Below, piece by piece: positions 1-64,000 of a stretch of 64,000 nt of DNA. The notes below the pieces were generated by a model. It did not search any database. It was not told the DNA's origin and was given only the letters and a program-made list of their open reading frames with translations. Numbering within the stretch: position 1 is the stretch's first letter; the number at the start of each line of letters is the position of its first letter. Location: contig CAIQBO010000028.1 of NCBI GenBank assembly GCA_903870145.1, forward strand, positions 1-64,000, read 5' to 3'. Made by a program: the position numbers and the translations under genes. This DNA is from an uncultured Burkholderiales bacterium (GTDB lineage: Bacteria; Pseudomonadota; Gammaproteobacteria; Burkholderiales; Burkholderiaceae_C).

Positions 1-174
1 ATGCGGTATTAGCGTAATTTTCACTACGTTATCCCCCACGACTGGGCACGTTCCGATATATTACTCACCCGTTCGCCACTCGCCACCAGGGTTGCCCCCG
101 TGCTGCCGTTCGACTTGCATGTGTAAAGCATTCCGCCAGCGTTCAATCTGAGCCAGGATCAAACTCTATAGTTC
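1..174 (-). rRNA. rrs: 16S ribosomal RNA, 5' portion (truncated by window edge)
   Basis: Read on the minus strand, the segment contains the universal 5' 16S sequence AGAGTTTGATCCTGGCTCAG followed by the betaproteobacterial ATTGAACGCTGGCGG and the V1 region, running off the left edge of the window. By alignment to the E. coli numbering (A8 of the AGAGTTTG motif lies at base 167) the mature 5' end should fall near base 174. The rest of the rRNA operon lies outside the window. Identification is certain; the exact mature end is an estimate. Confidence 0.97.
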
Positions 175-411
175 GATCTTGATTTTTTTTGCTCTTTCGA
201 GCAACTCATAAATTGGAATCGACACGAACTTCATTGCTGAATTTCATATCTTTTTTACTTCATGAGCGTTTGTAAGCCAATTAAGACTTAGTTCCGTAGA
301 ACTTGGCAATCGCCATCAAACGCCCACGCTTATCGGCTGTATATTTTTAAAGATCTGATTGGCCCACAAAACAGCAAAGATTTGTTGTTTTTTGCGCCGT
401 TCGCTGCGATG
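175..411 (-). promoter_or_regulatory. 16S rRNA leader with boxA-like antitermination site
   Basis: This is the transcribed leader of the rRNA operon on the minus strand. On that strand bases 356-342 read GATCTTTAAAAATAT, which resembles the boxA antitermination element and is followed by the GCGTGGGCGTTTG tract common in betaproteobacterial leaders. Close to the mature 16S end there is a perfect 6-bp hairpin (TTGCTC-TTTC-GAGCAA, 189-204), likely part of the processing region. No protein gene is seen. The boxA reading is inference from similarity to known rRNA leaders. Confidence 0.6.
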
Positions 412-466
412 AGCGAAGCCTTTGATTGTAGCACGCTTTTTTGCGTCGCTTTCATCATTTTGTCAA
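412..466 (-). promoter_or_regulatory. rRNA promoter-like element, proximal copy
   Basis: On the minus strand this contains GCTACAAT (a -10-like TACAAT at 430-425) followed by the tract AAAGGCTTCGCT. The same -10 plus GGCTTCGCT arrangement recurs at 552-570 and 732-750, which suggests tandem rRNA promoters. A TTGACA lies at 466-461, but 30 bases upstream of the -10, too far for a standard promoter, so the -35 assignment is open. Confidence 0.45.
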
Positions 467-551
467 AAACTTTGAATTATTTTTAAAATTCTTCAAGGCT
501 TTTGACCGAACCCCACTGCTTTGGCTTGACCTTTCGGCATCAGCTTTTAAC

Positions 552-581
552 AGCGAAGCCTTGCAGTCTAGCATGCTTTTA
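552..581 (-). promoter_or_regulatory. rRNA promoter-like element, middle copy
   Basis: On the minus strand GCATGCTAGACT is followed by GCAAGGCTTCGCT, the second copy of the repeated -10/discriminator unit (TAGACT at 570-565). I see no good -35 hexamer 16-18 bases upstream, so this copy may be weak or decayed. It lies between two better copies in the 640 bp ahead of the 16S gene. Confidence 0.35.
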
Positions 582-731
582 GGCCCGATTCTTCGTCCTG
601 CCGTAAAAAACATGGAAATATTTAAAAATTCACCCTGTTTTCTAGGCCCTCTCTGCGGCTTTTGGACACCCCTTGGCTTGTGCGCCTAGGCTGCCCTTTC
701 TAGCCGCCTGCAAATTAAGTCATTAATCTGT

Positions 732-774
732 AGCGAAGCCTTCGACTATAGCATCGTTTGCGGGGTCAGTGCAA
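732..774 (-). promoter_or_regulatory. rRNA promoter, distal copy with both hexamers
   Basis: On the minus strand the best of the three copies reads TTGCAC (774-769), an 18-base spacer, then TATAGT (750-745), followed by CGAAGGCTTCGCT. Both hexamers are close to the sigma-70 consensus. It would transcribe leftward into the 16S gene about 570 bases away, and lies back-to-back with the rightward uup gene. Together with the copies at 552 and 412 it fits the tandem promoter layout of rRNA operons. Confidence 0.5.
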
Positions 775-817
775 GGTGCTGCGGTCCATTGGGCTGGGGC
801 ATTGATAATGCGAGGCT

Positions 818-2734
818 ATGGCACTCATTACTTTGTTGGACGCTTCGCTGGCCTTTGGTCACGTTGCATTGTTGGACCACGCTGATTTCGCGCTGGAGAG
901 TGCGCAGCGCATCGGCCTGATTGGGCGCAATGGCACGGGGAAATCTTCGTTCCTGAAAATATTGGCCGGCATGGAGCACGCTGACGACGGCACGCTGCAA
1001 GTGCAACAAGGTGTGCGCATTGCTTATGTGGCGCAAGAGCCGGTGCTCGAACCCCAAGACAGCATCTTTGAGTCGGTGCAGCGCGGCTTGGCCTCGGTGC
1101 GCCAACTGATTGACGACTACTGCAGCGGCGAGGGCGATTTAGACCAATTGCAAAGCCAGATTGAAGCACTGGACGGCTGGGGTTGGGAGCAGCGCGTGGA
1201 AGAAACACTGCAGCGTTTGCACCTGGACCCACAGGCGCGGATTGAGACGCTCTCGGGCGGCAATCGCAAGCGCGTGGCGCTGGCGCAGGCTTTGGTGACC
1301 AAACCCGATGTTTTGCTGCTGGACGAGCCCACCAACCACTTGGACTTGGACTCGATTGCATGGCTTGAGCAACTGCTGCTGGACTTCAAAGGCAGCGTGG
1401 TGGCGATCACGCACGACCGCGCTTTCTTGGACCGCATTGCCACTTGCATTGTGGAGTTGGACCGCGGCCGTCTGCGCAGTTACCCAGGCAATTTTGGGCA
1501 GTACCAATTCAACAAAGAAGATCAGATGGCGCAAGAGGCGGTGGTCAGCGCCAAGGCTGACAAATTGCTGGCCCAAGAAGAGGTGTGGATTCGCAAAGGT
1601 GTGGAGGCTCGGCGCACGCGCAGCCAAAGCCGGATTGGGCGCTTGGAGAATTTGCGCGCGTTGCGCAGCGCGCGGCGAGAGCAGGTTGGGCGCGTGCGGA
1701 TGGATGTGGCTTCGGGCGCGCCCAGTGGCAAACTCGTGGCGGAATTGACGGACGTTTGCAAAAGTTTCACTTCGCCGCAAGGGGAGGTCAAAGTGATTGT
1801 GAAAGACTTCACGGCAACATTGCTGCGCGGCGACAAGATCGGCCTGCTGGGGCCCAATGGCGCTGGCAAAACCACCTTGCTGAAATTGATTTTGGGCGAG
1901 TTGCAAGCCGACAGTGGCAAGCTGCGCCAAGGCGCTAATTTGCAAGTGGCTTACTTTGACCAGATGCGCAACGCACTGGATTTAGAGGCCACGCTGGAAG
2001 ACTTCATCAGCCCAGGCAGCGAGTGGATTGAGATTGGCAACAAGCGCCAGCATGTGAAGAGCTATTTGGGTGACTTTTTGTTCTCGCCCGCACGGGCCAC
2101 CTCGCCGGTGAAATCATTATCTGGCGGTGAGCGCAACCGCTTGTTGTTGGCGCGTTTGTTTGCTCGCCCAGCCAATGTGTTGGTACTGGACGAGCCGACC
2201 AATGACCTGGACATTGACACACTTGAATTGCTCGAAGAGTTGCTGCAGGACTATGCGGGCACGGTGTTTTTGGTCAGCCACGACCGCGCTTTCATGGACA
2301 ACGTGGTGACCAGCATCATTGCATGCGAAGCGAGCGAAGAAAAACCTGGTTTTTGGCGTGAGTACGAAGGCTCGGTGCAAGATTGGTTGACGCAGTCGCA
2401 GCGCAGCCAAGCCATTCAAGCGCAAAGCAAAGCGGCCTTGAGCAAGAGTGCTCAAGCGGCCCCCAAAGCAGCCGTTGCAGCGGCTATTGCTGCGCCGCTC
2501 CAAGGCGCGGTTGGCGTGAAACTCAGCTACAAAGAGCAGCGTGAGTTGGAGGGCTTGCCTGCTTTGATCGAGGCGCTGGAGACGGAGCAAAAGGAGTTGC
2601 GAGAGACTCTCTCAGACAGTCAGTTGTTTGCAGCAGATCCAGGCAAGGCCACCGCTTTGTTTGAGCGTGACGCCCAAATTGAAGAAGATTTATTGGCCGC
2701 GCTAGAGCGCTGGGAAGTCTTGTCAGGCGCCTGA
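818..2734 (+). CDS. uup: ABC-F family ATPase, Uup-like
   Basis: A 638-residue soluble ABC-F protein with two ATP-binding cassettes and no membrane segments. Such proteins act on the ribosome or on nucleic-acid transactions rather than in transport; Uup is linked to stability of tandem repeats and translation. Walker A motifs are GRNGTGKS (about 36-43) and GPNGAGKT (about 345); the signatures LSGGN and LSGGE and two DEPTN Walker B motifs are intact. The charged linker between the cassettes is typical of the family. The last 70 residues (after an Ala-rich stretch) are Glu/Leu-rich and likely form the Uup C-terminal coiled coil. The ATG at 818 has no strong Shine-Dalgarno sequence. The next gene starts one base after its stop, so the two are probably cotranscribed. 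Confidence 0.93.
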   Translation: MALITLLDASLAFGHVALLDHADFALESAQRIGLIGRNGTGKSSFLKILAGMEHADDGTLQVQQGVRIAYVAQEPVLEPQDSIFESVQRGLASVRQLIDDYCSGEGDLDQLQSQIEALDGWGWEQRVEETLQRLHLDPQARIETLSGGNRKRVALAQALVTKPDVLLLDEPTNHLDLDSIAWLEQLLLDFKGSVVAITHDRAFLDRIATCIVELDRGRLRSYPGNFGQYQFNKEDQMAQEAVVSAKADKLLAQEEVWIRKGVEARRTRSQSRIGRLENLRALRSARREQVGRVRMDVASGAPSGKLVAELTDVCKSFTSPQGEVKVIVKDFTATLLRGDKIGLLGPNGAGKTTLLKLILGELQADSGKLRQGANLQVAYFDQMRNALDLEATLEDFISPGSEWIEIGNKRQHVKSYLGDFLFSPARATSPVKSLSGGERNRLLLARLFARPANVLVLDEPTNDLDIDTLELLEELLQDYAGTVFLVSHDRAFMDNVVTSIIACEASEEKPGFWREYEGSVQDWLTQSQRSQAIQAQSKAALSKSAQAAPKAAVAAAIAAPLQGAVGVKLSYKEQRELEGLPALIEALETEQKELRETLSDSQLFAADPGKATALFERDAQIEEDLLAALERWEVLSGA

Positions 2735-2735
2735 G

Positions 2736-3341
2736 ATGAGCGCCCAAGAGCTCACTGCGCTGCTGCTTTTGTCAGCGGCCACCAGTTTCACACCGGGGCC
2801 CAATACCACCTTGTCAACGGCCTTGGCGGCCAATTTGGGGCTTCGCTCGGCCTTGCGCTTTGTGCTGGCTGTACCGGTGGGTTGGGGCATGTTGCTTGGC
2901 CTGTGCATGGCGGGTGTAGGCAACTTGGTTTTGACCTGGCCCATGCTGCGCTTTGTGATCTTGGCCGGTGGAGCTGCTTATTTGGTTTGGCTCGCTTGGC
3001 GCTTGAGCGGTACCCGTGAGTTGCTGCAAGCGGACACGCAGCGCTTACAAATTGGATTTTGGCAAGGTGTGGGGCTTCAATTTTTGAACATCAAAGCGTG
3101 GATGCTGGCCTTGTCACTGGTGGCCGGCTGGATTGCGGGGAAAGAGGACGCGATGGCGCGCAGCATGATGCTGCTGCCGATCATGATGGCTTTCGGATTT
3201 TTCAGCAATTTGACCTATGCCTTGGTTGGCAGTTTGCTCAGAGATTGGCTGGGGCAAGGCCAGCGCTTGTTGATATTCAACCGGTGCATGGCAGCAGCTT
3301 TGCTGCTGACTGCTGCATGGATGCTGCAAAGCGCTGCTTGA
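2736..3341 (+). CDS. LysE/RhtB family amino-acid exporter
   Basis: A 201-residue inner-membrane protein with about six hydrophobic segments. The N-terminal SFTPGPNT motif (residues 17-24) is diagnostic of the LysE/RhtB superfamily, which exports amino acids and their derivatives by proton exchange. Length fits the family (about 200-210). The substrate cannot be told from sequence. Its ATG follows the uup stop by one base (TGAGATG), so it is translationally linked to uup. Confidence 0.88.
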   Translation: MSAQELTALLLLSAATSFTPGPNTTLSTALAANLGLRSALRFVLAVPVGWGMLLGLCMAGVGNLVLTWPMLRFVILAGGAAYLVWLAWRLSGTRELLQADTQRLQIGFWQGVGLQFLNIKAWMLALSLVAGWIAGKEDAMARSMMLLPIMMAFGFFSNLTYALVGSLLRDWLGQGQRLLIFNRCMAAALLLTAAWMLQSAA

Positions 3342-3391
3342 GTACGCTTAGGCGACTGATGGACAGGTCTGCTTTTGGAGACAATAGAGCA

Positions 3392-4078
3392 ATGGGACAT
3401 CTTTATCTTGTGCGCCACGGCCAGGCCTCGTTTGGTGCTGATGACTATGATCAACTGAGTGATTTGGGGCGGCTTCAAGGCCAACGCTTGGGTGCCTATT
3501 GGCGAGAGCACTTGGCTGTGCCTGACGGCGAATTGAAGTTTGACACGGTGTTGATCGGCAGCCTCAAGCGGCACCGGCAAACTTGGGAGGCCATGGCCAT
3601 AGGGGCCGGCTTGCAGCACACACCTGAAGTCTGGCCGGGGCTGGACGAATATGACAGCCACGCCTTGATTGAATGCATTCACCCCGAACCGCTGGCCAAA
3701 CCCGACTCACCAGAGATGCACCGTGAGCACTTTCGACTGTTGCGAACAGCGCTTCAAAAATGGATGCAAGGCCAGACGCAACCACGTGGCATGCCTTCTT
3801 ACGCAGACTTTGTGGCAGGTGTGAATGGGGTGCTGGACCATGTGCGCACAACGCACACAGGAAACGTTTTGGTGGTCTCCAGTGGCGGGCCGATTTCGAC
3901 GGCCGTGGGGCAAGTGCTGGGCACGACGGGGGAGACCACGATTGAGATGAACCTGCGCATTCGAAACACATCAGTGACCGAGTTGGTGTTCACGCCCAAG
4001 CGGCACATGCTGCTGAGCTACAACACGCTGGCGCATTTGGAGACTGCACAGCACCGAGACTGGGTCACTTACGCTTGA
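3392..4078 (+). CDS. Histidine phosphatase family protein
   Basis: A 228-residue protein of the phosphoglycerate mutase-like superfamily. The phospho-acceptor motif LVRHGQAS lies at residues 5-12 and the SLKRHRQTWEAM segment carries the phosphate-binding Arg. The usual second catalytic histidine (normally in a SHGG-type motif) is replaced: here it reads VVSSGGPIS. The reading frame continues upstream through the LysE gene, but the ATG at 3392 with GGAG 12 bases before it starts exactly at the conserved beta strand (MGHLYLVRHG), so I take that start. The substrate is unknown; a phosphatase of small phospho-metabolites is likely. Confidence 0.85.
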   Translation: MGHLYLVRHGQASFGADDYDQLSDLGRLQGQRLGAYWREHLAVPDGELKFDTVLIGSLKRHRQTWEAMAIGAGLQHTPEVWPGLDEYDSHALIECIHPEPLAKPDSPEMHREHFRLLRTALQKWMQGQTQPRGMPSYADFVAGVNGVLDHVRTTHTGNVLVVSSGGPISTAVGQVLGTTGETTIEMNLRIRNTSVTELVFTPKRHMLLSYNTLAHLETAQHRDWVTYA

Positions 4079-4170
4079 GGCCGGCCTTGGCGCTGCAGAT
4101 GACGGGTTGGTGGCATGGTGTTTCCCCCATGCCCAGTGCCACGCAAGTTTGACAAAATGCGCCAGTGAAC

Positions 4171-5274
4171 ATGTCCACTGCTTCCCCACCCCAGCCTAAG
4201 CAACCCGATGGCAACGGCGTTTGGCTGCAAAACGCAACACTTGATCAGGCCTTGACCTTTTTTCAAGCGCGCGAGGTGGCTGGTTTCGTTGAATTAGCCC
4301 TCCACATGGGCGGTGTGGCGTGTGGTTTGAAAAGTGATTGGGTGGCGCAGCACGCGCCTGCATTCAACACGCTGGGCTTGGCCGATCAAGCGCACAATTT
4401 AGCGCAAGAAATTTTGCTGGCACTTTTGTTGTCGCCCCACACTTTTTCTTTTGTGGACCTGGAAGCTTTGGCCTCTGGAATTCGGGTTCGTCAGTTCATG
4501 GCCGAGGCAGCGAGCAAAACAGCTTTGGCTTTTAAGACCGAAGCGGCTGAAAGACCTGCCCAATTTTGGCATTACGAAGAGGATGCAGGTTTTATTTTGC
4601 ACGCTGGTCAAAACTTGATTGAAGCCTTGATCAGTGCTACGCAGCCTGAGGCCACCGGCAAGCTTTATGATTTTTCTTGCTACCGCGCCAGCGAGTATGT
4701 GATCTTGCTCGGATTGGCACAAGAAGCGCAAATTTGCAACCTTGATTTACTGACGCAATTGCAGCGCTACAACGAGGTACACGCCATACGGTCAGGCCAA
4801 TTCCACGATGTTTTTTTGGTGGAATACGGCAGCATGGAAAACCCGCTTCCTGCCCATTTTTATGTGCCAGGCGATCGGCTTTGGTTCAGAAATCCGCATG
4901 AGGCTTCGGCCGATGTGACAGGCTACGAAGGCTCGTGGGTGATTTACATGGGCGGGGGCTTGTTCAGCAATTTTTGGAAACGCGATCAACCCTTCACACT
5001 GACCCACAAGTGCGTCGAAATTAACCATTGGCGTGACGGCTTGGTGCAAGCCGCCAACGGCGAATGGGTGATCGATGAAGAGCGTGTGGAAGCATGCGTG
5101 GCTCAGACCTTGAGTGACCCGCAGAAATTGACAACAGTGTTGCAGCGGATGATGCGCATGCGCGATCCCAAAGGGGTCTATGACTTAGGCGGGTGCTTAG
5201 ACACAACGCGAGAGCATCCACGACAAATTCACCCCCACCATTGCGAGTTGGTGTTGCCCGCTTTACCGATCTGA
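4171..5274 (+). CDS. Possible bacterial protein-glutamine transglutaminase-like (Tgl-type) protein
   Basis: A 367-residue soluble protein without signal peptide or membrane segments. The middle part resembles the Bacillus spore transglutaminase Tgl: a conserved Cys in YDFSCYRASEYVILLG (Cys170) would match the catalytic Cys of Tgl (FECATAIVII), and FYVPGDRLWFRNP (230-242) followed by YEGSWVIYMGGGLF matches the Tgl segment FLGDCLYFKNP...VILLG. The glutamates that assist catalysis in Tgl are not at the same places here: Ser precedes the Cys, and Glu is two residues earlier in the second motif. Tgl is about 245 residues; this protein has extra N- and C-terminal parts. A GTG at 4165 is an alternative start. 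This rests on my recall of the Tgl sequence, so the call is tentative. It overlaps the convergent creatininase gene by 12 bases. Confidence 0.45.
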   Translation: MSTASPPQPKQPDGNGVWLQNATLDQALTFFQAREVAGFVELALHMGGVACGLKSDWVAQHAPAFNTLGLADQAHNLAQEILLALLLSPHTFSFVDLEALASGIRVRQFMAEAASKTALAFKTEAAERPAQFWHYEEDAGFILHAGQNLIEALISATQPEATGKLYDFSCYRASEYVILLGLAQEAQICNLDLLTQLQRYNEVHAIRSGQFHDVFLVEYGSMENPLPAHFYVPGDRLWFRNPHEASADVTGYEGSWVIYMGGGLFSNFWKRDQPFTLTHKCVEINHWRDGLVQAANGEWVIDEERVEACVAQTLSDPQKLTTVLQRMMRMRDPKGVYDLGGCLDTTREHPRQIHPHHCELVLPALPI

Positions 5275-6138
5275 ATTGTTGCGCAAAGTGCCTGCGGGCA
5301 ATCGGTCGATTTCGGCCAGCAGTTGGGCCAAGGCACGGCCTGCTGCACTGAGCAAGGCCTGGCCTTTTTCAGCGGTGGCCGCAGCTGCGTTGCCACACGC
5401 GCCAGCCGGGTTGTAGTCTTGGATTTGCCAAGCCAGTTTGGCGCTTTTGCCATTGCCCAAGATGGGGAAATGTTGCGCGCGGTCCTGCGCTGTAGATTGA
5501 AAATTTTGTACCAGATCCATGCGCACACGTTGTGGACACAGCGCCAACATGACGGAGGTTTCCACATCGCCAGCGTGCACGCCAAAACGGTGTTCATGGT
5601 CGCTGAACAAGGTGTTGAGGTCTTTGCCATCGGGCCCGAGCAAAGGCAATTGGTGCCAGTTGACGCTGTAGACCAGCATCCCTAAGCGAGCGCGCAGATC
5701 GCGCGCCACGATGTCCATGGCGCCCACATGACCGCCATGGGCATTGAGCAGCAGCAGCTTGTGCACACCGGCAGCGGCCACGCACTGGGCGATATCGGTC
5801 CACAAACGAATCAAGGTTTCAGGGCGCAAGCTCAACGTGCCTGGGAACGCGGCGTGCTCAGGGCTCAGGCCAATGCTCTGAGTGGGCAAGAAGAATATGG
5901 GCAGATCAACCGGCAATTGCGCGACATGGGGCAATGCAGCTTGAACCACGCCCTGGACAATGTCGGAGTCGACCGACAAAGGCAAGTGCGGGCCGTGTTG
6001 CTCAGTGGCCGCAAGGGGCAGCACAACAATGGCTCGGGCCATGTCCAGCGCGGCAAAATCAGCGGTGGTCAGATCGGCCCAATAGGCGCTAGGGCGCTTG
6101 GCTGTTGGCTTGGGGTGCTGTGGCGGCAAGGTCTTCAT
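5263..6138 (-). CDS. Creatininase family protein (creatinine amidohydrolase-type)
   Basis: A 291-residue cytosolic hydrolase of the creatininase superfamily, which includes creatinine amidohydrolase, MftE-like peptidases and formamide hydrolases of riboflavin/F420 pathways. The metal ligands are visible: ATEQHGPHLPLSVDSDI (Glu, His and Asp), LLNAHGGHVG, and HAGDVETS where most members have HAGEIETS. These residues hold a dinuclear metal centre. Length is in the family range (about 240-280) with a short N-terminal extension. The gene is divergent from dsbD and convergent with the Tgl-like gene. The true substrate cannot be assigned. Confidence 0.85.
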   Translation of the reverse strand: MKTLPPQHPKPTAKRPSAYWADLTTADFAALDMARAIVVLPLAATEQHGPHLPLSVDSDIVQGVVQAALPHVAQLPVDLPIFFLPTQSIGLSPEHAAFPGTLSLRPETLIRLWTDIAQCVAAAGVHKLLLLNAHGGHVGAMDIVARDLRARLGMLVYSVNWHQLPLLGPDGKDLNTLFSDHEHRFGVHAGDVETSVMLALCPQRVRMDLVQNFQSTAQDRAQHFPILGNGKSAKLAWQIQDYNPAGACGNAAAATAEKGQALLSAAGRALAQLLAEIDRLPAGTLRNNSDR

Positions 6139-6196
6139 GGCCTTATCTTAATTGACAGGTGTAGCATCTGGTCATTGTTGCGAAAATCTTAGACTT

Positions 6197-8443
6197 ATGT
6201 TGAATCGATTGAAATTATCTGGCGCACGCAGTTTGCTGGCCCTGTTGGGTTTGGTGGGCTGGCTGCTTTGCTCGGCCAGCGCGGTGCAAAGTGCACCCCC
6301 CCCAGCTGCAGGGACTGTGGTGCAAACCCCGCAAGTGCGAGCGCAATTGTTGGTCTTTGCCCCTGATGGCGTGAGCGTTGGCAAAACGCTGTGGCTGGGC
6401 TTGCAAATGCAGCACCAAAAGCTATGGCATACCTATTGGCGCAACCCAGGCGATTCAGGGCTGGCCACGCAGTTGGACTGGTCATTGCCTGCTGGTTTGG
6501 AAGTGGGGGATTTGGCGTGGCCAGCGCCACAAAAGATCCCGTTGGGGCCTTTGACCAATTATGGCTATGAGGGCCGCCTTTTGTTGGCTGTGCCCGTGCG
6601 AGTGGGGCCTGCGTTCCAAGCAGGCTCAGGCGCTGTGGATGTGCGCTTGCATGCCAACTGGCTGGTGTGCCGCCAAGAGTGCATTCCGCAAGAGGGCGAT
6701 TTTGCTTTCAAGCTGCCAGTGAAAAGCAGCACCGTCATGCAAGCCGATGCGTTTGGATCGGTGATCCAGCATCAAGCACAAGCTCTGCCAGGGGCCCACA
6801 GCGCTGAGATTTCCAAAGACGGCAAGTGGTTGACGCTGCAATTGGCCGGGCTGCCTGAGAGCTTGCAACGCAGCGCTTGGACGGTGCTGCCGCAAACGCC
6901 CAATGTGGTGCAAAACAGCCTGGCCCCTGAGGTGCAAACAGTGTCCGGCTTGGCGGCCGATGCTCGCCAAATTCGCTTTGCCATCTCCAGCGACCGCATG
7001 GACAGCCCCAAGCAAATGACTTGGCTCTTGGTGCAAGGCGACGCCTTGGCGCCCAGTGGGCCGCAGTGGTCATGGATCACGCCGGTCAAGGGTCAATGGC
7101 AAGAACTCGCGCCAGCATTGAGCACAAGCTCAGGGGCTGCGTTGCAAACATCGCAGGCACTCAAGCCCGCCCTGGCGCCTGCTTTGGTGGCTGCGCCAAT
7201 GGGCGCATGGTTGCTGACTTTGATGGGCGCTTTCTTGGGCGGTTTGTTGCTCAATTTGATGCCTTGTGTCTTTCCAGTGCTGGCCATCAAAGTCATGGGC
7301 TTGGCGCAGCACAGCAGCAACCCGCGCTACTTGAAGGCCTCGGGCTTTGCATTTGGGCTGGGTGTGGTGGCGTCTTTTTTACTGCTCGGCGGCCTGATGC
7401 TGGGGCTGCGCGCTGCGGGGTCTCAATTGGGTTGGGGTTTTCAGTTGCAGTCGCCCGCAGTGGTGGGGGTCTTGGCAATTTTGTTTGCGGTGATGGCACT
7501 GAATTTGTCGGGCTTGTTTGAGTTTGGGCAATTTGTGCCCAGCCAAGTGGCGAGCCTGCAAATTCAAAATCCAGTTTGGAATTCTTTGTGGTCTGGGGTT
7601 TTGGCGGTGGTGATTGCCTCGCCTTGCACAGCGCCCTTCATGGGGGCCTCACTGGGCATGGCCATTGGCCTGCCGACATGGCAAGCTTTGCCGATTTTTG
7701 CGGTAATGGGCGTGGGCATGGCCTTGCCCATGGCGGCAGCGAGTTGGGCGCCTGGCTTGATTCGATTCATGCCGCGGCCGGGCTTGTGGATGCAAGTTTT
7801 CCGGCAGTTCATGGCCTTTCCTTTGTACGCCACGGTGATTTGGCTGACGTGGGTGCTGGGGCAACAAGTGGGCTTGGAGGGCGTCACGCCTTTCTTGGCT
7901 TGCCTTTTGTCGATTGCCTTTTTGCTGTGGGCTCTGGGTTTGCCTGGACGCATGGGGCGCAGCTTGCAGGTCTTGGCCGTGCTGAGTTTGGCGGCGCTTT
8001 TGTGGCAATGGGGGCCGAGTTGGTTGTCTGTGCCAGAGCAGCCCGCCGCGCAAGAGCCTTCAGCTGCGGCTTTGCAAGGGAAAGCACCAGCTGGGGTGTG
8101 GCAACCCTGGTCGGCACAAGCGCTGGCCACAGCCCGTCAAGAAGGCCGCGGAGTGTTTGTGGACTTCACAGCGGCTTGGTGCGTGACGTGTCAATTCAAC
8201 AAAAAAGTCACCTTCTCCGATCCTGCTTTGCTGGCCGATTTTGCGCAGCGCAATGTGCTGCTGCTGCGCGCTGATTGGACGCGATATGACCCAGCGATTA
8301 CCGCAGCCTTGAACGCCTTGGGGCGCAGTGGATTGCCGGTTTATGCTTGGTACGCACCTGGCAAAGATGCGCAGTTGCTGTCCGAAATGCCCTCAGCGGG
8401 TGATGTACAGGCCGCATTGGCCAAAGCAACAGCGAAACCATAA
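6197..8443 (+). CDS. dsbD: Thiol:disulfide interchange protein, DsbD/ScsB family
   Basis: A 748-residue inner-membrane reductase that passes electrons from cytoplasmic thioredoxin to periplasmic substrates. The order is: signal peptide (about 1-31), periplasmic domain with the CRQECIP motif typical of the ScsB-like DsbD subgroup, a polytopic domain of about eight helices carrying the two redox Cys (NLMPCVFPVLA and ASPCTAPFMG), and a C-terminal thioredoxin domain with WCVTC (about 663-666). All three redox pairs are intact. An in-frame upstream start at 6152 is possible, but the ATG at 6197 gives a normal signal peptide. hemE follows 41 bases after the stop. Confidence 0.93.
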   Translation: MLNRLKLSGARSLLALLGLVGWLLCSASAVQSAPPPAAGTVVQTPQVRAQLLVFAPDGVSVGKTLWLGLQMQHQKLWHTYWRNPGDSGLATQLDWSLPAGLEVGDLAWPAPQKIPLGPLTNYGYEGRLLLAVPVRVGPAFQAGSGAVDVRLHANWLVCRQECIPQEGDFAFKLPVKSSTVMQADAFGSVIQHQAQALPGAHSAEISKDGKWLTLQLAGLPESLQRSAWTVLPQTPNVVQNSLAPEVQTVSGLAADARQIRFAISSDRMDSPKQMTWLLVQGDALAPSGPQWSWITPVKGQWQELAPALSTSSGAALQTSQALKPALAPALVAAPMGAWLLTLMGAFLGGLLLNLMPCVFPVLAIKVMGLAQHSSNPRYLKASGFAFGLGVVASFLLLGGLMLGLRAAGSQLGWGFQLQSPAVVGVLAILFAVMALNLSGLFEFGQFVPSQVASLQIQNPVWNSLWSGVLAVVIASPCTAPFMGASLGMAIGLPTWQALPIFAVMGVGMALPMAAASWAPGLIRFMPRPGLWMQVFRQFMAFPLYATVIWLTWVLGQQVGLEGVTPFLACLLSIAFLLWALGLPGRMGRSLQVLAVLSLAALLWQWGPSWLSVPEQPAAQEPSAAALQGKAPAGVWQPWSAQALATARQEGRGVFVDFTAAWCVTCQFNKKVTFSDPALLADFAQRNVLLLRADWTRYDPAITAALNALGRSGLPVYAWYAPGKDAQLLSEMPSAGDVQAALAKATAKP

Positions 8444-8484
8444 GCCATGGTTGAAAGCGGTCGCAGGTCTGCGAGAATCGGCTT

Positions 8485-9612
8485 ATGAGCAACACACACA
8501 CCTCCAGCAGTTTTGCAGCTTTGCAAAACGACAGCTTTTTGCGCGCTTGTTTGCGCCAAGCCACGCCGCACACACCCGTTTGGTTGATGCGCCAAGCCGG
8601 GCGTTATTTGCCTGAATATTGCGCCACGCGGGCCAAGGCGGGAAGTTTCATGGGCTTGGCGACCAACGTGGACTTTGCCACCGAGGTGACATTGCAGCCC
8701 TTAGAGCGCTATCCCTTGGACGCCGCCATCTTGTTCAGCGACATTTTGACGGTGCCCGATGCCATGGGCTTGGGCTTGAGCTTTGCACAGGGCGAGGGCC
8801 CGCGCTTTGCCACATCGGTGCGCGATGAAGCCGCTGTAGCGAAGTTGCAGGTGCCCGACATGAACAAGCTGCGCTACGTGTTTGATGCCGTCACCTCGAT
8901 CCGCAAAGCCTTGAACGGGCGCGTGCCCTTGATTGGTTTTTCGGGCAGCCCTTGGACTTTGGCTTGTTACATGGTGGAGGGGCAAGGCTCAGACGATTAC
9001 CGCTTGGTCAAGTCCATGCTGTACAGCCGGCCTGACTTGATGCACCGTATGCTGGAAGTCAATGCCCAAGCGGTGGCCGCTTACTTGAACTTGCAAATAG
9101 AAGCCGGCGCACAAGCGGTGATGATTTTTGACAGCTGGGGCGGCGTTTTGGCAGACGGGGCTTTCCAGGAATTCAGCTTGGCCTATACCGCCCGGGTTTT
9201 GGCTTTGCTCAAAACCGAACATGCGGGCCAACGCATTCCGCGCATTGTCTTCACCAAGGGAGGTGGCCTGTGGCTGGATGAGATGAAGGGCTTGGACTGT
9301 GAGGTGCTCGGCCTGGACTGGACCATGAACTTGGGCCGAGCCCGCGCCATGGTGGGGGGAGCCGTGGGGGGGCCTGGCAAGGCCTTGCAAGGCAACATTG
9401 ACCCCAATGTGTTGTTTGCCCCGCCGGCTCAAATTCAAAAAGAAGTGCGGCGCGTGCTCGAGAGCTTTGGCACGCCGCACCTGGACATGCTAAAGAGCGG
9501 GCCCACCCACATCTTCAATTTAGGCCATGGCATCAGCCAATACACCCCACCCGATGCTGTGAGCGCATTGGTAGAAGCGGTTCACAGCCACTCCCAAGTT
9601 TTGCGGCGCTAA
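8485..9612 (+). CDS. hemE: Uroporphyrinogen decarboxylase
   Basis: A 375-residue cytosolic enzyme that removes four acetate carboxyls from uroporphyrinogen III to give coproporphyrinogen III in haem synthesis. The signature [15 protein letters not shown] (residues 31-45) and the second signature region ([18 protein letters not shown]) are complete, as is the C-terminal [12 protein letters not shown] motif. Length matches the family (about 355-370). The hemE-priA order is conserved in many betaproteobacteria. No terminator with a T-tract is seen right after it. Confidence 0.97.
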
Positions 9613-9718
9613 GGTCTGCCACCCCCGCCTGCGCAAGCCTGCTGTAGCACAAAAAAAACAGCTGAGAAGACCTGAAGGCATTCAAAAATAATTTATTTTT
9701 TGGGTATTTTCTATTGAC

Positions 9719-9727
9719 TTATTCACA
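9719..9727 (+). promoter_or_regulatory. DnaA box-like 9-mer (TTATTCACA)
   Basis: Matches the relaxed DnaA box TTATNCACA exactly. It lies in an A+T-rich stretch 107 bases after hemE. Confidence 0.5.
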
Positions 9728-9851
9728 AAAGTTCGAATTGATACTTTCAATCATCGTGACTTTGGCAAGGCCTTCAGGAACAACTTGAAATAATCGTAAG
9801 TCTTTGATTTTATGAACTTATTTAATTCTGCTCAGTTGCCGAGCATTCTAG

Positions 9852-9878
9852 GCAAAGCCTTGTTTTGCAAGGCTTTGC
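9852..9878. repeat. Perfect 11-bp inverted repeat (hairpin)
   Basis: GCAAAGCCTTG (9852-9862) pairs fully with CAAGGCTTTGC (9868-9878) across a 5-base loop TTTTG. No T-run follows on the plus strand, so it is not a standard intrinsic terminator for hemE, which ended 240 bases earlier. It sits between the two DnaA-box-like sites. Confidence 0.75.
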
Positions 9879-9906
9879 GAGCCATCGGGTTAGGTTTTCA
9901 ACAAAG

Positions 9907-9915
9907 TTATCCACA
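9907..9915 (+). promoter_or_regulatory. DnaA box (perfect consensus TTATCCACA)
   Basis: Exact match to the strongest E. coli DnaA box, 122 bases ahead of priA and in the same orientation as the site at 9719. Confidence 0.6.
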
Positions 9916-10030
9916 GAAATTTTGGACTTCCTTTAAAGCATTTGAAAATCAACAACTTACCGGCGTTTTCAAGAAATTTCCTAAGCTTCAAAATGCTTAA
10001 ATTCGCTAGATTTGACAAGACAAGTGCAGG

Positions 10031-12136
10031 ATGGGCATGACGTTCTGGCTGGATGTTGCCGTGGCCACCCCTGTGCACAGTCAAGTTGGCGGGCTGTTGG
10101 TTTACCGCTCCAATGAGGCGCTGGCGCTTGGCAGTTTGGTGCGCGTGCCCTTGGGCAAGCGCGAGGTTTTGGGTGTGGTCTGGGGCGTGCACAACAAGGC
10201 TGCGCAAGGATTGCATGCGCCAAGCGTGCGCGAGGTTTGCGGCGCTTTGGCGGGCATTGAACCGCTTTGCCAAGGCTGGCGCGCGCTGGTGCAGTTTGCT
10301 GCGCAGTACTACCAGCGCGCAATTGGCGAGGTGGCCTTGGCCGCTTTGCCACCGCAACTGCGCGATCTGAACGATGCGCAATTGGCACGGCGTTTGAAAC
10401 GGCCATCCGGCGCCGATGCCGCGTTGAGCAGCGCCATGCTGGCGCCTTGGCCCTTGTCTGAACAGCAAGTGGCGGTGCTCGACAACATCGAAGAAGGCAG
10501 TGGGCCCTTCTTGATTTTTGGCGCCACCGGCAGCGGCAAAACCGAGGTTTATTTGCAGGCCGTGGCGTGCTGCTTGGCAGCCGACCCGAACGCGCAAGCT
10601 TTGATGATGGTGCCCGAGATCAACTTGACACCGCAGCTGGAGGAGCGCGTCAAAGCGCGCTTTGGCGAGGCTGGTGTGGTCTCGATGCACAGCGGCATGA
10701 CCGCGCCACAAAGGCTTAAAAGCTGGTTGGCCGCGCACAGCGGCACAGCCCGCATTGTTTTGGGCACGCGCATGGCTGTGTTTGCTTCAATGCCCCATTT
10801 GAAATGGATTGTGGTGGACGAGGAGCACGACGCCAGCTACAAGCAGCAAGAAGGCGCGCGCTATTCAGCGCGCGATTTGGCGGTGTACCGAGGCCGCCTT
10901 GAAGGGGCGAAGGTTTTGCTCGGATCGGCCACGCCCTCCTTGGAGAGTTGGCATCACAGCCGGCCCGCCCAAGAGGGTGGGCGCTACCAACGATTGCACA
11001 TGCCCACGCGCATTGGCGCAGGTCAACTGCCCGCGGTGAGGCGGGTGGACATGAACCACCAACCGCGCAAAACGGTGTTGTCTGCGCCTTTGATGGCGGC
11101 CATTCAAGAGCGTGTGGCGCGCGGCGAGCAAAGTATGTTACTGCTGAACCGGCGTGGTTATGCGCCAGTGCTGCACTGCGCTGATTGCGGCTGGAAAAGT
11201 CAATGCGCGCATTGCAGCGCGTTCAAGGTGTTTCATAAAATTGACCGCAGCTTGCGCTGCCACCACTGCGGTTTTTCGCAGCGTGTGCCGCGCGCGTGCC
11301 CTGAATGCGGCAACGCCGACATTGAAGCCATGGGGCGAGGGACCGAGCAGTTGGAAGAGCACTTGGGCGAGTTGTTGGCCGGTGTTTGCAGGCCCGATGG
11401 CCAAGCCGTTCAGATTGCCCGCATTGATGCCGACAGCACACGCTTGAAGGGCGCTTTGGCGATGCAGTTGGCGCAGGTGCACAGCGGCCAGGTGGACGTG
11501 CTGGTGGGCACCCAAATGATTGCCAAAGGGCATGATTTTCGGCGCATTACGTTGGTCGCTGCTGTGAACCCCGATGGCGCTTTGTTTTCAAGCGACTTTC
11601 GCGCGCCTGAACGCTTGTTTGCCTTGCTGATGCAAGCCGGTGGCCGTGCGGGAAGAGACGCCGCGCAAAGCGCCGGCAGTGAAATGTGGGTGCAAACTTT
11701 TCATCCCACGCATGCCTTGTTTGAGGCCTTGAAAAAACACGACTACCCCAGCTTTGCCGCGCAACAATTGACGGAGCGTTTGGAGGCGGGCTTGCCGCCC
11801 ATGAGCTTTCAAGCTTTGCTGCGCAGTGATGCACGCACGCAAGAGGTGGCGCAAAACTTTTTAAACAACGTCAAGCAAGATTTGCATGCACTGTGCGCGC
11901 TTGATTCAACCGATGCGGCCGCGTTGGCGCAGGTCAGTTTGTATCCTGCCGTGCCCATGAGCATTCAACGGGTGGCCAATGTAGAACGCGCGCAGATGTT
12001 GATCGAAAGCCCTTCTCGCCAAGCCTTGCACCGGGTCTTGACACTCATGCAAGCGCTATTGCATGCAGCACGCTCGAAGCCCCAACACAAGGGCTTGATC
12101 CGCTGGCTGGTGGATGTAGACCCGCTGGCGATTTAA
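10031..12136 (+). CDS. priA: Primosomal protein N' (replication restart helicase PriA)
   Basis: A 701-residue superfamily-2 DNA helicase that recognises stalled forks and loads the replisome. The N-terminal 3' DNA-binding domain is followed by Walker A GATGSGKTEVY (about 163-173), DEEHD as the Walker B box, and a zinc-binding insert with eight Cys in four CxxC-type pairs (CADCGWKSQCAHC ... CHHCGF ... CPECGN). The C-terminal helicase motif GTQMIAKGHDF is present. A second ATG two codons downstream (10037) is an alternative start. The gene ends 4 bases into the convergent transporter gene. Confidence 0.95.
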   Translation: MGMTFWLDVAVATPVHSQVGGLLVYRSNEALALGSLVRVPLGKREVLGVVWGVHNKAAQGLHAPSVREVCGALAGIEPLCQGWRALVQFAAQYYQRAIGEVALAALPPQLRDLNDAQLARRLKRPSGADAALSSAMLAPWPLSEQQVAVLDNIEEGSGPFLIFGATGSGKTEVYLQAVACCLAADPNAQALMMVPEINLTPQLEERVKARFGEAGVVSMHSGMTAPQRLKSWLAAHSGTARIVLGTRMAVFASMPHLKWIVVDEEHDASYKQQEGARYSARDLAVYRGRLEGAKVLLGSATPSLESWHHSRPAQEGGRYQRLHMPTRIGAGQLPAVRRVDMNHQPRKTVLSAPLMAAIQERVARGEQSMLLLNRRGYAPVLHCADCGWKSQCAHCSAFKVFHKIDRSLRCHHCGFSQRVPRACPECGNADIEAMGRGTEQLEEHLGELLAGVCRPDGQAVQIARIDADSTRLKGALAMQLAQVHSGQVDVLVGTQMIAKGHDFRRITLVAAVNPDGALFSSDFRAPERLFALLMQAGGRAGRDAAQSAGSEMWVQTFHPTHALFEALKKHDYPSFAAQQLTERLEAGLPPMSFQALLRSDARTQEVAQNFLNNVKQDLHALCALDSTDAAALAQVSLYPAVPMSIQRVANVERAQMLIESPSRQALHRVLTLMQALLHAARSKPQHKGLIRWLVDVDPLAI

Positions 12137-13098
12137 CGCAGCAGCGTGACAGCGCCAGAGAAAGTCAAAAAGGCTGCCGCGGTGGAGACCAAAATGATGC
12201 GCGCAATGCGACCGTTGTCTGCACCAAAGCGCTCAGACAGCATGGCCACGTTGCTGGCGCTTGGCAAAGCGGCCACCAATACCATGACCTTCAGCGCAAA
12301 TGGCTCGATCGGCACCCCGATGGAGATGGCGGCCAAGCCCACGCATAAAACCAACAGGGGGTGCAGAAATAACTTCATGAGCGCTACGGGCACATAGTCA
12401 CGCCAAGTCAATGGACCGTGGTGTTCGTGGTGTGCAATTTTTTGCGAACGTGCCAGCACCGCGCCGATGGTGAACAGCGCGACAGGGGAGGCCGCATCGC
12501 CCAGCAAGGCCACGGTATGCGCCACAGGGCTGGGCAAGCTCCATTGAAAACCAGAGAACAGGGTGCCCAACAAAATGGCCCAGGGCAAGGGATTGCGCAG
12601 GATACCCGACAAGGCATTTTTGACAGCCCTTGAAGCGCCATGATCGCCCGCGCCATCGAGCCGCGACAAAGCAATGCACAAGGAGGTGGTGATCACCATG
12701 TCAATGATCATGGTGATGATGGCAGGCCCTGCAGCTGCAGCGCCCAGCAAAGCCACCAGTAAGGGCATGCCCATGAAACCGGTGTTGGGAAAAGCGCCGA
12801 CCAAGGCGCCAAATGCCGCGTCGTTCCAGCCGATGCGCCTGTTCATGCTGACTGCGACCAAGAAGCCGACCATGACCAGTGCGCAAAAAAGGTAGCTCAA
12901 GAAAACACCTGCGTCGAGCAACTGCGCCACCGGTGTATTGGCACCAAAACGAAACAGCATGCAAGGCAAGGCAAAGTACAGCACAAAGCCGTTCAGGCCA
13001 GGGATGGCTTCAAAGGGCAGCATTTGGCGACGTGCAGCCCAGTAGCCGCACAAGACCAAAGCGAAAAAAGGAAAGGTGACGCGCAAGACATCTAACAT
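12133..13098 (-). CDS. AEC family transporter (auxin efflux carrier-like permease)
   Basis: A 321-residue membrane protein with about ten hydrophobic segments in two inverted halves. The FALPCMLFRFGA segment and the mid-protein GAFPNTGFMGMPLL motif (Asn-Thr/Gly/Pro) are typical of the AEC family, which exports or imports small organic anions such as malate or malonate. Starts further upstream (to 13164) exist, but the ATG at 13098 begins directly at the first membrane helix (MLDVLRVTFPFFALV). It is divergent from rep, with a 91-base gap, and overlaps priA by 4 bases at the 3' ends. Substrate unknown. Confidence 0.85.
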   Translation of the reverse strand: MLDVLRVTFPFFALVLCGYWAARRQMLPFEAIPGLNGFVLYFALPCMLFRFGANTPVAQLLDAGVFLSYLFCALVMVGFLVAVSMNRRIGWNDAAFGALVGAFPNTGFMGMPLLVALLGAAAAGPAIITMIIDMVITTSLCIALSRLDGAGDHGASRAVKNALSGILRNPLPWAILLGTLFSGFQWSLPSPVAHTVALLGDAASPVALFTIGAVLARSQKIAHHEHHGPLTWRDYVPVALMKLFLHPLLVLCVGLAAISIGVPIEPFALKVMVLVAALPSASNVAMLSERFGADNGRIARIILVSTAAAFLTFSGAVTLLR

Positions 13099-13150
13099 GC
13101 CCCGTATTGTCTCTGCAATTACGTCTTTGCGCGGTCCCCTGGCGGACATT

Positions 13151-13180
13151 TTGGCGCGCATCACCTGGGGCCGCTATGAT
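13151..13180 (+). promoter_or_regulatory. Candidate sigma-70 promoter of rep
   Basis: TTGGCG (13151-13156), an 18-base spacer and TATGAT (13175-13180) lie just before the rep start codon at 13190. That leaves almost no 5' untranslated region, so rep may have a very short leader. Prediction from hexamer match only. Confidence 0.4.
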
Positions 13181-13189
13181 CGTGCGCTT

Positions 13190-15307
13190 ATGTCTGCACC
13201 CTCCTCCGGTTTGAACCTGGCCCAACAAGAAGCTGTCCATTACGTGCAAGGGCCGTGCTTGGTATTGGCGGGTGCCGGTTCGGGCAAGACCCGTGTGATC
13301 ACGCACAAGATTGCCCGCTTGATCGAGGTGGGCTTAGAGCCACAGCGCATCGCGGCCATCACCTTCACCAACAAAGCGGCCAGCGAGATGCGCGAGCGAG
13401 CGCGCAGCTTGATCGGCAAAGCGGCCAAAGAAGTGTTGATTTGCACTTTTCACGCGCTGGGCGTGCGCATCATGCGCCACGGTGGCCACTTGCTGGGATT
13501 GAAGCCGCAGTTCAGCATCTTGGACTCGGACGATGTGAGCAGCATTTTGAAAGATTGCGGGGGCAGCACCGATGCGGCCACTGCCAGGCAGTGGCAATGG
13601 ACCATCAGCCTTTGGAAAAATTCGGGTCTTGATTCAGCGCAAGCCCAAGCCTTGGCCAAAGACGAGAACGAACGCACGATTGCACGCATCATGGGCCGCT
13701 ACGAAGAGCGTTTGGCCGCTTATCAAAGTGTGGATTTTGACGACTTGATTGGTTTGCCCTTGAAGCTGCTGGTGCAATTTCCACAAGAACGCGAACATTG
13801 GCAAGCGGCCATGGGCCATGTGTTGGTGGACGAGTACCAAGACACCAATGCCACGCAATACGAGGTTCTGAAACATTTGGTAGGGCCGCGTGCGCGCTTT
13901 ACGGCAGTGGGAGATGATGACCAATCTATTTACGGCTGGCGCGGCGCCACCTTGGACAACTTGAAGCGTTTGCCGCAAGACTTTCCAAATTTGAAATTGA
14001 TCAAGCTCGAGCAAAATTACCGCTCGACCAGTGCCATCTTGCGCGCGGCCAACAACGTGATTGCACCCAACCCCAAACTGTTCCCCAAAACTTTGTTTTC
14101 TGAGCTGGGTGAAGGTGAACCGGTGCGCGTGGTGGACGCTGACCACGAAGAACACGAGGCTGAGCGTGCAGTGGCGCGCATTCAATCGCTGCGTGCAGGC
14201 ACTGCTGTGAGCAGCGGGGGCACGCAGTTCAGAGAGTTCAAAGAGTTTGCAATTTTGTACCGCGCCAACCACATGGCCAAGCCGTTTGAGAAAGCTTTGC
14301 GACGCGCGCAAATTCCCTACAAAGTCTCGGGCGGGCAAAGTTTTTTTGACCGCGCAGAAATCAAAGATCTGTGCGCATGGTTTCGCTTGTGGGTCAACAA
14401 CAATGACGACCCGGCTTTCTTGCGCGCCATCACCAGCCCCAAGCGCGGCATTGGCCACCAAACGCTAGCGAGCTTGGGCAGTTTTGCCAGTCAATACAAA
14501 GCCAGTTTGTTTGAGGCGCTGTTTTCAAACAGTTTGGGCAGCCGCTTGCCCTCTCGCGCGGTGGCCAGCTTGCATGAGTTTGGTCGATTTTTAAACGACC
14601 AAGAATACCGCGCACGGCACACGCACGGGGCGCAAGAGGCCAAGGATTTTTTGAGCGCTTGGCTGAAAGACATTGGTTACCAAAAACATTTGTACGACAG
14701 CGAAGAGAACGAGAAAGTCGCAGCCATGCGCTGGGGCCATGTGCTGGAATTTTGTGACTGGATGGCGGGCCGCTGTGGTGGTGAAATTGACGATGCGGCA
14801 GGGGTGCATACAGCGCAAGAAAAAAAATCTTTGCTGGAAGTGGCGCAAACTATTTCATTGCTCTCGACCTTGAACGAGCGAGATCAAGACCCCAATGTGG
14901 TGACATTGTCAACACTGCACGCGGCCAAGGGTTTGGAGTGGCCGCATGTGATGTTGGTGGGCGTCAATGAAGGTTTGCTGCCATTCAAAATGGACGACCA
15001 AGACAAAAGCGAAGGGCAAATTTTGCGCTTGGAAGAAGAGCGCCGCTTGATGTACGTGGGCATCACGCGGGCGCAGCGCTCGCTGGCAGTCAGCTGGACG
15101 CGCAGGCGAAAAAAAGGGCGCGAGAGCGTTGCCGCTTTGCCCAGCCGATTCATTGCGGAGATGGCTTTGGAGAAAACCACTCTCAAAGAGGACCCGCGCG
15201 AAAAACTCAAAGCACTGCGTGCGGAATTTGCGCTGAAGGCGGCCACAGCTGCTGCGGCGCGGGCTCAAGTGGATGATTGGCGCGGCACCAAGGTGGTGGG
15301 CAATTGA
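13190..15307 (+). CDS. rep: ATP-dependent DNA helicase Rep (UvrD/Rep superfamily 1)
   Basis: A 705-residue 3'-5' DNA helicase that helps forks pass protein barriers and takes part in restart, so it works with PriA encoded nearby. Walker A is AGAGSGKTRV (about 24-33). TFTNKAASEM (motif Ia), VDEYQDTN (motif II), DDQSIYGWRGA (motif III), LEQNYRST (motif IV), LSTLHAAKGLEW (motif V) and MYVGITRAQ (motif VI) are all present. The frame is open upstream to 13076, but the start at 13190 gives the usual N-terminus just before the Q motif (LNLAQQEAV). Its 3' end overlaps the convergent LacI-type gene by 43 bases. Confidence 0.94.
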   Translation: MSAPSSGLNLAQQEAVHYVQGPCLVLAGAGSGKTRVITHKIARLIEVGLEPQRIAAITFTNKAASEMRERARSLIGKAAKEVLICTFHALGVRIMRHGGHLLGLKPQFSILDSDDVSSILKDCGGSTDAATARQWQWTISLWKNSGLDSAQAQALAKDENERTIARIMGRYEERLAAYQSVDFDDLIGLPLKLLVQFPQEREHWQAAMGHVLVDEYQDTNATQYEVLKHLVGPRARFTAVGDDDQSIYGWRGATLDNLKRLPQDFPNLKLIKLEQNYRSTSAILRAANNVIAPNPKLFPKTLFSELGEGEPVRVVDADHEEHEAERAVARIQSLRAGTAVSSGGTQFREFKEFAILYRANHMAKPFEKALRRAQIPYKVSGGQSFFDRAEIKDLCAWFRLWVNNNDDPAFLRAITSPKRGIGHQTLASLGSFASQYKASLFEALFSNSLGSRLPSRAVASLHEFGRFLNDQEYRARHTHGAQEAKDFLSAWLKDIGYQKHLYDSEENEKVAAMRWGHVLEFCDWMAGRCGGEIDDAAGVHTAQEKKSLLEVAQTISLLSTLNERDQDPNVVTLSTLHAAKGLEWPHVMLVGVNEGLLPFKMDDQDKSEGQILRLEEERRLMYVGITRAQRSLAVSWTRRRKKGRESVAALPSRFIAEMALEKTTLKEDPREKLKALRAEFALKAATAAAARAQVDDWRGTKVVGN

Positions 15308-16275
15308 CGTGAGGCGGGTTGCTCGCCCTTGAGCAAGGCTTGCAAGCACTCCAGCAAAGTTTGCGCCGCCATCTGCAAGGGCTGACGCACGCTGCTCAAT
15401 GGCGGAAAGCTGTGCAGGGCGGCGTCGATGTCGTCATAGCCCACAACAGCCACTTGCTGAGGCACCGTGATGCCACGCGCATTGAGCACGCCCATGGCGC
15501 TGATGGCGATCAAATCGCTTGCGGCAACCAAAGCGTCCAAGGGCTGCCCTTGATCGCAAAAGTTGTGCATGGCTTGCTGCGCCTCCAAGGGCGTGAAGGG
15601 CGAGGGAATGTACAAGGACGGGTCGGGCATCAGCCCTCTTCGGCGGTGCGCATCGAGGTAGCCTTGGTACCTCAAATGAACTTCAGTGGTGTGGTGATCC
15701 CCCATGAAGGCCACACGCTTTCTGCCGCCTGCCAGCAAGTGTTCGGTGGCTAAGAAACCGCCACTTTGGTTGTCACTGCCCACACTGCAATAAGCCTGGT
15801 CAGGCAATTGCGCGCCCCAGACCACCAAGGGCACTTGCCTTTGTGCCAAGGCATTGAGTTGTTCGTGGTGGCCCCATTGCCCGATCACCACCATGCCTGC
15901 CACACGGCCTGAATCGAACAAGGCGGCGCACTGGTCTAAGTGGTCAGCATCGACCCTGGAGAGCAGCAAGTCGTAATGTTGATCGGTCAATACATCGGCC
16001 AAATTGCCCAGCATGGCCAGAAAAAAAGGATCTGTGACTTGCTGGCGCCGATCAGGCAAGTAGGGAATGACCACGCCCAAGGTGCGGTTGTCGCCGCGTC
16101 GCAAATTTTTTGCACCCGCATGAACTGTGTACTGATGGGCTTGCGCCAATTCCAAAATGCGTTGGCGCGTGTCCAGACGGATCAAGGGGCTGCCATTCAA
16201 GGCACGCGAGACCGTGGCCGTTGACACGCCAGCCAATGCGGCGATATCGGCCATTTGAAGTTTTCGTTTGTCCAA
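15265..16275 (-). CDS. LacI family transcriptional regulator, likely local sugar repressor
   Basis: A 336-residue LacI/GalR regulator: HTH with the classic VSTATVSRALNGS recognition region near the N-terminus, then a periplasmic-binding-protein-like effector domain (VVIPYLPD...VVVGYDDID). I chose a TTG start at 16275 because it gives MDKRKLQMADIAALAGV with a full first helix; the first in-frame ATG at 16254 would trim that helix, and a TTG at 16347 would overlap the TPR gene. Its operator should resemble TGNAANCGNTTNCA, and sites of that type lie ahead of the TonB receptor (19038-19051) and the amylase/pullulanase pair (26887-26900). A role like the MalI/MalR-type regulators of maltodextrin genes is inferred. 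Confidence 0.85.
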   Translation of the reverse strand: MDKRKLQMADIAALAGVSTATVSRALNGSPLIRLDTRQRILELAQAHQYTVHAGAKNLRRGDNRTLGVVIPYLPDRRQQVTDPFFLAMLGNLADVLTDQHYDLLLSRVDADHLDQCAALFDSGRVAGMVVIGQWGHHEQLNALAQRQVPLVVWGAQLPDQAYCSVGSDNQSGGFLATEHLLAGGRKRVAFMGDHHTTEVHLRYQGYLDAHRRRGLMPDPSLYIPSPFTPLEAQQAMHNFCDQGQPLDALVAASDLIAISAMGVLNARGITVPQQVAVVGYDDIDAALHSFPPLSSVRQPLQMAAQTLLECLQALLKGEQPASRQLPTTLVPRQSST

Positions 16276-16325
16276 AACTGTTGGTGTGTGTGGGTTGGAA
16301 GTAATGGGGTCTTTGATCAACCGCT

Positions 16326-17552
16326 TCAAGCCATCCAAAGTTTCCAAAGCTTGGCCAACTCCATGGCGGTGGCATCGCCTTGAACAGTCTCTAGCATTTT
16401 CAGGGCTTCTGGTTTTTTCCCCGCTTGAAACAAACTCAAAGCGAAATGCAAACGGGTCTCAACCTCGCGCTTGAGCCCACCCAAGGACAAGGCCTTGGCA
16501 TAAGCGGTGTTGGCAAGCTCCCAATTTTGTTTGGCTGCATAGACATCTGCAAGACTGGACCAGGCTGGGCCGTCTTTGGCTGATTTTTCAAGTGCGGGCA
16601 AACTCTTGTCGTCTTCGGCTGCGCGTTGCTGAATTTGTTGGCGCAATTTTTGGTGGGTGGCCGCTTCACTGCCTTTGCCCAAGACACCATTGGAATAGGC
16701 TGCGTCAATCACGCGCAAGGCTTCTGCTGGCAAACCCGCTTTGGAAGCCAGGTTGATCATGTCCATGTATTCGACCGTGTCTTGTACGTTGCCAGTGGCT
16801 TCAAGCAGGCGGTACAAGTCCAAATCAAAACGAGGATTGAAGCTGCTTTGCCGCGCCATGCGGGGAATGATTTCTGCCCAATACGCTTTGGAGGGGTGGT
16901 TTTGCAAAAGCAATTTCAAGCTGGCGTTGTAGCCCTCTTCGTCTTTCAATTGACGCTGGCTAAAGGCCATCAAGCGGTACTCGGTTTCGGGGGTTTTGAG
17001 CCCCGCACTGGCATCTAACTTGATTTTTTCTTGCACCTCTTGCACCACTTCTTGATGGCGCTGCAAGAGCGCGAGGGTTTGAATCAAAACCGGTCGCACG
17101 CTGGGGTTACTGCCCTCCAACTTGAAATACTGACGGGCCCACAGCACCAGGCGCGGATAGTCTTGCGCTTGTTGGCTGGCGCTGAGCAAGGCTTCAACCA
17201 AGGGCCGTTTTTCTGCATCCTTGGCGGTGCTGGGCAGCTCTTGAATCAAGCTTTCTAAGCTGCTGACAGCGAGCACAAAATTCTTGGCTTGACTGCTGGC
17301 AACAGCCAGCGTGCGCAAGATGGCATTGCGCTCGATGGCGGTCAACTCCGGCAAAGTCAGTGCTTGCTGGGCCAGCGCTGCAGCGGCCTCAGGCTGACCA
17401 CTTTGAAGCGCGTCTTGCGCCGCTTTGAGGGGCTTGGCCACTTCGGCGCGGACGTTGATTTGAGCCACTGCATTTGCAACATGCAATAGGCCGCCTAAGG
17501 CCACGCCAAGGGTCAGAGTGAAGATTTGAAGCGAGCGAAAAATTTGTTTCAT
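16326..17552 (-). CDS. Exported TPR-repeat protein of unknown role
   Basis: A 408-residue protein with a signal peptide (MKQIFRSLQIFTLTLGVALG, cleavage near ANAVAQ at about 30) and an alpha-helical body rich in Ala, Leu and Gln. Several 34-residue tetratricopeptide-like units can be seen (for example WSSLADVYAAKQNWELANTAYAKAL in the C-terminal third, here split by position as residues of one TPR pair). The start at 17552 is fixed by the signal peptide and AGGA 9 bases upstream; the longer open frame upstream is an antisense shadow of the antiporter gene. TPR proteins bind partner proteins; none can be named. It lies 50 bases ahead of the LacI-type gene and is probably cotranscribed with it. 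Confidence 0.75.
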   Translation of the reverse strand: MKQIFRSLQIFTLTLGVALGGLLHVANAVAQINVRAEVAKPLKAAQDALQSGQPEAAAALAQQALTLPELTAIERNAILRTLAVASSQAKNFVLAVSSLESLIQELPSTAKDAEKRPLVEALLSASQQAQDYPRLVLWARQYFKLEGSNPSVRPVLIQTLALLQRHQEVVQEVQEKIKLDASAGLKTPETEYRLMAFSQRQLKDEEGYNASLKLLLQNHPSKAYWAEIIPRMARQSSFNPRFDLDLYRLLEATGNVQDTVEYMDMINLASKAGLPAEALRVIDAAYSNGVLGKGSEAATHQKLRQQIQQRAAEDDKSLPALEKSAKDGPAWSSLADVYAAKQNWELANTAYAKALSLGGLKREVETRLHFALSLFQAGKKPEALKMLETVQGDATAMELAKLWKLWMA

Positions 17553-17622
17553 AAAACGATTCCTGATAGCACTGATTGTCGCCAAAAAATTGGCCTGATT
17601 TTTAACAGTGCAAAATTGGCGC

Positions 17623-18873
17623 ATGGGAAGCTTTGATTTATCGGTACTTTTTTTCTTGCAAATGGCATGTATCTTGGCCACGTGCAAGGCCATGGGCTGG
17701 TTGTTTGCGCGCTTGGGCCAGTCCCAAGTTGTGAGCGAAATGATTGCCGGCGTGGCCTTGGGCCCCTCTTTGTTGGGCTGGCTCTGGCCGGCCGGCAGTG
17801 CTTGGTTGTTTCCCGCGGAATCCAAACCCATTTTGTTTGCCGTGGCCCAGTTGGGCTTGGTGCTGTACATGTTTTTGATTGGCTGTGAACTGGATTTGGA
17901 GACGCTGCGCGCAAAAATGGGCGCTGCCGCCAGCGTATCTTTGGCTGGCATTTTGGCACCCTTTGCTTTGGGCACGGGTTTGGCCATTTATCTGCATGAA
18001 TTGCCCGGTTTTTTTGCGTCTTCCATGTCGACCGCGCAAGCCATGTTGTTCATGGGGGCAGCGATGTCGATCACGGCATTTCCCATGCTGGCCCGCATCA
18101 TTCATGAGCAAGGTTTGTCTAAGACTGCCCTTGGCAGTTTGGCCCTGACGGCAGGGGCACTTGACGACGCTGCAGCGTGGTGCGTATTGGCCGTGGTCTT
18201 GGCCAGCTTTCAGCAAAACATCATGATTGCTGTTGTGGCCTTGGCTGGCAGTGTGGCTTATGCCTTGCTGTGTTGGTTTGGCATTGCACCCTTGATGAAG
18301 CGCTGGAGCCGCAGTATGGAGCAAACGGGCCAGTTGAGCACCTCTGCATTGGCCACTGTATTGATGTTGGTGGTGATGGGCGCATGGTTCACCGACACGA
18401 TCCAAATTTACGCTGTGTTTGGCGCATTTCTGATGGGTGTGGCCATGCCAAGAGGGGTTTTAACCCAATCCCTGCACGCTCAAATTTACCCTTTGACCAC
18501 GGCCTTTTTATTGCCGGTGTTCTTCATTTATTCGGGGCTGAACACTCAAATTGGTTTGCTGAACTCGCCTGGCATGTGGCTGATTGCGGTGGCCGTTTTA
18601 CTTTGTGCGGTGCTTGGCAAAGGCGCCGCTTGTTATGCCGCTGCGCGCTGGCATGGGTTTGGTCAGCGTGAAGCCTTGGGCGTGGGTGCGCTGATGAACG
18701 CCAGAGGCTTGATGGAGTTGATTATTTTGAACATTGGCCTGCAAAGCGGCATCATTCAAGCGCCGCTGTTTGCCATCATGGTCTTGATGGCGGTGGTGAC
18801 CACGCTGATGGCCACGCCCATATTTTCCTGGCTCTACCCACGCGATCAGCGGGCCGCACCCCCGCTTTTGTAA
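17623..18873 (+). CDS. CPA2 family cation:proton antiporter
   Basis: A 416-residue inner-membrane protein with about twelve hydrophobic segments of the monovalent cation:proton antiporter-2 family (Kef/NapA-like). The GALDDAAAW motif (about residues 176-184) holds the paired aspartates of the ion-binding site in electrogenic CPA2 members. There is no C-terminal TrkA-N domain, so it is a short Na+/H+ antiporter-like form rather than a full Kef channel. The chosen ATG at 17623 leads straight into the first helix. It is divergent from the TPR gene across 70 bases. Ion specificity is not visible. Confidence 0.85.
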   Translation: MGSFDLSVLFFLQMACILATCKAMGWLFARLGQSQVVSEMIAGVALGPSLLGWLWPAGSAWLFPAESKPILFAVAQLGLVLYMFLIGCELDLETLRAKMGAAASVSLAGILAPFALGTGLAIYLHELPGFFASSMSTAQAMLFMGAAMSITAFPMLARIIHEQGLSKTALGSLALTAGALDDAAAWCVLAVVLASFQQNIMIAVVALAGSVAYALLCWFGIAPLMKRWSRSMEQTGQLSTSALATVLMLVVMGAWFTDTIQIYAVFGAFLMGVAMPRGVLTQSLHAQIYPLTTAFLLPVFFIYSGLNTQIGLLNSPGMWLIAVAVLLCAVLGKGAACYAAARWHGFGQREALGVGALMNARGLMELIILNIGLQSGIIQAPLFAIMVLMAVVTTLMATPIFSWLYPRDQRAAPPLL

Positions 18874-19011
18874 TTTAGGTACATGAATCCTGTTTCGCCC
18901 TGAACCGGAGTGCCCGCGTCGGATTGTCAACATCGATTTGAATTCAAAAGTTCTCAATTAATGAGTGCTATTTTTCTACAACACCGAGGGTTTTACCCGA
19001 GTGAATAGATA

Positions 19012-19026
19012 TCTAGTTTTACTACA
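19012..19026. promoter_or_regulatory. HexR/RpiR-type operator candidate ahead of TonB receptor
   Basis: TCTAGTTTTACTACA matches the HexR palindrome TGTARTWWWAYTACA at 14 of 15 positions. Its centre (19019) is 25.5 bases from the centre of the adjacent LacI-type box, the same distance as at the amylase promoter. Predicted binder: the glucokinase-HexR fusion encoded at 38562. Confidence 0.65.
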
Positions 19027-19037
19027 CAATCAGATCG

Positions 19038-19051
19038 TGCAATCGTTTACA
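19038..19051. promoter_or_regulatory. LacI-type operator candidate ahead of TonB receptor
   Basis: TGCAATCGTTTACA fits the LacI-family operator TGNAANCGNTTNCA at all fixed positions, with a central CG. It lies about 60 bases before the receptor start. The likely binder is the LacI-family protein encoded at 15265-16275. Confidence 0.65.
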
Positions 19052-19104
19052 TTCAATTTACAGGTTGGCACGCCTTCCAAATTTATTCTCAAAGGTCAAA
19101 AACA

Positions 19105-21873
19105 ATGACAAACAAACTTGAAAAGTCGCGCAAAGCGGCGCGGCAAACCGGCTTCAGGGTCAGCCCTGTTGCGGCTGGCTGCGCTGTTTTGTTGATCAGC
19201 GCCATCGGGGCTGCGCACGCACAGCAAGCCGCTGGCGAAGTGGTGGTGACGGGCATTCGCGCCTCGATTGAAAGTGCTATTGCAACCAAGCGCAATGCAG
19301 ACGGCATCGTTGAAGCCCTGTCGGCAGAAGACATTGGCAAGTTGCCCGACAGCACGGTGGCTGAGTCGGTATCACGCCTTCCTGGCGTCACGGCGCAGCG
19401 CAACAAGTCAACGGGTCGTGCGCAATCGGTGAGCGTTCGGGGCATGTCACCCGATTTCAACGGCGCGCTGCTCAATGGCCGCGAGCAAGCCTCCACGGGA
19501 GACAGCCGCGGCGTTGAGTTTGACCAATTCCCTGCCGAGTTGTTGGGTTCGGTGATCATTCACAAAACGCCCGAAGCTTCTTTGGTTGGCCAAGGTCTGG
19601 CTTCGACCATTGACCTGCGCACCGTGCGTCCTTTGGACTTTAACAAGCGCACCTTGTCTGCCAGTGCTCGCTCACAACGCTCTGGCGTTGACTCCGGCGC
19701 TGGAGAGGGCAAAGGCGATCGACAATCTTTCTCTTACGTCGATCAGTTTGCCGACCGCACATTGGGTGTGGCACTGGGCTTTACCAAATTCAAAGATGCA
19801 GGCGCCGAGCAGTTGAAGTTCAACTCCTGGGGCGGCTGGAACCGTGACATGACTTACGAAGGCAAAACGGTGCAGGTGCCTGGCGGCTTTACCGCTGACA
19901 CCGAGCAAAGCACCTCCAGCCGCGAAGGCCTGATGGCCGTGGTGCAGTACAAACCCAACAAAGACTTTGAGACGGTGTTGGACGTGTTCCAGTCCAAAGG
20001 CTCATTTGCTTTGAAGAAGACCGGTTTGGAAGGCGCTTTCCTCGAAAACTCTACCTACGATCCGAACGGCACATTGACCAATGCCGTGATCGATTCCAAA
20101 GGTTTTGCCACCAGCGGTACGATCGACAAGTACAAAGGCGTTGTGCGCAATCACCAGGAGTCGGGTGACGACAAGCTCGACTCATGGGGCTGGAACACCA
20201 AAATGAAAGTGGGCGACTGGAGGGCCACTGCGGACTTGTCACAGTCCAAAGTTTCTCGCTTGAGCCAGCGCTATGAAACCACCGCAGGTTTGCCTGGTGA
20301 TGCCAACAAAGGATCCGCCACAGACACCATTTCTTGGACCGGTTTCAATGGTACCAATTTGGCCGATACCGTCTTCAAAACAGGTTTGAACTACTCCGAC
20401 CGCTCCGTGATCAAGTTGACTGACGTGGACGGCTGGAGCGGGGGCGCAGCGTCGCCTCAAGCTGGCTATGTGGCATTACCCTCAGTCACCGACAAAGTTG
20501 ACAACGTTCGTTTTTCCGCGCGTCGCAATGTGGAATACGGGCCCATCTCTTCAGCTGAAGTCGGCATCAATTTTGCCGACCGCACCAAAGTTCGCACCAC
20601 ACAAGAAGGCCGTTTGTTCATCAAAGGCACTGACCCTTATGCTGGCACAACAGTGCCCGGCACTGGCACCAATGTCGCCGGCACCACGGGCTTATCGGTG
20701 GTTTCATGGGACCCTCGTGGTTCATTGGGTCCGATCTATGACTTGGCCAAAAAGGTTGACAGCGACATCTTGAACAAAGACTGGTCTGTCAATGAAAAAG
20801 TCACCACCACCTTTATCAAGGGTGACTTGGATGGAACGATGTTTGGCATGCCCTACCGCGGCAATGTGGGTGCTCAGATGGTCAACACCGATCAAAGCTC
20901 CACTGGCTTTAACGTCGACCGCGCCACGTGCACTGGAAATACTGCGGCAACTTGCCCCGGCATCTCTATTGGCAATGGCAAAACCTACAGCGATTTCAAT
21001 CCCAGCTTGAACCTGAATTTCGATGCAGGAAACGACCAAGTTTGGCGCGTTGGTTTGGCCAAAGTGCTGGCTCGCCCCAGCATGGGTGACATGCGTGCCA
21101 GCATGAATTTCTCTTATGACAGCACGCAAGGTCGCTACACTGGCGACGGCGGCAATCCTGGTTTGGAGCCTTTCCGCGCAAAGTCGTTTGACGTTTCTTA
21201 CGAAAAATACTTTGGCAAAAAAGGTTATGTGAGCATTGCTGGTTTCTACAAGAAACTGGACACTTACATCCTGAAAACTGCCACGCCGTTTGACTTCAAA
21301 GGTTTCGCTGGCGCCGGTTTGCCCTACGGCACGGTGGGCACTTTGACCCGTCCGATCAACGGCGAAGGTGGCGACATCCAAGGTGTTGAGTTGGCTTTGA
21401 ATGCACCCTTCTCCATGTTGACACCTGTCTTGGATGGCTTTGGTTTGATGGCCAACATGTCCAGCACTTCCAGCAGTGTGAGCTTGCCTACAAGCAGTTT
21501 CAGCACTCAGGAAATTGGCAAGGACAAAATCCCATTGCCAGGCTTGTCTAAAAATGTGAACAACTTGCGCTTCTATTACGAGAAGAATGGTTTCCAAGTG
21601 GCCGTGGCAGGGCGTCAACGCTCTGATTTCTTGGGTGAGATCAGCGACTTCCAAGACAACCGCCAGTTGACCTTCATCAAGGGCGAGACCGTGATCGACT
21701 GGCAACTCGGCTACGAGTTCCAACAAGGCCCGGCCAAAGGCTTGTCGCTCCAACTGCAAATGAACAACGCGTCTAACGCACAATTCATGCGCTACAGCAA
21801 TACGCCTGATAACATCGTAGAGAAAGTCAAATACGGCAAGATCTACCTGATGGGCGCGACTTACAAGTTCTAA
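19105..21873 (+). CDS. TonB-dependent outer-membrane receptor for maltodextrin-type alpha-glucans
   Basis: A 922-residue TonB-dependent receptor of the Xanthomonas/Caulobacter type used for carbohydrate uptake. A signal peptide ends near AHA-QQ (residue 39). The EVVVTGIRASIESAI segment (44-58) begins the plug and acts as TonB box region; plug motifs DSTVAESVSRLPGV and SVRGM follow; the rest is a 22-strand barrel ending in an aromatic residue (ATYKF). In Caulobacter the maltodextrin receptor MalA lies beside a tryptophan-halogenase homologue, amylases and a LacI regulator, and the same set surrounds this gene. The substrate is thus inferred from neighbours. A strong terminator follows. Upstream HexR- and LacI-type boxes suggest double control. 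Confidence 0.9.
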   Translation: MTNKLEKSRKAARQTGFRVSPVAAGCAVLLISAIGAAHAQQAAGEVVVTGIRASIESAIATKRNADGIVEALSAEDIGKLPDSTVAESVSRLPGVTAQRNKSTGRAQSVSVRGMSPDFNGALLNGREQASTGDSRGVEFDQFPAELLGSVIIHKTPEASLVGQGLASTIDLRTVRPLDFNKRTLSASARSQRSGVDSGAGEGKGDRQSFSYVDQFADRTLGVALGFTKFKDAGAEQLKFNSWGGWNRDMTYEGKTVQVPGGFTADTEQSTSSREGLMAVVQYKPNKDFETVLDVFQSKGSFALKKTGLEGAFLENSTYDPNGTLTNAVIDSKGFATSGTIDKYKGVVRNHQESGDDKLDSWGWNTKMKVGDWRATADLSQSKVSRLSQRYETTAGLPGDANKGSATDTISWTGFNGTNLADTVFKTGLNYSDRSVIKLTDVDGWSGGAASPQAGYVALPSVTDKVDNVRFSARRNVEYGPISSAEVGINFADRTKVRTTQEGRLFIKGTDPYAGTTVPGTGTNVAGTTGLSVVSWDPRGSLGPIYDLAKKVDSDILNKDWSVNEKVTTTFIKGDLDGTMFGMPYRGNVGAQMVNTDQSSTGFNVDRATCTGNTAATCPGISIGNGKTYSDFNPSLNLNFDAGNDQVWRVGLAKVLARPSMGDMRASMNFSYDSTQGRYTGDGGNPGLEPFRAKSFDVSYEKYFGKKGYVSIAGFYKKLDTYILKTATPFDFKGFAGAGLPYGTVGTLTRPINGEGGDIQGVELALNAPFSMLTPVLDGFGLMANMSSTSSSVSLPTSSFSTQEIGKDKIPLPGLSKNVNNLRFYYEKNGFQVAVAGRQRSDFLGEISDFQDNRQLTFIKGETVIDWQLGYEFQQGPAKGLSLQLQMNNASNAQFMRYSNTPDNIVEKVKYGKIYLMGATYKF

Positions 21874-21924
21874 GAATTTAAAGTCTATTCTTCCCCACCC
21901 AAAAGGGCCTGGGGGAAGACACAT

Positions 21925-21952
21925 GGGGGGGGACTTGTCCCCCCCTTTTTTT
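21925..21952 (+). terminator. Intrinsic terminator after the TonB receptor
   Basis: A G-run and C-run form a stem (GGGGGGG 21926-21932 with CCCCCCC 21939-21945, loop ACTTGT), followed by seven T. It lies between the receptor and the halogenase homologue, so some transcripts should stop here and the halogenase level may be lowered relative to the receptor. Confidence 0.85.
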
Positions 21953-21972
21953 ATTTCAAGCGGGAGTTTCTG

Positions 21973-23484
21973 ATGCAAAACCCTCTGATTCAAAACATTG
22001 TGATTGTGGGCGGCGGCACTGCGGGTTGGATGACGGCCGCAGCCCTGTCAACGGTGCTGCGCGGGCGTTACAACATCCGATTGGTGGAGTCTGATGAGAT
22101 CGGCATTGTGGGGGTGGGGGAAGCCACCATTCCAATGATCCAGCGCTTTAACAAAGTCGTGGGCATTGATGAGAACGAGTTTCTCAAAGCCACCAACGGC
22201 ACTTTCAAATTGGCCATTGAGTTCGTCAATTGGGGCCAGTTGGGCGACCGCTACATGCACGGCTTTGGCCCCATTGGGCAAGACCTGTGGACTGTGCCGT
22301 TTGAGCAATACTGGCACAAAATGCGAGCACAAGGCAAGGCGCAGGACTTGGGGCATTACGCCATCACGCGCGCAGCGGCGCAAGCCAATAAGTTCATGCC
22401 GCCGAACACAGATGTGGCCAATTCGCCTTTGGGCGACATCACCTACGCCTACCACTTTGATGCGAGTTTGTACGCCAAGTTCTTGCGCAAATTGTCGCAA
22501 GAGCGCGGCGTGGTTCGCACTGAAGGAAAAATTATTCAAGTCACTCAACGCGCGAGCGATGACCATGTGGACGCCGTGGTGCTGGACAGTGGCGAGCGCG
22601 TTGCCGGTGAGTTGTTCATTGACTGCTCTGGCTTTCGGGGTCTGCTCATTGAGGAGACTTTGAAGACGGGTTATGAAGATTGGAGCCACTGGCTGCCTTG
22701 CGATCGTGCTTTGGCGGTGCCTTGTGAATCTGCGCCGAAATTGCTGCCCTACACCCGCTCCACGGCCCACCGTGCAGGCTGGCAGTGGCGCATTCCTTTG
22801 CAAAACAGAATTGGCAATGGTCACGTGTTTTGCAGCCAATTTGTGAGCGAAGACGAGGCGGCTGCCACTTTGCTGTCCAACTTGGATGGGCGTCCTTTGG
22901 CTGACCCGCGTTTGATCAAGTTCAACACGGGCATGCGCAAAAAAGTTTGGAATAAAAATGTGGTGGCAGTGGGCTTGTCCAGCGGCTTTTTAGAGCCCTT
23001 GGAGTCCACCAGCATTCATTTGATTCAAGCTGCAGTCTCGCAGTTGATTGAATTTTTTCCGGACCAAGGCTTCAGCGAAATTGACGTTGAGACCTACAAC
23101 CAACAAAGCCGGTTTCAATTTGAACGGATTCGAGATTTCATCATCTTGCACTATCACGCGAACCAACGCACTGATTCAGAATTTTGGAAAGCCTGCGCGC
23201 ACATGGCGGTGCCGCAGTCACTCCAAGAAAAAATTGCGCTGTTTGAAAGCCACGGTCGCATCTTCCGCTTCAATGACGAGTTGTTCTCGCAAGTCGGTTG
23301 GTTGCAAGTGATGCAAGGGCAAAATTTAAAGCCCAGGCATTACAACCCTTTGGTCGATTTACAACCGCAAGAGAGCATTCACGAGTACTTGGAAAGCGTG
23401 CGCACGGTGATCGCTAAGTGCGTTGAGGTCATGCCTGACCACGCAGCCTACATCGCCAAACATTGCGCTGCCCCTGCGATGTGA
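21973..23484 (+). CDS. Flavin-dependent tryptophan-halogenase family protein of the glucan locus
   Basis: A 503-residue FAD-dependent protein of the tryptophan halogenase family. The Rossmann motif GGGTAGW is at 13-19, the halogenase Lys is at position 79 (TFKLAIEF), the WxWxIP motif is complete at 270-275 (WQWRIP), and the LEPLEST segment (340-346) carries the active-site Glu. All residues needed for a halogenase are therefore in place. Members of this family sit next to carbohydrate TonB receptors in Caulobacter and Xanthomonas relatives, where the substrate is not known. GGGAG lies 7 bases before the ATG. It comes 20 bases after the receptor terminator and converges on the amylase gene. 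Confidence 0.88.
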   Translation: MQNPLIQNIVIVGGGTAGWMTAAALSTVLRGRYNIRLVESDEIGIVGVGEATIPMIQRFNKVVGIDENEFLKATNGTFKLAIEFVNWGQLGDRYMHGFGPIGQDLWTVPFEQYWHKMRAQGKAQDLGHYAITRAAAQANKFMPPNTDVANSPLGDITYAYHFDASLYAKFLRKLSQERGVVRTEGKIIQVTQRASDDHVDAVVLDSGERVAGELFIDCSGFRGLLIEETLKTGYEDWSHWLPCDRALAVPCESAPKLLPYTRSTAHRAGWQWRIPLQNRIGNGHVFCSQFVSEDEAAATLLSNLDGRPLADPRLIKFNTGMRKKVWNKNVVAVGLSSGFLEPLESTSIHLIQAAVSQLIEFFPDQGFSEIDVETYNQQSRFQFERIRDFIILHYHANQRTDSEFWKACAHMAVPQSLQEKIALFESHGRIFRFNDELFSQVGWLQVMQGQNLKPRHYNPLVDLQPQESIHEYLESVRTVIAKCVEVMPDHAAYIAKHCAAPAM

Positions 23485-23494
23485 GCAGAGCCCG

Positions 23495-25123
23495 TCAACG
23501 AGGTTGCACCGCCCAGATCTGGACCGATTGAGGCGCTACGGTCAAGGCCTTGCCCGCAACAATTCTCTGCTGCTGGCGTTCTGATGGGTACAGTAGCTGC
23601 AAAGGATCCTGCTCGTTCAATCCGTCCAAAGTGATCTGGGCTTCTTGCTTGCCATAATTGATCAGCACCCAAGTTTGCTCTTTCCCCCACCGGCGCAGAT
23701 AGCGCAAGGTTTGGCCTTGCGCTTGTGCAAATTCATAAGTGCCGCGCGAGAGTGACGTGCGCGTGTTGCGCAGGTGGATCATGTCTTTGTAAAACGCCCA
23801 GAGCGATTGCTTGGTTTGCATTTGCGCTTGGGCGTGATGCGTGGTCACGTTGCCCGCCAAGGCGCGGTAAGGCGTGCCGGTGGTGAAGCCGGCAGTTTGT
23901 GCGTTGCCTTGCCAGCTGTAAGGGCCGCGAATGAAGGGGTCATCTGCCAGGCCTTTTGCGCCAGCCATGCCAATTTCTTCGCCGTAATAAACAAAGGGCG
24001 TGCCGGGCAAGAGCAAATAAGTGGCGGCGGCCAATTTGTAGTGCATTTCATTGCCGTTGACCTGATCCCACATTCGCTTGCCTGCAAATTGGTCGTGGTT
24101 GGAGGCGAAACTGGCCAAGGTGTGCGGCGCTTGCGTGTAGAAGTTGGCCACTTTGGCAATGGCCTGCGCATCGCCCTGGGCCGCTTTGGAAATGTCTGTT
24201 TCCAAACCAAATGCAAATGCTCCGCCACAGATGTCGGGGTTAGCGTAGTCGACTGGTTTGGCTGTTGCTTCACACACCACATAACGTCCGGGGTAGGACT
24301 TGATCAAGCGCGTGAAGTCTGCGGTGAGCGCGCGGCTCTCGGGCTGATCATTCCATTCTTTGGCGCTGTTTTCAATCAGATGCGGCACGGCGTCTAAACG
24401 AAAACCATCAAGCCCCCGGTTCAACCAAAAACGCAAACTGTCTTGGTGGTATTTCACAACTTGCGGGTTTCGCATGTTGAAGTCCGGCATGGGGGCGCCG
24501 AAGGTGGCCAGGTAACTGCCGTGCGGCGTACGGACCCACGGATCTTTGCCCCAGATGTCCCAGCCTTTGGGGGTGTCTTGACGCCACTCAAACCACGCGC
24601 GGTAAGGACTTTGCGGGTTTTGCAGGGTGTCTGCAAACAAGGGGTGCTCTTTGGCACTGTGGTTGAGCACATAGTCCATGATGACCCCGATGCCGCGCGC
24701 GTGGGCTTGCGCGATCAACTCATCAAAGTCTTGCAGCGTGCCGTAGGCCGGCTCAATGGCGCGAAAGTCGGTGGTGGCGTAACCGTGATCGCCATCGGCA
24801 CTTTTCGTGATGGGCATCAGCCAAATGCCGCGTATGCCCAGTTGTTGCAAATCATCCAGCGACTGTGTCAAGCCCTTTAAATCGCCGATGCCGTCGCCAT
24901 TGCTGTCGCGCCAACTGCGAACAAAAATTTCCATGAAAGCGCCATGCTGCCAACCTTCGGGCAAGGCGCTGGGTTGGATCTGGGCCTGGACGGGCGATAA
25001 ATCAATCAGGTCTTGCGCGTGCACAGGGCAAAGCCCAAGCAGCACGCTCCAAGCCCAGCCGCGCCCTGCTTTTTTTGCTGGCACAAGTTTTGAAAAAATG
25101 GTGGCGTGATTCAAATTGTGCAT
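23495..25123 (-). CDS. Periplasmic/secreted alpha-amylase family protein (GH13)
   Basis: A 542-residue GH13 glycoside hydrolase acting on alpha-1,4-glucans. A signal peptide ends near VHA-QD (residue 36). The conserved regions are visible: DYVLNH (150-155), GFRLDAVPH with nucleophile Asp244, VVCEA with acid/base Glu285, and FASNHD with Asp344. It closely resembles the upstream lipoprotein amylase through its whole catalytic part, so the two are likely tandem paralogues with different locations. The ATG at 25123 sits 2 bases after the stop of that gene; a TTG two codons earlier would overlap it. The pair should be one transcript. Confidence 0.9.
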   Translation of the reverse strand: MHNLNHATIFSKLVPAKKAGRGWAWSVLLGLCPVHAQDLIDLSPVQAQIQPSALPEGWQHGAFMEIFVRSWRDSNGDGIGDLKGLTQSLDDLQQLGIRGIWLMPITKSADGDHGYATTDFRAIEPAYGTLQDFDELIAQAHARGIGVIMDYVLNHSAKEHPLFADTLQNPQSPYRAWFEWRQDTPKGWDIWGKDPWVRTPHGSYLATFGAPMPDFNMRNPQVVKYHQDSLRFWLNRGLDGFRLDAVPHLIENSAKEWNDQPESRALTADFTRLIKSYPGRYVVCEATAKPVDYANPDICGGAFAFGLETDISKAAQGDAQAIAKVANFYTQAPHTLASFASNHDQFAGKRMWDQVNGNEMHYKLAAATYLLLPGTPFVYYGEEIGMAGAKGLADDPFIRGPYSWQGNAQTAGFTTGTPYRALAGNVTTHHAQAQMQTKQSLWAFYKDMIHLRNTRTSLSRGTYEFAQAQGQTLRYLRRWGKEQTWVLINYGKQEAQITLDGLNEQDPLQLLYPSERQQQRIVAGKALTVAPQSVQIWAVQPR

Positions 25124-25125
25124 GG

Positions 25126-26793
25126 TCAATTGTTAAGTTGAAAGACGGCGACAGATTGAGCGGGCATCGCCAAGGACACGTTGCCATTGGCAGTGACGGT
25201 GAAACTCTCCACATCACCGAGCAAAGCTTTCCACTTGTCACCCGCTTGCAAATTGTTCAAACTCAGCTGCAAGGGCGCAAGCCCATAGTTGAATACCACC
25301 CACGTTTTTTCTGAACCCAGGACCCGCTGAAAACCCATGCTTTGCTGCTGCGTCCATGCCGCCTCGTAGCTGCCGCGTGAGATCGAGGGCAAAGTGTTGC
25401 GCAAATTCAAAAGGCTTTTGTAAAAACTGTGAATGGATCCGGCAACGCCTATTTGGGTGGCTGCATTTTGACTGCTCACGTTGCCAGAGATGGCCCTGAA
25501 TGCTGTGCCCGTGCTGAAGCCCTTGGCATCCGCGGTCCAACTCATGGGCGTGCGCAGCGCTGCGTCACCCGATAAATTGGCGGCTGCGGCCATGCCTATT
25601 TCTTCTCCGTAATAAATAAACGGCGTACCAGGCATCAACAAGTAACTGGCCGCAGCCAATTTGTATTGAGCGATGTTGCCTTGGACTTGGTCCCACAATC
25701 GTTTGCCGGCAAAGCTGTCGTGGTTGGAGACAAATGCAGACAGTGCAGGGCTGCTGGTTTTGTAATAGGCATTGAGCTTTGCAATGGCATTGACATCGCC
25801 TTGCGCTGCGCCAGTGATGGCATCTTTCAAATCAAATGCAAAGGCTGCACCGCAAGACGTTGCAGCGGCAAAAGCCTGTGGGTTGGCCGGCGCTTCGCAA
25901 ACCATGAAGCGCTGTGGATACTGCATGACGGTTTGGCGAACTTTGTTCATCACCGTGTGATTTTCTGGCTGACTCTCCCACGCGCTGGGCCCGTTTTCCA
26001 CCAAATTCCCGACTGCATCAAAGCGAAATCCATCGACCCCTTTGTTCAACCAAAACCGCATGTTGTCGTGATGGAAGTTTTCTACATCTTTTTGCTTCCA
26101 ATTGAAGTCCGGCATGCTGGCGGTGAACCCTGCGAAGTAATAGCCATTGCCCCAACTGCTGGGGTACCAAGGGTTTTTTCCGTAGATGCCCCAACCCGCA
26201 GGTGCTGGGTTTTGCCACACAAAGTAGTCGCGCTGTGCATGGGTGCTTGACGAGGCCGCATTCAAAAACAAAGGGTGCTGGTTGCTGCTGTGGTTGATGA
26301 CGTAATCGATGACCACACCCATGCCCCGCAGGTGTGCCTGGGTCAAGAGTTTTTCAAAGTCAGCCATGGCGCCGTAGTCGAGCTCTATGCCTCGGTAGTT
26401 TGTGACGGCATAGCCATGGTCTCTGTCTGAACTTTGCGTGACGGGGAGCAACCACAGGCCCTTGACGCCCAAGTCTTGCAAATAATCCAAGCGGTCTATC
26501 AGGCCCTGCAGATCACCGACGCCGTCGCCATTGCTGTCTTGGTAGGCGCGCACATGAATTTGCATGAAGGCCCCTTGAGACCAATTCGCTGGCAGACTGC
26601 TGGCGGCGAGCATGCTGACCGCGCCGGCATCGGGCACCAACAGCGCACTGCCATTGTCCTGGCCACTGGCCGTGGTGGGGGCACCACCCCCACTGGCGCC
26701 GCAGGCGCACAGCGAAAACAAGCCCACGCAAAGGGCAAGATGTCGAAAGCGGCAAATCGACTTGCGGATGGCGTGAGGGTCGATAATTTTCAA
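25126..26793 (-). CDS. Lipoprotein alpha-amylase (GH13), probably outer-membrane anchored
   Basis: A 555-residue GH13 enzyme with a lipoprotein signal: basic N-terminus, hydrophobic core and lipobox LCAC, giving a lipidated Cys31 followed by a Gly/Ser-rich linker. Catalytic residues are Asp259 (GFRFDAV), Glu300 (MVCEA) and Asp359 (FVSNHD). I place the start at a TTG (26793) because AGAGG lies just upstream and a compact lipoprotein signal results; no in-frame ATG precedes the signal, and a TTG at 26865 is the other option. It is divergent from the pullulanase gene and shares with it a region holding LacI- and HexR-type boxes. Role: trimming polymer at the membrane to feed the TonB receptor. 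Confidence 0.87.
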   Translation of the reverse strand: MKIIDPHAIRKSICRFRHLALCVGLFSLCACGASGGGAPTTASGQDNGSALLVPDAGAVSMLAASSLPANWSQGAFMQIHVRAYQDSNGDGVGDLQGLIDRLDYLQDLGVKGLWLLPVTQSSDRDHGYAVTNYRGIELDYGAMADFEKLLTQAHLRGMGVVIDYVINHSSNQHPLFLNAASSSTHAQRDYFVWQNPAPAGWGIYGKNPWYPSSWGNGYYFAGFTASMPDFNWKQKDVENFHHDNMRFWLNKGVDGFRFDAVGNLVENGPSAWESQPENHTVMNKVRQTVMQYPQRFMVCEAPANPQAFAAATSCGAAFAFDLKDAITGAAQGDVNAIAKLNAYYKTSSPALSAFVSNHDSFAGKRLWDQVQGNIAQYKLAAASYLLMPGTPFIYYGEEIGMAAAANLSGDAALRTPMSWTADAKGFSTGTAFRAISGNVSSQNAATQIGVAGSIHSFYKSLLNLRNTLPSISRGSYEAAWTQQQSMGFQRVLGSEKTWVVFNYGLAPLQLSLNNLQAGDKWKALLGDVESFTVTANGNVSLAMPAQSVAVFQLNN

Positions 26794-26886
26794 AAAACCT
26801 CTATGGGGCAACTTCAAAGCCGTGAATGTAGAAAAGCTACAGATTTTCTGTCTTTCATGGCCCAATATATTCAGTGTTTACCCTAT

Positions 26887-26900
26887 ATCAATCGATTACA
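26887..26900. promoter_or_regulatory. LacI-type operator candidate between amylase and pullulanase
   Basis: ATCAATCGATTACA; read on the minus strand (TGTAATCGATTGAT) it fits 8 of 10 fixed positions of TGNAANCGNTTNCA, with one perfect half and the central CG. The centre is 26893.5. Confidence 0.5.
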
Positions 26901-26911
26901 TGCTGATTTTT

Positions 26912-26926
26912 TGTAGTTTTATTACG
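26912..26926. promoter_or_regulatory. HexR/RpiR-type operator candidate between amylase and pullulanase
   Basis: TGTAGTTTTATTACG matches TGTARTWWWAYTACA at 14 of 15 positions. Its centre (26919) is 25.5 bases from the LacI-type box centre, the same gap and order as at the TonB receptor when read toward the amylase operon. A TACGAT overlapping its right end could be the -10 of the pullulanase promoter. Confidence 0.65.
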
Positions 26927-26961
26927 ATAATTCTGCATATTTCAAAATTACCATTCTGTTG

Positions 26962-29733
26962 ATGTTTTCGGTGAACCTCGTGCCCCGCCACACTGTTGCC
27001 ACTTGCGCTTTGCTCAGCGCGCTGTGTGTGGGCTTGACTGCGCCTTGCAGTGCAGTGCAAGCGGCCGCTCAAGCCAACCCGGCCGAGTTGAAAACCCTGT
27101 GCGACAGTGCCTTGGGCAGTCAAGTCTTACATGCCAACACGCAGCAATGGCCGGCACAAGCCGTATGGCTGAACAGAGCAAGCCTGCATTGGCCCCAAGC
27201 CAGCCCGCAGCCTGGCTCCAAGTGGCGCTTGCTCAGCTCGCGCGAAGGAGGCTTGTTAATTTCAGCCGGGCAGGCCGCCTCGGGGGTGGACCAAGCTTGG
27301 AGTCTGAGGCAGCTGGACAGTCCGGCAAAACAAGATATCAATCAGGGCGTGGCATTGGAGATGCCCGCCTTGTCAGAGGCCACCTTGCGCCAGATGCATG
27401 CCACCCAAACCCTGTTGGTGCAAGAAGATGCACAGGGCCGCATTCTCCAAGCAACGCGCCTGCAAGTGGCCAAAGCTTTGGACGATTTGTTTGCCGATGC
27501 GGCCCAGAACACCCCCTTGGGCGCACAAGTCTTGGCCAGTGGCAAAGGCTCTGGCCGATCGAGCAGCACCCAGTTCAGCCTTTGGGCTCCCACCGCGCAA
27601 GCGGTTCAGGTGTGCGTGTATGGCGGGCCCCACAGCGCTGCACAAGCGCTTGTCAAACTCCAGCGCGATGAGGCCTCGGGCGTCTGGCAAAGCAGCGCGT
27701 CACTGGCGCAAGCCGGCTCTTACTACCGCTATGCAGTGGAGGTGTTTGTGCCTGGCGTGGGCCGTGTGCGCAATTTCGTGAACGACCCCTATGCCGTGAG
27801 TTTGAGTGCCAACTCGTTGCGCAGCTATGTTGCAGATTTGAATGCGCCCAACTTGAAGCCCCAAGGATGGCAGCAACACAAAGCGCCAAGGACTGTGACG
27901 CACGCAGTCGACATGGCCATTTATGAACTGCATGTGCGTGATTTCTCAGCCTTTGACGCCAGTGTGCCTGCACACCAGCGCGGCAAATACTTGGCTTTCA
28001 CGCAGCGCAATTCCAAGGGCATGCGCCATTTGCGCGCGCTGGCCAAAGCCGGCATGACCGATTTGCATTTGTTGCCAGTGTTTGACTTTGCCACGGTGCC
28101 AGAGAAAAATTGCCGCCCAGATGCGCAGGCTACGGCGTCTGAAGACTGCTTCAATTGGGGCTATGACCCCCTGCATTTCAATGCGCCTGAGGGCAGTTAC
28201 GCCAGTGATGCGGACGATGGTGCCAAGCGCATTGTGGAGCTCAGGCGCATGGTGCAAGCGCTGCATCAAGCTGGCTGGCGTGTGGGCATGGACATGGTCT
28301 ACAACCACACTTCAGCATCAGGCCAGCATCTGCAATCGGTGCTGGACCGGATTGTGCCGGGCTACTACCACCGCTTGAATGCCATGGGTGAGGTGGAGCA
28401 ATCCACCTGCTGCAGCAACACCGCCACTGAAAACCGAATGATGGCCAAATTGATGTCTGACTCGGTGCTGCTGTGGGCCCAGCACTACAAGCTCGATTCT
28501 TTTCGCTTTGACTTGATGGGCCATCAACCTCGGCAAGCGATGATGCAAACGCAAGCGCGCGTTCAAAAAGCCACAGGGCGGCGCATTGACTTTGTTGGCG
28601 AGGGTTGGAATTTTGGGGAGGTGGCCAACGGCCAGCGGTTTGTACAAGCGTCTCAGTTGTCATTGAATGGCAGCGGTATTGGCACATTCAACGACCGCTT
28701 GCGTGATGCCATTCGCGGCGGCAGTGCCAGCGACTCGATTGAAAACCTGATGAGAACGCCGGGCTATGTGAGTGGGCAAGGCGATGTGCGAGTGGCCGCA
28801 GACCAAGTCCGGGCTGGGCTTGCCGGCTCACTGCGAAACTATCGATTGCAGACTTGGGATGGCACAGAAAAAATGCTGCAAGACATTCCCTACAGCGATC
28901 AGCCTACGGGCTATGCAAGCCAGCCCAGCGAGGTGGTGAACTACGCCGAAAATCACGACAACCTGAGTTTGTATGACAGCCTGAGTTACAAATTGCCGCG
29001 CGAGACCTCTGGCGCTGAACGTGCGCGCGTGCAGGTGTTGGCCGGTGCATTGACCGCTTTGAGCCAAGGTGTGGCCTACTTTCATGCCGGCATGGAGATC
29101 CTGCGCTCTAAATCACTCGATGGCAACAGCTTTGACTCAGGGGATGCCTTGAACCGCTTAGACTGGTCGTATCAAAGCAATGGCTGGGGCACCGCAGTGC
29201 CGCCGGCTTCAGGTTCGCAGGCAGAGCAGTCGTTGCGCTTGTCTTTGTTGCAAGACGCTCGCCTTCAACCCAGCCAGGCAGATATTTTGTGGACGCGCCA
29301 GGCTTACTTTGATTGGCTCACGATTCGCAAAAGCACGGGCTTGCTGCGACTGCAAAGCGCCAGCGAGATCAACAAGCGCTTGAAGTTTTTCAACACGGGC
29401 CCCAGTGGCAATGCGGCCTTGATCGCTGCCCAGTTGAGCGGGGAAGGGTTGAATGATTTTGCACAATTGTTTTATTTTGTGAACGTTTCACAGCAAACTC
29501 TCAGCTTCCAAGACGCCCAATTTGCAGGGAAATCTTTTGTCTTGCATCCAGTGCACATGGCGCGCAACGCGGCTGACAAACGCCCCATGGAGATGGCGCG
29601 TTACGATGGCACTTCGGGTACATTTTCAATTCCACCGCGAACGGCATTGGTGTTTGTTTTGCCGCAACCGAGCAAACGCATGCGCACACAGACAAGCGCA
29701 GCAGCAGCCCCATTGACAAGCGCCAAACTATGA
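26962..29733 (+). CDS. Pullulanase-type debranching enzyme (GH13), exported
   Basis: A 923-residue alpha-1,6-debranching enzyme. A signal peptide spans about the first 35 residues (cleavage near VQAAAQ). A long N-terminal region precedes a CBM48-like beta domain (about 200-290; TQFSLWAPTAQAVQV). The motif FNWGYDP (397-403) is the type I pullulanase hallmark (YNWGYDP). Catalytic residues are Asp517 (SFRFDLMG), Glu547 (FVGEGWN) and the Asp of AENHDN near 655. Its stop overlaps the ATG of the sugar-binding protein by 4 bases (ATGA), so enzyme and importer are translationally coupled. A TTG one codon upstream is an alternative start. Confidence 0.9.
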   Translation: MFSVNLVPRHTVATCALLSALCVGLTAPCSAVQAAAQANPAELKTLCDSALGSQVLHANTQQWPAQAVWLNRASLHWPQASPQPGSKWRLLSSREGGLLISAGQAASGVDQAWSLRQLDSPAKQDINQGVALEMPALSEATLRQMHATQTLLVQEDAQGRILQATRLQVAKALDDLFADAAQNTPLGAQVLASGKGSGRSSSTQFSLWAPTAQAVQVCVYGGPHSAAQALVKLQRDEASGVWQSSASLAQAGSYYRYAVEVFVPGVGRVRNFVNDPYAVSLSANSLRSYVADLNAPNLKPQGWQQHKAPRTVTHAVDMAIYELHVRDFSAFDASVPAHQRGKYLAFTQRNSKGMRHLRALAKAGMTDLHLLPVFDFATVPEKNCRPDAQATASEDCFNWGYDPLHFNAPEGSYASDADDGAKRIVELRRMVQALHQAGWRVGMDMVYNHTSASGQHLQSVLDRIVPGYYHRLNAMGEVEQSTCCSNTATENRMMAKLMSDSVLLWAQHYKLDSFRFDLMGHQPRQAMMQTQARVQKATGRRIDFVGEGWNFGEVANGQRFVQASQLSLNGSGIGTFNDRLRDAIRGGSASDSIENLMRTPGYVSGQGDVRVAADQVRAGLAGSLRNYRLQTWDGTEKMLQDIPYSDQPTGYASQPSEVVNYAENHDNLSLYDSLSYKLPRETSGAERARVQVLAGALTALSQGVAYFHAGMEILRSKSLDGNSFDSGDALNRLDWSYQSNGWGTAVPPASGSQAEQSLRLSLLQDARLQPSQADILWTRQAYFDWLTIRKSTGLLRLQSASEINKRLKFFNTGPSGNAALIAAQLSGEGLNDFAQLFYFVNVSQQTLSFQDAQFAGKSFVLHPVHMARNAADKRPMEMARYDGTSGTFSIPPRTALVFVLPQPSKRMRTQTSAAAAPLTSAKL

Positions 29734-31031
29734 CATTCCAGCCCTTTGCAGCCGCCCGACTCTGCGCGCTTGCCCTTGCGTCAAAACGACTGCGGTGGCT
29801 GCAGGCGCTGGTGCTGAGCTGGGTGGTCTTGAGCCCGGCCCGAGCCGTTGAGATCACCATCACCTGCGGCCCCAACGGCAATGATGTTGAATTTTGTTTG
29901 AAGCACGCACAGGCCTGGGCCGCTCAAACAGGCAACACGATCAAAAACTTTTCTCCACCCACAAGCCCTACCGAAAAGTTGGCGCTGTACCGCCAGTTGT
30001 TTGCAGCCAAATCGGGCGACATTGATGTGGTGCAAATCGACACCGTTTGGCCTGGTATTTTGAAAGACCATTTGCTGGACTTAAAGCCTTACAGCAAAGG
30101 CATTGAAAGCGAGCACTTCCCAGCCATCATTGCCAACAACAGTGTCAATGGCAAGTTGCTGGGCATGCCGTGGTACACCGATGCAGGCTTGTTGTACTAC
30201 CGCGCTGACTTGCTCAAAAAACATGGCTTGAAGGTGCCCACCACGTGGGAGGAGTTGACTCAAACTGCGCTGAAAGTGCAAAGCGCCGAACGCGCCAAAG
30301 GTGACTTGGATTTCCATGGCTATGTGTTCCAAGCCAAGGCCTACGAGGGGCTGACTTGCAACGCTTTAGAGTGGGTCAGCGGGCACGGCGGGGGCACCGT
30401 GGTGGGGCCGGATGGTCAGATCACCATTGGCAACGCACAAGCTGTCAAAGCGCTGAACATGGCGGCCTCCTGGATTGGCAGCATCAGCCCAGCAGGTGTC
30501 TTGAATTACGAAGAAGAAGAGGCACGCGGCGTGTTTCAAAATGGCAATGCCTTGTTCATGCGCAATTGGCCCTATGCTTGGTCGCTGATGCAAAAGAGTG
30601 GCAGCTTGGTCAAAGGCAAAGTGGGCGTGGCCAAACTGCCCGGCAGCCCCAGCGCCGCAACCTTAGGTGGTTGGCAATTGGGGGTGTCTAAATACTCTAA
30701 ACACGCGGCGGTCGCTGCTGACTTGGTGATGTACATGACCAGTGCATCGGTGCAAAAAGCGCGCGCCATCAGCGGCTCTTACAACCCAACTTTGCCAGCC
30801 TTGTACAAAGACCCCGAAGTGATTCAGGCCAACGAATTCATGGCCACCTTGGCCGATGTGTTTGCCAACAGCGTGGCACGCCCCACCACTGCAACGGGGC
30901 TGAAATACCCGCAGGTGAGCCAAAGTTTTTGGAACGCCGCGCACGAAGTCATGTCCAAGCGGGCCACGGGCGAAGAGGCGGTGGCCAAATTGGAGTCGCG
31001 CCTGAAACAAATTCGGCGCAAACATTGGTAA
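29730..31031 (+). CDS. Maltose/alpha-glucoside ABC transporter substrate-binding protein
   Basis: A 433-residue periplasmic receptor of the family 1 solute-binding proteins (MalE/ThuE/AglE-like). The signal sequence is long, with a basic N-terminus and a cleavage site near PARA-VE (about 39-40). The body holds typical features: DIDVVQIDTVWPG near 93-105 and GMPWYTDAGLLYYR, which lines the sugar site. Two Cys near the mature N-terminus (TCGPNG, EFCLKH) may form a disulfide. The ATG overlaps the pullulanase stop. It delivers maltodextrins to the two permeases encoded next. Confidence 0.9.
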   Translation: MTFQPFAAARLCALALASKRLRWLQALVLSWVVLSPARAVEITITCGPNGNDVEFCLKHAQAWAAQTGNTIKNFSPPTSPTEKLALYRQLFAAKSGDIDVVQIDTVWPGILKDHLLDLKPYSKGIESEHFPAIIANNSVNGKLLGMPWYTDAGLLYYRADLLKKHGLKVPTTWEELTQTALKVQSAERAKGDLDFHGYVFQAKAYEGLTCNALEWVSGHGGGTVVGPDGQITIGNAQAVKALNMAASWIGSISPAGVLNYEEEEARGVFQNGNALFMRNWPYAWSLMQKSGSLVKGKVGVAKLPGSPSAATLGGWQLGVSKYSKHAAVAADLVMYMTSASVQKARAISGSYNPTLPALYKDPEVIQANEFMATLADVFANSVARPTTATGLKYPQVSQSFWNAAHEVMSKRATGEEAVAKLESRLKQIRRKHW

Positions 31032-31042
31032 GGTCAACAACT

Positions 31043-31957
31043 TTGAATTCCAGAATCAAAACCGCCTGGCTGTTCTTGGCCCCCATGATCGCGCTGATGC
31101 TGATCGTGGCCGTGTGGCCGCTGGCGCGCTCGATTTGGTTCAGCTTCACGGACACCAATATCAACGACATCGCAAGCTCAGAGTTTGTGGGTTGGGAAAA
31201 TTATTTTGGTGAATATGGTTTGTTTTTCAACCCCCATGAAGACGGCGGTTTTTGGGCCAGCGATTGGGGCACTTCGGTTCGCAACACCTTCAGCTTTGCC
31301 ATCGTCTCTGTGATCTTGGAAACTTTGACGGGTCTGGGTGTGGCGCTGCTTTTGAACCAAGAGTTCAAAGGCCGCGCATGGGTGCGCACCGCAGTGCTGG
31401 TGCCCTGGGCGATTCCAACCATCGTCTCGGCCAAGATGTGGGGCTGGATGCTGAACGACCAATTTGGTGTGATCAACGCTTACTTGATATCTTGGGGTCT
31501 GATTTCGCAAAAAATTGCCTGGACCGCAGACCCCACTTATGCCTTATGGGCCGTGGTCTTGGTGGACGTTTGGAAAACCACGCCCTTCATGGCTTTGTTG
31601 ATCTTGGCAGCATTGCAAACTGTGCCCAAAGACTGTTATGAAGCCGCTCACGTGGATGGCGTGCACCCGTTGCGCGTGTTTTGGAAAATCACGCTGCCCT
31701 TGATTCGCCAACCTTTGCTGGTGGCCATTGTGTTCAGGCTGCTGGATTCACTGCGCGTGTTTGATTTGATTTATGTGATGACGGCCAACAGCAGCAGCAC
31801 CATCAGCATGTCAGGGTTTGTGCGCCGAGAAATGGTGGAGTACGGCAACATGGGCTTTGGCGCAGCGGCATCAACTTCTTTGTTTTTGATCATCTTCTTG
31901 ACAGCCATTGTGTTCTTGCGCGTAGCCCGCGTGAAATTGTCGCAGGACAACCCATGA
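31043..31957 (+). CDS. ABC sugar transporter permease (MalF-type)
   Basis: A 304-residue inner-membrane permease with six predicted helices. The EAA loop that docks the ATPase is EAAHVDGVHPLRVFWKITLP near residue 200. I choose a TTG start at 31043 with AAGGT nine bases upstream, giving MNSRIKTAWLFLAPM; upstream in-frame codons would overlap the binding-protein gene. The stop overlaps the next permease start (ATGA). Together with that permease it forms the membrane channel of a maltose/trehalose-type importer. Confidence 0.9.
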   Translation: MNSRIKTAWLFLAPMIALMLIVAVWPLARSIWFSFTDTNINDIASSEFVGWENYFGEYGLFFNPHEDGGFWASDWGTSVRNTFSFAIVSVILETLTGLGVALLLNQEFKGRAWVRTAVLVPWAIPTIVSAKMWGWMLNDQFGVINAYLISWGLISQKIAWTADPTYALWAVVLVDVWKTTPFMALLILAALQTVPKDCYEAAHVDGVHPLRVFWKITLPLIRQPLLVAIVFRLLDSLRVFDLIYVMTANSSSTISMSGFVRREMVEYGNMGFGAAASTSLFLIIFLTAIVFLRVARVKLSQDNP

Positions 31958-32790
31958 TCAACCGCTCTAAGTGGGCCACCGCGTTCATCTATTTGGCCTC
32001 CATTTGCGTGGTGCTGGTGTCGGTCTACCCCTTTGTGTATGCGGTTTCCACATCGCTCAAATCAGGCACGGCTTTGTTCAACACGCAGTTGCTGCCCAGC
32101 GATGCGGACCTGCGCAATTACCGCGCGTTGTTTGAAGGCGCTCAACCCTTTGGGCGCAGCTTGCTCAACTCCATCATGGTGGCGCTATTGACCGTGAGCT
32201 TGGCCTTGCTGATGGGCGTGACCGCCGCGTATGCCTTGGGCCGCATTCGTTTTAAAGGCAAGGGCTTGCTGCTGGTTTGTATTTTGAGTGTCTCGATGTT
32301 CCCGCAGGTGGCGGTTTTGTCGGGCATGTTTGAGCTGATTCAATCGCTGGGGCTTTACAACAAGGCCATTGGTTTGGTGCTGCCCTACACCATCTTCACT
32401 TTGCCTTTCACGGTCTGGATTTTGACCACTTTCATGCGCGAGTTGCCCATTGAGTTGGAAGAGGCTGCGATCATGGACGGTTGTGGTCCGCTTCGAATTA
32501 TTTTTCAAGTTTTCATGCCTCTGTTGTGGCCGGCTCTGGTCTCCACGGGTTTGCTGGCTTTCATTGGCGCATGGAATGAGTTTTTGTTTGCACTGACTTT
32601 TGTGATCAACGACACCGAGCGCACCGTGCCAGTGGCGATCTCTTTGATTGCAGGTACAACGGCTTTTGAAATTCCGTGGGGCACCATCATGGCAGGCTCG
32701 GTGGTTGTCACCGTGCCTTTGCTGTTGTTGGTGTTCTTTTTCCAAAAACGCATCGTCTCTGGCCTGACTGCTGGTGCGGTGAAGGGTTAA
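31954..32790 (+). CDS. ABC sugar transporter permease (MalG-type)
   Basis: A 278-residue permease with six helices, the usual partner of the MalF-type subunit. The EAA loop reads ELEEAAIMDGCGPLRIIFQV (about 168-187). The N-terminal helix and the ALGRIRFKGK cytosolic loop are typical of the second permease of carbohydrate uptake transporter family 1. It starts inside the last codons of the previous gene and is followed 20 bases later by the alpha-glucosidase gene. Confidence 0.9.
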   Translation: MINRSKWATAFIYLASICVVLVSVYPFVYAVSTSLKSGTALFNTQLLPSDADLRNYRALFEGAQPFGRSLLNSIMVALLTVSLALLMGVTAAYALGRIRFKGKGLLLVCILSVSMFPQVAVLSGMFELIQSLGLYNKAIGLVLPYTIFTLPFTVWILTTFMRELPIELEEAAIMDGCGPLRIIFQVFMPLLWPALVSTGLLAFIGAWNEFLFALTFVINDTERTVPVAISLIAGTTAFEIPWGTIMAGSVVVTVPLLLLVFFFQKRIVSGLTAGAVKG

Positions 32791-32810
32791 CTTTTATTTC
32801 TCTCTAAAGC

Positions 32811-34451
32811 ATGAGCAAAGCATCTAACAACAACTGGTGGCGCGGCGGCGTGATTTATCAAATTTACCCGCGCTCCTTCATGGACAGCAATGGCGATGGC
32901 GTGGGTGATTTGCCCGGCATCACGCAGCGTTTGGATTACGTTGCCCAATTGGGTGTTGATGCGATTTGGTTGTCGCCCATTTTCAAAAGCCCAATGAAAG
33001 ATTTTGGCTATGACGTGAGCGACTACTGCGACATCGACCCTTTGTTTGGCAACTTGGATGACTTTCGCGCCTTGACCCAAAAAGCCCATGGCTTGGGTTT
33101 GAAAGTGATGATCGACCAAGTGCTCTCGCACACCTCAGACCAGCACCCCTGGTTTGAGGAAAGCCGTGCATCGCGCGAGAACGACAAAGCCGATTGGTAT
33201 GTATGGGCCGATGCCAAAGACGATGGCAACCCACCCAACAATTGGTTGTCTATTTTTGGCGGCAGCGCTTGGCAGTGGGACACGCGCCGCCGCCAGTATT
33301 ACATGCACAATTTTTTGACCAGCCAGCCTGACTTGAATTTTCACAACCCTGCGGTGGTGCAGGCCATTTTGGGCACTGTGAAATTTTGGCTGGACTTGGG
33401 TGTAGATGGTTACCGCTTGGACACGGCCAACTTTTACTTCCACGACAAACAACTGCGCAACAACCCAGGCCGCGGCAAGCCACAAGGTGAGGACCCTGCC
33501 GTAAGCGAAGTCAACCCCTACAGTTGGCAGTGGCACAAGTACGATAAAACGCAGCCTGAAAATCTTGCTTTCTTAAAACAATTGCGCAACTTGCTGGACC
33601 AATACCCCAACACCACCATGGTGGGCGAAATTGGCGACGACGATGGGTTGGCCACCATGGCCGAGTACACCAGCGGCGGCGACAAACTGCACATGGCCTA
33701 CAGCTTTGATTTGCTCGGCACCGACTGCAGCAGCACTTACTTGCACGGTTTGATGACGCGCTTCGCTGAAAAAAATGCAACGGGCTGGCCCTCTTGGGCT
33801 TTGTCCAATCATGATGTGGCCAGGTTGGCCACGCGCTGGAATGCAGACATGCCGGACGCGCGCAAATTGCGCTTGTCAGCCGCCTTTCAAATGTGTTTGC
33901 GCGGCACGCCTTGCCTGTATCAAGGCGACGAGCTGGGTTTGCCAGAGGCGCAAGTGGCCTTTGAAGATTTGCAAGACCCCTATGGCGTCACGATGTGGCC
34001 TGAGTTCAAAGGCCGGGATGGCTGCCGCACCCCCATGCCTTGGGACGCGCAAGCGCCAGACATGGGCTTTGGCAGTGGCGCACACAAACCTTGGTTGCCA
34101 TTGACTGCGTCGTACCGTGCGTTGGCAGTGTCTGCGCAAGAAAAGGACTCTGCCTCATTGCTGAATTTTTACCGCAACTTGCTGCATTGGCGACAAGCGC
34201 AAACGGTGCTGCTGCAAGGCGAGCAGTCGCTTCTGCCATTGCACGTGCAAGTCATGTGGTTTGTTCGCAGCCACGAAGGCCAGCGCGTCTTGTGCGCTTT
34301 TAACTTCAGTGATCATGCCGCTCAGTTGACATTGCCCCAAGGCATGCAGGCCAGCAGCGTTTTGGATTTGCCGGGCTTGCAAGGGGGTCTGCTTCAAGGG
34401 CAGAGCTTGCAATTCAAAGCCTTTGGCGGTTTACTTTTGAGTTTGGTTTGA
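32811..34451 (+). CDS. Cytoplasmic alpha-glucosidase (GH13)
   Basis: A 546-residue GH13 enzyme without signal peptide, so it should act in the cytosol on imported maltooligosaccharides and release glucose. Catalytic residues are Asp204 (GYRLDTANF), Glu273 (MVGEIGDD) and Asp335 (LSNHDVAR). The N-terminal WWRGGVIYQIYPRSFMDSNG is typical of the oligo-1,6-glucosidase/alpha-glucosidase group (GH13 subfamilies 17/23/31 area). The position between the permease and ATPase genes of the importer supports the role. Activity on alpha-1,4 versus alpha-1,6 bonds cannot be fixed by eye. Confidence 0.92.
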   Translation: MSKASNNNWWRGGVIYQIYPRSFMDSNGDGVGDLPGITQRLDYVAQLGVDAIWLSPIFKSPMKDFGYDVSDYCDIDPLFGNLDDFRALTQKAHGLGLKVMIDQVLSHTSDQHPWFEESRASRENDKADWYVWADAKDDGNPPNNWLSIFGGSAWQWDTRRRQYYMHNFLTSQPDLNFHNPAVVQAILGTVKFWLDLGVDGYRLDTANFYFHDKQLRNNPGRGKPQGEDPAVSEVNPYSWQWHKYDKTQPENLAFLKQLRNLLDQYPNTTMVGEIGDDDGLATMAEYTSGGDKLHMAYSFDLLGTDCSSTYLHGLMTRFAEKNATGWPSWALSNHDVARLATRWNADMPDARKLRLSAAFQMCLRGTPCLYQGDELGLPEAQVAFEDLQDPYGVTMWPEFKGRDGCRTPMPWDAQAPDMGFGSGAHKPWLPLTASYRALAVSAQEKDSASLLNFYRNLLHWRQAQTVLLQGEQSLLPLHVQVMWFVRSHEGQRVLCAFNFSDHAAQLTLPQGMQASSVLDLPGLQGGLLQGQSLQFKAFGGLLLSLV

Positions 34452-34511
34452 AGATGAGTCTGGCTCTGAACAATTCAATCAACCGGGGGCATTGCCCTTG
34501 CGGAGAATGCC

Positions 34512-35648
34512 ATGTCACGCATTGACTTTCAAAATATCTGCAAGCGCTATTCACCGCAATTGCCCTTGACGATCAACAACGCTCAAATCACGATCGAGCA
34601 AGGTGAGTTTTGCGTTTTTGTTGGCCCCTCAGGTTGCGGCAAGTCGACCTTGCTGCGCATGGTGGCGGGCTTGGAGGAGATCAGCTCGGGTGACTTGCTG
34701 ATCGAAGGGCGGCGCATGAACGACTTGCCACCCGCACAACGCGGCGTGGCCATGGTGTTTCAGAGTTACGCGCTGTATCCGCACATGACGGTAGCCCAGA
34801 ACATGGCCTTTGGTCTGCGCGTGCTGGGCTCGGACAAAGCAGAGATTGATCGCAAAGTCAAAGCAGCGGCAGATATCTTGCAGTTGACACCTTTGCTCGA
34901 GCGCTTGCCCAAAGCTTTGTCGGGGGGACAGCGCCAGCGGGTGGCCATTGGCCGGGCCATTGTGAAAGAGCCCAAAGTGTTTTTGTTTGACGAGCCTTTG
35001 TCGAATTTAGACGCAGCCCTTCGTGTGCAAACGCGTTTGGAGATTGCCAAACTGCACAAAGACATGGGCTCGGCCAGCATGGTCTATGTCACGCACGATC
35101 AAGTCGAGGCCATGACCTTGGCGCACAAAATTGTTTTGCTGCACACTGGCGATTTGATTCAAGAGCGCGGCAGCATTGCGCAAGTGGGAACGCCCATGAA
35201 CTTGTACCACCGGCCTGCCAGTTTGTTTGTGGCTGAGTTCATTGGTTCACCCAAAATGAACTTGCTCTCGGGCCATTTGCTGCGGGCCGAAGAAAACTAT
35301 GCGCTGGTGCGTATTGGCGGTCATGAGATCAGTGTGGCGGTTGATGCACGGCATTTGCAAATGGGCGCGCAGGTGCAAGTGGGGGTTCGGCCTGAACACA
35401 TTGCAGTGGCAGGCAGTGGTGGAGGTGCGGGCATTTTGAGCCACTTGCATCACTTAGAGCGCTTGGGTGATTCGTCGCTTTTGTATGTGCGCGTCGGGGT
35501 GGATCAGCCGATCACCACCGTCAAAGTTGACGGCAGCTCTCAGGCCCTTTTTGGAAGCGCCTTGACGCTGCGCTTATTGCCCGAACATTTGCACTTGTTT
35601 GACAGCCAGGGGATGGCTTGCCGCCGCACGCTGGAGTTGCCCATCTGA
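34512..35648 (+). CDS. ABC sugar transporter ATP-binding protein (MalK/UgpC-type)
   Basis: A 378-residue ATPase that powers the maltodextrin importer. It has Walker A GPSGCGKST (about 38-46), signature LSGGQRQRVAIGRA, Walker B LFDEPLSNLDA and the His switch THDQVEAM. A C-terminal TOBE/OB regulatory domain (about 240-378) follows, as in MalK. The gene lies 60 bases after the alpha-glucosidase and ends 11 bases from the convergent large amylase gene; no terminator hairpin is obvious between them. Confidence 0.92.
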   Translation: MSRIDFQNICKRYSPQLPLTINNAQITIEQGEFCVFVGPSGCGKSTLLRMVAGLEEISSGDLLIEGRRMNDLPPAQRGVAMVFQSYALYPHMTVAQNMAFGLRVLGSDKAEIDRKVKAAADILQLTPLLERLPKALSGGQRQRVAIGRAIVKEPKVFLFDEPLSNLDAALRVQTRLEIAKLHKDMGSASMVYVTHDQVEAMTLAHKIVLLHTGDLIQERGSIAQVGTPMNLYHRPASLFVAEFIGSPKMNLLSGHLLRAEENYALVRIGGHEISVAVDARHLQMGAQVQVGVRPEHIAVAGSGGGAGILSHLHHLERLGDSSLLYVRVGVDQPITTVKVDGSSQALFGSALTLRLLPEHLHLFDSQGMACRRTLELPI

Positions 35649-35659
35649 CTTGTAAGGTT

Positions 35660-38383
35660 TCAAGGCGGCACTTGCAGCACAGCGCTGTCCATCCACAGCG
35701 GGCTGGTTGCTGGAGCGCCGCCCATCTCAGAGGGGCCACCTGAGGGGCTGATGCGGCGGTAACCGTTGTCGTAATCCCAGGTGTTGACCCAGACTTTCAA
35801 GCCCGCCAAGGATGGCAGATCGGCCAGCAAACCTGGCGGGAAATCCAATTGAACAGTGCGCGCTGCATGGTCGACTTCAATGCGCGCAGTGCCTGACAAA
35901 ATTTGCCCCTCGGCTTGAGCGGATGCACCGCTTGCACTGAACAACACATTGGACCACCCATGCGCGCGCAAGCGGTAGTGCCAATGCCCCTCATCGGGCA
36001 ATTGCCCTTGCTGTAAAGGCATCTCGCGCACACCGTTCGACGCCGAGGGCTTGCCGATGAACACGCTGAAGGCCACATGGTCAAAACCATTGGCCGGGTT
36101 CCAGCCTTGACTCAAAGCGCCCATCTGCATGCGCAGGCGCAGCGCACGCTCGGCCCCCCAAAGTTGCACGCGCTGCAGGTCCAGCAGGCCCGGCACGTAG
36201 GTGCTGTCTTGCGGGTAGCGGTATTGACCGGTGGGGCCGCGGTCGTCACCGACCGGATCGTCGGTTTGCCCCAGCAGCGCCCATTGCCTTTCAAGTCGAA
36301 CCGTTTTGGCCTGGCTCACGCCAAGCAAGCTTGCACTCTTTCGCTCATGGGCCATCAGCACGATGCGCTGGTCTGAGGCGTCGGCCCATTGGGCTGTGTC
36401 GACTTTGACTGTCCAGCGCCTCCAACCCACTGGATCGTTGGCCTGGGGTTCAAGCCATTGCACTGATTGAGCGCTTTGCAAATTGCCATTGGCCACCCAC
36501 TTCAAATCGAGCTCTTGAAATTCTTGAGCTGAAGAAAATGGCCACGCGCCATTGACTTGAAAATCAGCATGGACACGCGCTGGCATGGCTTCAGGCAATT
36601 GCGGCGTGCGTTGGTCAGCCATTGAATGCACGGCCTGCAAAGGCTTGGCTGCTGACAGCGTGTTGGAAGCGCTTGCCCCGAGCCACACCTGGGCGCTGCG
36701 CGCTGGCAATTGCAAATTCAAAAGCGCTTGGCCGTTGGCCAATGGCCATGCCAAGTCCTGCGGCTTTTGGATGCTGGCGCCTGCAAAACCCCATGCGCCT
36801 TGCAAGCGCAAGGGGGCGGACACCTCTGGCAATCCTTGCATCAATGGCAAGGCGTCCAGCAGCACTGCATGCTCTGCCGTGTTGAACACCACCCATGCCG
36901 ATTGCCCTTCATGGTCCATGCGGTAGGCCAACACGCCAGGGCCTGCGGCATCGTCGCGCAAGAGCGTAGGAAGGCCGCGGGAGAAAACTTTGTTTTGCCG
37001 TCGCAGTGCTGTGGCCGCTTTGACAAACTGGTAAAGCGCAGACTCGGTGTCAAAGTGGTCCCGCCCTTGCGAGCCATAACCTGCTGCGAACATCGAGCTT
37101 CTTTGCTCAGTCAAGCCTTGCTCTGTGCCGTAATACAAAGTGGGGATTCCGGGCAGTGTCATGAGCAGCAGCAAACTTTGCCGCAAGGCCAAGGGGCTGC
37201 CGCCCTTTAAGAATCGGTCCACATCGTGGTTGTCTACGAAGGTCGGCATGCGATGCGGGTCGCTGTGGATTTGCATGACCTGCGCAATCCGCTGGGCCAA
37301 TTCGCGGGTGGGCTGTCCGCGCGCCATCACGTCACCCAAGCTGCCATACAAGGGGAAGTTCAGCATGCTTTGCAGCACCGGTTGACCCTTGGCATCGCGC
37401 ACATACGATTCGATCTTTTGCATCTGCTGGGTCTGGCCCGGTTTGTCCATGCTGAACCCCTCGCCAAAGGTTAAAAAGTCTTTGCGGCCAGTTTGGGCGG
37501 CCCGCATTTTCATGCCGGGGTACTTTTTATCTTTGGAATACAAAAAATCTTGCAGCGCATCTTGTGGCACAAAAAAAGCGGTGTCTACGCGAAACGCGTC
37601 CACCCCCACGCTTTCAATCCAGTGCCCGTAACTCTCGCGCAGCGCGCGGCGAACGACAGGGTTTTCTGAATTCAAATCGTCTAAGCCTGACATTTGGTAA
37701 TTGAGCTCTTGCTGCCTGTCCTTGTAATTGTGGATGTCGGGGCTCCAGTGGTAAATACCGGCCTTGCGGTGCGCGGGCTTGCGCGGATCGTTCATGTCAA
37801 AAGGCGCTTGCAGCGGCGCGGCCATGGGCCGGGAGGCTGCGTTGCGCTGGTAGCCTTGCTTGGGGTCCTGCGCATTCCAGTGGGTGTAGCGGAAAAAATC
37901 TCCGGTGTGATTCAGCACAATGTCTTGCACCAAGAACATGCTGCGTCGGTGCAAAGCGTCTGAGAGTTGTTGGTAGTCTTTCAAGTTGCCCATGTGCGGG
38001 TCGACTTTTTTGAAGTTGGAGGCCCAATACCCGTGGTAGCCCCCATATTCACCATTCCACCATTGATTGGCCACCGGCGGTGTGATCCAGACAGCGCTGG
38101 CGCCAAGGCCTTGGATGTAGTCCAAACGCCGGCGCACACCTTGCAAGTCACCGCCGCTGTATTTGGACTCTAGGCGGGGGTCAAACTCGTCGGCGCCCTG
38201 CTGGTTGTTGCTGGGGTTGGCGTCGTCAAAACGATCGGTCATGACAAAGTAGATGACCTGGTCGCGCCAATCGGGGGAGGGCACGTGGAGTTTCAACTTC
38301 TGTGCCGCCACTGGCCATGCCAATGCGCAGAGAAAAAGCAAGCCAATACTTGTAACTTTACTACTTTTGAAAGAAAATAACAT
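35660..38383 (-). CDS. Large exported alpha-amylase (GH13) with C-terminal accessory domains
   Basis: A 907-residue secreted GH13 protein. The signal peptide ends near VAA-QK (residue 27). The catalytic barrel has DIVLNHTGD (154-162), DAFRVDTAF with nucleophile Asp267, TFGEGF with Glu308 and FVDNHD near 390. After the barrel's beta domain (to about 560) come two further regions: an Ala/Gln-rich part, and from about residue 690 a module with DPVGDDRGP and KVWVNTWDYDNGYRR that resembles the glucodextranase C-terminal domain, likely carbohydrate-binding or surface-docking. A HexR-type box lies inside codons 7-11. An upstream in-frame start at 38407 is possible. It is divergent from glk-hexR. Confidence 0.88.
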   Translation of the reverse strand: MLFSFKSSKVTSIGLLFLCALAWPVAAQKLKLHVPSPDWRDQVIYFVMTDRFDDANPSNNQQGADEFDPRLESKYSGGDLQGVRRRLDYIQGLGASAVWITPPVANQWWNGEYGGYHGYWASNFKKVDPHMGNLKDYQQLSDALHRRSMFLVQDIVLNHTGDFFRYTHWNAQDPKQGYQRNAASRPMAAPLQAPFDMNDPRKPAHRKAGIYHWSPDIHNYKDRQQELNYQMSGLDDLNSENPVVRRALRESYGHWIESVGVDAFRVDTAFFVPQDALQDFLYSKDKKYPGMKMRAAQTGRKDFLTFGEGFSMDKPGQTQQMQKIESYVRDAKGQPVLQSMLNFPLYGSLGDVMARGQPTRELAQRIAQVMQIHSDPHRMPTFVDNHDVDRFLKGGSPLALRQSLLLLMTLPGIPTLYYGTEQGLTEQRSSMFAAGYGSQGRDHFDTESALYQFVKAATALRRQNKVFSRGLPTLLRDDAAGPGVLAYRMDHEGQSAWVVFNTAEHAVLLDALPLMQGLPEVSAPLRLQGAWGFAGASIQKPQDLAWPLANGQALLNLQLPARSAQVWLGASASNTLSAAKPLQAVHSMADQRTPQLPEAMPARVHADFQVNGAWPFSSAQEFQELDLKWVANGNLQSAQSVQWLEPQANDPVGWRRWTVKVDTAQWADASDQRIVLMAHERKSASLLGVSQAKTVRLERQWALLGQTDDPVGDDRGPTGQYRYPQDSTYVPGLLDLQRVQLWGAERALRLRMQMGALSQGWNPANGFDHVAFSVFIGKPSASNGVREMPLQQGQLPDEGHWHYRLRAHGWSNVLFSASGASAQAEGQILSGTARIEVDHAARTVQLDFPPGLLADLPSLAGLKVWVNTWDYDNGYRRISPSGGPSEMGGAPATSPLWMDSAVLQVPP
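38351..38365. promoter_or_regulatory. HexR/RpiR-type operator candidate at the start of the large amylase gene
   Basis: TGTAACTTTACTACT matches the HexR palindrome at 13 of 15 positions. It overlaps the codons for the signal peptide of the minus-strand amylase, where a bound repressor would block elongation, and is 153 bases from the box at 38504. Confidence 0.5.
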
Positions 38384-38503
38384 GTGATTGAGTTGCCAGG
38401 TGAGCAAAGAAAAAAGCTATTTTGCTTGATTTTTAGAAGAAATAGGCCATCATATGCTTTGAATCAAGAAGTTTTTCCAAATTCCAGCCGCGCTAAACTT
38501 GTT

Positions 38504-38518
38504 AGTAGTTACATTACA
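38504..38518. promoter_or_regulatory. HexR/RpiR-type operator candidate ahead of glk-hexR
   Basis: AGTAGTTACATTACA (minus strand TGTAATGTAACTACT) matches TGTARTWWWAYTACA at 13 of 15 positions. It lies 44 bases before the glk-hexR start, which suggests autoregulation, in the region shared with the divergent amylase gene. Confidence 0.6.
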
Positions 38519-38561
38519 TGTTTGACCGATTTTCAAGACTGAACTGCATTCTCTAAAGCCC

Positions 38562-40424
38562 ATGATTTCCTTTGACTCTCCACGCTTGATTGCCGATATA
38601 GGCGGCCTCTATGCCCGTTTCGCCATCGAGAGTGCCTACGGGGAGTTTTCACATCAAAAAAGCTTGCGATGCGCTGACTTTCCCAGTTTTCAAGCGGCTG
38701 TGACGGCTTATCTGGAGGGCTTGAAGTCCATCACCGTGGCGCACGCCGCGGTGGCCATTGCCAACCCGGTGGAGGGCGACTTCATTCGGATGACCAATTA
38801 CCACTGGCAATTCTCGATTGAGGCCACGCGCCTGGATCTGGGCCTGGACACCTTGGTCGTGGTCAATGACTTCACCGCCTTGGCCATGGCCTTACCGCGT
38901 TTGGCCGCGCAGGATTTTCGGCAGGTAGGCGGGGGGCAGGCCGTCAAGCACAGTGTGATTGGCCTGATTGGCTCGGGCTCGGGCTTGGGCGTTTCGGGCT
39001 TGATCCCTTCTGGCGAAGGCTGGACATCTTTGGGCTCTGAAGGCGGTCACACCAGTTTTTCACCCTCCGATGAGCAGGAAATGGCCGTGCTGCGCTACGC
39101 CTGGCGTCAATTTGAACATGTGTCTTTTGAACGCTTGCTTTCTGGCCCGGGGCTGGAGTTGGTGTACCAGGCTTTGGCCGACATGAATGCGCAAAAAGTT
39201 GCACCCCTGTCTGCGCCAGAGATCACGCGCCAAGCACTGGACAAGCAAGACGCTTTGTGCACCCAAACACTGCAAGTTTTTTGCAACATGCTGGGCACAG
39301 CGGCCAGCAATTTGGCGGTCACCCTTGGCGCGTTGGGTGGCATCTACATTGGCGGCAGCATTGTGCCTCGATTGGGTGAGTATTTTGACCGCTCTGGGTT
39401 TCGTCAGCGTTTTGAAGACAAAGGCCGCTTCAAACCCTATGTGGCGCAAATTCCCACCCTGGTGATCACCGCGCCTGAAGCGACGTTTCTGGGCGCCTCG
39501 GCCATCTTGGACGCGCAACTTCGCAACTTGATGAACGCCCCAGGCTCGGCCATCTTGTCGCAAATCAGGCGCGCGCGGGCTGACCTGTCTCCTGCAGAGC
39601 AGCGCGTGGCCGATTTGGTGCTGGCCAAGCCGCGCTCGGTCTTGAACGACCCGATACACGACATTGCCTTGGCAGCGCAGGTCAGCCAACCCACGGTGAT
39701 TCGGTTTTGCCGCTCAATTGGGTGCAAGGGCTTGTCTGACTTCAAATTGCGCTTGGCCTCGGGCCTGAGCGTTTCGGTGCCGATCACGCACTCTCAGGTC
39801 ACGCGCGAGGACTCGGTGCTGGAGTTGGGCGTGAAAGTTTTGGGCAACACGGCCAATGCCATTCTTCAATTGCGCAATGAGTTGCAGCGCGAAGCGATCG
39901 ACCGGGCGATTGATTTGGTGGCCGCAGCGGACCGCGTGGAGTTGTTTGCACTGGGCAATTACGCGGCGGTGGCGCAAGACGCGCAAACCAAATTCTTGCG
40001 CTTGGGTTTGCCCTGTGGCGCGCATACCGACCCGCATTTGCAAGACTTGATGGCCGGCACAATTTCGCCCAGCACGGTGGCGATCATCATCAGCAGTGGC
40101 GGCAAGTTGCCTGAGTTGATGGCATTGCAAGAAAAAATTCACCAGCGTGGGGCCTGCGTCATTGCGGTGACAGCCACTCAGTCGCCCTTGGCCCGCAAAG
40201 CCGATGTGGCCTTGGTGGCCGAGCACAATGAGCATGCAGCCACGCACCTGCCCATGGTCAGTCGCGTGTTGCACCTGCTGCTGCTTGATATTTTGGTGGT
40301 GGGCCTGGAAATGCGCTACGCCAGCAACCCACCCGAGGACTTGGGGCCCAAGCCGCCATCGCGCGAGACGCCCAGCACGCGCTTAGTTTCGAGCCCCAAA
40401 CCGGCCATTTCACACAGCCAATAG
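38562..40424 (+). CDS. Glucokinase-HexR (RpiR family) fusion regulator
   Basis: A 620-residue fusion: glucokinase fold (about 1-325), RpiR-type HTH (about 335-415, SQPTVIRFCRSIGCKGLSDF) and SIS sugar-phosphate domain (about 450-585, LFALGNYAAVAQDAQTKFLR). Such bifunctional glucokinase/RpiR proteins are known in Burkholderiales; the HexR part senses Entner-Doudoroff intermediates. Here the kinase motifs are altered: DIGGLYAR (12-19) replaces DxGGTNAR, and GSGSG (137-141) replaces GPGTG, while NDF (102-104) with the putative catalytic Asp and EGGHTSF remain. A separate canonical glucokinase is encoded at 43184, so this half may serve mainly as a sensor. Six HexR-type boxes in the locus are its predicted targets, including one at its own promoter. 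Confidence 0.92.
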   Translation: MISFDSPRLIADIGGLYARFAIESAYGEFSHQKSLRCADFPSFQAAVTAYLEGLKSITVAHAAVAIANPVEGDFIRMTNYHWQFSIEATRLDLGLDTLVVVNDFTALAMALPRLAAQDFRQVGGGQAVKHSVIGLIGSGSGLGVSGLIPSGEGWTSLGSEGGHTSFSPSDEQEMAVLRYAWRQFEHVSFERLLSGPGLELVYQALADMNAQKVAPLSAPEITRQALDKQDALCTQTLQVFCNMLGTAASNLAVTLGALGGIYIGGSIVPRLGEYFDRSGFRQRFEDKGRFKPYVAQIPTLVITAPEATFLGASAILDAQLRNLMNAPGSAILSQIRRARADLSPAEQRVADLVLAKPRSVLNDPIHDIALAAQVSQPTVIRFCRSIGCKGLSDFKLRLASGLSVSVPITHSQVTREDSVLELGVKVLGNTANAILQLRNELQREAIDRAIDLVAAADRVELFALGNYAAVAQDAQTKFLRLGLPCGAHTDPHLQDLMAGTISPSTVAIIISSGGKLPELMALQEKIHQRGACVIAVTATQSPLARKADVALVAEHNEHAATHLPMVSRVLHLLLLDILVVGLEMRYASNPPEDLGPKPPSRETPSTRLVSSPKPAISHSQ

Positions 40425-40463
40425 CTGACCCTACAACCCTACAAACCCAAGGGAAATCCCTCA

Positions 40464-40478
40464 TGTAATTTAGCTACT
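40464..40478. promoter_or_regulatory. HexR/RpiR-type operator candidate, distal site at tonB promoter
   Basis: TGTAATTTAGCTACT matches the HexR palindrome at 13 of 15 positions. It is 31 bases (about three helical turns) from the perfect box at 40495, so both would face the same side of the DNA. Confidence 0.6.
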
Positions 40479-40494
40479 GTTTTATTATTTTTTA

Positions 40495-40509
40495 TGTAAT
40501 TTAATTACA
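40495..40509. promoter_or_regulatory. HexR/RpiR-type operator, perfect palindrome at tonB promoter
   Basis: TGTAATTTAATTACA is a perfect 7-1-7 palindrome and matches the HexR consensus at every position. It is the best of the six sites and overlaps a likely -10 element. Confidence 0.75.
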
Positions 40510-40648
40510 ATCTATGCCACCACATCGTCTTTACAGACGACTTGCTCGATTTTTTTAACCATTAGAATTCAGCCCGATTGAAGCCTCCAATTTCTCCGAT
40601 AGGAGATCCTTGTTTGCCCAATCCACCCTTCATAGGAGCTATTGATAC

Positions 40649-41305
40649 ATGAAAGACTTCGCCAGCCGGCAGAGATCACCCAGAAAACACATTTTGGGTT
40701 TGAGTCTCGTGGTGGTGTTGCATGCGTTGTTGTTCTGGGCCATCAACTCAGGACTGGCTCGCAAGTTTGTCAAAATTCTCAAGCCCCCGGTGGAAGCTGT
40801 GCTGCTTGAAGAGACCAAACCTGACATTCCGCCGCCGCCGCCGCCTCCTCCTCCTAAAAATTTACCGCCCCCACCGCCCGCCTATGTGCCGCCGGTGGAT
40901 GTGGCTGTGTCCGCGCCCACACCGGTCAACGCCATTGCGGCGGTATCGAATACGCCGCAGCCCATTGCGCCGCCTTCGCCACTGCCGGTCGCCATGGCGC
41001 CGCCGCCTCCTCCTCCTGCACCGCCGGTCAGAGTAGCTGCCGTGATCAGCGCCTCCAGTTGCGAGAAGCCCGAGTACCCCAACGCCTCTAAGCGCTTGGA
41101 GGAAGAGGGCACGGTGCAGCTGAAGTTCTTGGTGGGCACGGACGGGCGCGTCATAGAGTCGGCCGTTGAGAAGTCTTCGGGCTTTAGGCGCCTGGATGAA
41201 GCGGCCCGAGGGGCCTTGTCCAAGTGCCAATTCAAGCCCGGCACGGAAGACGGCAAGCCGCTGCAAAGCTGGGCCAGCATGAAGTACACATGGCGTTTGG
41301 AGTAA
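40649..41305 (+). CDS. tonB: TonB energy transducer
   Basis: A 218-residue inner-membrane-anchored protein that links the ExbB/ExbD motor to the outer-membrane receptor. One N-terminal helix (about 16-33, HILGLSLVVVLHALLFW) is followed by a proline-rich spacer with runs of 8-9 prolines (about 59-130) and a C-terminal TonB domain (about 140-218) with CEKPEYPNASKRLEEEGTV and the closing WRLE. Length is typical. Two HexR-type boxes lie upstream. As first gene of an operon with exbB, two exbD and glucokinase, it is likely dedicated to glucan uptake. Confidence 0.93.
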   Translation: MKDFASRQRSPRKHILGLSLVVVLHALLFWAINSGLARKFVKILKPPVEAVLLEETKPDIPPPPPPPPPKNLPPPPPAYVPPVDVAVSAPTPVNAIAAVSNTPQPIAPPSPLPVAMAPPPPPPAPPVRVAAVISASSCEKPEYPNASKRLEEEGTVQLKFLVGTDGRVIESAVEKSSGFRRLDEAARGALSKCQFKPGTEDGKPLQSWASMKYTWRLE

Positions 41306-41396
41306 GCCGCAAGGCCGCACTCCAGCACCTGCAAAATTTGTTCACAACACACGTCACTTTTTTAAATTATTTGAATCCGTTTCAGAGGAGTCCACC

Positions 41397-42260
41397 ATGA
41401 TCAAGCAACTCAAAACCCTCGTACTCAGCATTGGCCTGCTCGCCGCTCTGAGCTTGGCAAGCAACAGCTTTGCCGCCAAACCCAAAGAGGCAGCGCCTGC
41501 GCCTGCAGTTGCAGCGCCTGCTGCCCCTGCGGCAGAAGCACCACCCGCACCGGTGGCCGCTGCTGTGGTTGCGCCAGCCCCCGCGGCTGATGCCAGCGCC
41601 CATGAAGACAACCCCTACGGCCTGAACGCTTTGTGGAGTCAGGGCGACATCGTGGCCAAGACCACATTGCTGATCTTGGTGCTGATGAGCTTGGGCAGCT
41701 GGTACGTGATCGTCACCAAATATGCCGAGCAAGCCAAAAACGCACGCTTTGCCAAAGCGGCGCAAGAGAGTTTTTGGGTAGCCGCCGACCTGCGCCAAGG
41801 CACTGACGGCCTGCATGAGGACAGCCCCTTTCGCTTCATTGCAGAAAAGGGCTTGGAAAGCGCTAAAAAGCACACCGGCCTCTTGGGCGCAGTGGACTTC
41901 AACACCTGGGTGACGCAGAACATTCAGCGCGCTATCAGCAGCGTGCAAAACCGCATGCAAGACGGCCTGGCGGTGCTGGCCACTGTGGGTTCGACATCGC
42001 CTTTTGTGGGCTTGTTTGGCACGGTTTGGGGCATCTACAACGCGCTGGTGAAGATCGGCATGTCGGGCCAAGCTTCGATTGACAAAGTCGCCGGCCCCGT
42101 GGGCGAGTCGCTGATCATGACGGCCATCGGCTTGGCCGTGGCGGTGCCCGCTGTGCTGGGTTACAACTGGCTGGTGCGCCGCAACAAGGGCGTGATGGAA
42201 GATGTGCACGCTTTTGGTTCTGACCTGCACTCGGTCTTGCTCGCTTCGAGCAAAAAATAA
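41397..42260 (+). CDS. exbB: ExbB-type proton channel protein with exported N-terminal extension
   Basis: A 287-residue MotA/TolQ/ExbB family protein. It begins with a signal peptide (about 1-22) and an Ala/Pro-rich periplasmic stretch (about 23-68), then three membrane helices near 85-105, 190-212 and 233-255. The last two carry the conserved GTVWGIY and Thr/Pro residues of the proton path. The N-terminal extension is known for ExbB of some proteobacteria. AGGAG precedes the ATG. It follows tonB by 91 bases. Confidence 0.93.
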   Translation: MIKQLKTLVLSIGLLAALSLASNSFAAKPKEAAPAPAVAAPAAPAAEAPPAPVAAAVVAPAPAADASAHEDNPYGLNALWSQGDIVAKTTLLILVLMSLGSWYVIVTKYAEQAKNARFAKAAQESFWVAADLRQGTDGLHEDSPFRFIAEKGLESAKKHTGLLGAVDFNTWVTQNIQRAISSVQNRMQDGLAVLATVGSTSPFVGLFGTVWGIYNALVKIGMSGQASIDKVAGPVGESLIMTAIGLAVAVPAVLGYNWLVRRNKGVMEDVHAFGSDLHSVLLASSKK

Positions 42261-42295
42261 TTGGCCCAGCAACAGCCCACACAGGAGAGGCCAGT

Positions 42296-42712
42296 ATGGC
42301 GATGAACGTAGGCTCTGAGGGAGACGAAGACGAGATCATGAGTCAGATCAACACCACGCCTTTGGTGGACGTGATGTTGGTGCTCTTGATCATCTTTTTG
42401 ATCACAATTCCGGTGGTGACCACCTCGATCAAGGTGGAGTTGCCCAAAGAGAAAAACCTGGTGCGGGAAACCAAACCCGAGAACGTTATCATCTCGGTGG
42501 ATGTCAAGGGCAAGATTTTTTTGTATGACACGCCGATCAAAAACTCTGACGACTTGCTGCAGCGCATGAAGAAATTTTCTGTCATGAAGCCGCAACCTGA
42601 AGTGCAGATTCGCGGTGATGGCAAGAGTGACTTTGAGTCGATCGGACGCGTGATCTATGCGGTGCAGCGCGCGGGCATCACCAAGGTTGGCTTTATCACT
42701 GAGCCGCAATAA
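42296..42712 (+). CDS. exbD: ExbD biopolymer transport protein, first copy
   Basis: A 138-residue ExbD/TolR protein with a short cytosolic N-terminus, one membrane helix containing the essential Asp (NTTPLVDVMLVLLIIF) and a periplasmic domain. It forms the motor with ExbB. It lies 35 bases after exbB with an AGGAG site, and 15 bases before a second exbD. Confidence 0.93.
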   Translation: MAMNVGSEGDEDEIMSQINTTPLVDVMLVLLIIFLITIPVVTTSIKVELPKEKNLVRETKPENVIISVDVKGKIFLYDTPIKNSDDLLQRMKKFSVMKPQPEVQIRGDGKSDFESIGRVIYAVQRAGITKVGFITEPQ

Positions 42713-42727
42713 AAGAGGAACAAGAAC

Positions 42728-43159
42728 ATGGCCATGAACGTAGGCAGCGGCTCTGGGAGTGACGAGCCTGAAGTGATGATGGACATCAACACCACGCCCT
42801 TGATTGACGTGATGTTGGTGCTGCTCATCATGTTGATCATCACCATTCCGCCGCAGTTGCATTCGGTGACCTTGGACATGCCGGTGGTCACGCCGCCGAG
42901 CAAAAAAATTGACCCTGTGGTGATCAAGATCGATGTGGATGCCTCCAGCGTGATCAATTGGAACGGCCGCCCGGTGACGGGTCGCGCAGATTTAGAAGCC
43001 AAGTTGAAAGAGGCAGCGGCGATGCAGCCGCAGCCCGAGTTGCACATTCGCTCGCATGCCAAAGCCAAGTACGACGCAGTGGCCCAGGTCATGGCCAGCG
43101 CGCAGCGCCTGGGGCTGAGCAAGTTGGGCATCGTGGGTTCTGAGCAGTTTGTCAATTGA
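42728..43159 (+). CDS. exbD: ExbD biopolymer transport protein, second copy
   Basis: A 143-residue ExbD paralogue: N-terminus MAMNVGSGSGSDEPEVM resembles the first copy, the membrane helix keeps the Asp (NTTPLIDVMLVLLIMLI), but the periplasmic part differs. Tandem ExbD proteins are known beside dedicated TonB systems (for example in Xanthomonas), where each may have a separate role. GAGGA lies upstream. Confidence 0.92.
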   Translation: MAMNVGSGSGSDEPEVMMDINTTPLIDVMLVLLIMLIITIPPQLHSVTLDMPVVTPPSKKIDPVVIKIDVDASSVINWNGRPVTGRADLEAKLKEAAAMQPQPELHIRSHAKAKYDAVAQVMASAQRLGLSKLGIVGSEQFVN

Positions 43160-43183
43160 AGTGTTAAGGCCCTTTTTTCGCCC

Positions 43184-44155
43184 ATGCCTGTGACAGATAC
43201 TTTTCCGCGCTTGCTGGGCGATGTGGGCGGGACCAATGCGCGATTTGGCTGGCAAGCGCATGCTGGCAGCGCCATCGAACATGTGCAAGTTTTGCCCTGC
43301 GAACAGCACCCCACTTTGGAAGCGGCCATTCGCACTTATTTGAGCTTGAAGGCCTTGCCGCAACCCACCGCCTGCGCCCTGGGAATTGCCAACCCTGTGA
43401 CGGGCGATCAGGTCAGTATGACCAACCACCATTGGTCTTTTTCCATCGCGCAGATGCAAGCCAGCCTGGGTTTGCACAGGCTCCACGTGATCAATGATTT
43501 CACTGCGCTGGCTTTGGCTTTGCCGTCTTTGCCTGCTGCGCACTTGATGCAAATTGGCGGCGCTGCTGCACAGGCCCATGCACCCAAAGCCTTGATTGGT
43601 GCGGGCACGGGCCTGGGCGTTTCGGGCTTGTTGCCCACGGGCAAACCTGACCAATGGCTGGCCATTGCTGGCGAAGGCGGGCACGCCACACTGGCGGCTC
43701 AAAGCGAGACAGAGTTTCGGGTGATTCAATGGCTCCAGCAAAAATATGGCCACGTCTCTGCCGAGCGCGTGCTCTGCGGGCAAGGCCTGCTGGACTTGTT
43801 CAGCGCATTGCGCGAGCTGCAGCATTTGCCGCCCTTGCAGGTGGCCAGCGCGTCTGAGGTCACTGACTTGGCGCTGCAAAAGCAAGACGCCGTGGCACTG
43901 GCCAGCTTGGAGATGTTTAGCAGTTTCTTGGGCAGCGTCGCGGGCAACTTGGCGCTGACCTTGGGCGCGCGGGGCGGCGTTTATTTGGGTGGTGGGATTG
44001 TGCCGCGTTGGCTCGGCTGGTTTGAACATTCAAGCTTTCGCACAAGCTTTCAAGCCAAGGGGCGCTTTGCGGCGTATCTGAAGGACATTCCGGTGTGGGT
44101 GATCAACGCACCCGAGTCGCCTGCGCTTTTGGGCGCAGCGCGCTCGTTCAACTGA
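43184..44155 (+). CDS. glk: Glucokinase (stand-alone, canonical motifs)
   Basis: A 323-residue cytosolic glucokinase that phosphorylates glucose with ATP. Its motifs are canonical: DVGGTNARFG (13-22), NDFTALALALP with the catalytic Asp, GAGTGLGVSG, and EGGHATL. It is clearly related to the kinase half of the fusion at 38562 (shared IANPV.GD, HHW.FS, GARGGVYLGGGIVP blocks) but keeps the Thr and Asn that the fusion lacks. It follows exbD by 24 bases and closes the operon, supplying glucose 6-phosphate for the Entner-Doudoroff route. Confidence 0.93.
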   Translation: MPVTDTFPRLLGDVGGTNARFGWQAHAGSAIEHVQVLPCEQHPTLEAAIRTYLSLKALPQPTACALGIANPVTGDQVSMTNHHWSFSIAQMQASLGLHRLHVINDFTALALALPSLPAAHLMQIGGAAAQAHAPKALIGAGTGLGVSGLLPTGKPDQWLAIAGEGGHATLAAQSETEFRVIQWLQQKYGHVSAERVLCGQGLLDLFSALRELQHLPPLQVASASEVTDLALQKQDAVALASLEMFSSFLGSVAGNLALTLGARGGVYLGGGIVPRWLGWFEHSSFRTSFQAKGRFAAYLKDIPVWVINAPESPALLGAARSFN

Positions 44156-44160
44156 AACGG

Positions 44161-45135
44161 TCAGTCTGCGTAAACGCCTGCGGCCTTGATCACAGGGCTC
44201 CACTTGGCGATCTCAGCGGCCACAAACTTCTTGTGCTCAGCAGGCTCGACACGTTTGTCGGTGACGACCACAGCGCCTAGGCCTTCTTGTTTCTTGATGA
44301 ATTCAGGGTCTTTCAAAGCCGCTTTGAGTGCGGTATTGAGTTTGGCCAACACATCAGCAGGCGTGCCTTTGGGGGCATACAAACCGTGCCAAATGGTGAC
44401 TTCAAAACCCTTCAAGCCAGACTCTTGCATGGTGGGCAAATCTTTCAGCGCAGGCGTGGTCAAGCGCTTGCTGGTGGTGACGGCAAAAGCTTTGACTTTT
44501 TTGCCTTCAATTTGGCTGGAGGTGTTGGTGGTTTGATCGCACATCAGGTCAATTTGGCCGCCCATCAAATCGGTCATGGCCGGTGCAGTGCCTTTGTAGG
44601 GCACGGTGGTCATGTCAATTTGAACGGCGTTTTGAAACAGCAAACCACACAGGTGTGAGGCAGAGCCAACACCCGCATTGCCCAAGTTGATTTTGCCCTT
44701 GTTGGCGCCAAGCCATGTGGTCAATTCTTTGAAATTGTTGGCGGGCAAAGAAGGTTTGGCCACCAAAGTCATGGGCACATCGTTGATCATGCCCACGTAT
44801 TCAAAATCGCTGTCGACTTTGAAGGGAATGTTGCGCACCAAGGTGGGCATGGTGGCCATACCGATGTGGTGCAGCAGCAAGGTGTGGCCATCGGGCGAAG
44901 CCTTGGCTACTTTGTTGGCGCCAATGGAGCCACCTGCACCAGCGGCGTTGTCAACCAACACAACAGCGCCGCCCATGGGGGCGCGCATGGCTTCGGCCAA
45001 ATCGCGGGCCACGCGGTCAGTGGGTCCCCCTGCCGTAAAGGGCACCACCAAGGTGATGGGCTTACCGCCTGGAAAATTTTGCGCTTGCGCCACCAAAGAC
45101 AATGCGGCTGCAGCCAGAATGAGCATGCGTTTCAT
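44161..45135 (-). CDS. Bug family (TctC-like) periplasmic solute-binding protein
   Basis: A 324-residue tripartite tricarboxylate transporter receptor of the Bug family, abundant in Burkholderiales. It has a signal peptide (about 1-18, ending AQA-QN), then FPGGKPITLVVPFTAGGPTD, the typical first strand and carboxylate-binding loop. No TctA/TctB genes are nearby, which is common for Bug proteins. AGGAG lies upstream of the ATG. It is 137 bases after the CoA-ligase gene and may be the last gene of the large minus-strand operon. Ligand unknown. Confidence 0.9.
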   Translation of the reverse strand: MKRMLILAAAALSLVAQAQNFPGGKPITLVVPFTAGGPTDRVARDLAEAMRAPMGGAVVLVDNAAGAGGSIGANKVAKASPDGHTLLLHHIGMATMPTLVRNIPFKVDSDFEYVGMINDVPMTLVAKPSLPANNFKELTTWLGANKGKINLGNAGVGSASHLCGLLFQNAVQIDMTTVPYKGTAPAMTDLMGGQIDLMCDQTTNTSSQIEGKKVKAFAVTTSKRLTTPALKDLPTMQESGLKGFEVTIWHGLYAPKGTPADVLAKLNTALKAALKDPEFIKKQEGLGAVVVTDKRVEPAEHKKFVAAEIAKWSPVIKAAGVYAD

Positions 45136-45272
45136 AGATATCTCCTGATAAGAATTTGGCAGTTTAGTCTTTTAAATGGGCAAGTTTGAATCATGTAAGT
45201 ACTTAGGGCCGTGAAATTTATGAGTTTTTCACCAGTTGCTTGATGCAAACCAATCATTGCCAGCTTGCATTT

Positions 45273-46538
45273 TCACTGATAGCTGCGTGCGTCTTCAATC
45301 ACCTTGCCGTCGTTGGGCAATGAGCCCGGAGCTACGAGCAGCACATCTGCGCGAAGTTTGGTGATATCGCGAATGGCTTGTGACATTTGCGATATCAATG
45401 TGGTTTGGGCCGTGGCTGTTTGCTCGGCGGCTTCCACATGCAAAGCCATGCTGTCGTTGGCCATCTCACCTTGCACCACCAAGCGGGCGCGCAGTGCACT
45501 GGGAAAACGCCGAACGACCTCGGCCACTTGCCCGGGGTGAACGAACATGCCGCGCACTTTGGTGGTTTGGTCAGCTCGGCCCATCCAACCTTTGATGCGC
45601 TGGTGGGTGCGGCCGCTGGGGCATTGGCCACTCAAGATGGCAGACAGATCACCAGTGCCAAAACGGATCAAGGGGTAGTCTGGGTTCAAACTGGTGACCA
45701 CTACCTCGCCGACCTCACCTTCGGGCACTGGGTCACCGGTGCCTGGGCGCACGATTTCAAGGATCACGCCTTCATCGAGCACCAGGCCTTGGCGCGCGCT
45801 GGTTTCGTAGGCGATCAAGCCCACATCTGCCGTGGCGTAGCACTGATAGGCCGCCACGCCGCGCTGGGTGAACCAGTCGCGCAGGCTGGGCGGAAAGGCC
45901 TCGCCTGTGACCAAGGCTTTTTGGACACTGGGCAAAGCCACGCCCATTTCTTGGGCTTTTTCGAAAATGATTTTCAAAAAACTGGGCGTCCCCACGTAGC
46001 CGGCGGGGGCTAGCTCGGCCATGGCCTGGACTTGCTGCTCAGTCTGGCCAATGCCACCCGCAAACACCGTGCATCCCAGCGCGTGGGCGCCTGTTTCCAT
46101 CATGGAGCCGGCGGGGGTGAAGTGGTAACTGAAACAGTTGTGGATCAACTCGCCCGATTTAAAGCCTGCAGCGGCCATGGCTCGGGCCATGCGCCAGTAG
46201 TCGGTGTGCACACCCTCAGGCTCGTAAATCGGGCCGGGGCTGGCAAACACACGGGGCATTTTTTGGCCAAAATTCAGCGTGCTAAAACCCCCGAACACAC
46301 TGCCGCCCGATGCGCGCGAGGCTTTTTGGCGTTCGTGCAATTCGTGCTTTCGCACCACCGGCAATTGGGCCAAGGCGGCGCGGCTGGTGATGTCTTGGGC
46401 TTGCACGCCTTGCAAGGATTGGGCAAACGCCGGGGCATGCTTTTGTGCATGTGCTATTTGTGCCGGCAAGGCGGCCAGCAAAGCGGCTTCGCGCACAAGC
46501 GGGGCACGCGTCTCCAATGCATCTAAATGCGAGTTCAT
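45273..46538 (-). CDS. Phenylacetate-CoA ligase (PaaK)-like adenylate-forming protein
   Basis: A 421-residue member of the PaaK-like group of acyl-CoA ligases. YQCYATADVGLIAYE matches the A5 motif of PaaK, LIRFGTGDLSA the A7 motif, and GRADQTTKVRGMFVHPGQV the A8 hinge with a conserved Lys/Arg area. The Ser/Thr/Gly-rich P-loop expected near the N-terminus is unusual: RVFASPGPIYEPEG stands where SSGTTGKPT is normally found. This form recurs beside liv-type transporter genes as far as I recall, but its substrate is unknown. It lies 60 bases after livF. Confidence 0.8.
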   Translation of the reverse strand: MNSHLDALETRAPLVREAALLAALPAQIAHAQKHAPAFAQSLQGVQAQDITSRAALAQLPVVRKHELHERQKASRASGGSVFGGFSTLNFGQKMPRVFASPGPIYEPEGVHTDYWRMARAMAAAGFKSGELIHNCFSYHFTPAGSMMETGAHALGCTVFAGGIGQTEQQVQAMAELAPAGYVGTPSFLKIIFEKAQEMGVALPSVQKALVTGEAFPPSLRDWFTQRGVAAYQCYATADVGLIAYETSARQGLVLDEGVILEIVRPGTGDPVPEGEVGEVVVTSLNPDYPLIRFGTGDLSAILSGQCPSGRTHQRIKGWMGRADQTTKVRGMFVHPGQVAEVVRRFPSALRARLVVQGEMANDSMALHVEAAEQTATAQTTLISQMSQAIRDITKLRADVLLVAPGSLPNDGKVIEDARSYQ

Positions 46539-46598
46539 GCGAGGTCCTTGAAAATAAATAAGGTTGCGGCAATCAACAGTTGCGAAAAGCGCAAGTGC

Positions 46599-47408
46599 TT
46601 AGGCCAACCAGCGTTTTCGCCGCTTGTAGCTCTTGACGTCTTTGAAGCTTTTGCGCTCACCGCCGCCCACGCCCAAGTAAAACTCTTTGACGTCTTCGTT
46701 GCTGGCCAGCTCTTGCGCGGCGCCGTCCATCACAATGCGCCCGCTCTCCATGATGTAGCCGTAGTCGGAGTATTTCAAAGCCATGTTGGTGTTTTGTTCG
46801 GCCAACAAGAAGGTGACTTTTTCTTTTTGATTCAGGTCTTTGACGATGTTGAAGACCTCTTCCACAATCTGCGGGGCCAATCCCATGGAGGGCTCGTCGA
46901 GCAAGACCATGCTGGGGTTGGCCATCAAGGCGCGGCCAATGGCGCACATCTGCTGCTCACCGCCCGAGGTGTAGGCGGCCTGCGACGTGCGGCGTGTTTT
47001 GAGACGCGGGAAATAGTTGTAGACCTTCTCCAAATTGGCAGCGATCTCGCCTTTGTCTTTGCGCGTATAGGAGCCCGTGAGCAAATTTTCTTCAATGGTC
47101 AAGTGCGCAAAGCAGTGACGCCCCTCCATGACTTGGACCACACCGCGCTGCACCAAATCTGCTGGCGAGAGGTTTTCAATGCGCTCACCACGCAACTCGA
47201 TCGAGCCTTTGGTGACGGCGCCGCGCTCGCCCTGCAACAAGTTGGAGACTGCACGCAGCGTGGTGGTTTTGCCAGCGCCATTGCCACCCAGCAGCGCCAC
47301 GATGGCACCCTGTGGCACTTGCAGCGAGACGCCTTTGAGCACCAAGATCACATGGTTGTAGATGACTTCGATGCCGTTGACGTTGAGAACGATGTTTGTA
47401 GCGTTCAT
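46599..47408 (-). CDS. livF: Branched-chain amino-acid-type ABC transporter ATPase LivF
   Basis: A 269-residue ATPase of the HAAT uptake family. Walker A is GGNGAGKTT (about 37-45), the signature TSGGEQQMCAIGRALM and Walker B LLDEPSMGLAPQ are intact. A basic C-terminal tail (about 20 residues, KSYKRRKRW) extends beyond the usual LivF end. The ATG at 47408 follows the usual N-terminus; the longer frame upstream is not supported. It works with LivG, LivH, LivM and LivK encoded upstream in the same operon. Confidence 0.9.
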   Translation of the reverse strand: MNATNIVLNVNGIEVIYNHVILVLKGVSLQVPQGAIVALLGGNGAGKTTTLRAVSNLLQGERGAVTKGSIELRGERIENLSPADLVQRGVVQVMEGRHCFAHLTIEENLLTGSYTRKDKGEIAANLEKVYNYFPRLKTRRTSQAAYTSGGEQQMCAIGRALMANPSMVLLDEPSMGLAPQIVEEVFNIVKDLNQKEKVTFLLAEQNTNMALKYSDYGYIMESGRIVMDGAAQELASNEDVKEFYLGVGGGERKSFKDVKSYKRRKRWLA

Positions 47409-47507
47409 GATGCCCTTGCTGAAAAAATTGGAACCCCACTTCAAACCTGCACGCAAGTCTGAAGTGGAGCGGCGGTGCAGTTGTATGCGCCGCCACCCCG
47501 GTGCAGA

Positions 47508-48830
47508 TTAAGACTGGCAGTCGGCCGGTGTGCGGCGTGTCAGTTTTTTCTCGGCAGCGTATTTATCAGCAAACTGCTTGACCAGTGGTTTGATGATCGA
47601 TGTGTCAGCTTCGATCCAGTCGGAGATGTAGTTCCACTTCTTGCCGTCCCATGTGTGCAAGCGTGCAGCGCGTGAGCCTTCATGGTCAACGCACGATGTG
47701 CTCAGCGGTTTCATGACCGTGGACAAGCCCAGCTTGGTCAGCACTTTGTCGTCCATGTTCAGGTTTTCCAAGCCCCAGCGAATCTGATCGCCACTCATGA
47801 CTTTGCCTTTGCCGAAACGCTCTTGCGCTGCGCGAACGCCCTCGACCGCCAAAGCCGCACTGACCAAGCCACGGTTGTACAAAGTGGTGCCCACTTCTTC
47901 CGATGGGCCGGTGCCTAACTTTTTAGCGTGAAGAAACTTTTGCACGTCTTCAATCACTTTGCCGCCAGGGCCGGTGGCGACCAAGCCGGTATAGCCTTTG
48001 GCCGCTTCGCCGACATCTTTGACGTCAGGCTCAGCTGCAGACCACCAGACGCCGAACATTTTCTCGCGCGGGTAACCGGTGGCCACGGCTTCTTTCAAAG
48101 AAGCCGAGTTCATCACGCCCCAGCCCCACAACAACACGTAGTCAGGGCGAGCTTGGCGAATTTGCAGCCATGTGGCTTTTTGCTCAACGCCAGGCGCTGT
48201 CACGGGCAACAATTGCAGGTCGTAGCCTTGCATTTTGGCGCGCTCTTGCAGCAAAGGAATAGGCTCTTTGCCGTAGGGGCTGTCGTGGTAAACCAAGGCA
48301 ATTTTTTTGCCCTTGAGGTTGCCATTTTCTTTTTTGGTCAAGTGCTGCATGATGATGTCAGCGCCCGACCAGTAGGTGCCTTGCAGCGGAAAGTTCCACT
48401 TGAACACACCGCCGTCGCTCGACTCAGAGCGGCCATACCCGCCGGTGATCAAAGGGTTTTTGTCGTCCGGGGCTTTTTCTGTCAAAGCAAACGTGATGCC
48501 GGTTGACAAGGGCTGGAACACGCTGCCTTTGGCTTTGCCTTTGAGGCGTTCATAGCACTCCACGCCGCGGTCTGTGGCGTAGGCTGTGTCGCACTCTTCG
48601 TAGGTGATTTTGACGCCGTTGATACCGCCGTCGCGGGCATTGACCAAGCGCAAATAGTCAGAATAACCGTTGGCCCATGGCACACCGTTGGGTGCGTAGG
48701 CGCCGGTGCGATACGGCAACACGGGGAAGAACTGCTCTTTGGCTTGCGCATAGGCTGCGCTGCTGACCAAGGCACTGGAGGCGGCCGCAGCCACCACCGA
48801 TGCGGCCAGGACGAGTTGACGAAATTTCAT
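47508..48830 (-). CDS. ABC transporter substrate-binding protein, LivK-type
   Basis: A 440-residue periplasmic receptor of the branched-chain amino-acid/amide family. A clear signal peptide (MKFRQLVLAASVVAAAASSA, ending near AYA-QA at 28) and AGGAG upstream fix the start at 48830. The receptor is longer than LivK (about 370) and starts with QFFPVLPYRTGAYAPNG, a form common in transporters for aromatic or other hydrophobic acids in betaproteobacteria. The two acyl-CoA ligases in the operon suggest a carboxylic acid ligand rather than an amino acid; this is inference. Confidence 0.88.
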   Translation of the reverse strand: MKFRQLVLAASVVAAAASSALVSSAAYAQAKEQFFPVLPYRTGAYAPNGVPWANGYSDYLRLVNARDGGINGVKITYEECDTAYATDRGVECYERLKGKAKGSVFQPLSTGITFALTEKAPDDKNPLITGGYGRSESSDGGVFKWNFPLQGTYWSGADIIMQHLTKKENGNLKGKKIALVYHDSPYGKEPIPLLQERAKMQGYDLQLLPVTAPGVEQKATWLQIRQARPDYVLLWGWGVMNSASLKEAVATGYPREKMFGVWWSAAEPDVKDVGEAAKGYTGLVATGPGGKVIEDVQKFLHAKKLGTGPSEEVGTTLYNRGLVSAALAVEGVRAAQERFGKGKVMSGDQIRWGLENLNMDDKVLTKLGLSTVMKPLSTSCVDHEGSRAARLHTWDGKKWNYISDWIEADTSIIKPLVKQFADKYAAEKKLTRRTPADCQS

Positions 48831-48880
48831 GGAAGGTCTCCTGTTAAAAATAAAAATGAAGGGTTGAAACACCGGGGAAA

Positions 48881-49957
48881 TCAATGCGGGAACGGCCACA
48901 AGCGCAGCTTTTGTTTGCCCACACTCCACAGCTTGGCCAAGCCGTGCGGCTCTACGATCAAGAACCAGACAATCATGCTGCCGAAAATAATTTGCTCTGC
49001 GTGCGTCAAGGCGGCCGTGCCAACCTCGACACCCACCAGGCCGCCTAAAAATGGCAGCACTTGGTTGATCACAATGGGCAAGACCACGATGAAGCCTGCG
49101 CCAAAAAAACTGCCCATGATGGAGCCCATGCCGCCCAAGATCACCATGAACAACAGCTGAAAAGACCGGTCGACTGAAAACGCTGCCGGCTCCCATGAGC
49201 CCAAGTGCACAAAGGCCCACAAAGCGCCTGCCACACCGACGATGAAGGAGCTGACCGCAAAGGCGCTGAGCTTGGCGTACATGGGGCGAATACCGATCAC
49301 GGCAGCGGCCACATCCATGTCGCGAATGGCCATCCATTCACGGCCAATGGCGCTCCTGACGAGGTTCTTGGCTAACACGCCAAAGACCACCAAAATACTC
49401 AAACAAAAAATGTACTTTTGCAGTGGGGTGCTGACATCCAAACCAAACACCTTTAAGTTGGAAACCGAGGCGGTGCCTGATGCCGAGTCGTTGGTGAACC
49501 AGGTGATGCGCAAGAAAGCCCAGTCGCAAAAAAACTGAGCGGCCAAGGTGGCCACCGCCAAATACAAGCCCTTCACGCGCAAGCTGGGCACACCAAAAAA
49601 GATGCCCACCAAGGTCGCAAAAAAACCGCCCACCAACAAAGCCACCAGCAAGGGCATGCCCTCAATGCGAACCCAGCAGTTGAAAGCGGCATAAGCCCCC
49701 ACCGCCATGAAGGCCCCTGAGCCCAAGGAAATTTGTCCGCAGTACCCCACCAAAATGTTGACGCCCAAAGCAGCCAGCGCCAAGATCAAAAACGGAATCA
49801 AGATGGCGCGCATGACGTATTCATCGGCCAAGAAAGGCACAGCAAGAAAAGCAAAGGCAACCATCAACAACACAGCCCAGCGGTCTTGCGCAATGGGAAA
49901 TATTTGCTGATCCGCTTTGTAAGTGGTTTTAAATTGGCCATTTTCTCTGTAAAACAT
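48881..49957 (-). CDS. livM: ABC transporter permease, LivM-type
   Basis: A 358-residue inner-membrane permease with about nine to ten helices. The family motifs LGVNILVGYCGQISLGSGAFMAVG and the loop around GREWMAIRDMDVAAAVIG are intact (quoted here only as landmarks near residues 70 and 215). The start at 49957 lies one base after the livH stop, so the two permeases are translationally coupled. Confidence 0.9.
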   Translation of the reverse strand: MFYRENGQFKTTYKADQQIFPIAQDRWAVLLMVAFAFLAVPFLADEYVMRAILIPFLILALAALGVNILVGYCGQISLGSGAFMAVGAYAAFNCWVRIEGMPLLVALLVGGFFATLVGIFFGVPSLRVKGLYLAVATLAAQFFCDWAFLRITWFTNDSASGTASVSNLKVFGLDVSTPLQKYIFCLSILVVFGVLAKNLVRSAIGREWMAIRDMDVAAAVIGIRPMYAKLSAFAVSSFIVGVAGALWAFVHLGSWEPAAFSVDRSFQLLFMVILGGMGSIMGSFFGAGFIVVLPIVINQVLPFLGGLVGVEVGTAALTHAEQIIFGSMIVWFLIVEPHGLAKLWSVGKQKLRLWPFPH

Positions 49958-49958
49958 A

Positions 49959-50888
49959 TCAAACCCTGTCGATGATCTTCTCGCCAAACAAACCTTGCGG
50001 ACGTACCAACAAGAAGCCCAAGGCCAGCACATAGGCAAACCAAATTTCAATGCCGCCGCCCACATAAGGCCCTAAGAAAACTTCGGAGAGTTTTTCTCCC
50101 ACACCGATGATCAAGCCACCGATGATGGCGCCGGGCACAGACGTCAAGCCACCCAAAATCACCACCGGCAATGCGCGCAGCGCCACCGTAGACAAAGAAA
50201 ATTGCACACCCAATTTGGAGCCCCAAATCATGCCGGCCACCAAAGCCACCACACCGGCCACGCACCAGACAATGACCCAAATGCGGTTCAAGGGAATGCC
50301 GATGGACTGCGCCGCTTGGTGGTCATCGGCCACCGCCCGCAATGCGCGGCCTGTGGTGGTTTTTTGAAAAAACAAACTGAGCATGGCAACCAAAGCCGCT
50401 GCAATCACAGCGGCCACCAAGTCTTCTTGGTTGATCATGATGCCGCCCTCAAAAAATTTCTCGAAAGCCATCAAAGGCTCTTTGGGCATGCCAATGTCGA
50501 TCTTGTAAATGTCACTGCCAAAGATGGATTGACCCACGCCGTCTAAGAAATAGGTGATGCCCAAAGTGGCCATCAACAAGGTTGTGCCTTCTTGGTTGAC
50601 CAAGTGCCGCAGCACCAAATACTCCACCACCCAGGCCACGATGAACATCACGCCTGCAGCCAGCACAAAGGCGATCAAGTTGCCAACCACCGGGCTGGTG
50701 ATGCTGGTGTACAGCGGAATCCATTCGGCAAAACGGGCCATGGCCAAGGCAGCGAACAGCACCATCGCGCCTTGGGCAAAGTTGAACACGCCGGAAGCTT
50801 TGTAAATCAAAACAAAGCCCAAGGCGACCAAAGAATAAAGCATGCCGGCCATCAGGCCGCCGATCATGGTTTCTAGAAAAAATCCCAT
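49959..50888 (-). CDS. livH: ABC transporter permease, LivH-type
   Basis: A 309-residue permease with about eight helices. Its N-terminus (GLMAGMLYSLVALGFVLIYK) and GRALRAVADDHQAAQSIGI cytosolic loop are hallmarks of LivH. It pairs with LivM. It lies 22 bases after livG in an operon with all five transporter parts. Confidence 0.92.
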   Translation of the reverse strand: MGFFLETMIGGLMAGMLYSLVALGFVLIYKASGVFNFAQGAMVLFAALAMARFAEWIPLYTSITSPVVGNLIAFVLAAGVMFIVAWVVEYLVLRHLVNQEGTTLLMATLGITYFLDGVGQSIFGSDIYKIDIGMPKEPLMAFEKFFEGGIMINQEDLVAAVIAAALVAMLSLFFQKTTTGRALRAVADDHQAAQSIGIPLNRIWVIVWCVAGVVALVAGMIWGSKLGVQFSLSTVALRALPVVILGGLTSVPGAIIGGLIIGVGEKLSEVFLGPYVGGGIEIWFAYVLALGFLLVRPQGLFGEKIIDRV

Positions 50889-50910
50889 TTGTGTCTTTCT
50901 TTTCTCGGCT

Positions 50911-51693
50911 TCAGTGCGTTGTGCCCAGGTAGGCCCGGATCACTTCTTCGTTGTTGCGAACTTCTTCGGGGTTGCCATCGCCAATTTTTTTGCCGTAATC
51001 CAAAACCACCACCCGGTCTGAGATGTCCATCACCACGCCCATGTCATGCTCGATCAACACGATGGTGCTGCCAAATTCGTCGTTCACATCCAAGATGAAG
51101 CGGCACATGTCTTGCTTTTCTTCCACGTTCATGCCGGCCATGGGCTCATCAAGCAGCAGCACTTGAGGCTCCATGGCCAGGGCCCGGCCCAAGTCAACTC
51201 GCTTTTGCAAGCCATAGGGCAATTGGCCCACGGGCGTTTTTCGAAAGGCTTGGATTTCCAAGAAGTCAATGATCTCTTCGACCCGTTGTCGGTGCTGGCT
51301 TTCCTCACGCTCGGCGGGGCCGATGCGCAGTGCTTGCATGAAGATATTGCTTTTCATGCGCAAGTTGCGCCCGGTCATGATGTTGTCGATCACGCTCATG
51401 CCCTTGAACAAGGCCAAGTTTTGGAAAGTTCGTGCCACGCCCATCTCGGCGACTTGCCGACTGTTCATGTGGTCAAAGGTTTGCCCCCGAAAAGTGATGC
51501 TGCCTTCTTGCGGCGTGTAAACACCGTTGATGCAGTTGAGCATGGAGCTTTTGCCCGCGCCGTTGGGGCCGATGATGGCGCGCACTTCACCCTCGCGCAC
51601 ATTGAATGAAATATCGGTTAAGGCATTGACGCCGCCAAATCTCAGGCTGATGTTGTTGACGTCCAAAATGACGTCGCCAATTTCTTTGCTCAT
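50911..51693 (-). CDS. livG: ABC transporter ATPase, LivG-type
   Basis: A 260-residue ATPase with Walker A GPNGAGKSS (about 42-50), signature LPYGLQKRVDLGRAL and Walker B LLDEPMAGMN, plus the longer LivG-specific insert after Walker A (GVARTFQNLALFKGMSV). The ATG at 51693 gives the standard N-terminus; codons upstream to 51735 reach into the ligase gene and are not needed. The gap to the ligase gene is 16 bases. Confidence 0.92.
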   Translation of the reverse strand: MSKEIGDVILDVNNISLRFGGVNALTDISFNVREGEVRAIIGPNGAGKSSMLNCINGVYTPQEGSITFRGQTFDHMNSRQVAEMGVARTFQNLALFKGMSVIDNIMTGRNLRMKSNIFMQALRIGPAEREESQHRQRVEEIIDFLEIQAFRKTPVGQLPYGLQKRVDLGRALAMEPQVLLLDEPMAGMNVEEKQDMCRFILDVNDEFGSTIVLIEHDMGVVMDISDRVVVLDYGKKIGDGNPEEVRNNEEVIRAYLGTTH

Positions 51694-51709
51694 GTCTGTC
51701 GTTTCCTGT

Positions 51710-53656
51710 TCAAGCTGCGGCTTTGACGGGCGCAAACGTTTTGGAATCTGAAATTTTCAAAGTGGCGCTGACGCTGCCGCTTCGTCCGTCTTCAAACTTG
51801 ACCGTGGTCTCAATGAACTGCTGCGTCAAACCACCGTACAAAGCATCCACCAGCGGTTGGTATTTTTCTGCGATGAAGCCGCGCCGCACTTTGTTGGTGC
51901 GGGTGAGTTCGCCATCATCGGCGTCGAGTTCTTTGTGCAGGACCAAAAAGCGGTTGACTTGACTGCCGGCCAGCATCGTGTCTTCGGCCAAATCGGCGTT
52001 GACTTGCTCCACGCAGTCTTGAATGAGTTTGTAGACCTCATGTTTTTGCGCCAAGTCGGTGTAACCGGCGTAGGGCAAATTGCGCCGCTCGGCCCAGTTG
52101 CCCACGGCGTCAAAATCGATGTTGATCATGACGCAAACTTTCTCTCGCTGATCTCCATAGGCCACGACTTCTTTGATGTGCGGAAAAAATTTGAGTTTGT
52201 TTTCCACATACTTGGGTGCGAACATGGCGCCGTCGTTGGCGCCGCCAACAATGCGGCCCACGTCTTTGACGCGGTCAATGATTTTCAAGTGCCCATGGCT
52301 GTCTAGGAAACCTGCGTCACTGGTGTGGTACCAGCCATCTGCGGTCAAAACTTCTGCGGTGGCTTCTGGGTTTTTGTAATACGCCTTCAAGAGCCCTGGC
52401 GACTTGACCAAAATTTCACCGTTCTCAGCCACCTTGATCTCAACACCTTTGCACGGTATGCCCACGGTGTCTGCGCGGGCCTCGTTGTCGGGCTGCAAAC
52501 AGACAAACACGGCGGTTTCTGTGGAGCCATACAACTGCTTTAAGTTCACACCAATGGAGCGGTAAAAGGTGAACAAGTCGGGCCCAATGGCTTCGCCTGC
52601 GGTGTAGGCCACGCGCACACGGCTAAAGCCCAAGTTGTTGCGCAAGGGGCCGTAGACCATGAAGTTGCCAAGGCTGTACATCAGGCCATTGAACAAGCCA
52701 ATGGATTTGCCGTCGGTGCGCGCAGGGCCTACTTTTTTGGCCAATTGCATGAAGTAAGCGAACAGTTTGCGTTTGATGGCGCTGGCGTCTTCCATGCGAA
52801 TCATCACGCTGGTCAACATGCCTTCAAAGACGCGCGGTGGGGCGAAGTAGTAGGTAGGGCCAATTTCTTTCAAGTCGATGGTGACGGTGGCCGCCGACTC
52901 AGGGCAATTGACTACATAGCCGCACACCAGCCACTGCGCGTAGCTGAAAATATTTTGTCCAATCCACGCTGGTGGCAAGTAGGCCAGCACGTCTTCTGCT
53001 GAAGTCAAATGATCAAACTCGGCACCGGCTTGCGCACGGTCAATCATGCTGCCGTGGGAGTGCACCACGCCTTTGGGATTGCCTGTGGTCCCCGAGGTGA
53101 AGAACATGGCGGCCACGTCATCGGTTTGGCCTTTTTCAACTTCGCCAGTGAAAAAATCGGGGTGCAGCTTGGCAAAGACTTGGCCCGCAGCGAGCAGTTC
53201 ATCAAGCGCGCTCAAGCCCGCCTCATCGTACTTGCGCAGGCCGCGCGGGTCGTCATAAAAAATGTGCGTCAGGGCTGGGCAAGTCTCACGCACTTCGAGC
53301 ATTTTGTCGACTTGCTCTTGGTCTTCCACCACGCAAAAACGCACTTCGGCATTGGTGATGGGAAAGACACACTCGGCGGCAACAGCATCTTGGTACAAAG
53401 GCACGGGAATAGCGCCCAAGGATTGCGCGGCCAGCATGGTGGCGTACAAGCGGGGCCGGTTGGCACCCACCACAATCAAATGCTCGCCACGGCGCAATCC
53501 GGCTTGGTGCAAACCGCAGGCCATGTGCATGACCAAATCACTCATGGCGGACCATGAAGTGGTTTGCCAAATGCCATATTCCTTCTCACGCATGGCAGGC
53601 GCATCGGGGCGCTTGGCGGCATGCGCGAGCAGCAATCGCGGAAATGTGGTCTGCAT
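51710..53656 (-). CDS. AMP-dependent acyl-CoA synthetase (long-chain acyl-CoA ligase-like)
   Basis: A 648-residue adenylate-forming ligase that joins a carboxylic acid to CoA. The P-loop is FFTSGTTGNPKGVVHSH (about 186-202), GSTETAVFVC is the A5 motif, and GWYHTSDAGFLDSHGHLKI the A7/A8 region. The C-terminus TRTNKVRRGFIAEKY is typical of the long-chain-like (FadD15/bacterial ACSL) group. First gene of the minus-strand liv operon, divergent from a Crp/Fnr regulator. It probably activates the compound imported by the liv-type transporter; the substrate is unknown. Confidence 0.9.
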   Translation of the reverse strand: MQTTFPRLLLAHAAKRPDAPAMREKEYGIWQTTSWSAMSDLVMHMACGLHQAGLRRGEHLIVVGANRPRLYATMLAAQSLGAIPVPLYQDAVAAECVFPITNAEVRFCVVEDQEQVDKMLEVRETCPALTHIFYDDPRGLRKYDEAGLSALDELLAAGQVFAKLHPDFFTGEVEKGQTDDVAAMFFTSGTTGNPKGVVHSHGSMIDRAQAGAEFDHLTSAEDVLAYLPPAWIGQNIFSYAQWLVCGYVVNCPESAATVTIDLKEIGPTYYFAPPRVFEGMLTSVMIRMEDASAIKRKLFAYFMQLAKKVGPARTDGKSIGLFNGLMYSLGNFMVYGPLRNNLGFSRVRVAYTAGEAIGPDLFTFYRSIGVNLKQLYGSTETAVFVCLQPDNEARADTVGIPCKGVEIKVAENGEILVKSPGLLKAYYKNPEATAEVLTADGWYHTSDAGFLDSHGHLKIIDRVKDVGRIVGGANDGAMFAPKYVENKLKFFPHIKEVVAYGDQREKVCVMINIDFDAVGNWAERRNLPYAGYTDLAQKHEVYKLIQDCVEQVNADLAEDTMLAGSQVNRFLVLHKELDADDGELTRTNKVRRGFIAEKYQPLVDALYGGLTQQFIETTVKFEDGRSGSVSATLKISDSKTFAPVKAAA

Positions 53657-53749
53657 ACGGGTCCTTGTCTTTCAAGCCTTGTTCGGTGGCTTTGGCTCTT
53701 GTTCTTAATCAATTCAAGTCCGCATGCTAGGCTTTGATTTGACGCCAAG

Positions 53750-53767
53750 TTGTCATTTGGACGACAA
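53750..53767. promoter_or_regulatory. Inverted repeat, candidate Crp/Fnr-family operator
   Basis: TTGTC-N8-GACAA lies in the 160-base region between the ligase operon and the divergent Crp/Fnr gene. A two-fold site of this size fits the binding mode of Crp/Fnr dimers, although it is not the canonical Crp or Fnr sequence. Confidence 0.4.
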
Positions 53768-53816
53768 TTAAGGATCTGTGCACTACGGACTTTCCCTAGG
53801 AATGAGGGCCTCTTAC

Positions 53817-54545
53817 ATGAAATCTGCGCTACATCAACGCCGCCGCCCGCCTGCAGAGGAGGAGCTGCGTGAAATTCCTTGGCTGGCTTTGCTGCAAACC
53901 AAAGAGCGCGAGCGCGCGGTGAACGAATTGCGCGTCAGTGACGCCCTGGCGGGCGACTATGTGTGCCGGGTGGGGCGGCCTGTGACTTACTGGTTTGGCA
54001 CTGTCTCGGGCTTGCTCAAAATGAGCACGGACGACGAGGATGGCAAAACCATCACCTTCACGGGGGTGCCCCCAGGGGGCTGGTTTGGAGAAGGCACGGC
54101 GCTCAAACGCGAGGCCTACCGCTACAACATTCAGGCCCTGCGCGCCAGCGTGGTGGCGGGATTGCCACTGGAGACTTTTCATTGGTTGGTAGACCACTCG
54201 CTGGGCTTTAACCGCTACATCATGAACCAGTTGAACGAGCGATTAGGGCAGTTCATCGCCGCGCGGGAGATCGACCGCATGAGCAACCCCGACATTCGCG
54301 TGGCGCGCAGTTTGGCCGCTTTGTTCAACCCGGTGCTGTTCTCGGGGGTGGGCGATTTGCTGCGCATCACGCAGCAAGAGTTGGCCTATTTGGTGGGCTT
54401 GTCGCGCCAGCGCGTGAACGAAGCTTTGACCCATTTGCAAGCGCAGGAATTGATCCGGGTGGAATACGGGGGTTTGCGAATTTTGGATTTGCCAGGCCTG
54501 CGAACTCGCATGGTGGGCCTGAGAAACAAGGACAATCAGGCATGA
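53817..54545 (+). CDS. Crp/Fnr family transcriptional regulator
   Basis: A 242-residue regulator: cyclic-nucleotide-binding-like beta domain (about 15-130), dimerisation helix, and C-terminal winged HTH ([27 protein letters not shown] split around residues 180-206). No Cys cluster for an iron-sulfur centre is seen, so it is not Fnr itself. I use the ATG at 53817 because GAGGG lies 8 bases upstream; GTG 53778 and ATG 53802 are alternatives. It is divergent from the ligase/liv operon and is its likely regulator. The stop overlaps the rluF-like start by 4 bases. Confidence 0.85.
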
Positions 54546-55414
54546 CCGCACCACCGCCCCACTCACCGCTGCATTCACCGCCGAGCTTCAAAAGAGCGCC
54601 CCGACCCGCCCATGCGGTCTCGGCTGCGCACCCAAGTGCTTCCGGGGCCACCACTGTTCGGCTGAACAAGCGCATGGCCGAGTTGGGCCTGTGCTCGCGC
54701 CGTGAAGCCGATGCATGGATTGAAAAAGGATGGGTCCTCGTCAACGGCCAAGCGGCTCAAATGGGCATGCAAGTCGGCTCAGACGCACACATCACGGTTC
54801 AAGCTCAAGCCCAACAAGAACAAGAGCAACTGGTGACCGTGCTGATGCACAAACCCATGGGCTATGTCAGCGGCCAAGCCGAGGACGGCCACGAGCCGGC
54901 AATGGTCTTGTTTCAGCAGCGCAACCAGTGGATGGGGGACACCTCGCGCATGCGTTTTAGCCCCGCGCAGTTCAAAGGCCTGGCCCCTGCAGGCCGCTTG
55001 GACATTGACTCGGTGGGTTTGCTGGTGTTCACACAGGATGGCCGTGTAGCCAGGCAATTGATCGGTGAAGACGCAGGCATGGAAAAAGAATATTTGGTGC
55101 GCGTGACGTGCAGCGGTCCGCAAGGCGACATCGATGTCAATGTGCAAGCGCACTTTCCTGCCGCGCAAATGCAGCGCCTGCGCCATGGCTTGAGTTTGGA
55201 TGGCAAGCCCTTAAAGCCTGCGCAAGTCGAGTGGCAAAACCCGGAGCAGTTGCGCTTTGTTTTGATCGAAGGCAAGAAGCGCCAAATCAGGCGCATGTGC
55301 GAGCAAGTGGGCCTCAAAGTGGTGGGCTTGAAACGCATACGCATGGGCCGCATTGCCTTGGGGGCGCTGCCAGTGGGGCAGTGGCGGTATTTGGGCGCGA
55401 ACGAGTCTTTTTAA
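54542..55414 (+). CDS. RluF-like pseudouridine synthase
   Basis: A 290-residue RNA pseudouridine synthase of the RsuA/RluB/E/F group. An S4 RNA-binding domain lies at about 40-85 ([20 protein letters not shown]), and the catalytic domain has [17 protein letters not shown] with the catalytic Asp near 155, plus [12 protein letters not shown]. RluF modifies 23S rRNA U2604 in E. coli; RluB and RluE are alternatives. The N-terminal 35 residues are Pro/Ala/Ser-rich. It is coupled to the regulator by an ATGA overlap. Confidence 0.88.
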
Positions 55415-55459
55415 AATCAGCCTATGGCAAGCCGTTTGAACAATACGAAAGAAAGCAGT

Positions 55460-56491
55460 ATGAAAAAATTCAGCACAAAACTGCGCACGCTGGCCGCTTG
55501 GGGCGTCTTGACTTTCGCCACCAGCGCCTACGCTGCCAGCAGCATCAATGCCATTTGCAGCACTGACCAAAGCTGGTGCGAAATGGCAGCGCAAGCCTTC
55601 ACCAAAGCCACGGGCGTGACGGTCTTGCAAACGCGCAAAGCCACTGGCGAGGCGTTGGCACAATTGCGCGCAGAAGCGGCCAACCCCAAAACCGATATTT
55701 GGTGGGGCGGCACGGGCGACCCTTTCCTTCAAGCCGCGGAGATGGGCTTGCTCGCGCCCTATCGCCCGGCCTACATCAACGACTTGCACAGTTGGAGCGT
55801 GCGCCAATACGCCATGACGGAAAACCGTGTGGGCGGGTTTTACACCAGCGCCATCGGCTTTGGCTGGAACACCGAGGTGTTGAAAAAGAAAAACTTACCC
55901 GCCCCCAAATGCTGGGCCGACATGATCAAGCCCATTTACAAAGGCGAGGTGGAGATTTCTCATCCTGCCTCCAGTGGCACGGCCTATACAATTTTGGCCG
56001 GTCTGGTGCAGCTGATGGGCGAAGACGCCGCATTTGATTACATCAAAAAATTGCATTTGAACGTGACGCAATACACCCGCAGCGGCACCGCGCAAGCGCC
56101 CAATGTGGCCAAGGGCGAGGTGGGTGTTGGCATCAGTTTTATCTTTGGTTTTGATTTATGGCGGCACAACAAATACCCCGTGATGGCAGCGGCCCCCTGC
56201 GAGGGAACGAGCTACGAGATCGGCGGCATTGCCTTGGTCAAAGGCTCGCGCAACCTGGAAGCAGCCAAGCAATATTACGACTGGCTGATGGGCCCTGAAG
56301 GACAGAAAATTGGCGCCCTGTCTGGCAGCTTGCAAGTGCCCGCCAACAAGACTTTCAAGCCCGACCCACGCATTCCTTTGCTCGATGATGTGCGCCTGAT
56401 CAAGTACGACTTTGAAAAATACGGCAAAGCGGCTGAACGCAAGCGCCTGCTGGAGCGCTGGAACAAGGAGGTCGGCGCCCAAGCACGCTGA
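55460..56491 (+). CDS. ABC transporter substrate-binding protein (Fe3+/phosphonate AfuA-like), orphan
   Basis: A 343-residue periplasmic receptor of the AfuA/FbpA-like group that binds ferric iron, 2-aminoethylphosphonate, thiamine or similar ligands. The signal peptide (about 1-25, ending AYA-AS) supports the ATG at 55460. TDIWWGGTGDPFLQAAEMG and SHPASSGTAYT are typical motifs. No permease or ATPase gene is adjacent: htpG follows on the same strand after 144 bases, so the transporter partners must be elsewhere. Ligand cannot be assigned by eye. Confidence 0.85.
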   Translation: MKKFSTKLRTLAAWGVLTFATSAYAASSINAICSTDQSWCEMAAQAFTKATGVTVLQTRKATGEALAQLRAEAANPKTDIWWGGTGDPFLQAAEMGLLAPYRPAYINDLHSWSVRQYAMTENRVGGFYTSAIGFGWNTEVLKKKNLPAPKCWADMIKPIYKGEVEISHPASSGTAYTILAGLVQLMGEDAAFDYIKKLHLNVTQYTRSGTAQAPNVAKGEVGVGISFIFGFDLWRHNKYPVMAAAPCEGTSYEIGGIALVKGSRNLEAAKQYYDWLMGPEGQKIGALSGSLQVPANKTFKPDPRIPLLDDVRLIKYDFEKYGKAAERKRLLERWNKEVGAQAR

Positions 56492-56520
56492 ATTTGCGCC
56501 GATTTGTGCGGATTTTGCCT

Positions 56521-56548
56521 CTTGAAAATGCCCTGAGCGCCCCCACAT
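56521..56548 (+). promoter_or_regulatory. Sigma-32 (heat-shock) promoter of htpG
   Basis: CTTGAAA (56521-56527), a 13-base spacer and CCCCACAT (56541-56548) match the heat-shock promoter consensus CTTGAAA-N11-16-CCCCATNT except for one base. It lies 88 bases ahead of the htpG start, the expected place for control by RpoH. Confidence 0.85.
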
Positions 56549-56570
56549 CGACATCTCTAGTGGCTTTGTT

Positions 56571-56586
56571 TGCGCCTGCAGGCGCA
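56571..56586. repeat. Palindromic hairpin in the htpG leader
   Basis: TGCGCC-TGCA-GGCGCA is a perfect palindrome that would fold in the 5' untranslated region of the heat-shock transcript. It could stabilise the mRNA or affect translation; a T-rich stretch begins 16 bases later, so weak termination is also possible. Confidence 0.55.
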
Positions 56587-56635
56587 TTCGCCGCGCTTGT
56601 ATTTTTAATTTTTTTGACTTTTTTGAGTTTTCACG

Positions 56636-58609
56636 ATGACTAAAAAAACCCATGCCTTTCAAGCCGAAGTGGCCCAACTCCTGCACTTGGTCACCCATGC
56701 GCTTTACTCCAACCCTGAGATTTTTGTTCGCGAATTGGTCTCCAACGCCTCTGATGCCTGCGACAAACTGCGCTTTGAAGCGCTGAACAACGACGCCTTG
56801 TACGAAGACGCACCGAATTTGGAAGTGCGCTTGTCTTTTGACACCGAGGCACGCACCATGACCATCACCGACAACGGCATTGGCATGACGGCGCAAGAGG
56901 CGATCGAGCACTTGGGCACGATTGCCAAAAGTGGCACCAAAGATTTCGTGAGCAAATTATCGGGCGATCAAAAAGCCGATGCGCAATTGATTGGCCAGTT
57001 TGGCGTGGGCTTTTATTCGGGTTTCATTGTGGCCGACAAGATCACCGTGGAAACGCGCCGTGCAGGCATGGCGGCCAACGAGGGCGTGCGCTGGGTCAGT
57101 GGTGGAACGGGCGACTTTGAAGTCGAAGTGATCGAGCGCGCAGCGCGCGGAACCAGCGTGATTTTGCACTTGCGCGAAGACGCGGTGCAATACGCCAACT
57201 CGTGGAAACTCAAAGAGATCATCGGCAAATACTCGGACCACATCAGCTTGCCGATCTTGATGGAAAAAGAAGAATGGAAAGAAGGCGCGCTCTTGTCTGA
57301 CGACGCCAATGGTGGGCGTGAGCCCGGTGGCATGGTCAAGACGGGCGAATGGGAGGCTGTCAACAAAGCTACTGCCTTGTGGACGCGGCCCAAAAAAGAA
57401 ATCAGCGACGAGCAGTACCAAGATTTTTACAAACAAGTCAGCAAAGATTTTGAAGCGCCGCTGACTTGGACGCACAACCGCGTGGAGGGCGGCACCGAGT
57501 ACACCCAACTGCTCTACATTCCCGCGCATGCGCCGCAAGATTTGTGGAACCGCGAGAAAAAAGCCGGCATCAAGTTGTATGTCAAACGCGTCTTCATCAT
57601 GGACGATGCAGAAGCTTTGATGCCCAGCTATTTGCGCTTTGTCAAAGGCGTGGTGGACTCGGCTGATTTGCCCTTGAATGTGAGCCGCGAGTTGCTGCAA
57701 GAAAGCCGCGATGTCAAAGCCATTCGCGAGGGCTGCACCAAGCGCGTGCTCTCGATGCTGGAAGACTTGGCGAAAAATGACGCCTCGCCCAATGCAGAGG
57801 CTGCAAGCGATGCGGTGACCGATGTTGTGAGTGATGAAGACAAAGCCAAGCAAGGCCAATACACCCGCTTTTACGCTGAGTTTGGCGCCGTGCTCAAAGA
57901 AGGTTTGGGCGAGGACTTTGCCAACCGCGACCGCTTGGCCAAGTTGCTGCGTTTTGCCTCGACCACTTCAGAAACTGTCCAAGTTTCTTTGGCCGACTAC
58001 AAAGCGCGAATGAAAGAAGGGCAAGAGGCGATTTACTACATCACTGCCGATACTTTGGCAGCAGCCCAGCACAGCCCGCAGCTTGAAGTGTTCAAGAAAA
58101 AAGGCATCGAAGTCTTGCTCATGACCGACCGTGTGGACGAGTGGGCTTTGAATTTTTTGAACGAGTTTGATGGCACGCCCATGCAAAGCGTGGCCAAAGG
58201 CGCGGTGGACTTGGGCAAGCTGCAAGACGAAGAAGAAAAGAAAGCCGCGCAAGAAGCTGCAGAAACTTTCAAGCCCATGCTGGCCAAATTGAAAGAGGCT
58301 TTGAAAGACAAAGCCGAAGATGTGCGCGTGACCAGCCGCTTGGTTGACAGTCCAGCCTGCTTGGTGGTGACCGATGGCGGCATGAGCTTGCAGTTGGCCC
58401 GCATGCTCAAACAAGCTGGCCAGCAAGCGCCTGAATCCAAGCCCGTGCTCGAAGTCAACGCCGAACATGCCTTGGTGAAAAAACTCGAAGGCTCGGTGCA
58501 TTTTCACGACTTGGCGCACATCTTGTTTGACCAAGCTGTGCTGGCCGAAGGCGGTATGCCCGCAGACCCCGCTGCCTATGTGCGCAGGGTCAATGCCTTG
58601 TTGGTTTAA
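56636..58609 (+). CDS. htpG: Chaperone protein HtpG (Hsp90)
   Basis: A 657-residue cytosolic Hsp90 chaperone. The GHKL ATPase domain shows [18 protein letters not shown] (motif I, about 31-48), DNGIGM (about 82-87), [12 protein letters not shown] and [11 protein letters not shown] (about 120-130). The middle domain has the catalytic Arg in [10 protein letters not shown], and the C-terminal dimerisation domain is complete. Length is slightly above E. coli HtpG (624). A sigma-32 promoter lies upstream. Its 3' end overlaps the convergent srkA-like gene by 4 bases. Confidence 0.97.
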
Positions 58610-59676
58610 ACCGAGAGCGGTGCCTCTTGCATGGCCTCGATCTGCTCTTGCAACATCAAGACCTGACCACGCCAGTAGTCAGGCGTGCCAAACCAAGGAA
58701 AGTTGATGGGGAAGATCGGATCGCTCCAGCGCCGCGCTAGCCAAGCGCTGTAGTGCACCAAGCGCAGCGTGCGCAGCGGCTCGATCAAAGCCAGCTCGCG
58801 GCGATCAAAATCGCGCACTTGCTCGTAACCATCCAGCAACATGCTCAGTTGGCCTGAGCGTTGCCTGCGATCGCCCGAGAGCAGCATCCACAAGTCTTGC
58901 ACCGCCGGGCCCATGCGGGCATCGTCCAGATCAACAAAGTGCGGGCCGCCCCCGGGCAAGTCAGCGGGTGTCCACAAAATGTTGCCGGGGTGGCAGTCGC
59001 CGTGCAGACGCAGCGATTGGAAGTGGGGCCAGCCTTGCTCGCTCAGGCCACTGCCATGCATGGCGTCCACAGCTTGCTGCCATGCGCTTTGCCACGCCCG
59101 CTCGACCTCCAATGGAATGGCTTGGTTCTGCGTGAGCCAATTTTGAGGCTCGTGCATGAAGGTATCAAGACTGAGCGTTGGACGCGTTGCAAAAGTTTGC
59201 TTGGTACCCACGGTGTGAATGCGCGCTAAAAATCGGCCGATCCACTCGAGCACTTCATCGTCGTCCAACTCCGGCGGGCGGCCACCCCTTCGGGCGCTGA
59301 CTGAAAAAGAAAAGCCCATTGCGTGATGCAAAGTGTGGCCTTGCAAATTCAAAGGCGGCACCACCGGCACTTCGGCTGCGACCAACTCGCAAGCAAAGTC
59401 ATGCTCTTCTTGGATTTGCGCATCGCTCCAGCGGCCGGGGCGGTAAAACTTGGCAACCACGCCATCGGGCACCGGGCTGGTGTTGGTTTGCACAGGGCCA
59501 CGCCCCGTTTCCAATTGAATTTGGTAGACGCGGTTTTCATAAGAACTCAAGGCCATCAAGCGGCCGTCGCCCATCAGGCCAATGCTGGCCAAGGCATCGA
59601 GCACCGCATCAGGGGTCAGGCAGGCATAGGGGTGAAGCGCATCGGTCTGCGGTGTTGTGGCAAGCATCTCGTTCAT
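58606..59676 (-). CDS. SrkA-like (stress response) Ser/Thr kinase
   Basis: A 356-residue aminoglycoside phosphotransferase-fold kinase of the SrkA/YihE type, which phosphorylates proteins and protects E. coli from MazF- and Cpx-linked death. [13 protein letters not shown] forms the nucleotide loop, [12 protein letters not shown] carries the Lys, [12 protein letters not shown] the catalytic loop and [11 protein letters not shown] the metal-binding Asp motif. Length is near that of SrkA (328). The start overlaps the kinase-USP stop by 4 bases (ATGA), so the two kinases are coupled. Confidence 0.88.
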
Positions 59677-61172
59677 GTGGCCAGTGGTTGCGCACCACGC
59701 GCATCGTCTGCGCTCGCGGCCGTGCCCAGCAATTCAAAGGGCAAGTCTTGCTTGACCAAAATCACGGTGCAAGGCGCATCCATCGCGACTTTGATCGGCA
59801 CAGTGGCCACAAAGCGCTGCAATTGCAAACCGTGTGTGGCCGCGCCCATGATGATCATGCTGACTTCGTTGCCTTGTGCATAGCGAACCAAGGCCTGGGC
59901 CACATCGCCAGACTCGAGCACATGGAACGAGACTTGGTGGTCTTGCAAATCCAAGCCTTGCGCCCACTGCTGCATGCGCGTTAAATGCGTACGGTGAACA
60001 CGCGTTTCACTTTTATGTGAATCAGTGCTGCTGGTGTCCCCTGAAGAAATGACGGTGACGCAGGCCAGCCTGGCCCCTGGCCGAATTCCCAAGGAGCGGG
60101 CCACGGCTTCGCGCAATGAATACCAGGTGGCATCGCTGACGTCTTCATGCGGCAAGGCCACCATCAAGATCGGTACTTCTTGAATTTGCCTGGAGGGCAA
60201 GGGGCTGGGTTGGTAGTGCATGCCTGCGGCTTTGAACCAGCGCTTGAAATGCACTTTGAAACCCGTGCCCTGCGTTTGCCGGCCGCGTTCAGTGATCCGA
60301 ATTTGATCGGGGTTGGCCAAGTCCATGGCCAAGTGCGCCGCTGAAGGGTAACGTTTGGCCGCCTCGGGGTGCAAGCAGCGCAGGATCACCTCTTGCAGCC
60401 ACTCGGGCAAGTCGGGCTTGAGTTTGCGCGGGGGCACCGGGTCCATCCACAGGCGCTGTCGCATGCCGCCCGCGGTGCTCGGCTCGCCAAAGGGCAACTC
60501 ACCCGTTGCCAAGTGGTAGAGCATCACCCCGATGGCAAAAATATCGCTGCGAGGATCGCCGCGCACACCCACGACTTGCTCGGGTGCGATCCATGCAGGC
60601 GAGCCCACGGCTTTGCGCAACTCTTCGGCCAACAAATCGGGAAAGTGCGCGTGGCAAGACAATCCGTAGTCGAGCAACACCACATGGCCATTTGGGCAGA
60701 TCAGCACATTGGCGGGTTTCAAATCCAAGTGACACACATTTTGTTTGTGCAAACTGTGCACTGCATGCGCTAGCGCTGAGCCCATTCGGGCCAAGGCCAT
60801 GTCATGCTCACCGACTTTGAAAGGCGTTTCTTCAAATGCTTGTGACCAGTGCTCTAGCGTTTGGCCTGGTACATATTCCATGACCAAGTAAGGCGTGCGC
60901 GACAAATCACCACTGGCCACGTAGCGCGGCACATGGGCGCCGCTCAAGGCAGGCAAAATTTGTTGCTCGACCTCAAAGCTGACAATGTTTTCAGCGCCAT
61001 CACCGGCCGTCATGCGCGGGATTTTCATGGCCATCGGAAATTCTGATTCGCGCCTTGAGCCATCGGTTGTTTTGGCATATTGCACCGTGTAGATGTGTGC
61101 CATGCCCCCTGCATGCAGACATTCTAAAATTTCAAAACCATCGATCAAATGGCCTGGCTGCAAAAGTTTCAC
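59673..61172 (-). CDS. Ser/Thr protein kinase fused to a universal stress protein-like domain
   Basis: A 499-residue cytosolic fusion. The Hanks-type kinase (about 10-285) has Lys50 (AMKIP), Glu67, catalytic loop HLDLKPAN with Asp150 and Asn155, DYG with Asp168 in place of DFG, and SPAWIAPE. All catalytic residues are thus present, but it is a non-RD kinase (HLD rather than HRD). A linker follows, then a UspA-like domain (about 333-480, ending FVATVPIKVAMDAPCTVILV with the usual G/S-rich nucleotide loop weak). It overlaps the phosphatase gene upstream by 4 bases and the SrkA-like gene downstream by 4, which suggests a signalling module. Confidence 0.87.
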   Translation of the reverse strand: MKLLQPGHLIDGFEILECLHAGGMAHIYTVQYAKTTDGSRRESEFPMAMKIPRMTAGDGAENIVSFEVEQQILPALSGAHVPRYVASGDLSRTPYLVMEYVPGQTLEHWSQAFEETPFKVGEHDMALARMGSALAHAVHSLHKQNVCHLDLKPANVLICPNGHVVLLDYGLSCHAHFPDLLAEELRKAVGSPAWIAPEQVVGVRGDPRSDIFAIGVMLYHLATGELPFGEPSTAGGMRQRLWMDPVPPRKLKPDLPEWLQEVILRCLHPEAAKRYPSAAHLAMDLANPDQIRITERGRQTQGTGFKVHFKRWFKAAGMHYQPSPLPSRQIQEVPILMVALPHEDVSDATWYSLREAVARSLGIRPGARLACVTVISSGDTSSTDSHKSETRVHRTHLTRMQQWAQGLDLQDHQVSFHVLESGDVAQALVRYAQGNEVSMIIMGAATHGLQLQRFVATVPIKVAMDAPCTVILVKQDLPFELLGTAASADDARGAQPLAT

Positions 61173-61921
61173 CGGCCACGCTCCAGTCGCTGGGCAAAAA
61201 ATTCAGGCAAGCCCGCTTGCCGAATGGCAGCAGCAGCAGCAGCATGGTCGTAGAGCACGCGGTGAAAGGTCATGCGCTGTGCTTGATCGTCATAGACGGT
61301 GTACATGGCGCGTGGGTTGTGATCGCGCGGCTGACCGACTGAGCCCACCGTGGCCACCCAGCGACGGTGATGGGGCATGGGCAAAGGCGCACCCGCGGTA
61401 GGCTCAAAACGCATCAACTTGCGGCCTGCGCCGCGGTAGTAAACCGTTTGATGGTGCACGTGGCCCACCATCACATGGCTGGCATCAAAGGTTTGCAAGG
61501 CATGGTCCATGCACATTTCTGCGGCGCGTTCACTGTCTACATAATGCCAGCGCTCAGGCGCATAGGCACTGGCGTGCACCAGCAACATGTGGCCCTGCAG
61601 CACCGTCAATGGCAATTGCTTTAAGAACTCTCGTTGCGATGCGCTCAATTGCTGGTGCGTCCACACGGCTGAGCTGGCACCCACGCTGTCGTCCAAAGGG
61701 TTGGGCTGCACGGCCATGGCGTCGTGGTTGCCTTGCAGCACCCAAGCACCCTGCTCTGCCATGTGCATGGCCTGCTCGACCACGGCTTCAGGGTTGCCGC
61801 CGTATCCCACCAAATCACCCAGCAAAGCAAAGCGGTCAACCCCTTGGGTTTGCGCGTGCGCAGTGCAGGCCTGCAGGGCTTGCAAGTTGCCGTGGATGTC
61901 TGAGAGCAGTGCCAGTTTCAT
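61169..61921 (-). CDS. Calcineurin-like metallophosphoesterase
   Basis: A 250-residue metallophosphatase. The motifs are LLSDIHGNLQAL (residues 4-15), LLGDLVGYGG, LQGNHDAM, MVGHVHHQT and VGSVGQPRDHN, which matches the YfcE/DiaA-like and ApaH-like protein phosphatase class with a di-metal site. The start at 61921 puts the first motif at the N-terminus. The stop overlaps the kinase-USP start (ATGA), so phosphatase and kinase are made together; it may reverse kinase action, which is inference. Confidence 0.88.
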   Translation of the reverse strand: MKLALLSDIHGNLQALQACTAHAQTQGVDRFALLGDLVGYGGNPEAVVEQAMHMAEQGAWVLQGNHDAMAVQPNPLDDSVGASSAVWTHQQLSASQREFLKQLPLTVLQGHMLLVHASAYAPERWHYVDSERAAEMCMDHALQTFDASHVMVGHVHHQTVYYRGAGRKLMRFEPTAGAPLPMPHHRRWVATVGSVGQPRDHNPRAMYTVYDDQAQRMTFHRVLYDHAAAAAAIRQAGLPEFFAQRLERGR

Positions 61922-61938
61922 GGTGCGAAGGTTTCCAT

Positions 61939-62811
61939 TCAAACCCTAAAGCGTTTGCGCGTCAAGGCCAAGGCCAGCCAAAATGCCAAACATGCATACG
62001 CGATCAGCAAGCCCAAGTTGGCCGCTGCATGCGTGGGCCACTGGTCTAAAAACAAAGGCCGCACCAGCTCAATGGCAGCGGTCAGGGGCAAAAACTCTGT
62101 GATCTGACGCACCCACACAGGCAGCTGATCGCGCGGAAAAAAGATGCCTGATAAAAACATCATGGGGGTCAAAAACAGTGTGAAGTAGTACGTGAAAAAA
62201 TCGTAGCCTTTGGCCAAGGCATTGAAGATCAACGCGATGCAACTGAAGGTGATGCCCACGCCCCACAAAATGGGCCAGGCCAGCAACAACTTCCAACTCT
62301 GACTGATTCCCAGCGCCAGCATGACCGCCAAAATAGCGGTGACGGTGAACAAAGATTTGAAGGAAGCCCAAAGCATCTCGGCCATGACGATGTCGTCCAA
62401 GCGCACTGGCGCATTCATGATGCCGTCCCAAGTTTTTTGCATGTGCATGCGCGAAAACGCCGAATACAAAGCTTCAAAGGTGGCTGCATTCATGGCACTC
62501 ATGCAGATGCTGCCGCTGGCCAAAAATAAAATATAGGGCACCACCACCACGGCGGCGCCTTCACCCTGACCGCCTTGCGCACTGATGGTGACTTGCCCCA
62601 CCAGCGCCCCCAGGCCATAACCAAAAGCGACCAACCACATCAAAGGCTCGGCTATGTTGGCGACCAAACTGGGGATGGCCAATTTGCGCCAAACCAAAAG
62701 ATTGCGCAAAAAAACGGGCCACCAGCGCATCGAGAGTTGCGGCAAGGCCCATATCGAGCTGGCTTGCATGGGCAAGGTCTGCTCACGCCCGACTGTGTTG
62801 GCGCTGTTCAT
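61939..62811 (-). CDS. ABC-2 type transporter permease (NodJ-like)
   Basis: A 290-residue membrane protein with six helices of the ABC-2 family. The order of segments and the C-terminal GIFFPRDQLPVWVRQITEFLPLT motif (near residue 215-240) fit NodJ, the lipo-oligosaccharide exporter permease, and its many relatives of unknown substrate. The ATG overlaps the stop of the ATPase gene (ATGA). The metallophosphatase gene begins 17 bases after its end. Confidence 0.88.
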   Translation of the reverse strand: MNSANTVGREQTLPMQASSIWALPQLSMRWWPVFLRNLLVWRKLAIPSLVANIAEPLMWLVAFGYGLGALVGQVTISAQGGQGEGAAVVVVPYILFLASGSICMSAMNAATFEALYSAFSRMHMQKTWDGIMNAPVRLDDIVMAEMLWASFKSLFTVTAILAVMLALGISQSWKLLLAWPILWGVGITFSCIALIFNALAKGYDFFTYYFTLFLTPMMFLSGIFFPRDQLPVWVRQITEFLPLTAAIELVRPLFLDQWPTHAAANLGLLIAYACLAFWLALALTRKRFRV

Positions 62812-63740
62812 GCGTTCTCCCGAATTTGACGGCCCGTGAGTTTCAAAAACAAGTCTTCCAAATTGGCCGGCCGGTGCAAGCTGCGCAGTTGCGGCCAGGC
62901 TTGCAAAGCCATGAGCAAGGGCTGTGCTTGTGCGGTGTAGAAAAATACCGTCTCGCCGCTGACTTCCACGCGCGCGGCGTGAGCGTGCAAGGGTGAAGTT
63001 TCTTCGGCCAAGGCCAAGGCGCCTTGCCCATAAACCTCCACCACATCGGGCTCCAAATGTTCTTGGATCAAGTCGCGCGGGCGGCCTTCGGCAATTTTTT
63101 TACCATGGTCGAGCACCAACAAGCGGTCGCACAAACGCTCGGCTTCGTCCATGAAGTGGGTGGTGAGCAAAATGGATTTGCCCTGCTGCATCAACAACTG
63201 CAAGCGCTCCCACATCAAGTGGCGTGCCTGTGGGTCAAGGCCCGTGGTGGGTTCGTCCAGCAGCAACATCTCGGGGTGGTTGATCAGGGCTCTGGCCAGA
63301 CTCAAACGCCGCTTCATGCCGCCAGACAATTCACCGGGCTTGGCCCTGGCCTTGCTGGTCAGCGCGCCAAACTCGAGCAGTGGCGCAATGCGCGCGCGGA
63401 TGTCTCGGTCTTTCATACCGAAATACCGTCCATACACCAAGAGGTTTTCTTCAGCCGTGAAGTCAGGATCGAGGGTGTCCATTTGGCTGACCACGCCCAA
63501 GCGCGCCTTGATGGCCAAGGCCTGCTGCGGCATCGACAGTCCTTCGAAGTAAGTGATCTGGCCGGCATCGGGTGCGGTCAGGCCTAAGCACATGCGCAAG
63601 GTGGTGGTTTTGCCAGCGCCATTGGGCCCGATCACGCCCAGACATTCGCCCGGCGCGATGTGAAATGACAGGTCGTTGACCACCGTGTTTTCGGCGTAAC
63701 GTTTGACCAAGTTTTGAACGCTTAATAAATTTGCAGACAT
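62808..63740 (-). CDS. ABC transporter ATP-binding protein (NodI-like)
   Basis: A 310-residue ATPase partnered with the ABC-2 permease. Walker A GPNGAGKTTT (about 40-49), signature LSGGMKRRLSLARALI and Walker B LLDEPTTGLDPQ are intact; the C-terminal part ends with LEDLFLKLTGRQIRE, typical of NodI-like exporters (DrrA type). The ATG at 63740 gives the family N-terminus; the frame is open further upstream but without homologous sequence. Divergent from the gene at 63876. Confidence 0.9.
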   Translation of the reverse strand: MSANLLSVQNLVKRYAENTVVNDLSFHIAPGECLGVIGPNGAGKTTTLRMCLGLTAPDAGQITYFEGLSMPQQALAIKARLGVVSQMDTLDPDFTAEENLLVYGRYFGMKDRDIRARIAPLLEFGALTSKARAKPGELSGGMKRRLSLARALINHPEMLLLDEPTTGLDPQARHLMWERLQLLMQQGKSILLTTHFMDEAERLCDRLLVLDHGKKIAEGRPRDLIQEHLEPDVVEVYGQGALALAEETSPLHAHAARVEVSGETVFFYTAQAQPLLMALQAWPQLRSLHRPANLEDLFLKLTGRQIRENA

Positions 63741-63835
63741 AGGCTCGATTGTGCCTTGACCTTTTGTCTGACCTGAGCAGGGGGCTCGCGCATCGGCCGA
63801 AAAACTCACAGCAAGACTTGCCGTCTTCCATTTAA

Positions 63836-63847
63836 TATGTATACTTA
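63836..63847. promoter_or_regulatory. Palindrome ahead of gentisate dioxygenase-like gene
   Basis: TATGTATACTTA is nearly symmetrical around GTATAC and lies in an A+T-rich stretch 29 bases before the start codon. It resembles the short palindromes used by MarR-family regulators of aromatic acid genes; this is a weak inference. Confidence 0.35.
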
Positions 63848-63875
63848 CTAAAATTAAACCTGCAGGAGACCATGC

Positions 63876-64000
63876 ATGAACCCTTCGCAACACGCCGATT
63901 CATTGGGCCGGTTAGAAGACTTGCCCGCTGACTACATTGCGCAAATGCACGCCTTGTCGATTGCACCCTTGTGGCCGCAACTGCGCGGCTTGCTGCCGCG
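63876..64000 (+). CDS. Gentisate 1,2-dioxygenase-like protein, 5' part only
   Basis: Only the first 41 residues are in the window (starting MNPSQHADSLGRLEDLPADY). The segment ALSIAPLWPQLRGLLP resembles the N-terminus of gentisate 1,2-dioxygenases (LxPLWxxLxxLxPxxP), cupin enzymes that open the gentisate ring. AGGAG lies 12 bases before the ATG; another ATG two bases earlier (63872) is in a different frame. With so little sequence the call is tentative. Confidence 0.5.
   Translation, partial: MNPSQHADSLGRLEDLPADYIAQMHALSIAPLWPQLRGLLP

Follow-up and report, generated by a model that had tools for sequence, protein, structure and literature searches.

In ROK repressors (XylR, NagC and Mlc), a sugar-kinase fold is joined to a helix-turn-helix, and the maltodextrin TonB loci of Caulobacter and Xanthomonas comprise a receptor, a tryptophan-halogenase-like protein and amylases together with LacI-type regulators. 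HexR, described in Shewanella, Pseudomonas and others, combines an RpiR helix-turn-helix with a SIS domain, binds palindromic operators and acts in glucose catabolism (PMC5343134, PMC5489143); the Pseudomonas HexR operator is given as TTGT-N7-8-ACAA. Another studied RpiR regulator, RccR, is described as binding a 15-bp TGTAGT/ACTACA site (PMC5489143). A Glk-HexR fusion (NF010701) was named in Paraburkholderia xenovorans and placed in glucose catabolism (PMC12568896).

The window analysed here, the whole 64,000-nucleotide stretch from an uncultured freshwater Burkholderiales bacterium, contains an alpha-glucan block that encodes a glk-RpiR fusion of 620 aa (38562..40424, plus strand; PF02685, PF01418 and PF01380 above cut-off). 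This block shares the receptor, the tryptophan-halogenase-like protein and the amylases with the Caulobacter and Xanthomonas loci, whereas the regulators there are of the LacI type. The ROK repressors belong to another kinase family, carry another DNA-binding domain and offer an analogy only. With HexR, the fusion shares the RpiR helix-turn-helix and SIS domains, related palindromic operators and the link to glucose catabolism; however, HexR is a KDPG-binding regulator of zwf, edd-eda and pyk, whereas the fusion has lost most of the KDPG residues and lies in a glucan uptake locus. Among solved structures, the best sequence match of its regulator half was RccR (PDB 8ju9, 8k3b), a Pseudomonas repressor with 15-bp operators that are paired at aceE; that protein differs in binding KDPG, controlling aceEF and the glyoxylate shunt, lacking a kinase domain and also using 28-bp sites (PMC5489143, PMC10810197). 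The entry NF010701 has the same domain order over residues 5-589, with glucose catabolism as its described setting rather than a TonB glucan locus as here. The preliminary description had proposed a single local alpha-glucan regulon covering the TonB receptor, the amylase/pullulanase pair, the fusion with the adjoining large amylase and the tonB operon, and this proposal was borne out: the sites are concentrated in this block and accompany the fusion gene across Burkholderiales. That the protein encoded at 38,562 governs a local alpha-glucan regulon is well supported. We assign a probability of roughly 75% to the reading that eight palindromes in the block are operators of the fusion, which would repress the block and release it when alpha-glucan breakdown yields glucose. 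We infer the binding, the repression and the releasing signal; the sequence-based support consists of the clustering of the sites, their conservation at orthologous promoters, their recurrence beside the fusion in different genera, the presence of a separate HexR and the replacement of most KDPG-pocket residues.

The block begins with a TonB-dependent receptor (19105..21873, plus; TIGR01782 540.6 bits, cut-off 310) and a tryptophan halogenase-like flavoprotein (21973..23484, plus; PF04820 656.8 bits), followed on the minus strand by two alpha-amylase family enzymes, one at 23495..25129 and one at 25126..26793 (PF00128; likely start TTG 26,793, longest ORF to 26,865). Divergently on the plus strand lie a pullulanase-type alpha-1,6-glucosidase (26962..29733; TIGR02103 858 bits, cut-off 697.6), a sugar ABC transporter binding protein (29730..31031; PF01547), a MalF-like permease (30929..31957, true start probably further downstream), a MalG-like permease (31954..32790), an alpha-glucosidase-like enzyme of the alpha-amylase superfamily (32811..34451; NF051899 827 bits, below the cut-off of 900) and a MalK/UgpC-like ATPase (34512..35648; NF008653 440 bits, cut-off 432). 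The large alpha-amylase with a glucodextranase C-terminal module (35660..38383, minus; PF00128 and PF09985; likely start ATG 38,383) adjoins the fusion, downstream of which, all on the plus strand, are tonB (40649..41305; TIGR01352 60.1 bits, and TonB_C 67.5 bits, the best match in the genome), an exbB/tolQ-type gene (41397..42260), two exbD/tolR-type genes (42296..42712 and 42728..43159) and a second, stand-alone glucokinase with a canonical GGTN loop (43184..44155; NF001416 388.4 bits, cut-off 383). Whether this TonB system is the block's own motor, as was initially supposed, is uncertain, given that profile searches of the genome yielded four TonB_C matches and nine receptor matches and that genomes G031 and G001 keep tonB near a glk without the glucan receptor.

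A pattern search of the whole window with the 15-bp consensus TGTARTWWWAYTACA, allowing at most two mismatches, yielded eight palindromes, all between 18,869 and 40,509 and none elsewhere in the window. Six sites had been reported at the outset, and all six are present, with no mismatch at 40,495, one at 19,012 and 26,912, and two at 38,351, 38,504 and 40,464; those at 18,869 and 26,827, with two mismatches each, had been overlooked. At the receptor, the predicted operator TCTAGTTTTACTACA (19012..19026) ends 79 bp ahead of the ATG and is identical in genomes G006, G028 and G013. Its upstream partner in the receptor pair, the predicted operator TGTAATTTAGGTACA (18869..18883), coincides in part with the stop codon of the antiporter gene that precedes the receptor; the counterparts in G006, G028 and G013 lie 144, 138 and 129 bp, respectively, from the site nearer the receptor. 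Between the divergent amylase and pullulanase genes, the candidate operator TGTAGAAAAGCTACA (26827..26841) lies 34 bp ahead of the likely amylase start, with a same-place counterpart in the same three genomes, and TGTAGTTTTATTACG (26912..26926), likewise a predicted operator, lies 36 bp ahead of the pullulanase ATG. The ATAAT directly after the latter is likely a -10 element, and the sequence of this region, TGTAGTTTTATTACGATAAT, is unchanged across the four genomes compared. Ahead of the fusion, the putative operator AGTAGTTACATTACA (38504..38518) lies 44 bp from the ATG and has counterparts in relatives, although the counterpart is weaker in locus L049 (three mismatches) and none was seen in L048. 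The predicted operator TGTAACTTTACTACT (38351..38365), 197 bp ahead of the fusion start, falls inside the signal-peptide codons of the large amylase and not in its promoter, where it had initially been placed. Four Limnohabitans loci (L081, L082, L083 and L091) have a site at about the same distance from the fusion without a large-amylase match there. Ahead of tonB lie two further predicted operators, TGTAATTTAGCTACT (40464..40478) and the perfect match TGTAATTTAATTACA (40495..40509), the latter 140 bp from the ATG and represented in relatives by TGTAACTTAATTACA, TGTAATTTGATTACA and TGTAATCGAATTACA. This pair is spaced by 31 bp here and by 32 bp in G006, G003, G012 and G035. The paired-site spacings of 31, 85, 143 and 153 bp, inspected by eye only, had no apparent shared phase.

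Allowing three mismatches, the window contained 12 matches against a mean of 2.31 in shuffled sequences, a number reached in 0 of 100 shuffles. Genome-wide pattern searches found 18 places with at most two mismatches, eight of them inside the 21.6-kb block (0.75% of the genome), where an even spread would place about 0.13. The first impression that no sites exist outside the block thus stands for the window at two mismatches but not for the genome, which has ten elsewhere, among them one site each at edd and pyruvate kinase; an equal density of sites in another region, for which the genome was scanned, was not found. There was no genome-wide excess of palindromes over the reversed-pattern control, which gave 34 matches against 18 for the real pattern; the signal is therefore the clustering and not the total. 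Given that the consensus was partly derived from these same sites, this own-genome comparison is somewhat circular, and loci in other genera provide a more independent test.

In related Limnohabitans genomes, the palindromes occur at the same promoters, and the orthologous locus or its contig held 8 of the 15 genome sites in G006, 6 of 11 in G013 and at least 7 of 17 in G028. The fusion is present in eight further genomes among the 60 searched (own included). Across 80 fusion loci, mostly from Burkholderiales, 157 sites were found against eight for the reversed pattern, and 148 of the 157 (control: 3/8) fell between 450 bp upstream and 60 bp downstream of where a glk, fusion, receptor, large amylase, amylase, tonB, zwf or hexR gene was estimated to start. 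At least one site was present in 49 of 50 divergent glk/fusion intergenic regions; with each site credited to the nearest gene only, promoters carrying sites numbered only 21 of the 43 usable ones for the receptor, 30/79 for the fusion, 52/63 for glk and 13/15 for the large amylase. The exact form TGTA-N7-TACA occurred 92 times against three for the reversed pattern in 1.26 Mb, Limnohabitans-type loci being left out. In ten named genomes, 20 of 31 strict palindromes were no more than 40 kb from the fusion, where about 0.5 would be expected, a width picked after the positions were seen; without G064, the figures were 19 of 28 and 0.45. The totals follow another pattern: the reversed pattern outnumbered the real one in 11 of the 12 genus genomes and, with 56 matches versus 31, in the pooled set of ten named genomes, and genus members without the fusion had 4-17 matches, similar to those with it. 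On an Ideonella plasmid, sites lie beside a fusion annotated only as a glucokinase.

The genome carries a second, ordinary HexR, which adjoins zwf and has an intact KDPG pocket, and the fusions, of which 31 of 89 were used, formed one clade beside HexR (SH-aLRT 95, quick tree). The fusion is a HexR paralogue, distinct from the HexR of the cell, and the name HexR given to it in the preliminary description needs amending accordingly. The genes zwf, edd-eda and pyk lie on other contigs than the fusion, with zwf beside the other HexR, so the linkage that marks HexR is absent from the fusion, although the fusion may also act at those genes. The 15-bp TGTA..TACA palindromes that also mark HexR do occur at the fusion block, but this class is common to RccR, and we infer their ownership by the fusion. 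Similar palindromes were found at zwf/tal-pgi, edd-eda and pyruvate kinase: the site TGAAACAAAGTTACA of the zwf-adjoining HexR in 19 of 19 genus loci examined, TGTAACAAAGTTACA at edd, and TGTAATTTAATTTCA at pyruvate kinase, which is one mismatch from the pattern and also occurs in G031, a genome without the fusion. The zwf and edd half-sites are of the TGTAAC type and most fusion-locus sites differ, those of Limnohabitans being mostly TGTAAT; a sharp half-site rule splitting fusion from HexR operators holds for zwf and edd and fails for pyruvate kinase and Limnohabitans.

The missing excess in the genome total would suit chance matches in AT-rich promoters, but the concentration of sites in the block, their conserved orthologous places and the counts in the fusion loci leave this origin practically ruled out. 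The palindromes might instead be operators of the zwf-linked HexR, which would control glycolysis and the glucan block together in response to KDPG while the fusion serves mainly as a kinase. The intact pocket of that HexR, the edd-eda genes of the same genome, which could make KDPG, and the overlap in sequence between the two site classes are consistent with this reading, as is G031, which has neither the fusion nor the glucan receptor but still carries sites at tonB and the TPR gene, sites that HexR may bind or that may be relics. We nevertheless consider it unlikely, given that the zwf and edd half-sites are unlike most fusion-locus sites, that sites adjoin the fusion across genera and on the Ideonella plasmid, and that in named genomes with both proteins the strict palindromes cluster at the fusion. 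Somewhat less improbable, though still not favoured, is a main role for the LacI-family regulator at the left block edge (15265..16347, minus; PF00356 and PF13377), one of four LacI matches in the genome, with the RpiR sites providing fine tuning. The LacI-type site TGCAATCGTTTACA (19038..19051) begins 26 bp past the first base of site 19,012; nothing else in the window matches TGNAANCGNTTNCA perfectly, and G006 has the same sequence at the same spacing. A second LacI-type site, ATCAATCGATTACA (26887..26900; two mismatches), begins 25 bp ahead of site 26,912; it is weak taken alone, since the window has 29 such matches with at most two mismatches, and G006 has TTCAATCGATTACA (one mismatch) at the same spacing. 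Together, the LacI gene and the LacI-type site suggest a second regulator. However, G028 and G013 keep the palindromes and have no LacI-type site at these two places; in G028, one two-mismatch match occurs 29 bp ahead of the receptor palindrome.

If the fusion is the regulator, it would bind the eight palindromes and repress its own gene, the outer-membrane receptor and the tonB-exb-glk operon, as well as the divergent amylase and pullulanase promoters and, via the latter, the maltodextrin ABC operon; glucose from alpha-glucan breakdown would then cause it to let go of DNA. The protein consists of a glucokinase domain (about residues 9-317; PF02685 354.7 bits), an RpiR helix-turn-helix (331-403; PF01418 68 bits, cut-off 28.3) and a SIS domain (455-580; PF01380 46.7 bits, cut-off 25). 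The AlphaFold model (mean pLDDT 78.7) matched the glucokinase fold of 1sz2 in Foldseek with a target TM of 0.93; given its pTM of 0.54, it was used for the domain folds alone, with no claim on domain arrangement. Against NF008451 (HexR), the fusion scored 203.7, below the threshold of 296, a strict cut-off, since the HexR beside zwf in this genome falls short of it too (254.2), and against NF010701 (bifunctional regulator/glucokinase) it scored 758.4, below 920. The glucose-site motifs are kept in the glucokinase domain, but the phosphate loop of the fusions is usually GGTY in place of GGTN, and GGLY, GRVY or GRIY in Limnohabitans; that of the window fusion is GGLY. Among 67 distinct partner-Glk rows, 48 had GGTN, 13 GGSN, four GGTH, one GGTT and one a gap.

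At the seven of nine KDPG-pocket positions that were mapped, the window fusion has Y,T,R,H,S,G,L and RccR has S,H,R,H,S,S,S. Across 83 distinct fusions, Ser139 was kept in 3, His148 in 1, His164 in 11 and Ser188 in 1, the last being Thr in most stand-alone HexRs as well; stand-alone HexRs kept Ser139 in 22/22 and His148 in 21/22. The fusion C-termini inspected had nothing that clearly corresponds to the C-terminal Lys/Arg segment. With these residues mostly replaced, the KDPG switch implied at the outset is doubtful; the sequence suggests that the fusion no longer senses the KDPG sensed by its relatives and that glucose itself may be sensed. That an altered SIS pocket might still let the fusion respond to KDPG or a different sugar phosphate, as HexR and RccR do, is possible but not our expectation; the SIS domain is retained, the Arg152 and Ser183 equivalents are kept in 82/83 fusions and Ser185 in 49/83, and the basal fusion L156 keeps Ser139, His148, Arg152, Ser183 and Ser185. 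Sensing of glucose, or of glucose plus nucleotide, via the glucokinase domain seems somewhat more likely. We only tentatively propose the more specific form, in which the glucokinase half binds glucose, phosphorylates it poorly or not at all and reports alpha-glucan-derived glucose to the DNA-binding half, the KDPG pocket of the SIS domain having been given up. Loss of the pocket is not a hallmark of the glucan role, since two of the three basal fusions linked to zwf (L050 and L155) already have an altered pocket. In Neisseria, glk and hexR are separate and adjacent, with a GGTN loop and a mostly intact pocket. The evolutionary path might have started with separate genes, as in Neisseria, passed to fusions linked to zwf and ended with those in glucan loci, the phosphate loop being most clearly damaged in Limnohabitans.

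These findings correct automatic naming, in that, for example, the Ideonella plasmid fusion carries the glucokinase label alone. If the proposed regulation is true, a regulator of central metabolism would have been duplicated, fused to the first enzyme of its pathway and redirected to the uptake of polysaccharides by freshwater and soil bacteria, and the fusion would offer a simple protein for testing whether a kinase domain can become a transcriptional sensor.

A pattern search for the 15-bp putative operator TGTARTWWWAYTACA at up to two mismatches returned eight matches in the window, all inside 18,869–40,509 of the alpha-glucan uptake block, and among them are all six of the HexR-type palindromes from which the preliminary description had proposed a local regulon. 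In the whole genome (2,887,910 bases, 66 contigs), 18 matches were found vs. 34 for the reversed control, i.e., the same pattern written backwards. Eight of these 18 fall within 21.6 kb, far above the 0.13 expected under an even spread, and the earlier claim of local concentration therefore held genome-wide. In this genome, the clustering of the sites exceeds chance, but their total number does not.

Measured from the near end of each site, the two receptor sites lie 79 and 222 bp upstream of the ATG of the TonB receptor gene, and the single sites of the divergent amylase and pullulanase promoters are located 34 and 36 bp upstream of the likely starts. Two sites lie 44 and 197 bp upstream of the ATG of the glucokinase–RpiR fusion gene (38562..40424, + strand, 620 aa), the farther one within the stretch that encodes the signal peptide of the large amylase. 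The two tonB sites are 31 bp apart, the nearer one being 140 bp upstream of the tonB ATG. The window and three relatives (G006, G028 and G013) share an identical 20-mer, TGTAGTTTTATTACGATAAT, at the pullulanase promoter, where the putative operator directly precedes a likely −10 element, an arrangement that would fit a repressor. In the genomes compared, a GGGTTTTACCC or TTTACCC-like element was observed upstream of the receptor and pullulanase palindromes (ca. 18988–18998 and 26877–26883). An antiporter gene (17608–18873) separates a TPR-protein gene from the receptor gene (region 16326–18873), and the TPR and receptor genes adjoin in G006; the TPR gene probably starts near 17591, because its longest ORF overlaps the antiporter gene.

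A LacI-family gene (15265–16347) is located at the block edge. In the window, the receptor palindrome is accompanied by a perfect LacI-type site (19038) and the pullulanase palindrome by a weaker one (26887). G006 has such sites as well; in G028 and G013, none lie at the corresponding positions. In this species and in G006, a LacI regulator may provide an additional input. Another LacI gene adjoins a second TonB receptor, which is of the same family as the first (42% identity; G000:C3:66582-69566 in the same genome).

A protein search of 60 genomes, including this one, detected the fusion here and in eight others, seven of which belong to this genus and one to a different family. The orthologous 24 kb of the single-contig genome G006 held 8 of its 15 matches, the contig carrying the locus in G013 held 6 of 11, and the G028 locus held at least 7 of 17 among the matches listed. 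Genome totals did not separate fusion-bearing from fusion-less genomes, because they ranged from 9 to 27 in seven genus members with the fusion vs. 4 to 17 in five without it, and matches to the reversed pattern outnumbered those to the real one in all but one of the 12 genus genomes. A genus member without the fusion or glucan receptor (G031, locus L076) retains the tonB-exbB-exbD-exbD-glk operon and two palindromes (5116 and 6876), which looks like a locus whose central part was lost or never acquired.

In other genera, the best 80 listed fusion-relative loci from named genomes, many of them metagenome assemblies, covered Limnohabitans, Roseateles, Pelomonas, Rubrivivax, Undibacterium, Ideonella, Inhella, Aquabacterium and others. 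These loci (1.37 Mb) contained 157 matches vs. 8 for the reversed pattern, counts that are not independent because the loci are related. The start regions of the fusion, glk, receptor, large amylase, amylase, tonB, zwf or hexR held 148 of the 157 (control: 3 of 8), and at least one site was present in 49 of the 50 intergenic regions between divergent glk and fusion genes. Without the Limnohabitans-type loci (1.26 Mb), exact TGTA-N7-TACA occurred 92 times (62 distinct) vs. 3 reversed, and the half-sites of the 62 included TGTAGT (50) and TGTAGC (31). In 10 named genomes, the strict palindrome TGTARYNNNRYTACA occurred 31 times vs. 56 for the control; 20 of the 31 lay within 40 kb of the fusion, a distance picked after the positions were seen, where ca. 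0.5 was expected. On an Ideonella plasmid, glk and the fusion are likewise divergent and flank two exact TGTA-N7-TACA sites; the pair adjoins malEFG, amylases and a porin. A tandem instead of a divergent arrangement of the two genes was seen in some loci (e.g., L111, L112, L121, L123, L125, L126, L127, L129, L133 and L144).

Besides the fusion, the only RpiR match in this genome was a 281-aa protein whose gene directly follows zwf; tal-pgi is oriented divergently. Two sites 32–33 bp apart lie between zwf and tal. One, TGAAACAAAGTTACA, is strong and was present in all 19 loci of the genus that were examined; the other (TGTAAC-N4-GAACA or similar) is weaker. Outside the block, TGTAACAAAGTTACA lies 48 bp upstream of the edd start and also upstream of edd in G006 and G031, the corresponding site in G013 and G028 being GGTAACTAAATTACA. 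A pyruvate kinase site, TGTAATTTAATTTCA, lies 16–17 bp upstream of the start here and in G006 and G031, the last of which carries it without the fusion. According to PMC5343134, the HexR core of gammaproteobacteria comprises zwf, edd-eda and pykA. Both edd and eda scored over the cut-off in this genome; therefore, KDPG can be made. A further HexR-like protein was present in all 12 fusion-bearing genomes tested, with 68%–90% identity to the one here in 10 of them (G065, 42%; G069, 40%).

NDF, EGGH and the ER of HVSFER, the motifs expected around glucose by their role in E. coli Glk, were present in all 89 fusions. Of 67 distinct partner-Glk rows, 48 had the phosphate loop GGTN and 13 had GGSN. 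Among 72 distinct non-Limnohabitans fusions, 61 had GGTY or GGTF, and one GGTN and one GATN remained; all 11 distinct Limnohabitans-type fusions had GGLY (8), GRVY (2) or GRIY (1). Judged from sequence, the altered loop may abolish the kinase activity of the fusion, a reading made likely by the absence of its Thr and, in some fusions, of a Gly. A second glucokinase with a GGTN loop is encoded in the same block (43,184–44,155).

According to PMC10810197, nine RccR residues contact KDPG. Seven were mappable; Lys270 and Arg277 lie past the aligned portion of RccR. Fusions (83 distinct rows) kept Ser139 in 3, His148 in 1, Arg152 in 82, His164 in 11, Ser183 in 82, Ser185 in 49 and Ser188 in 1. The corresponding counts in 22 stand-alone proteins, which are not independent because 19 are HexRs of this genus, were 22, 21, 22, 22, 22, 21 and 0, with Ser or Thr at position 188 in 21. 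The C-terminus of the genus HexRs is a segment rich in Lys and Arg (MKNNLRSKRY here); that of the fusions differs and often has SHSR or SHSQ at its end (window 40380–40424), and residues 589–620 have pLDDT < 50 in the structure model.

A quick tree was built from 41 rows (31 of the 89 fusions, 9 of the 22 stand-alone proteins and RccR); several of its branches are long, and RccR is weak as an outgroup. In this tree, the fusions formed one group (SH-aLRT 95) adjoining Limnohabitans HexR, and the deepest (L156, L155 and L050) had zwf in the same locus, ca. 9 kb away in L156. In Neisseria gonorrhoeae, glk and hexR are neighbouring but unfused (L165, 6001–7833; order zwf, glk, hexR, pgi), likely a pre-fusion state; the pocket signature is SHRHSTS and the loop GGTN. 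Palindromes were also observed upstream of its zwf (3429 and 3585). In G048 and G056, glk and RpiR matches are listed side by side.

Beyond the existence and conservation of the sites, the following mechanism is what we infer. Without glucan, the fusion would occupy the eight putative operators and keep the receptor, enzymes, fusion gene and tonB low. Maltodextrin entering via the receptor and the ABC system would be cleaved to glucose, whose binding by the kinase-like half would loosen the DNA-binding half, while the second glucokinase would pass glucose into metabolism. In the accessible portions of the literature on HexR/Glk-RpiR fusions and TonB, amylase or maltodextrin uptake, no account of this regulon was found. 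Glk–HexR fusions and HexR/RccR operators are already known, as are TonB glucan loci.
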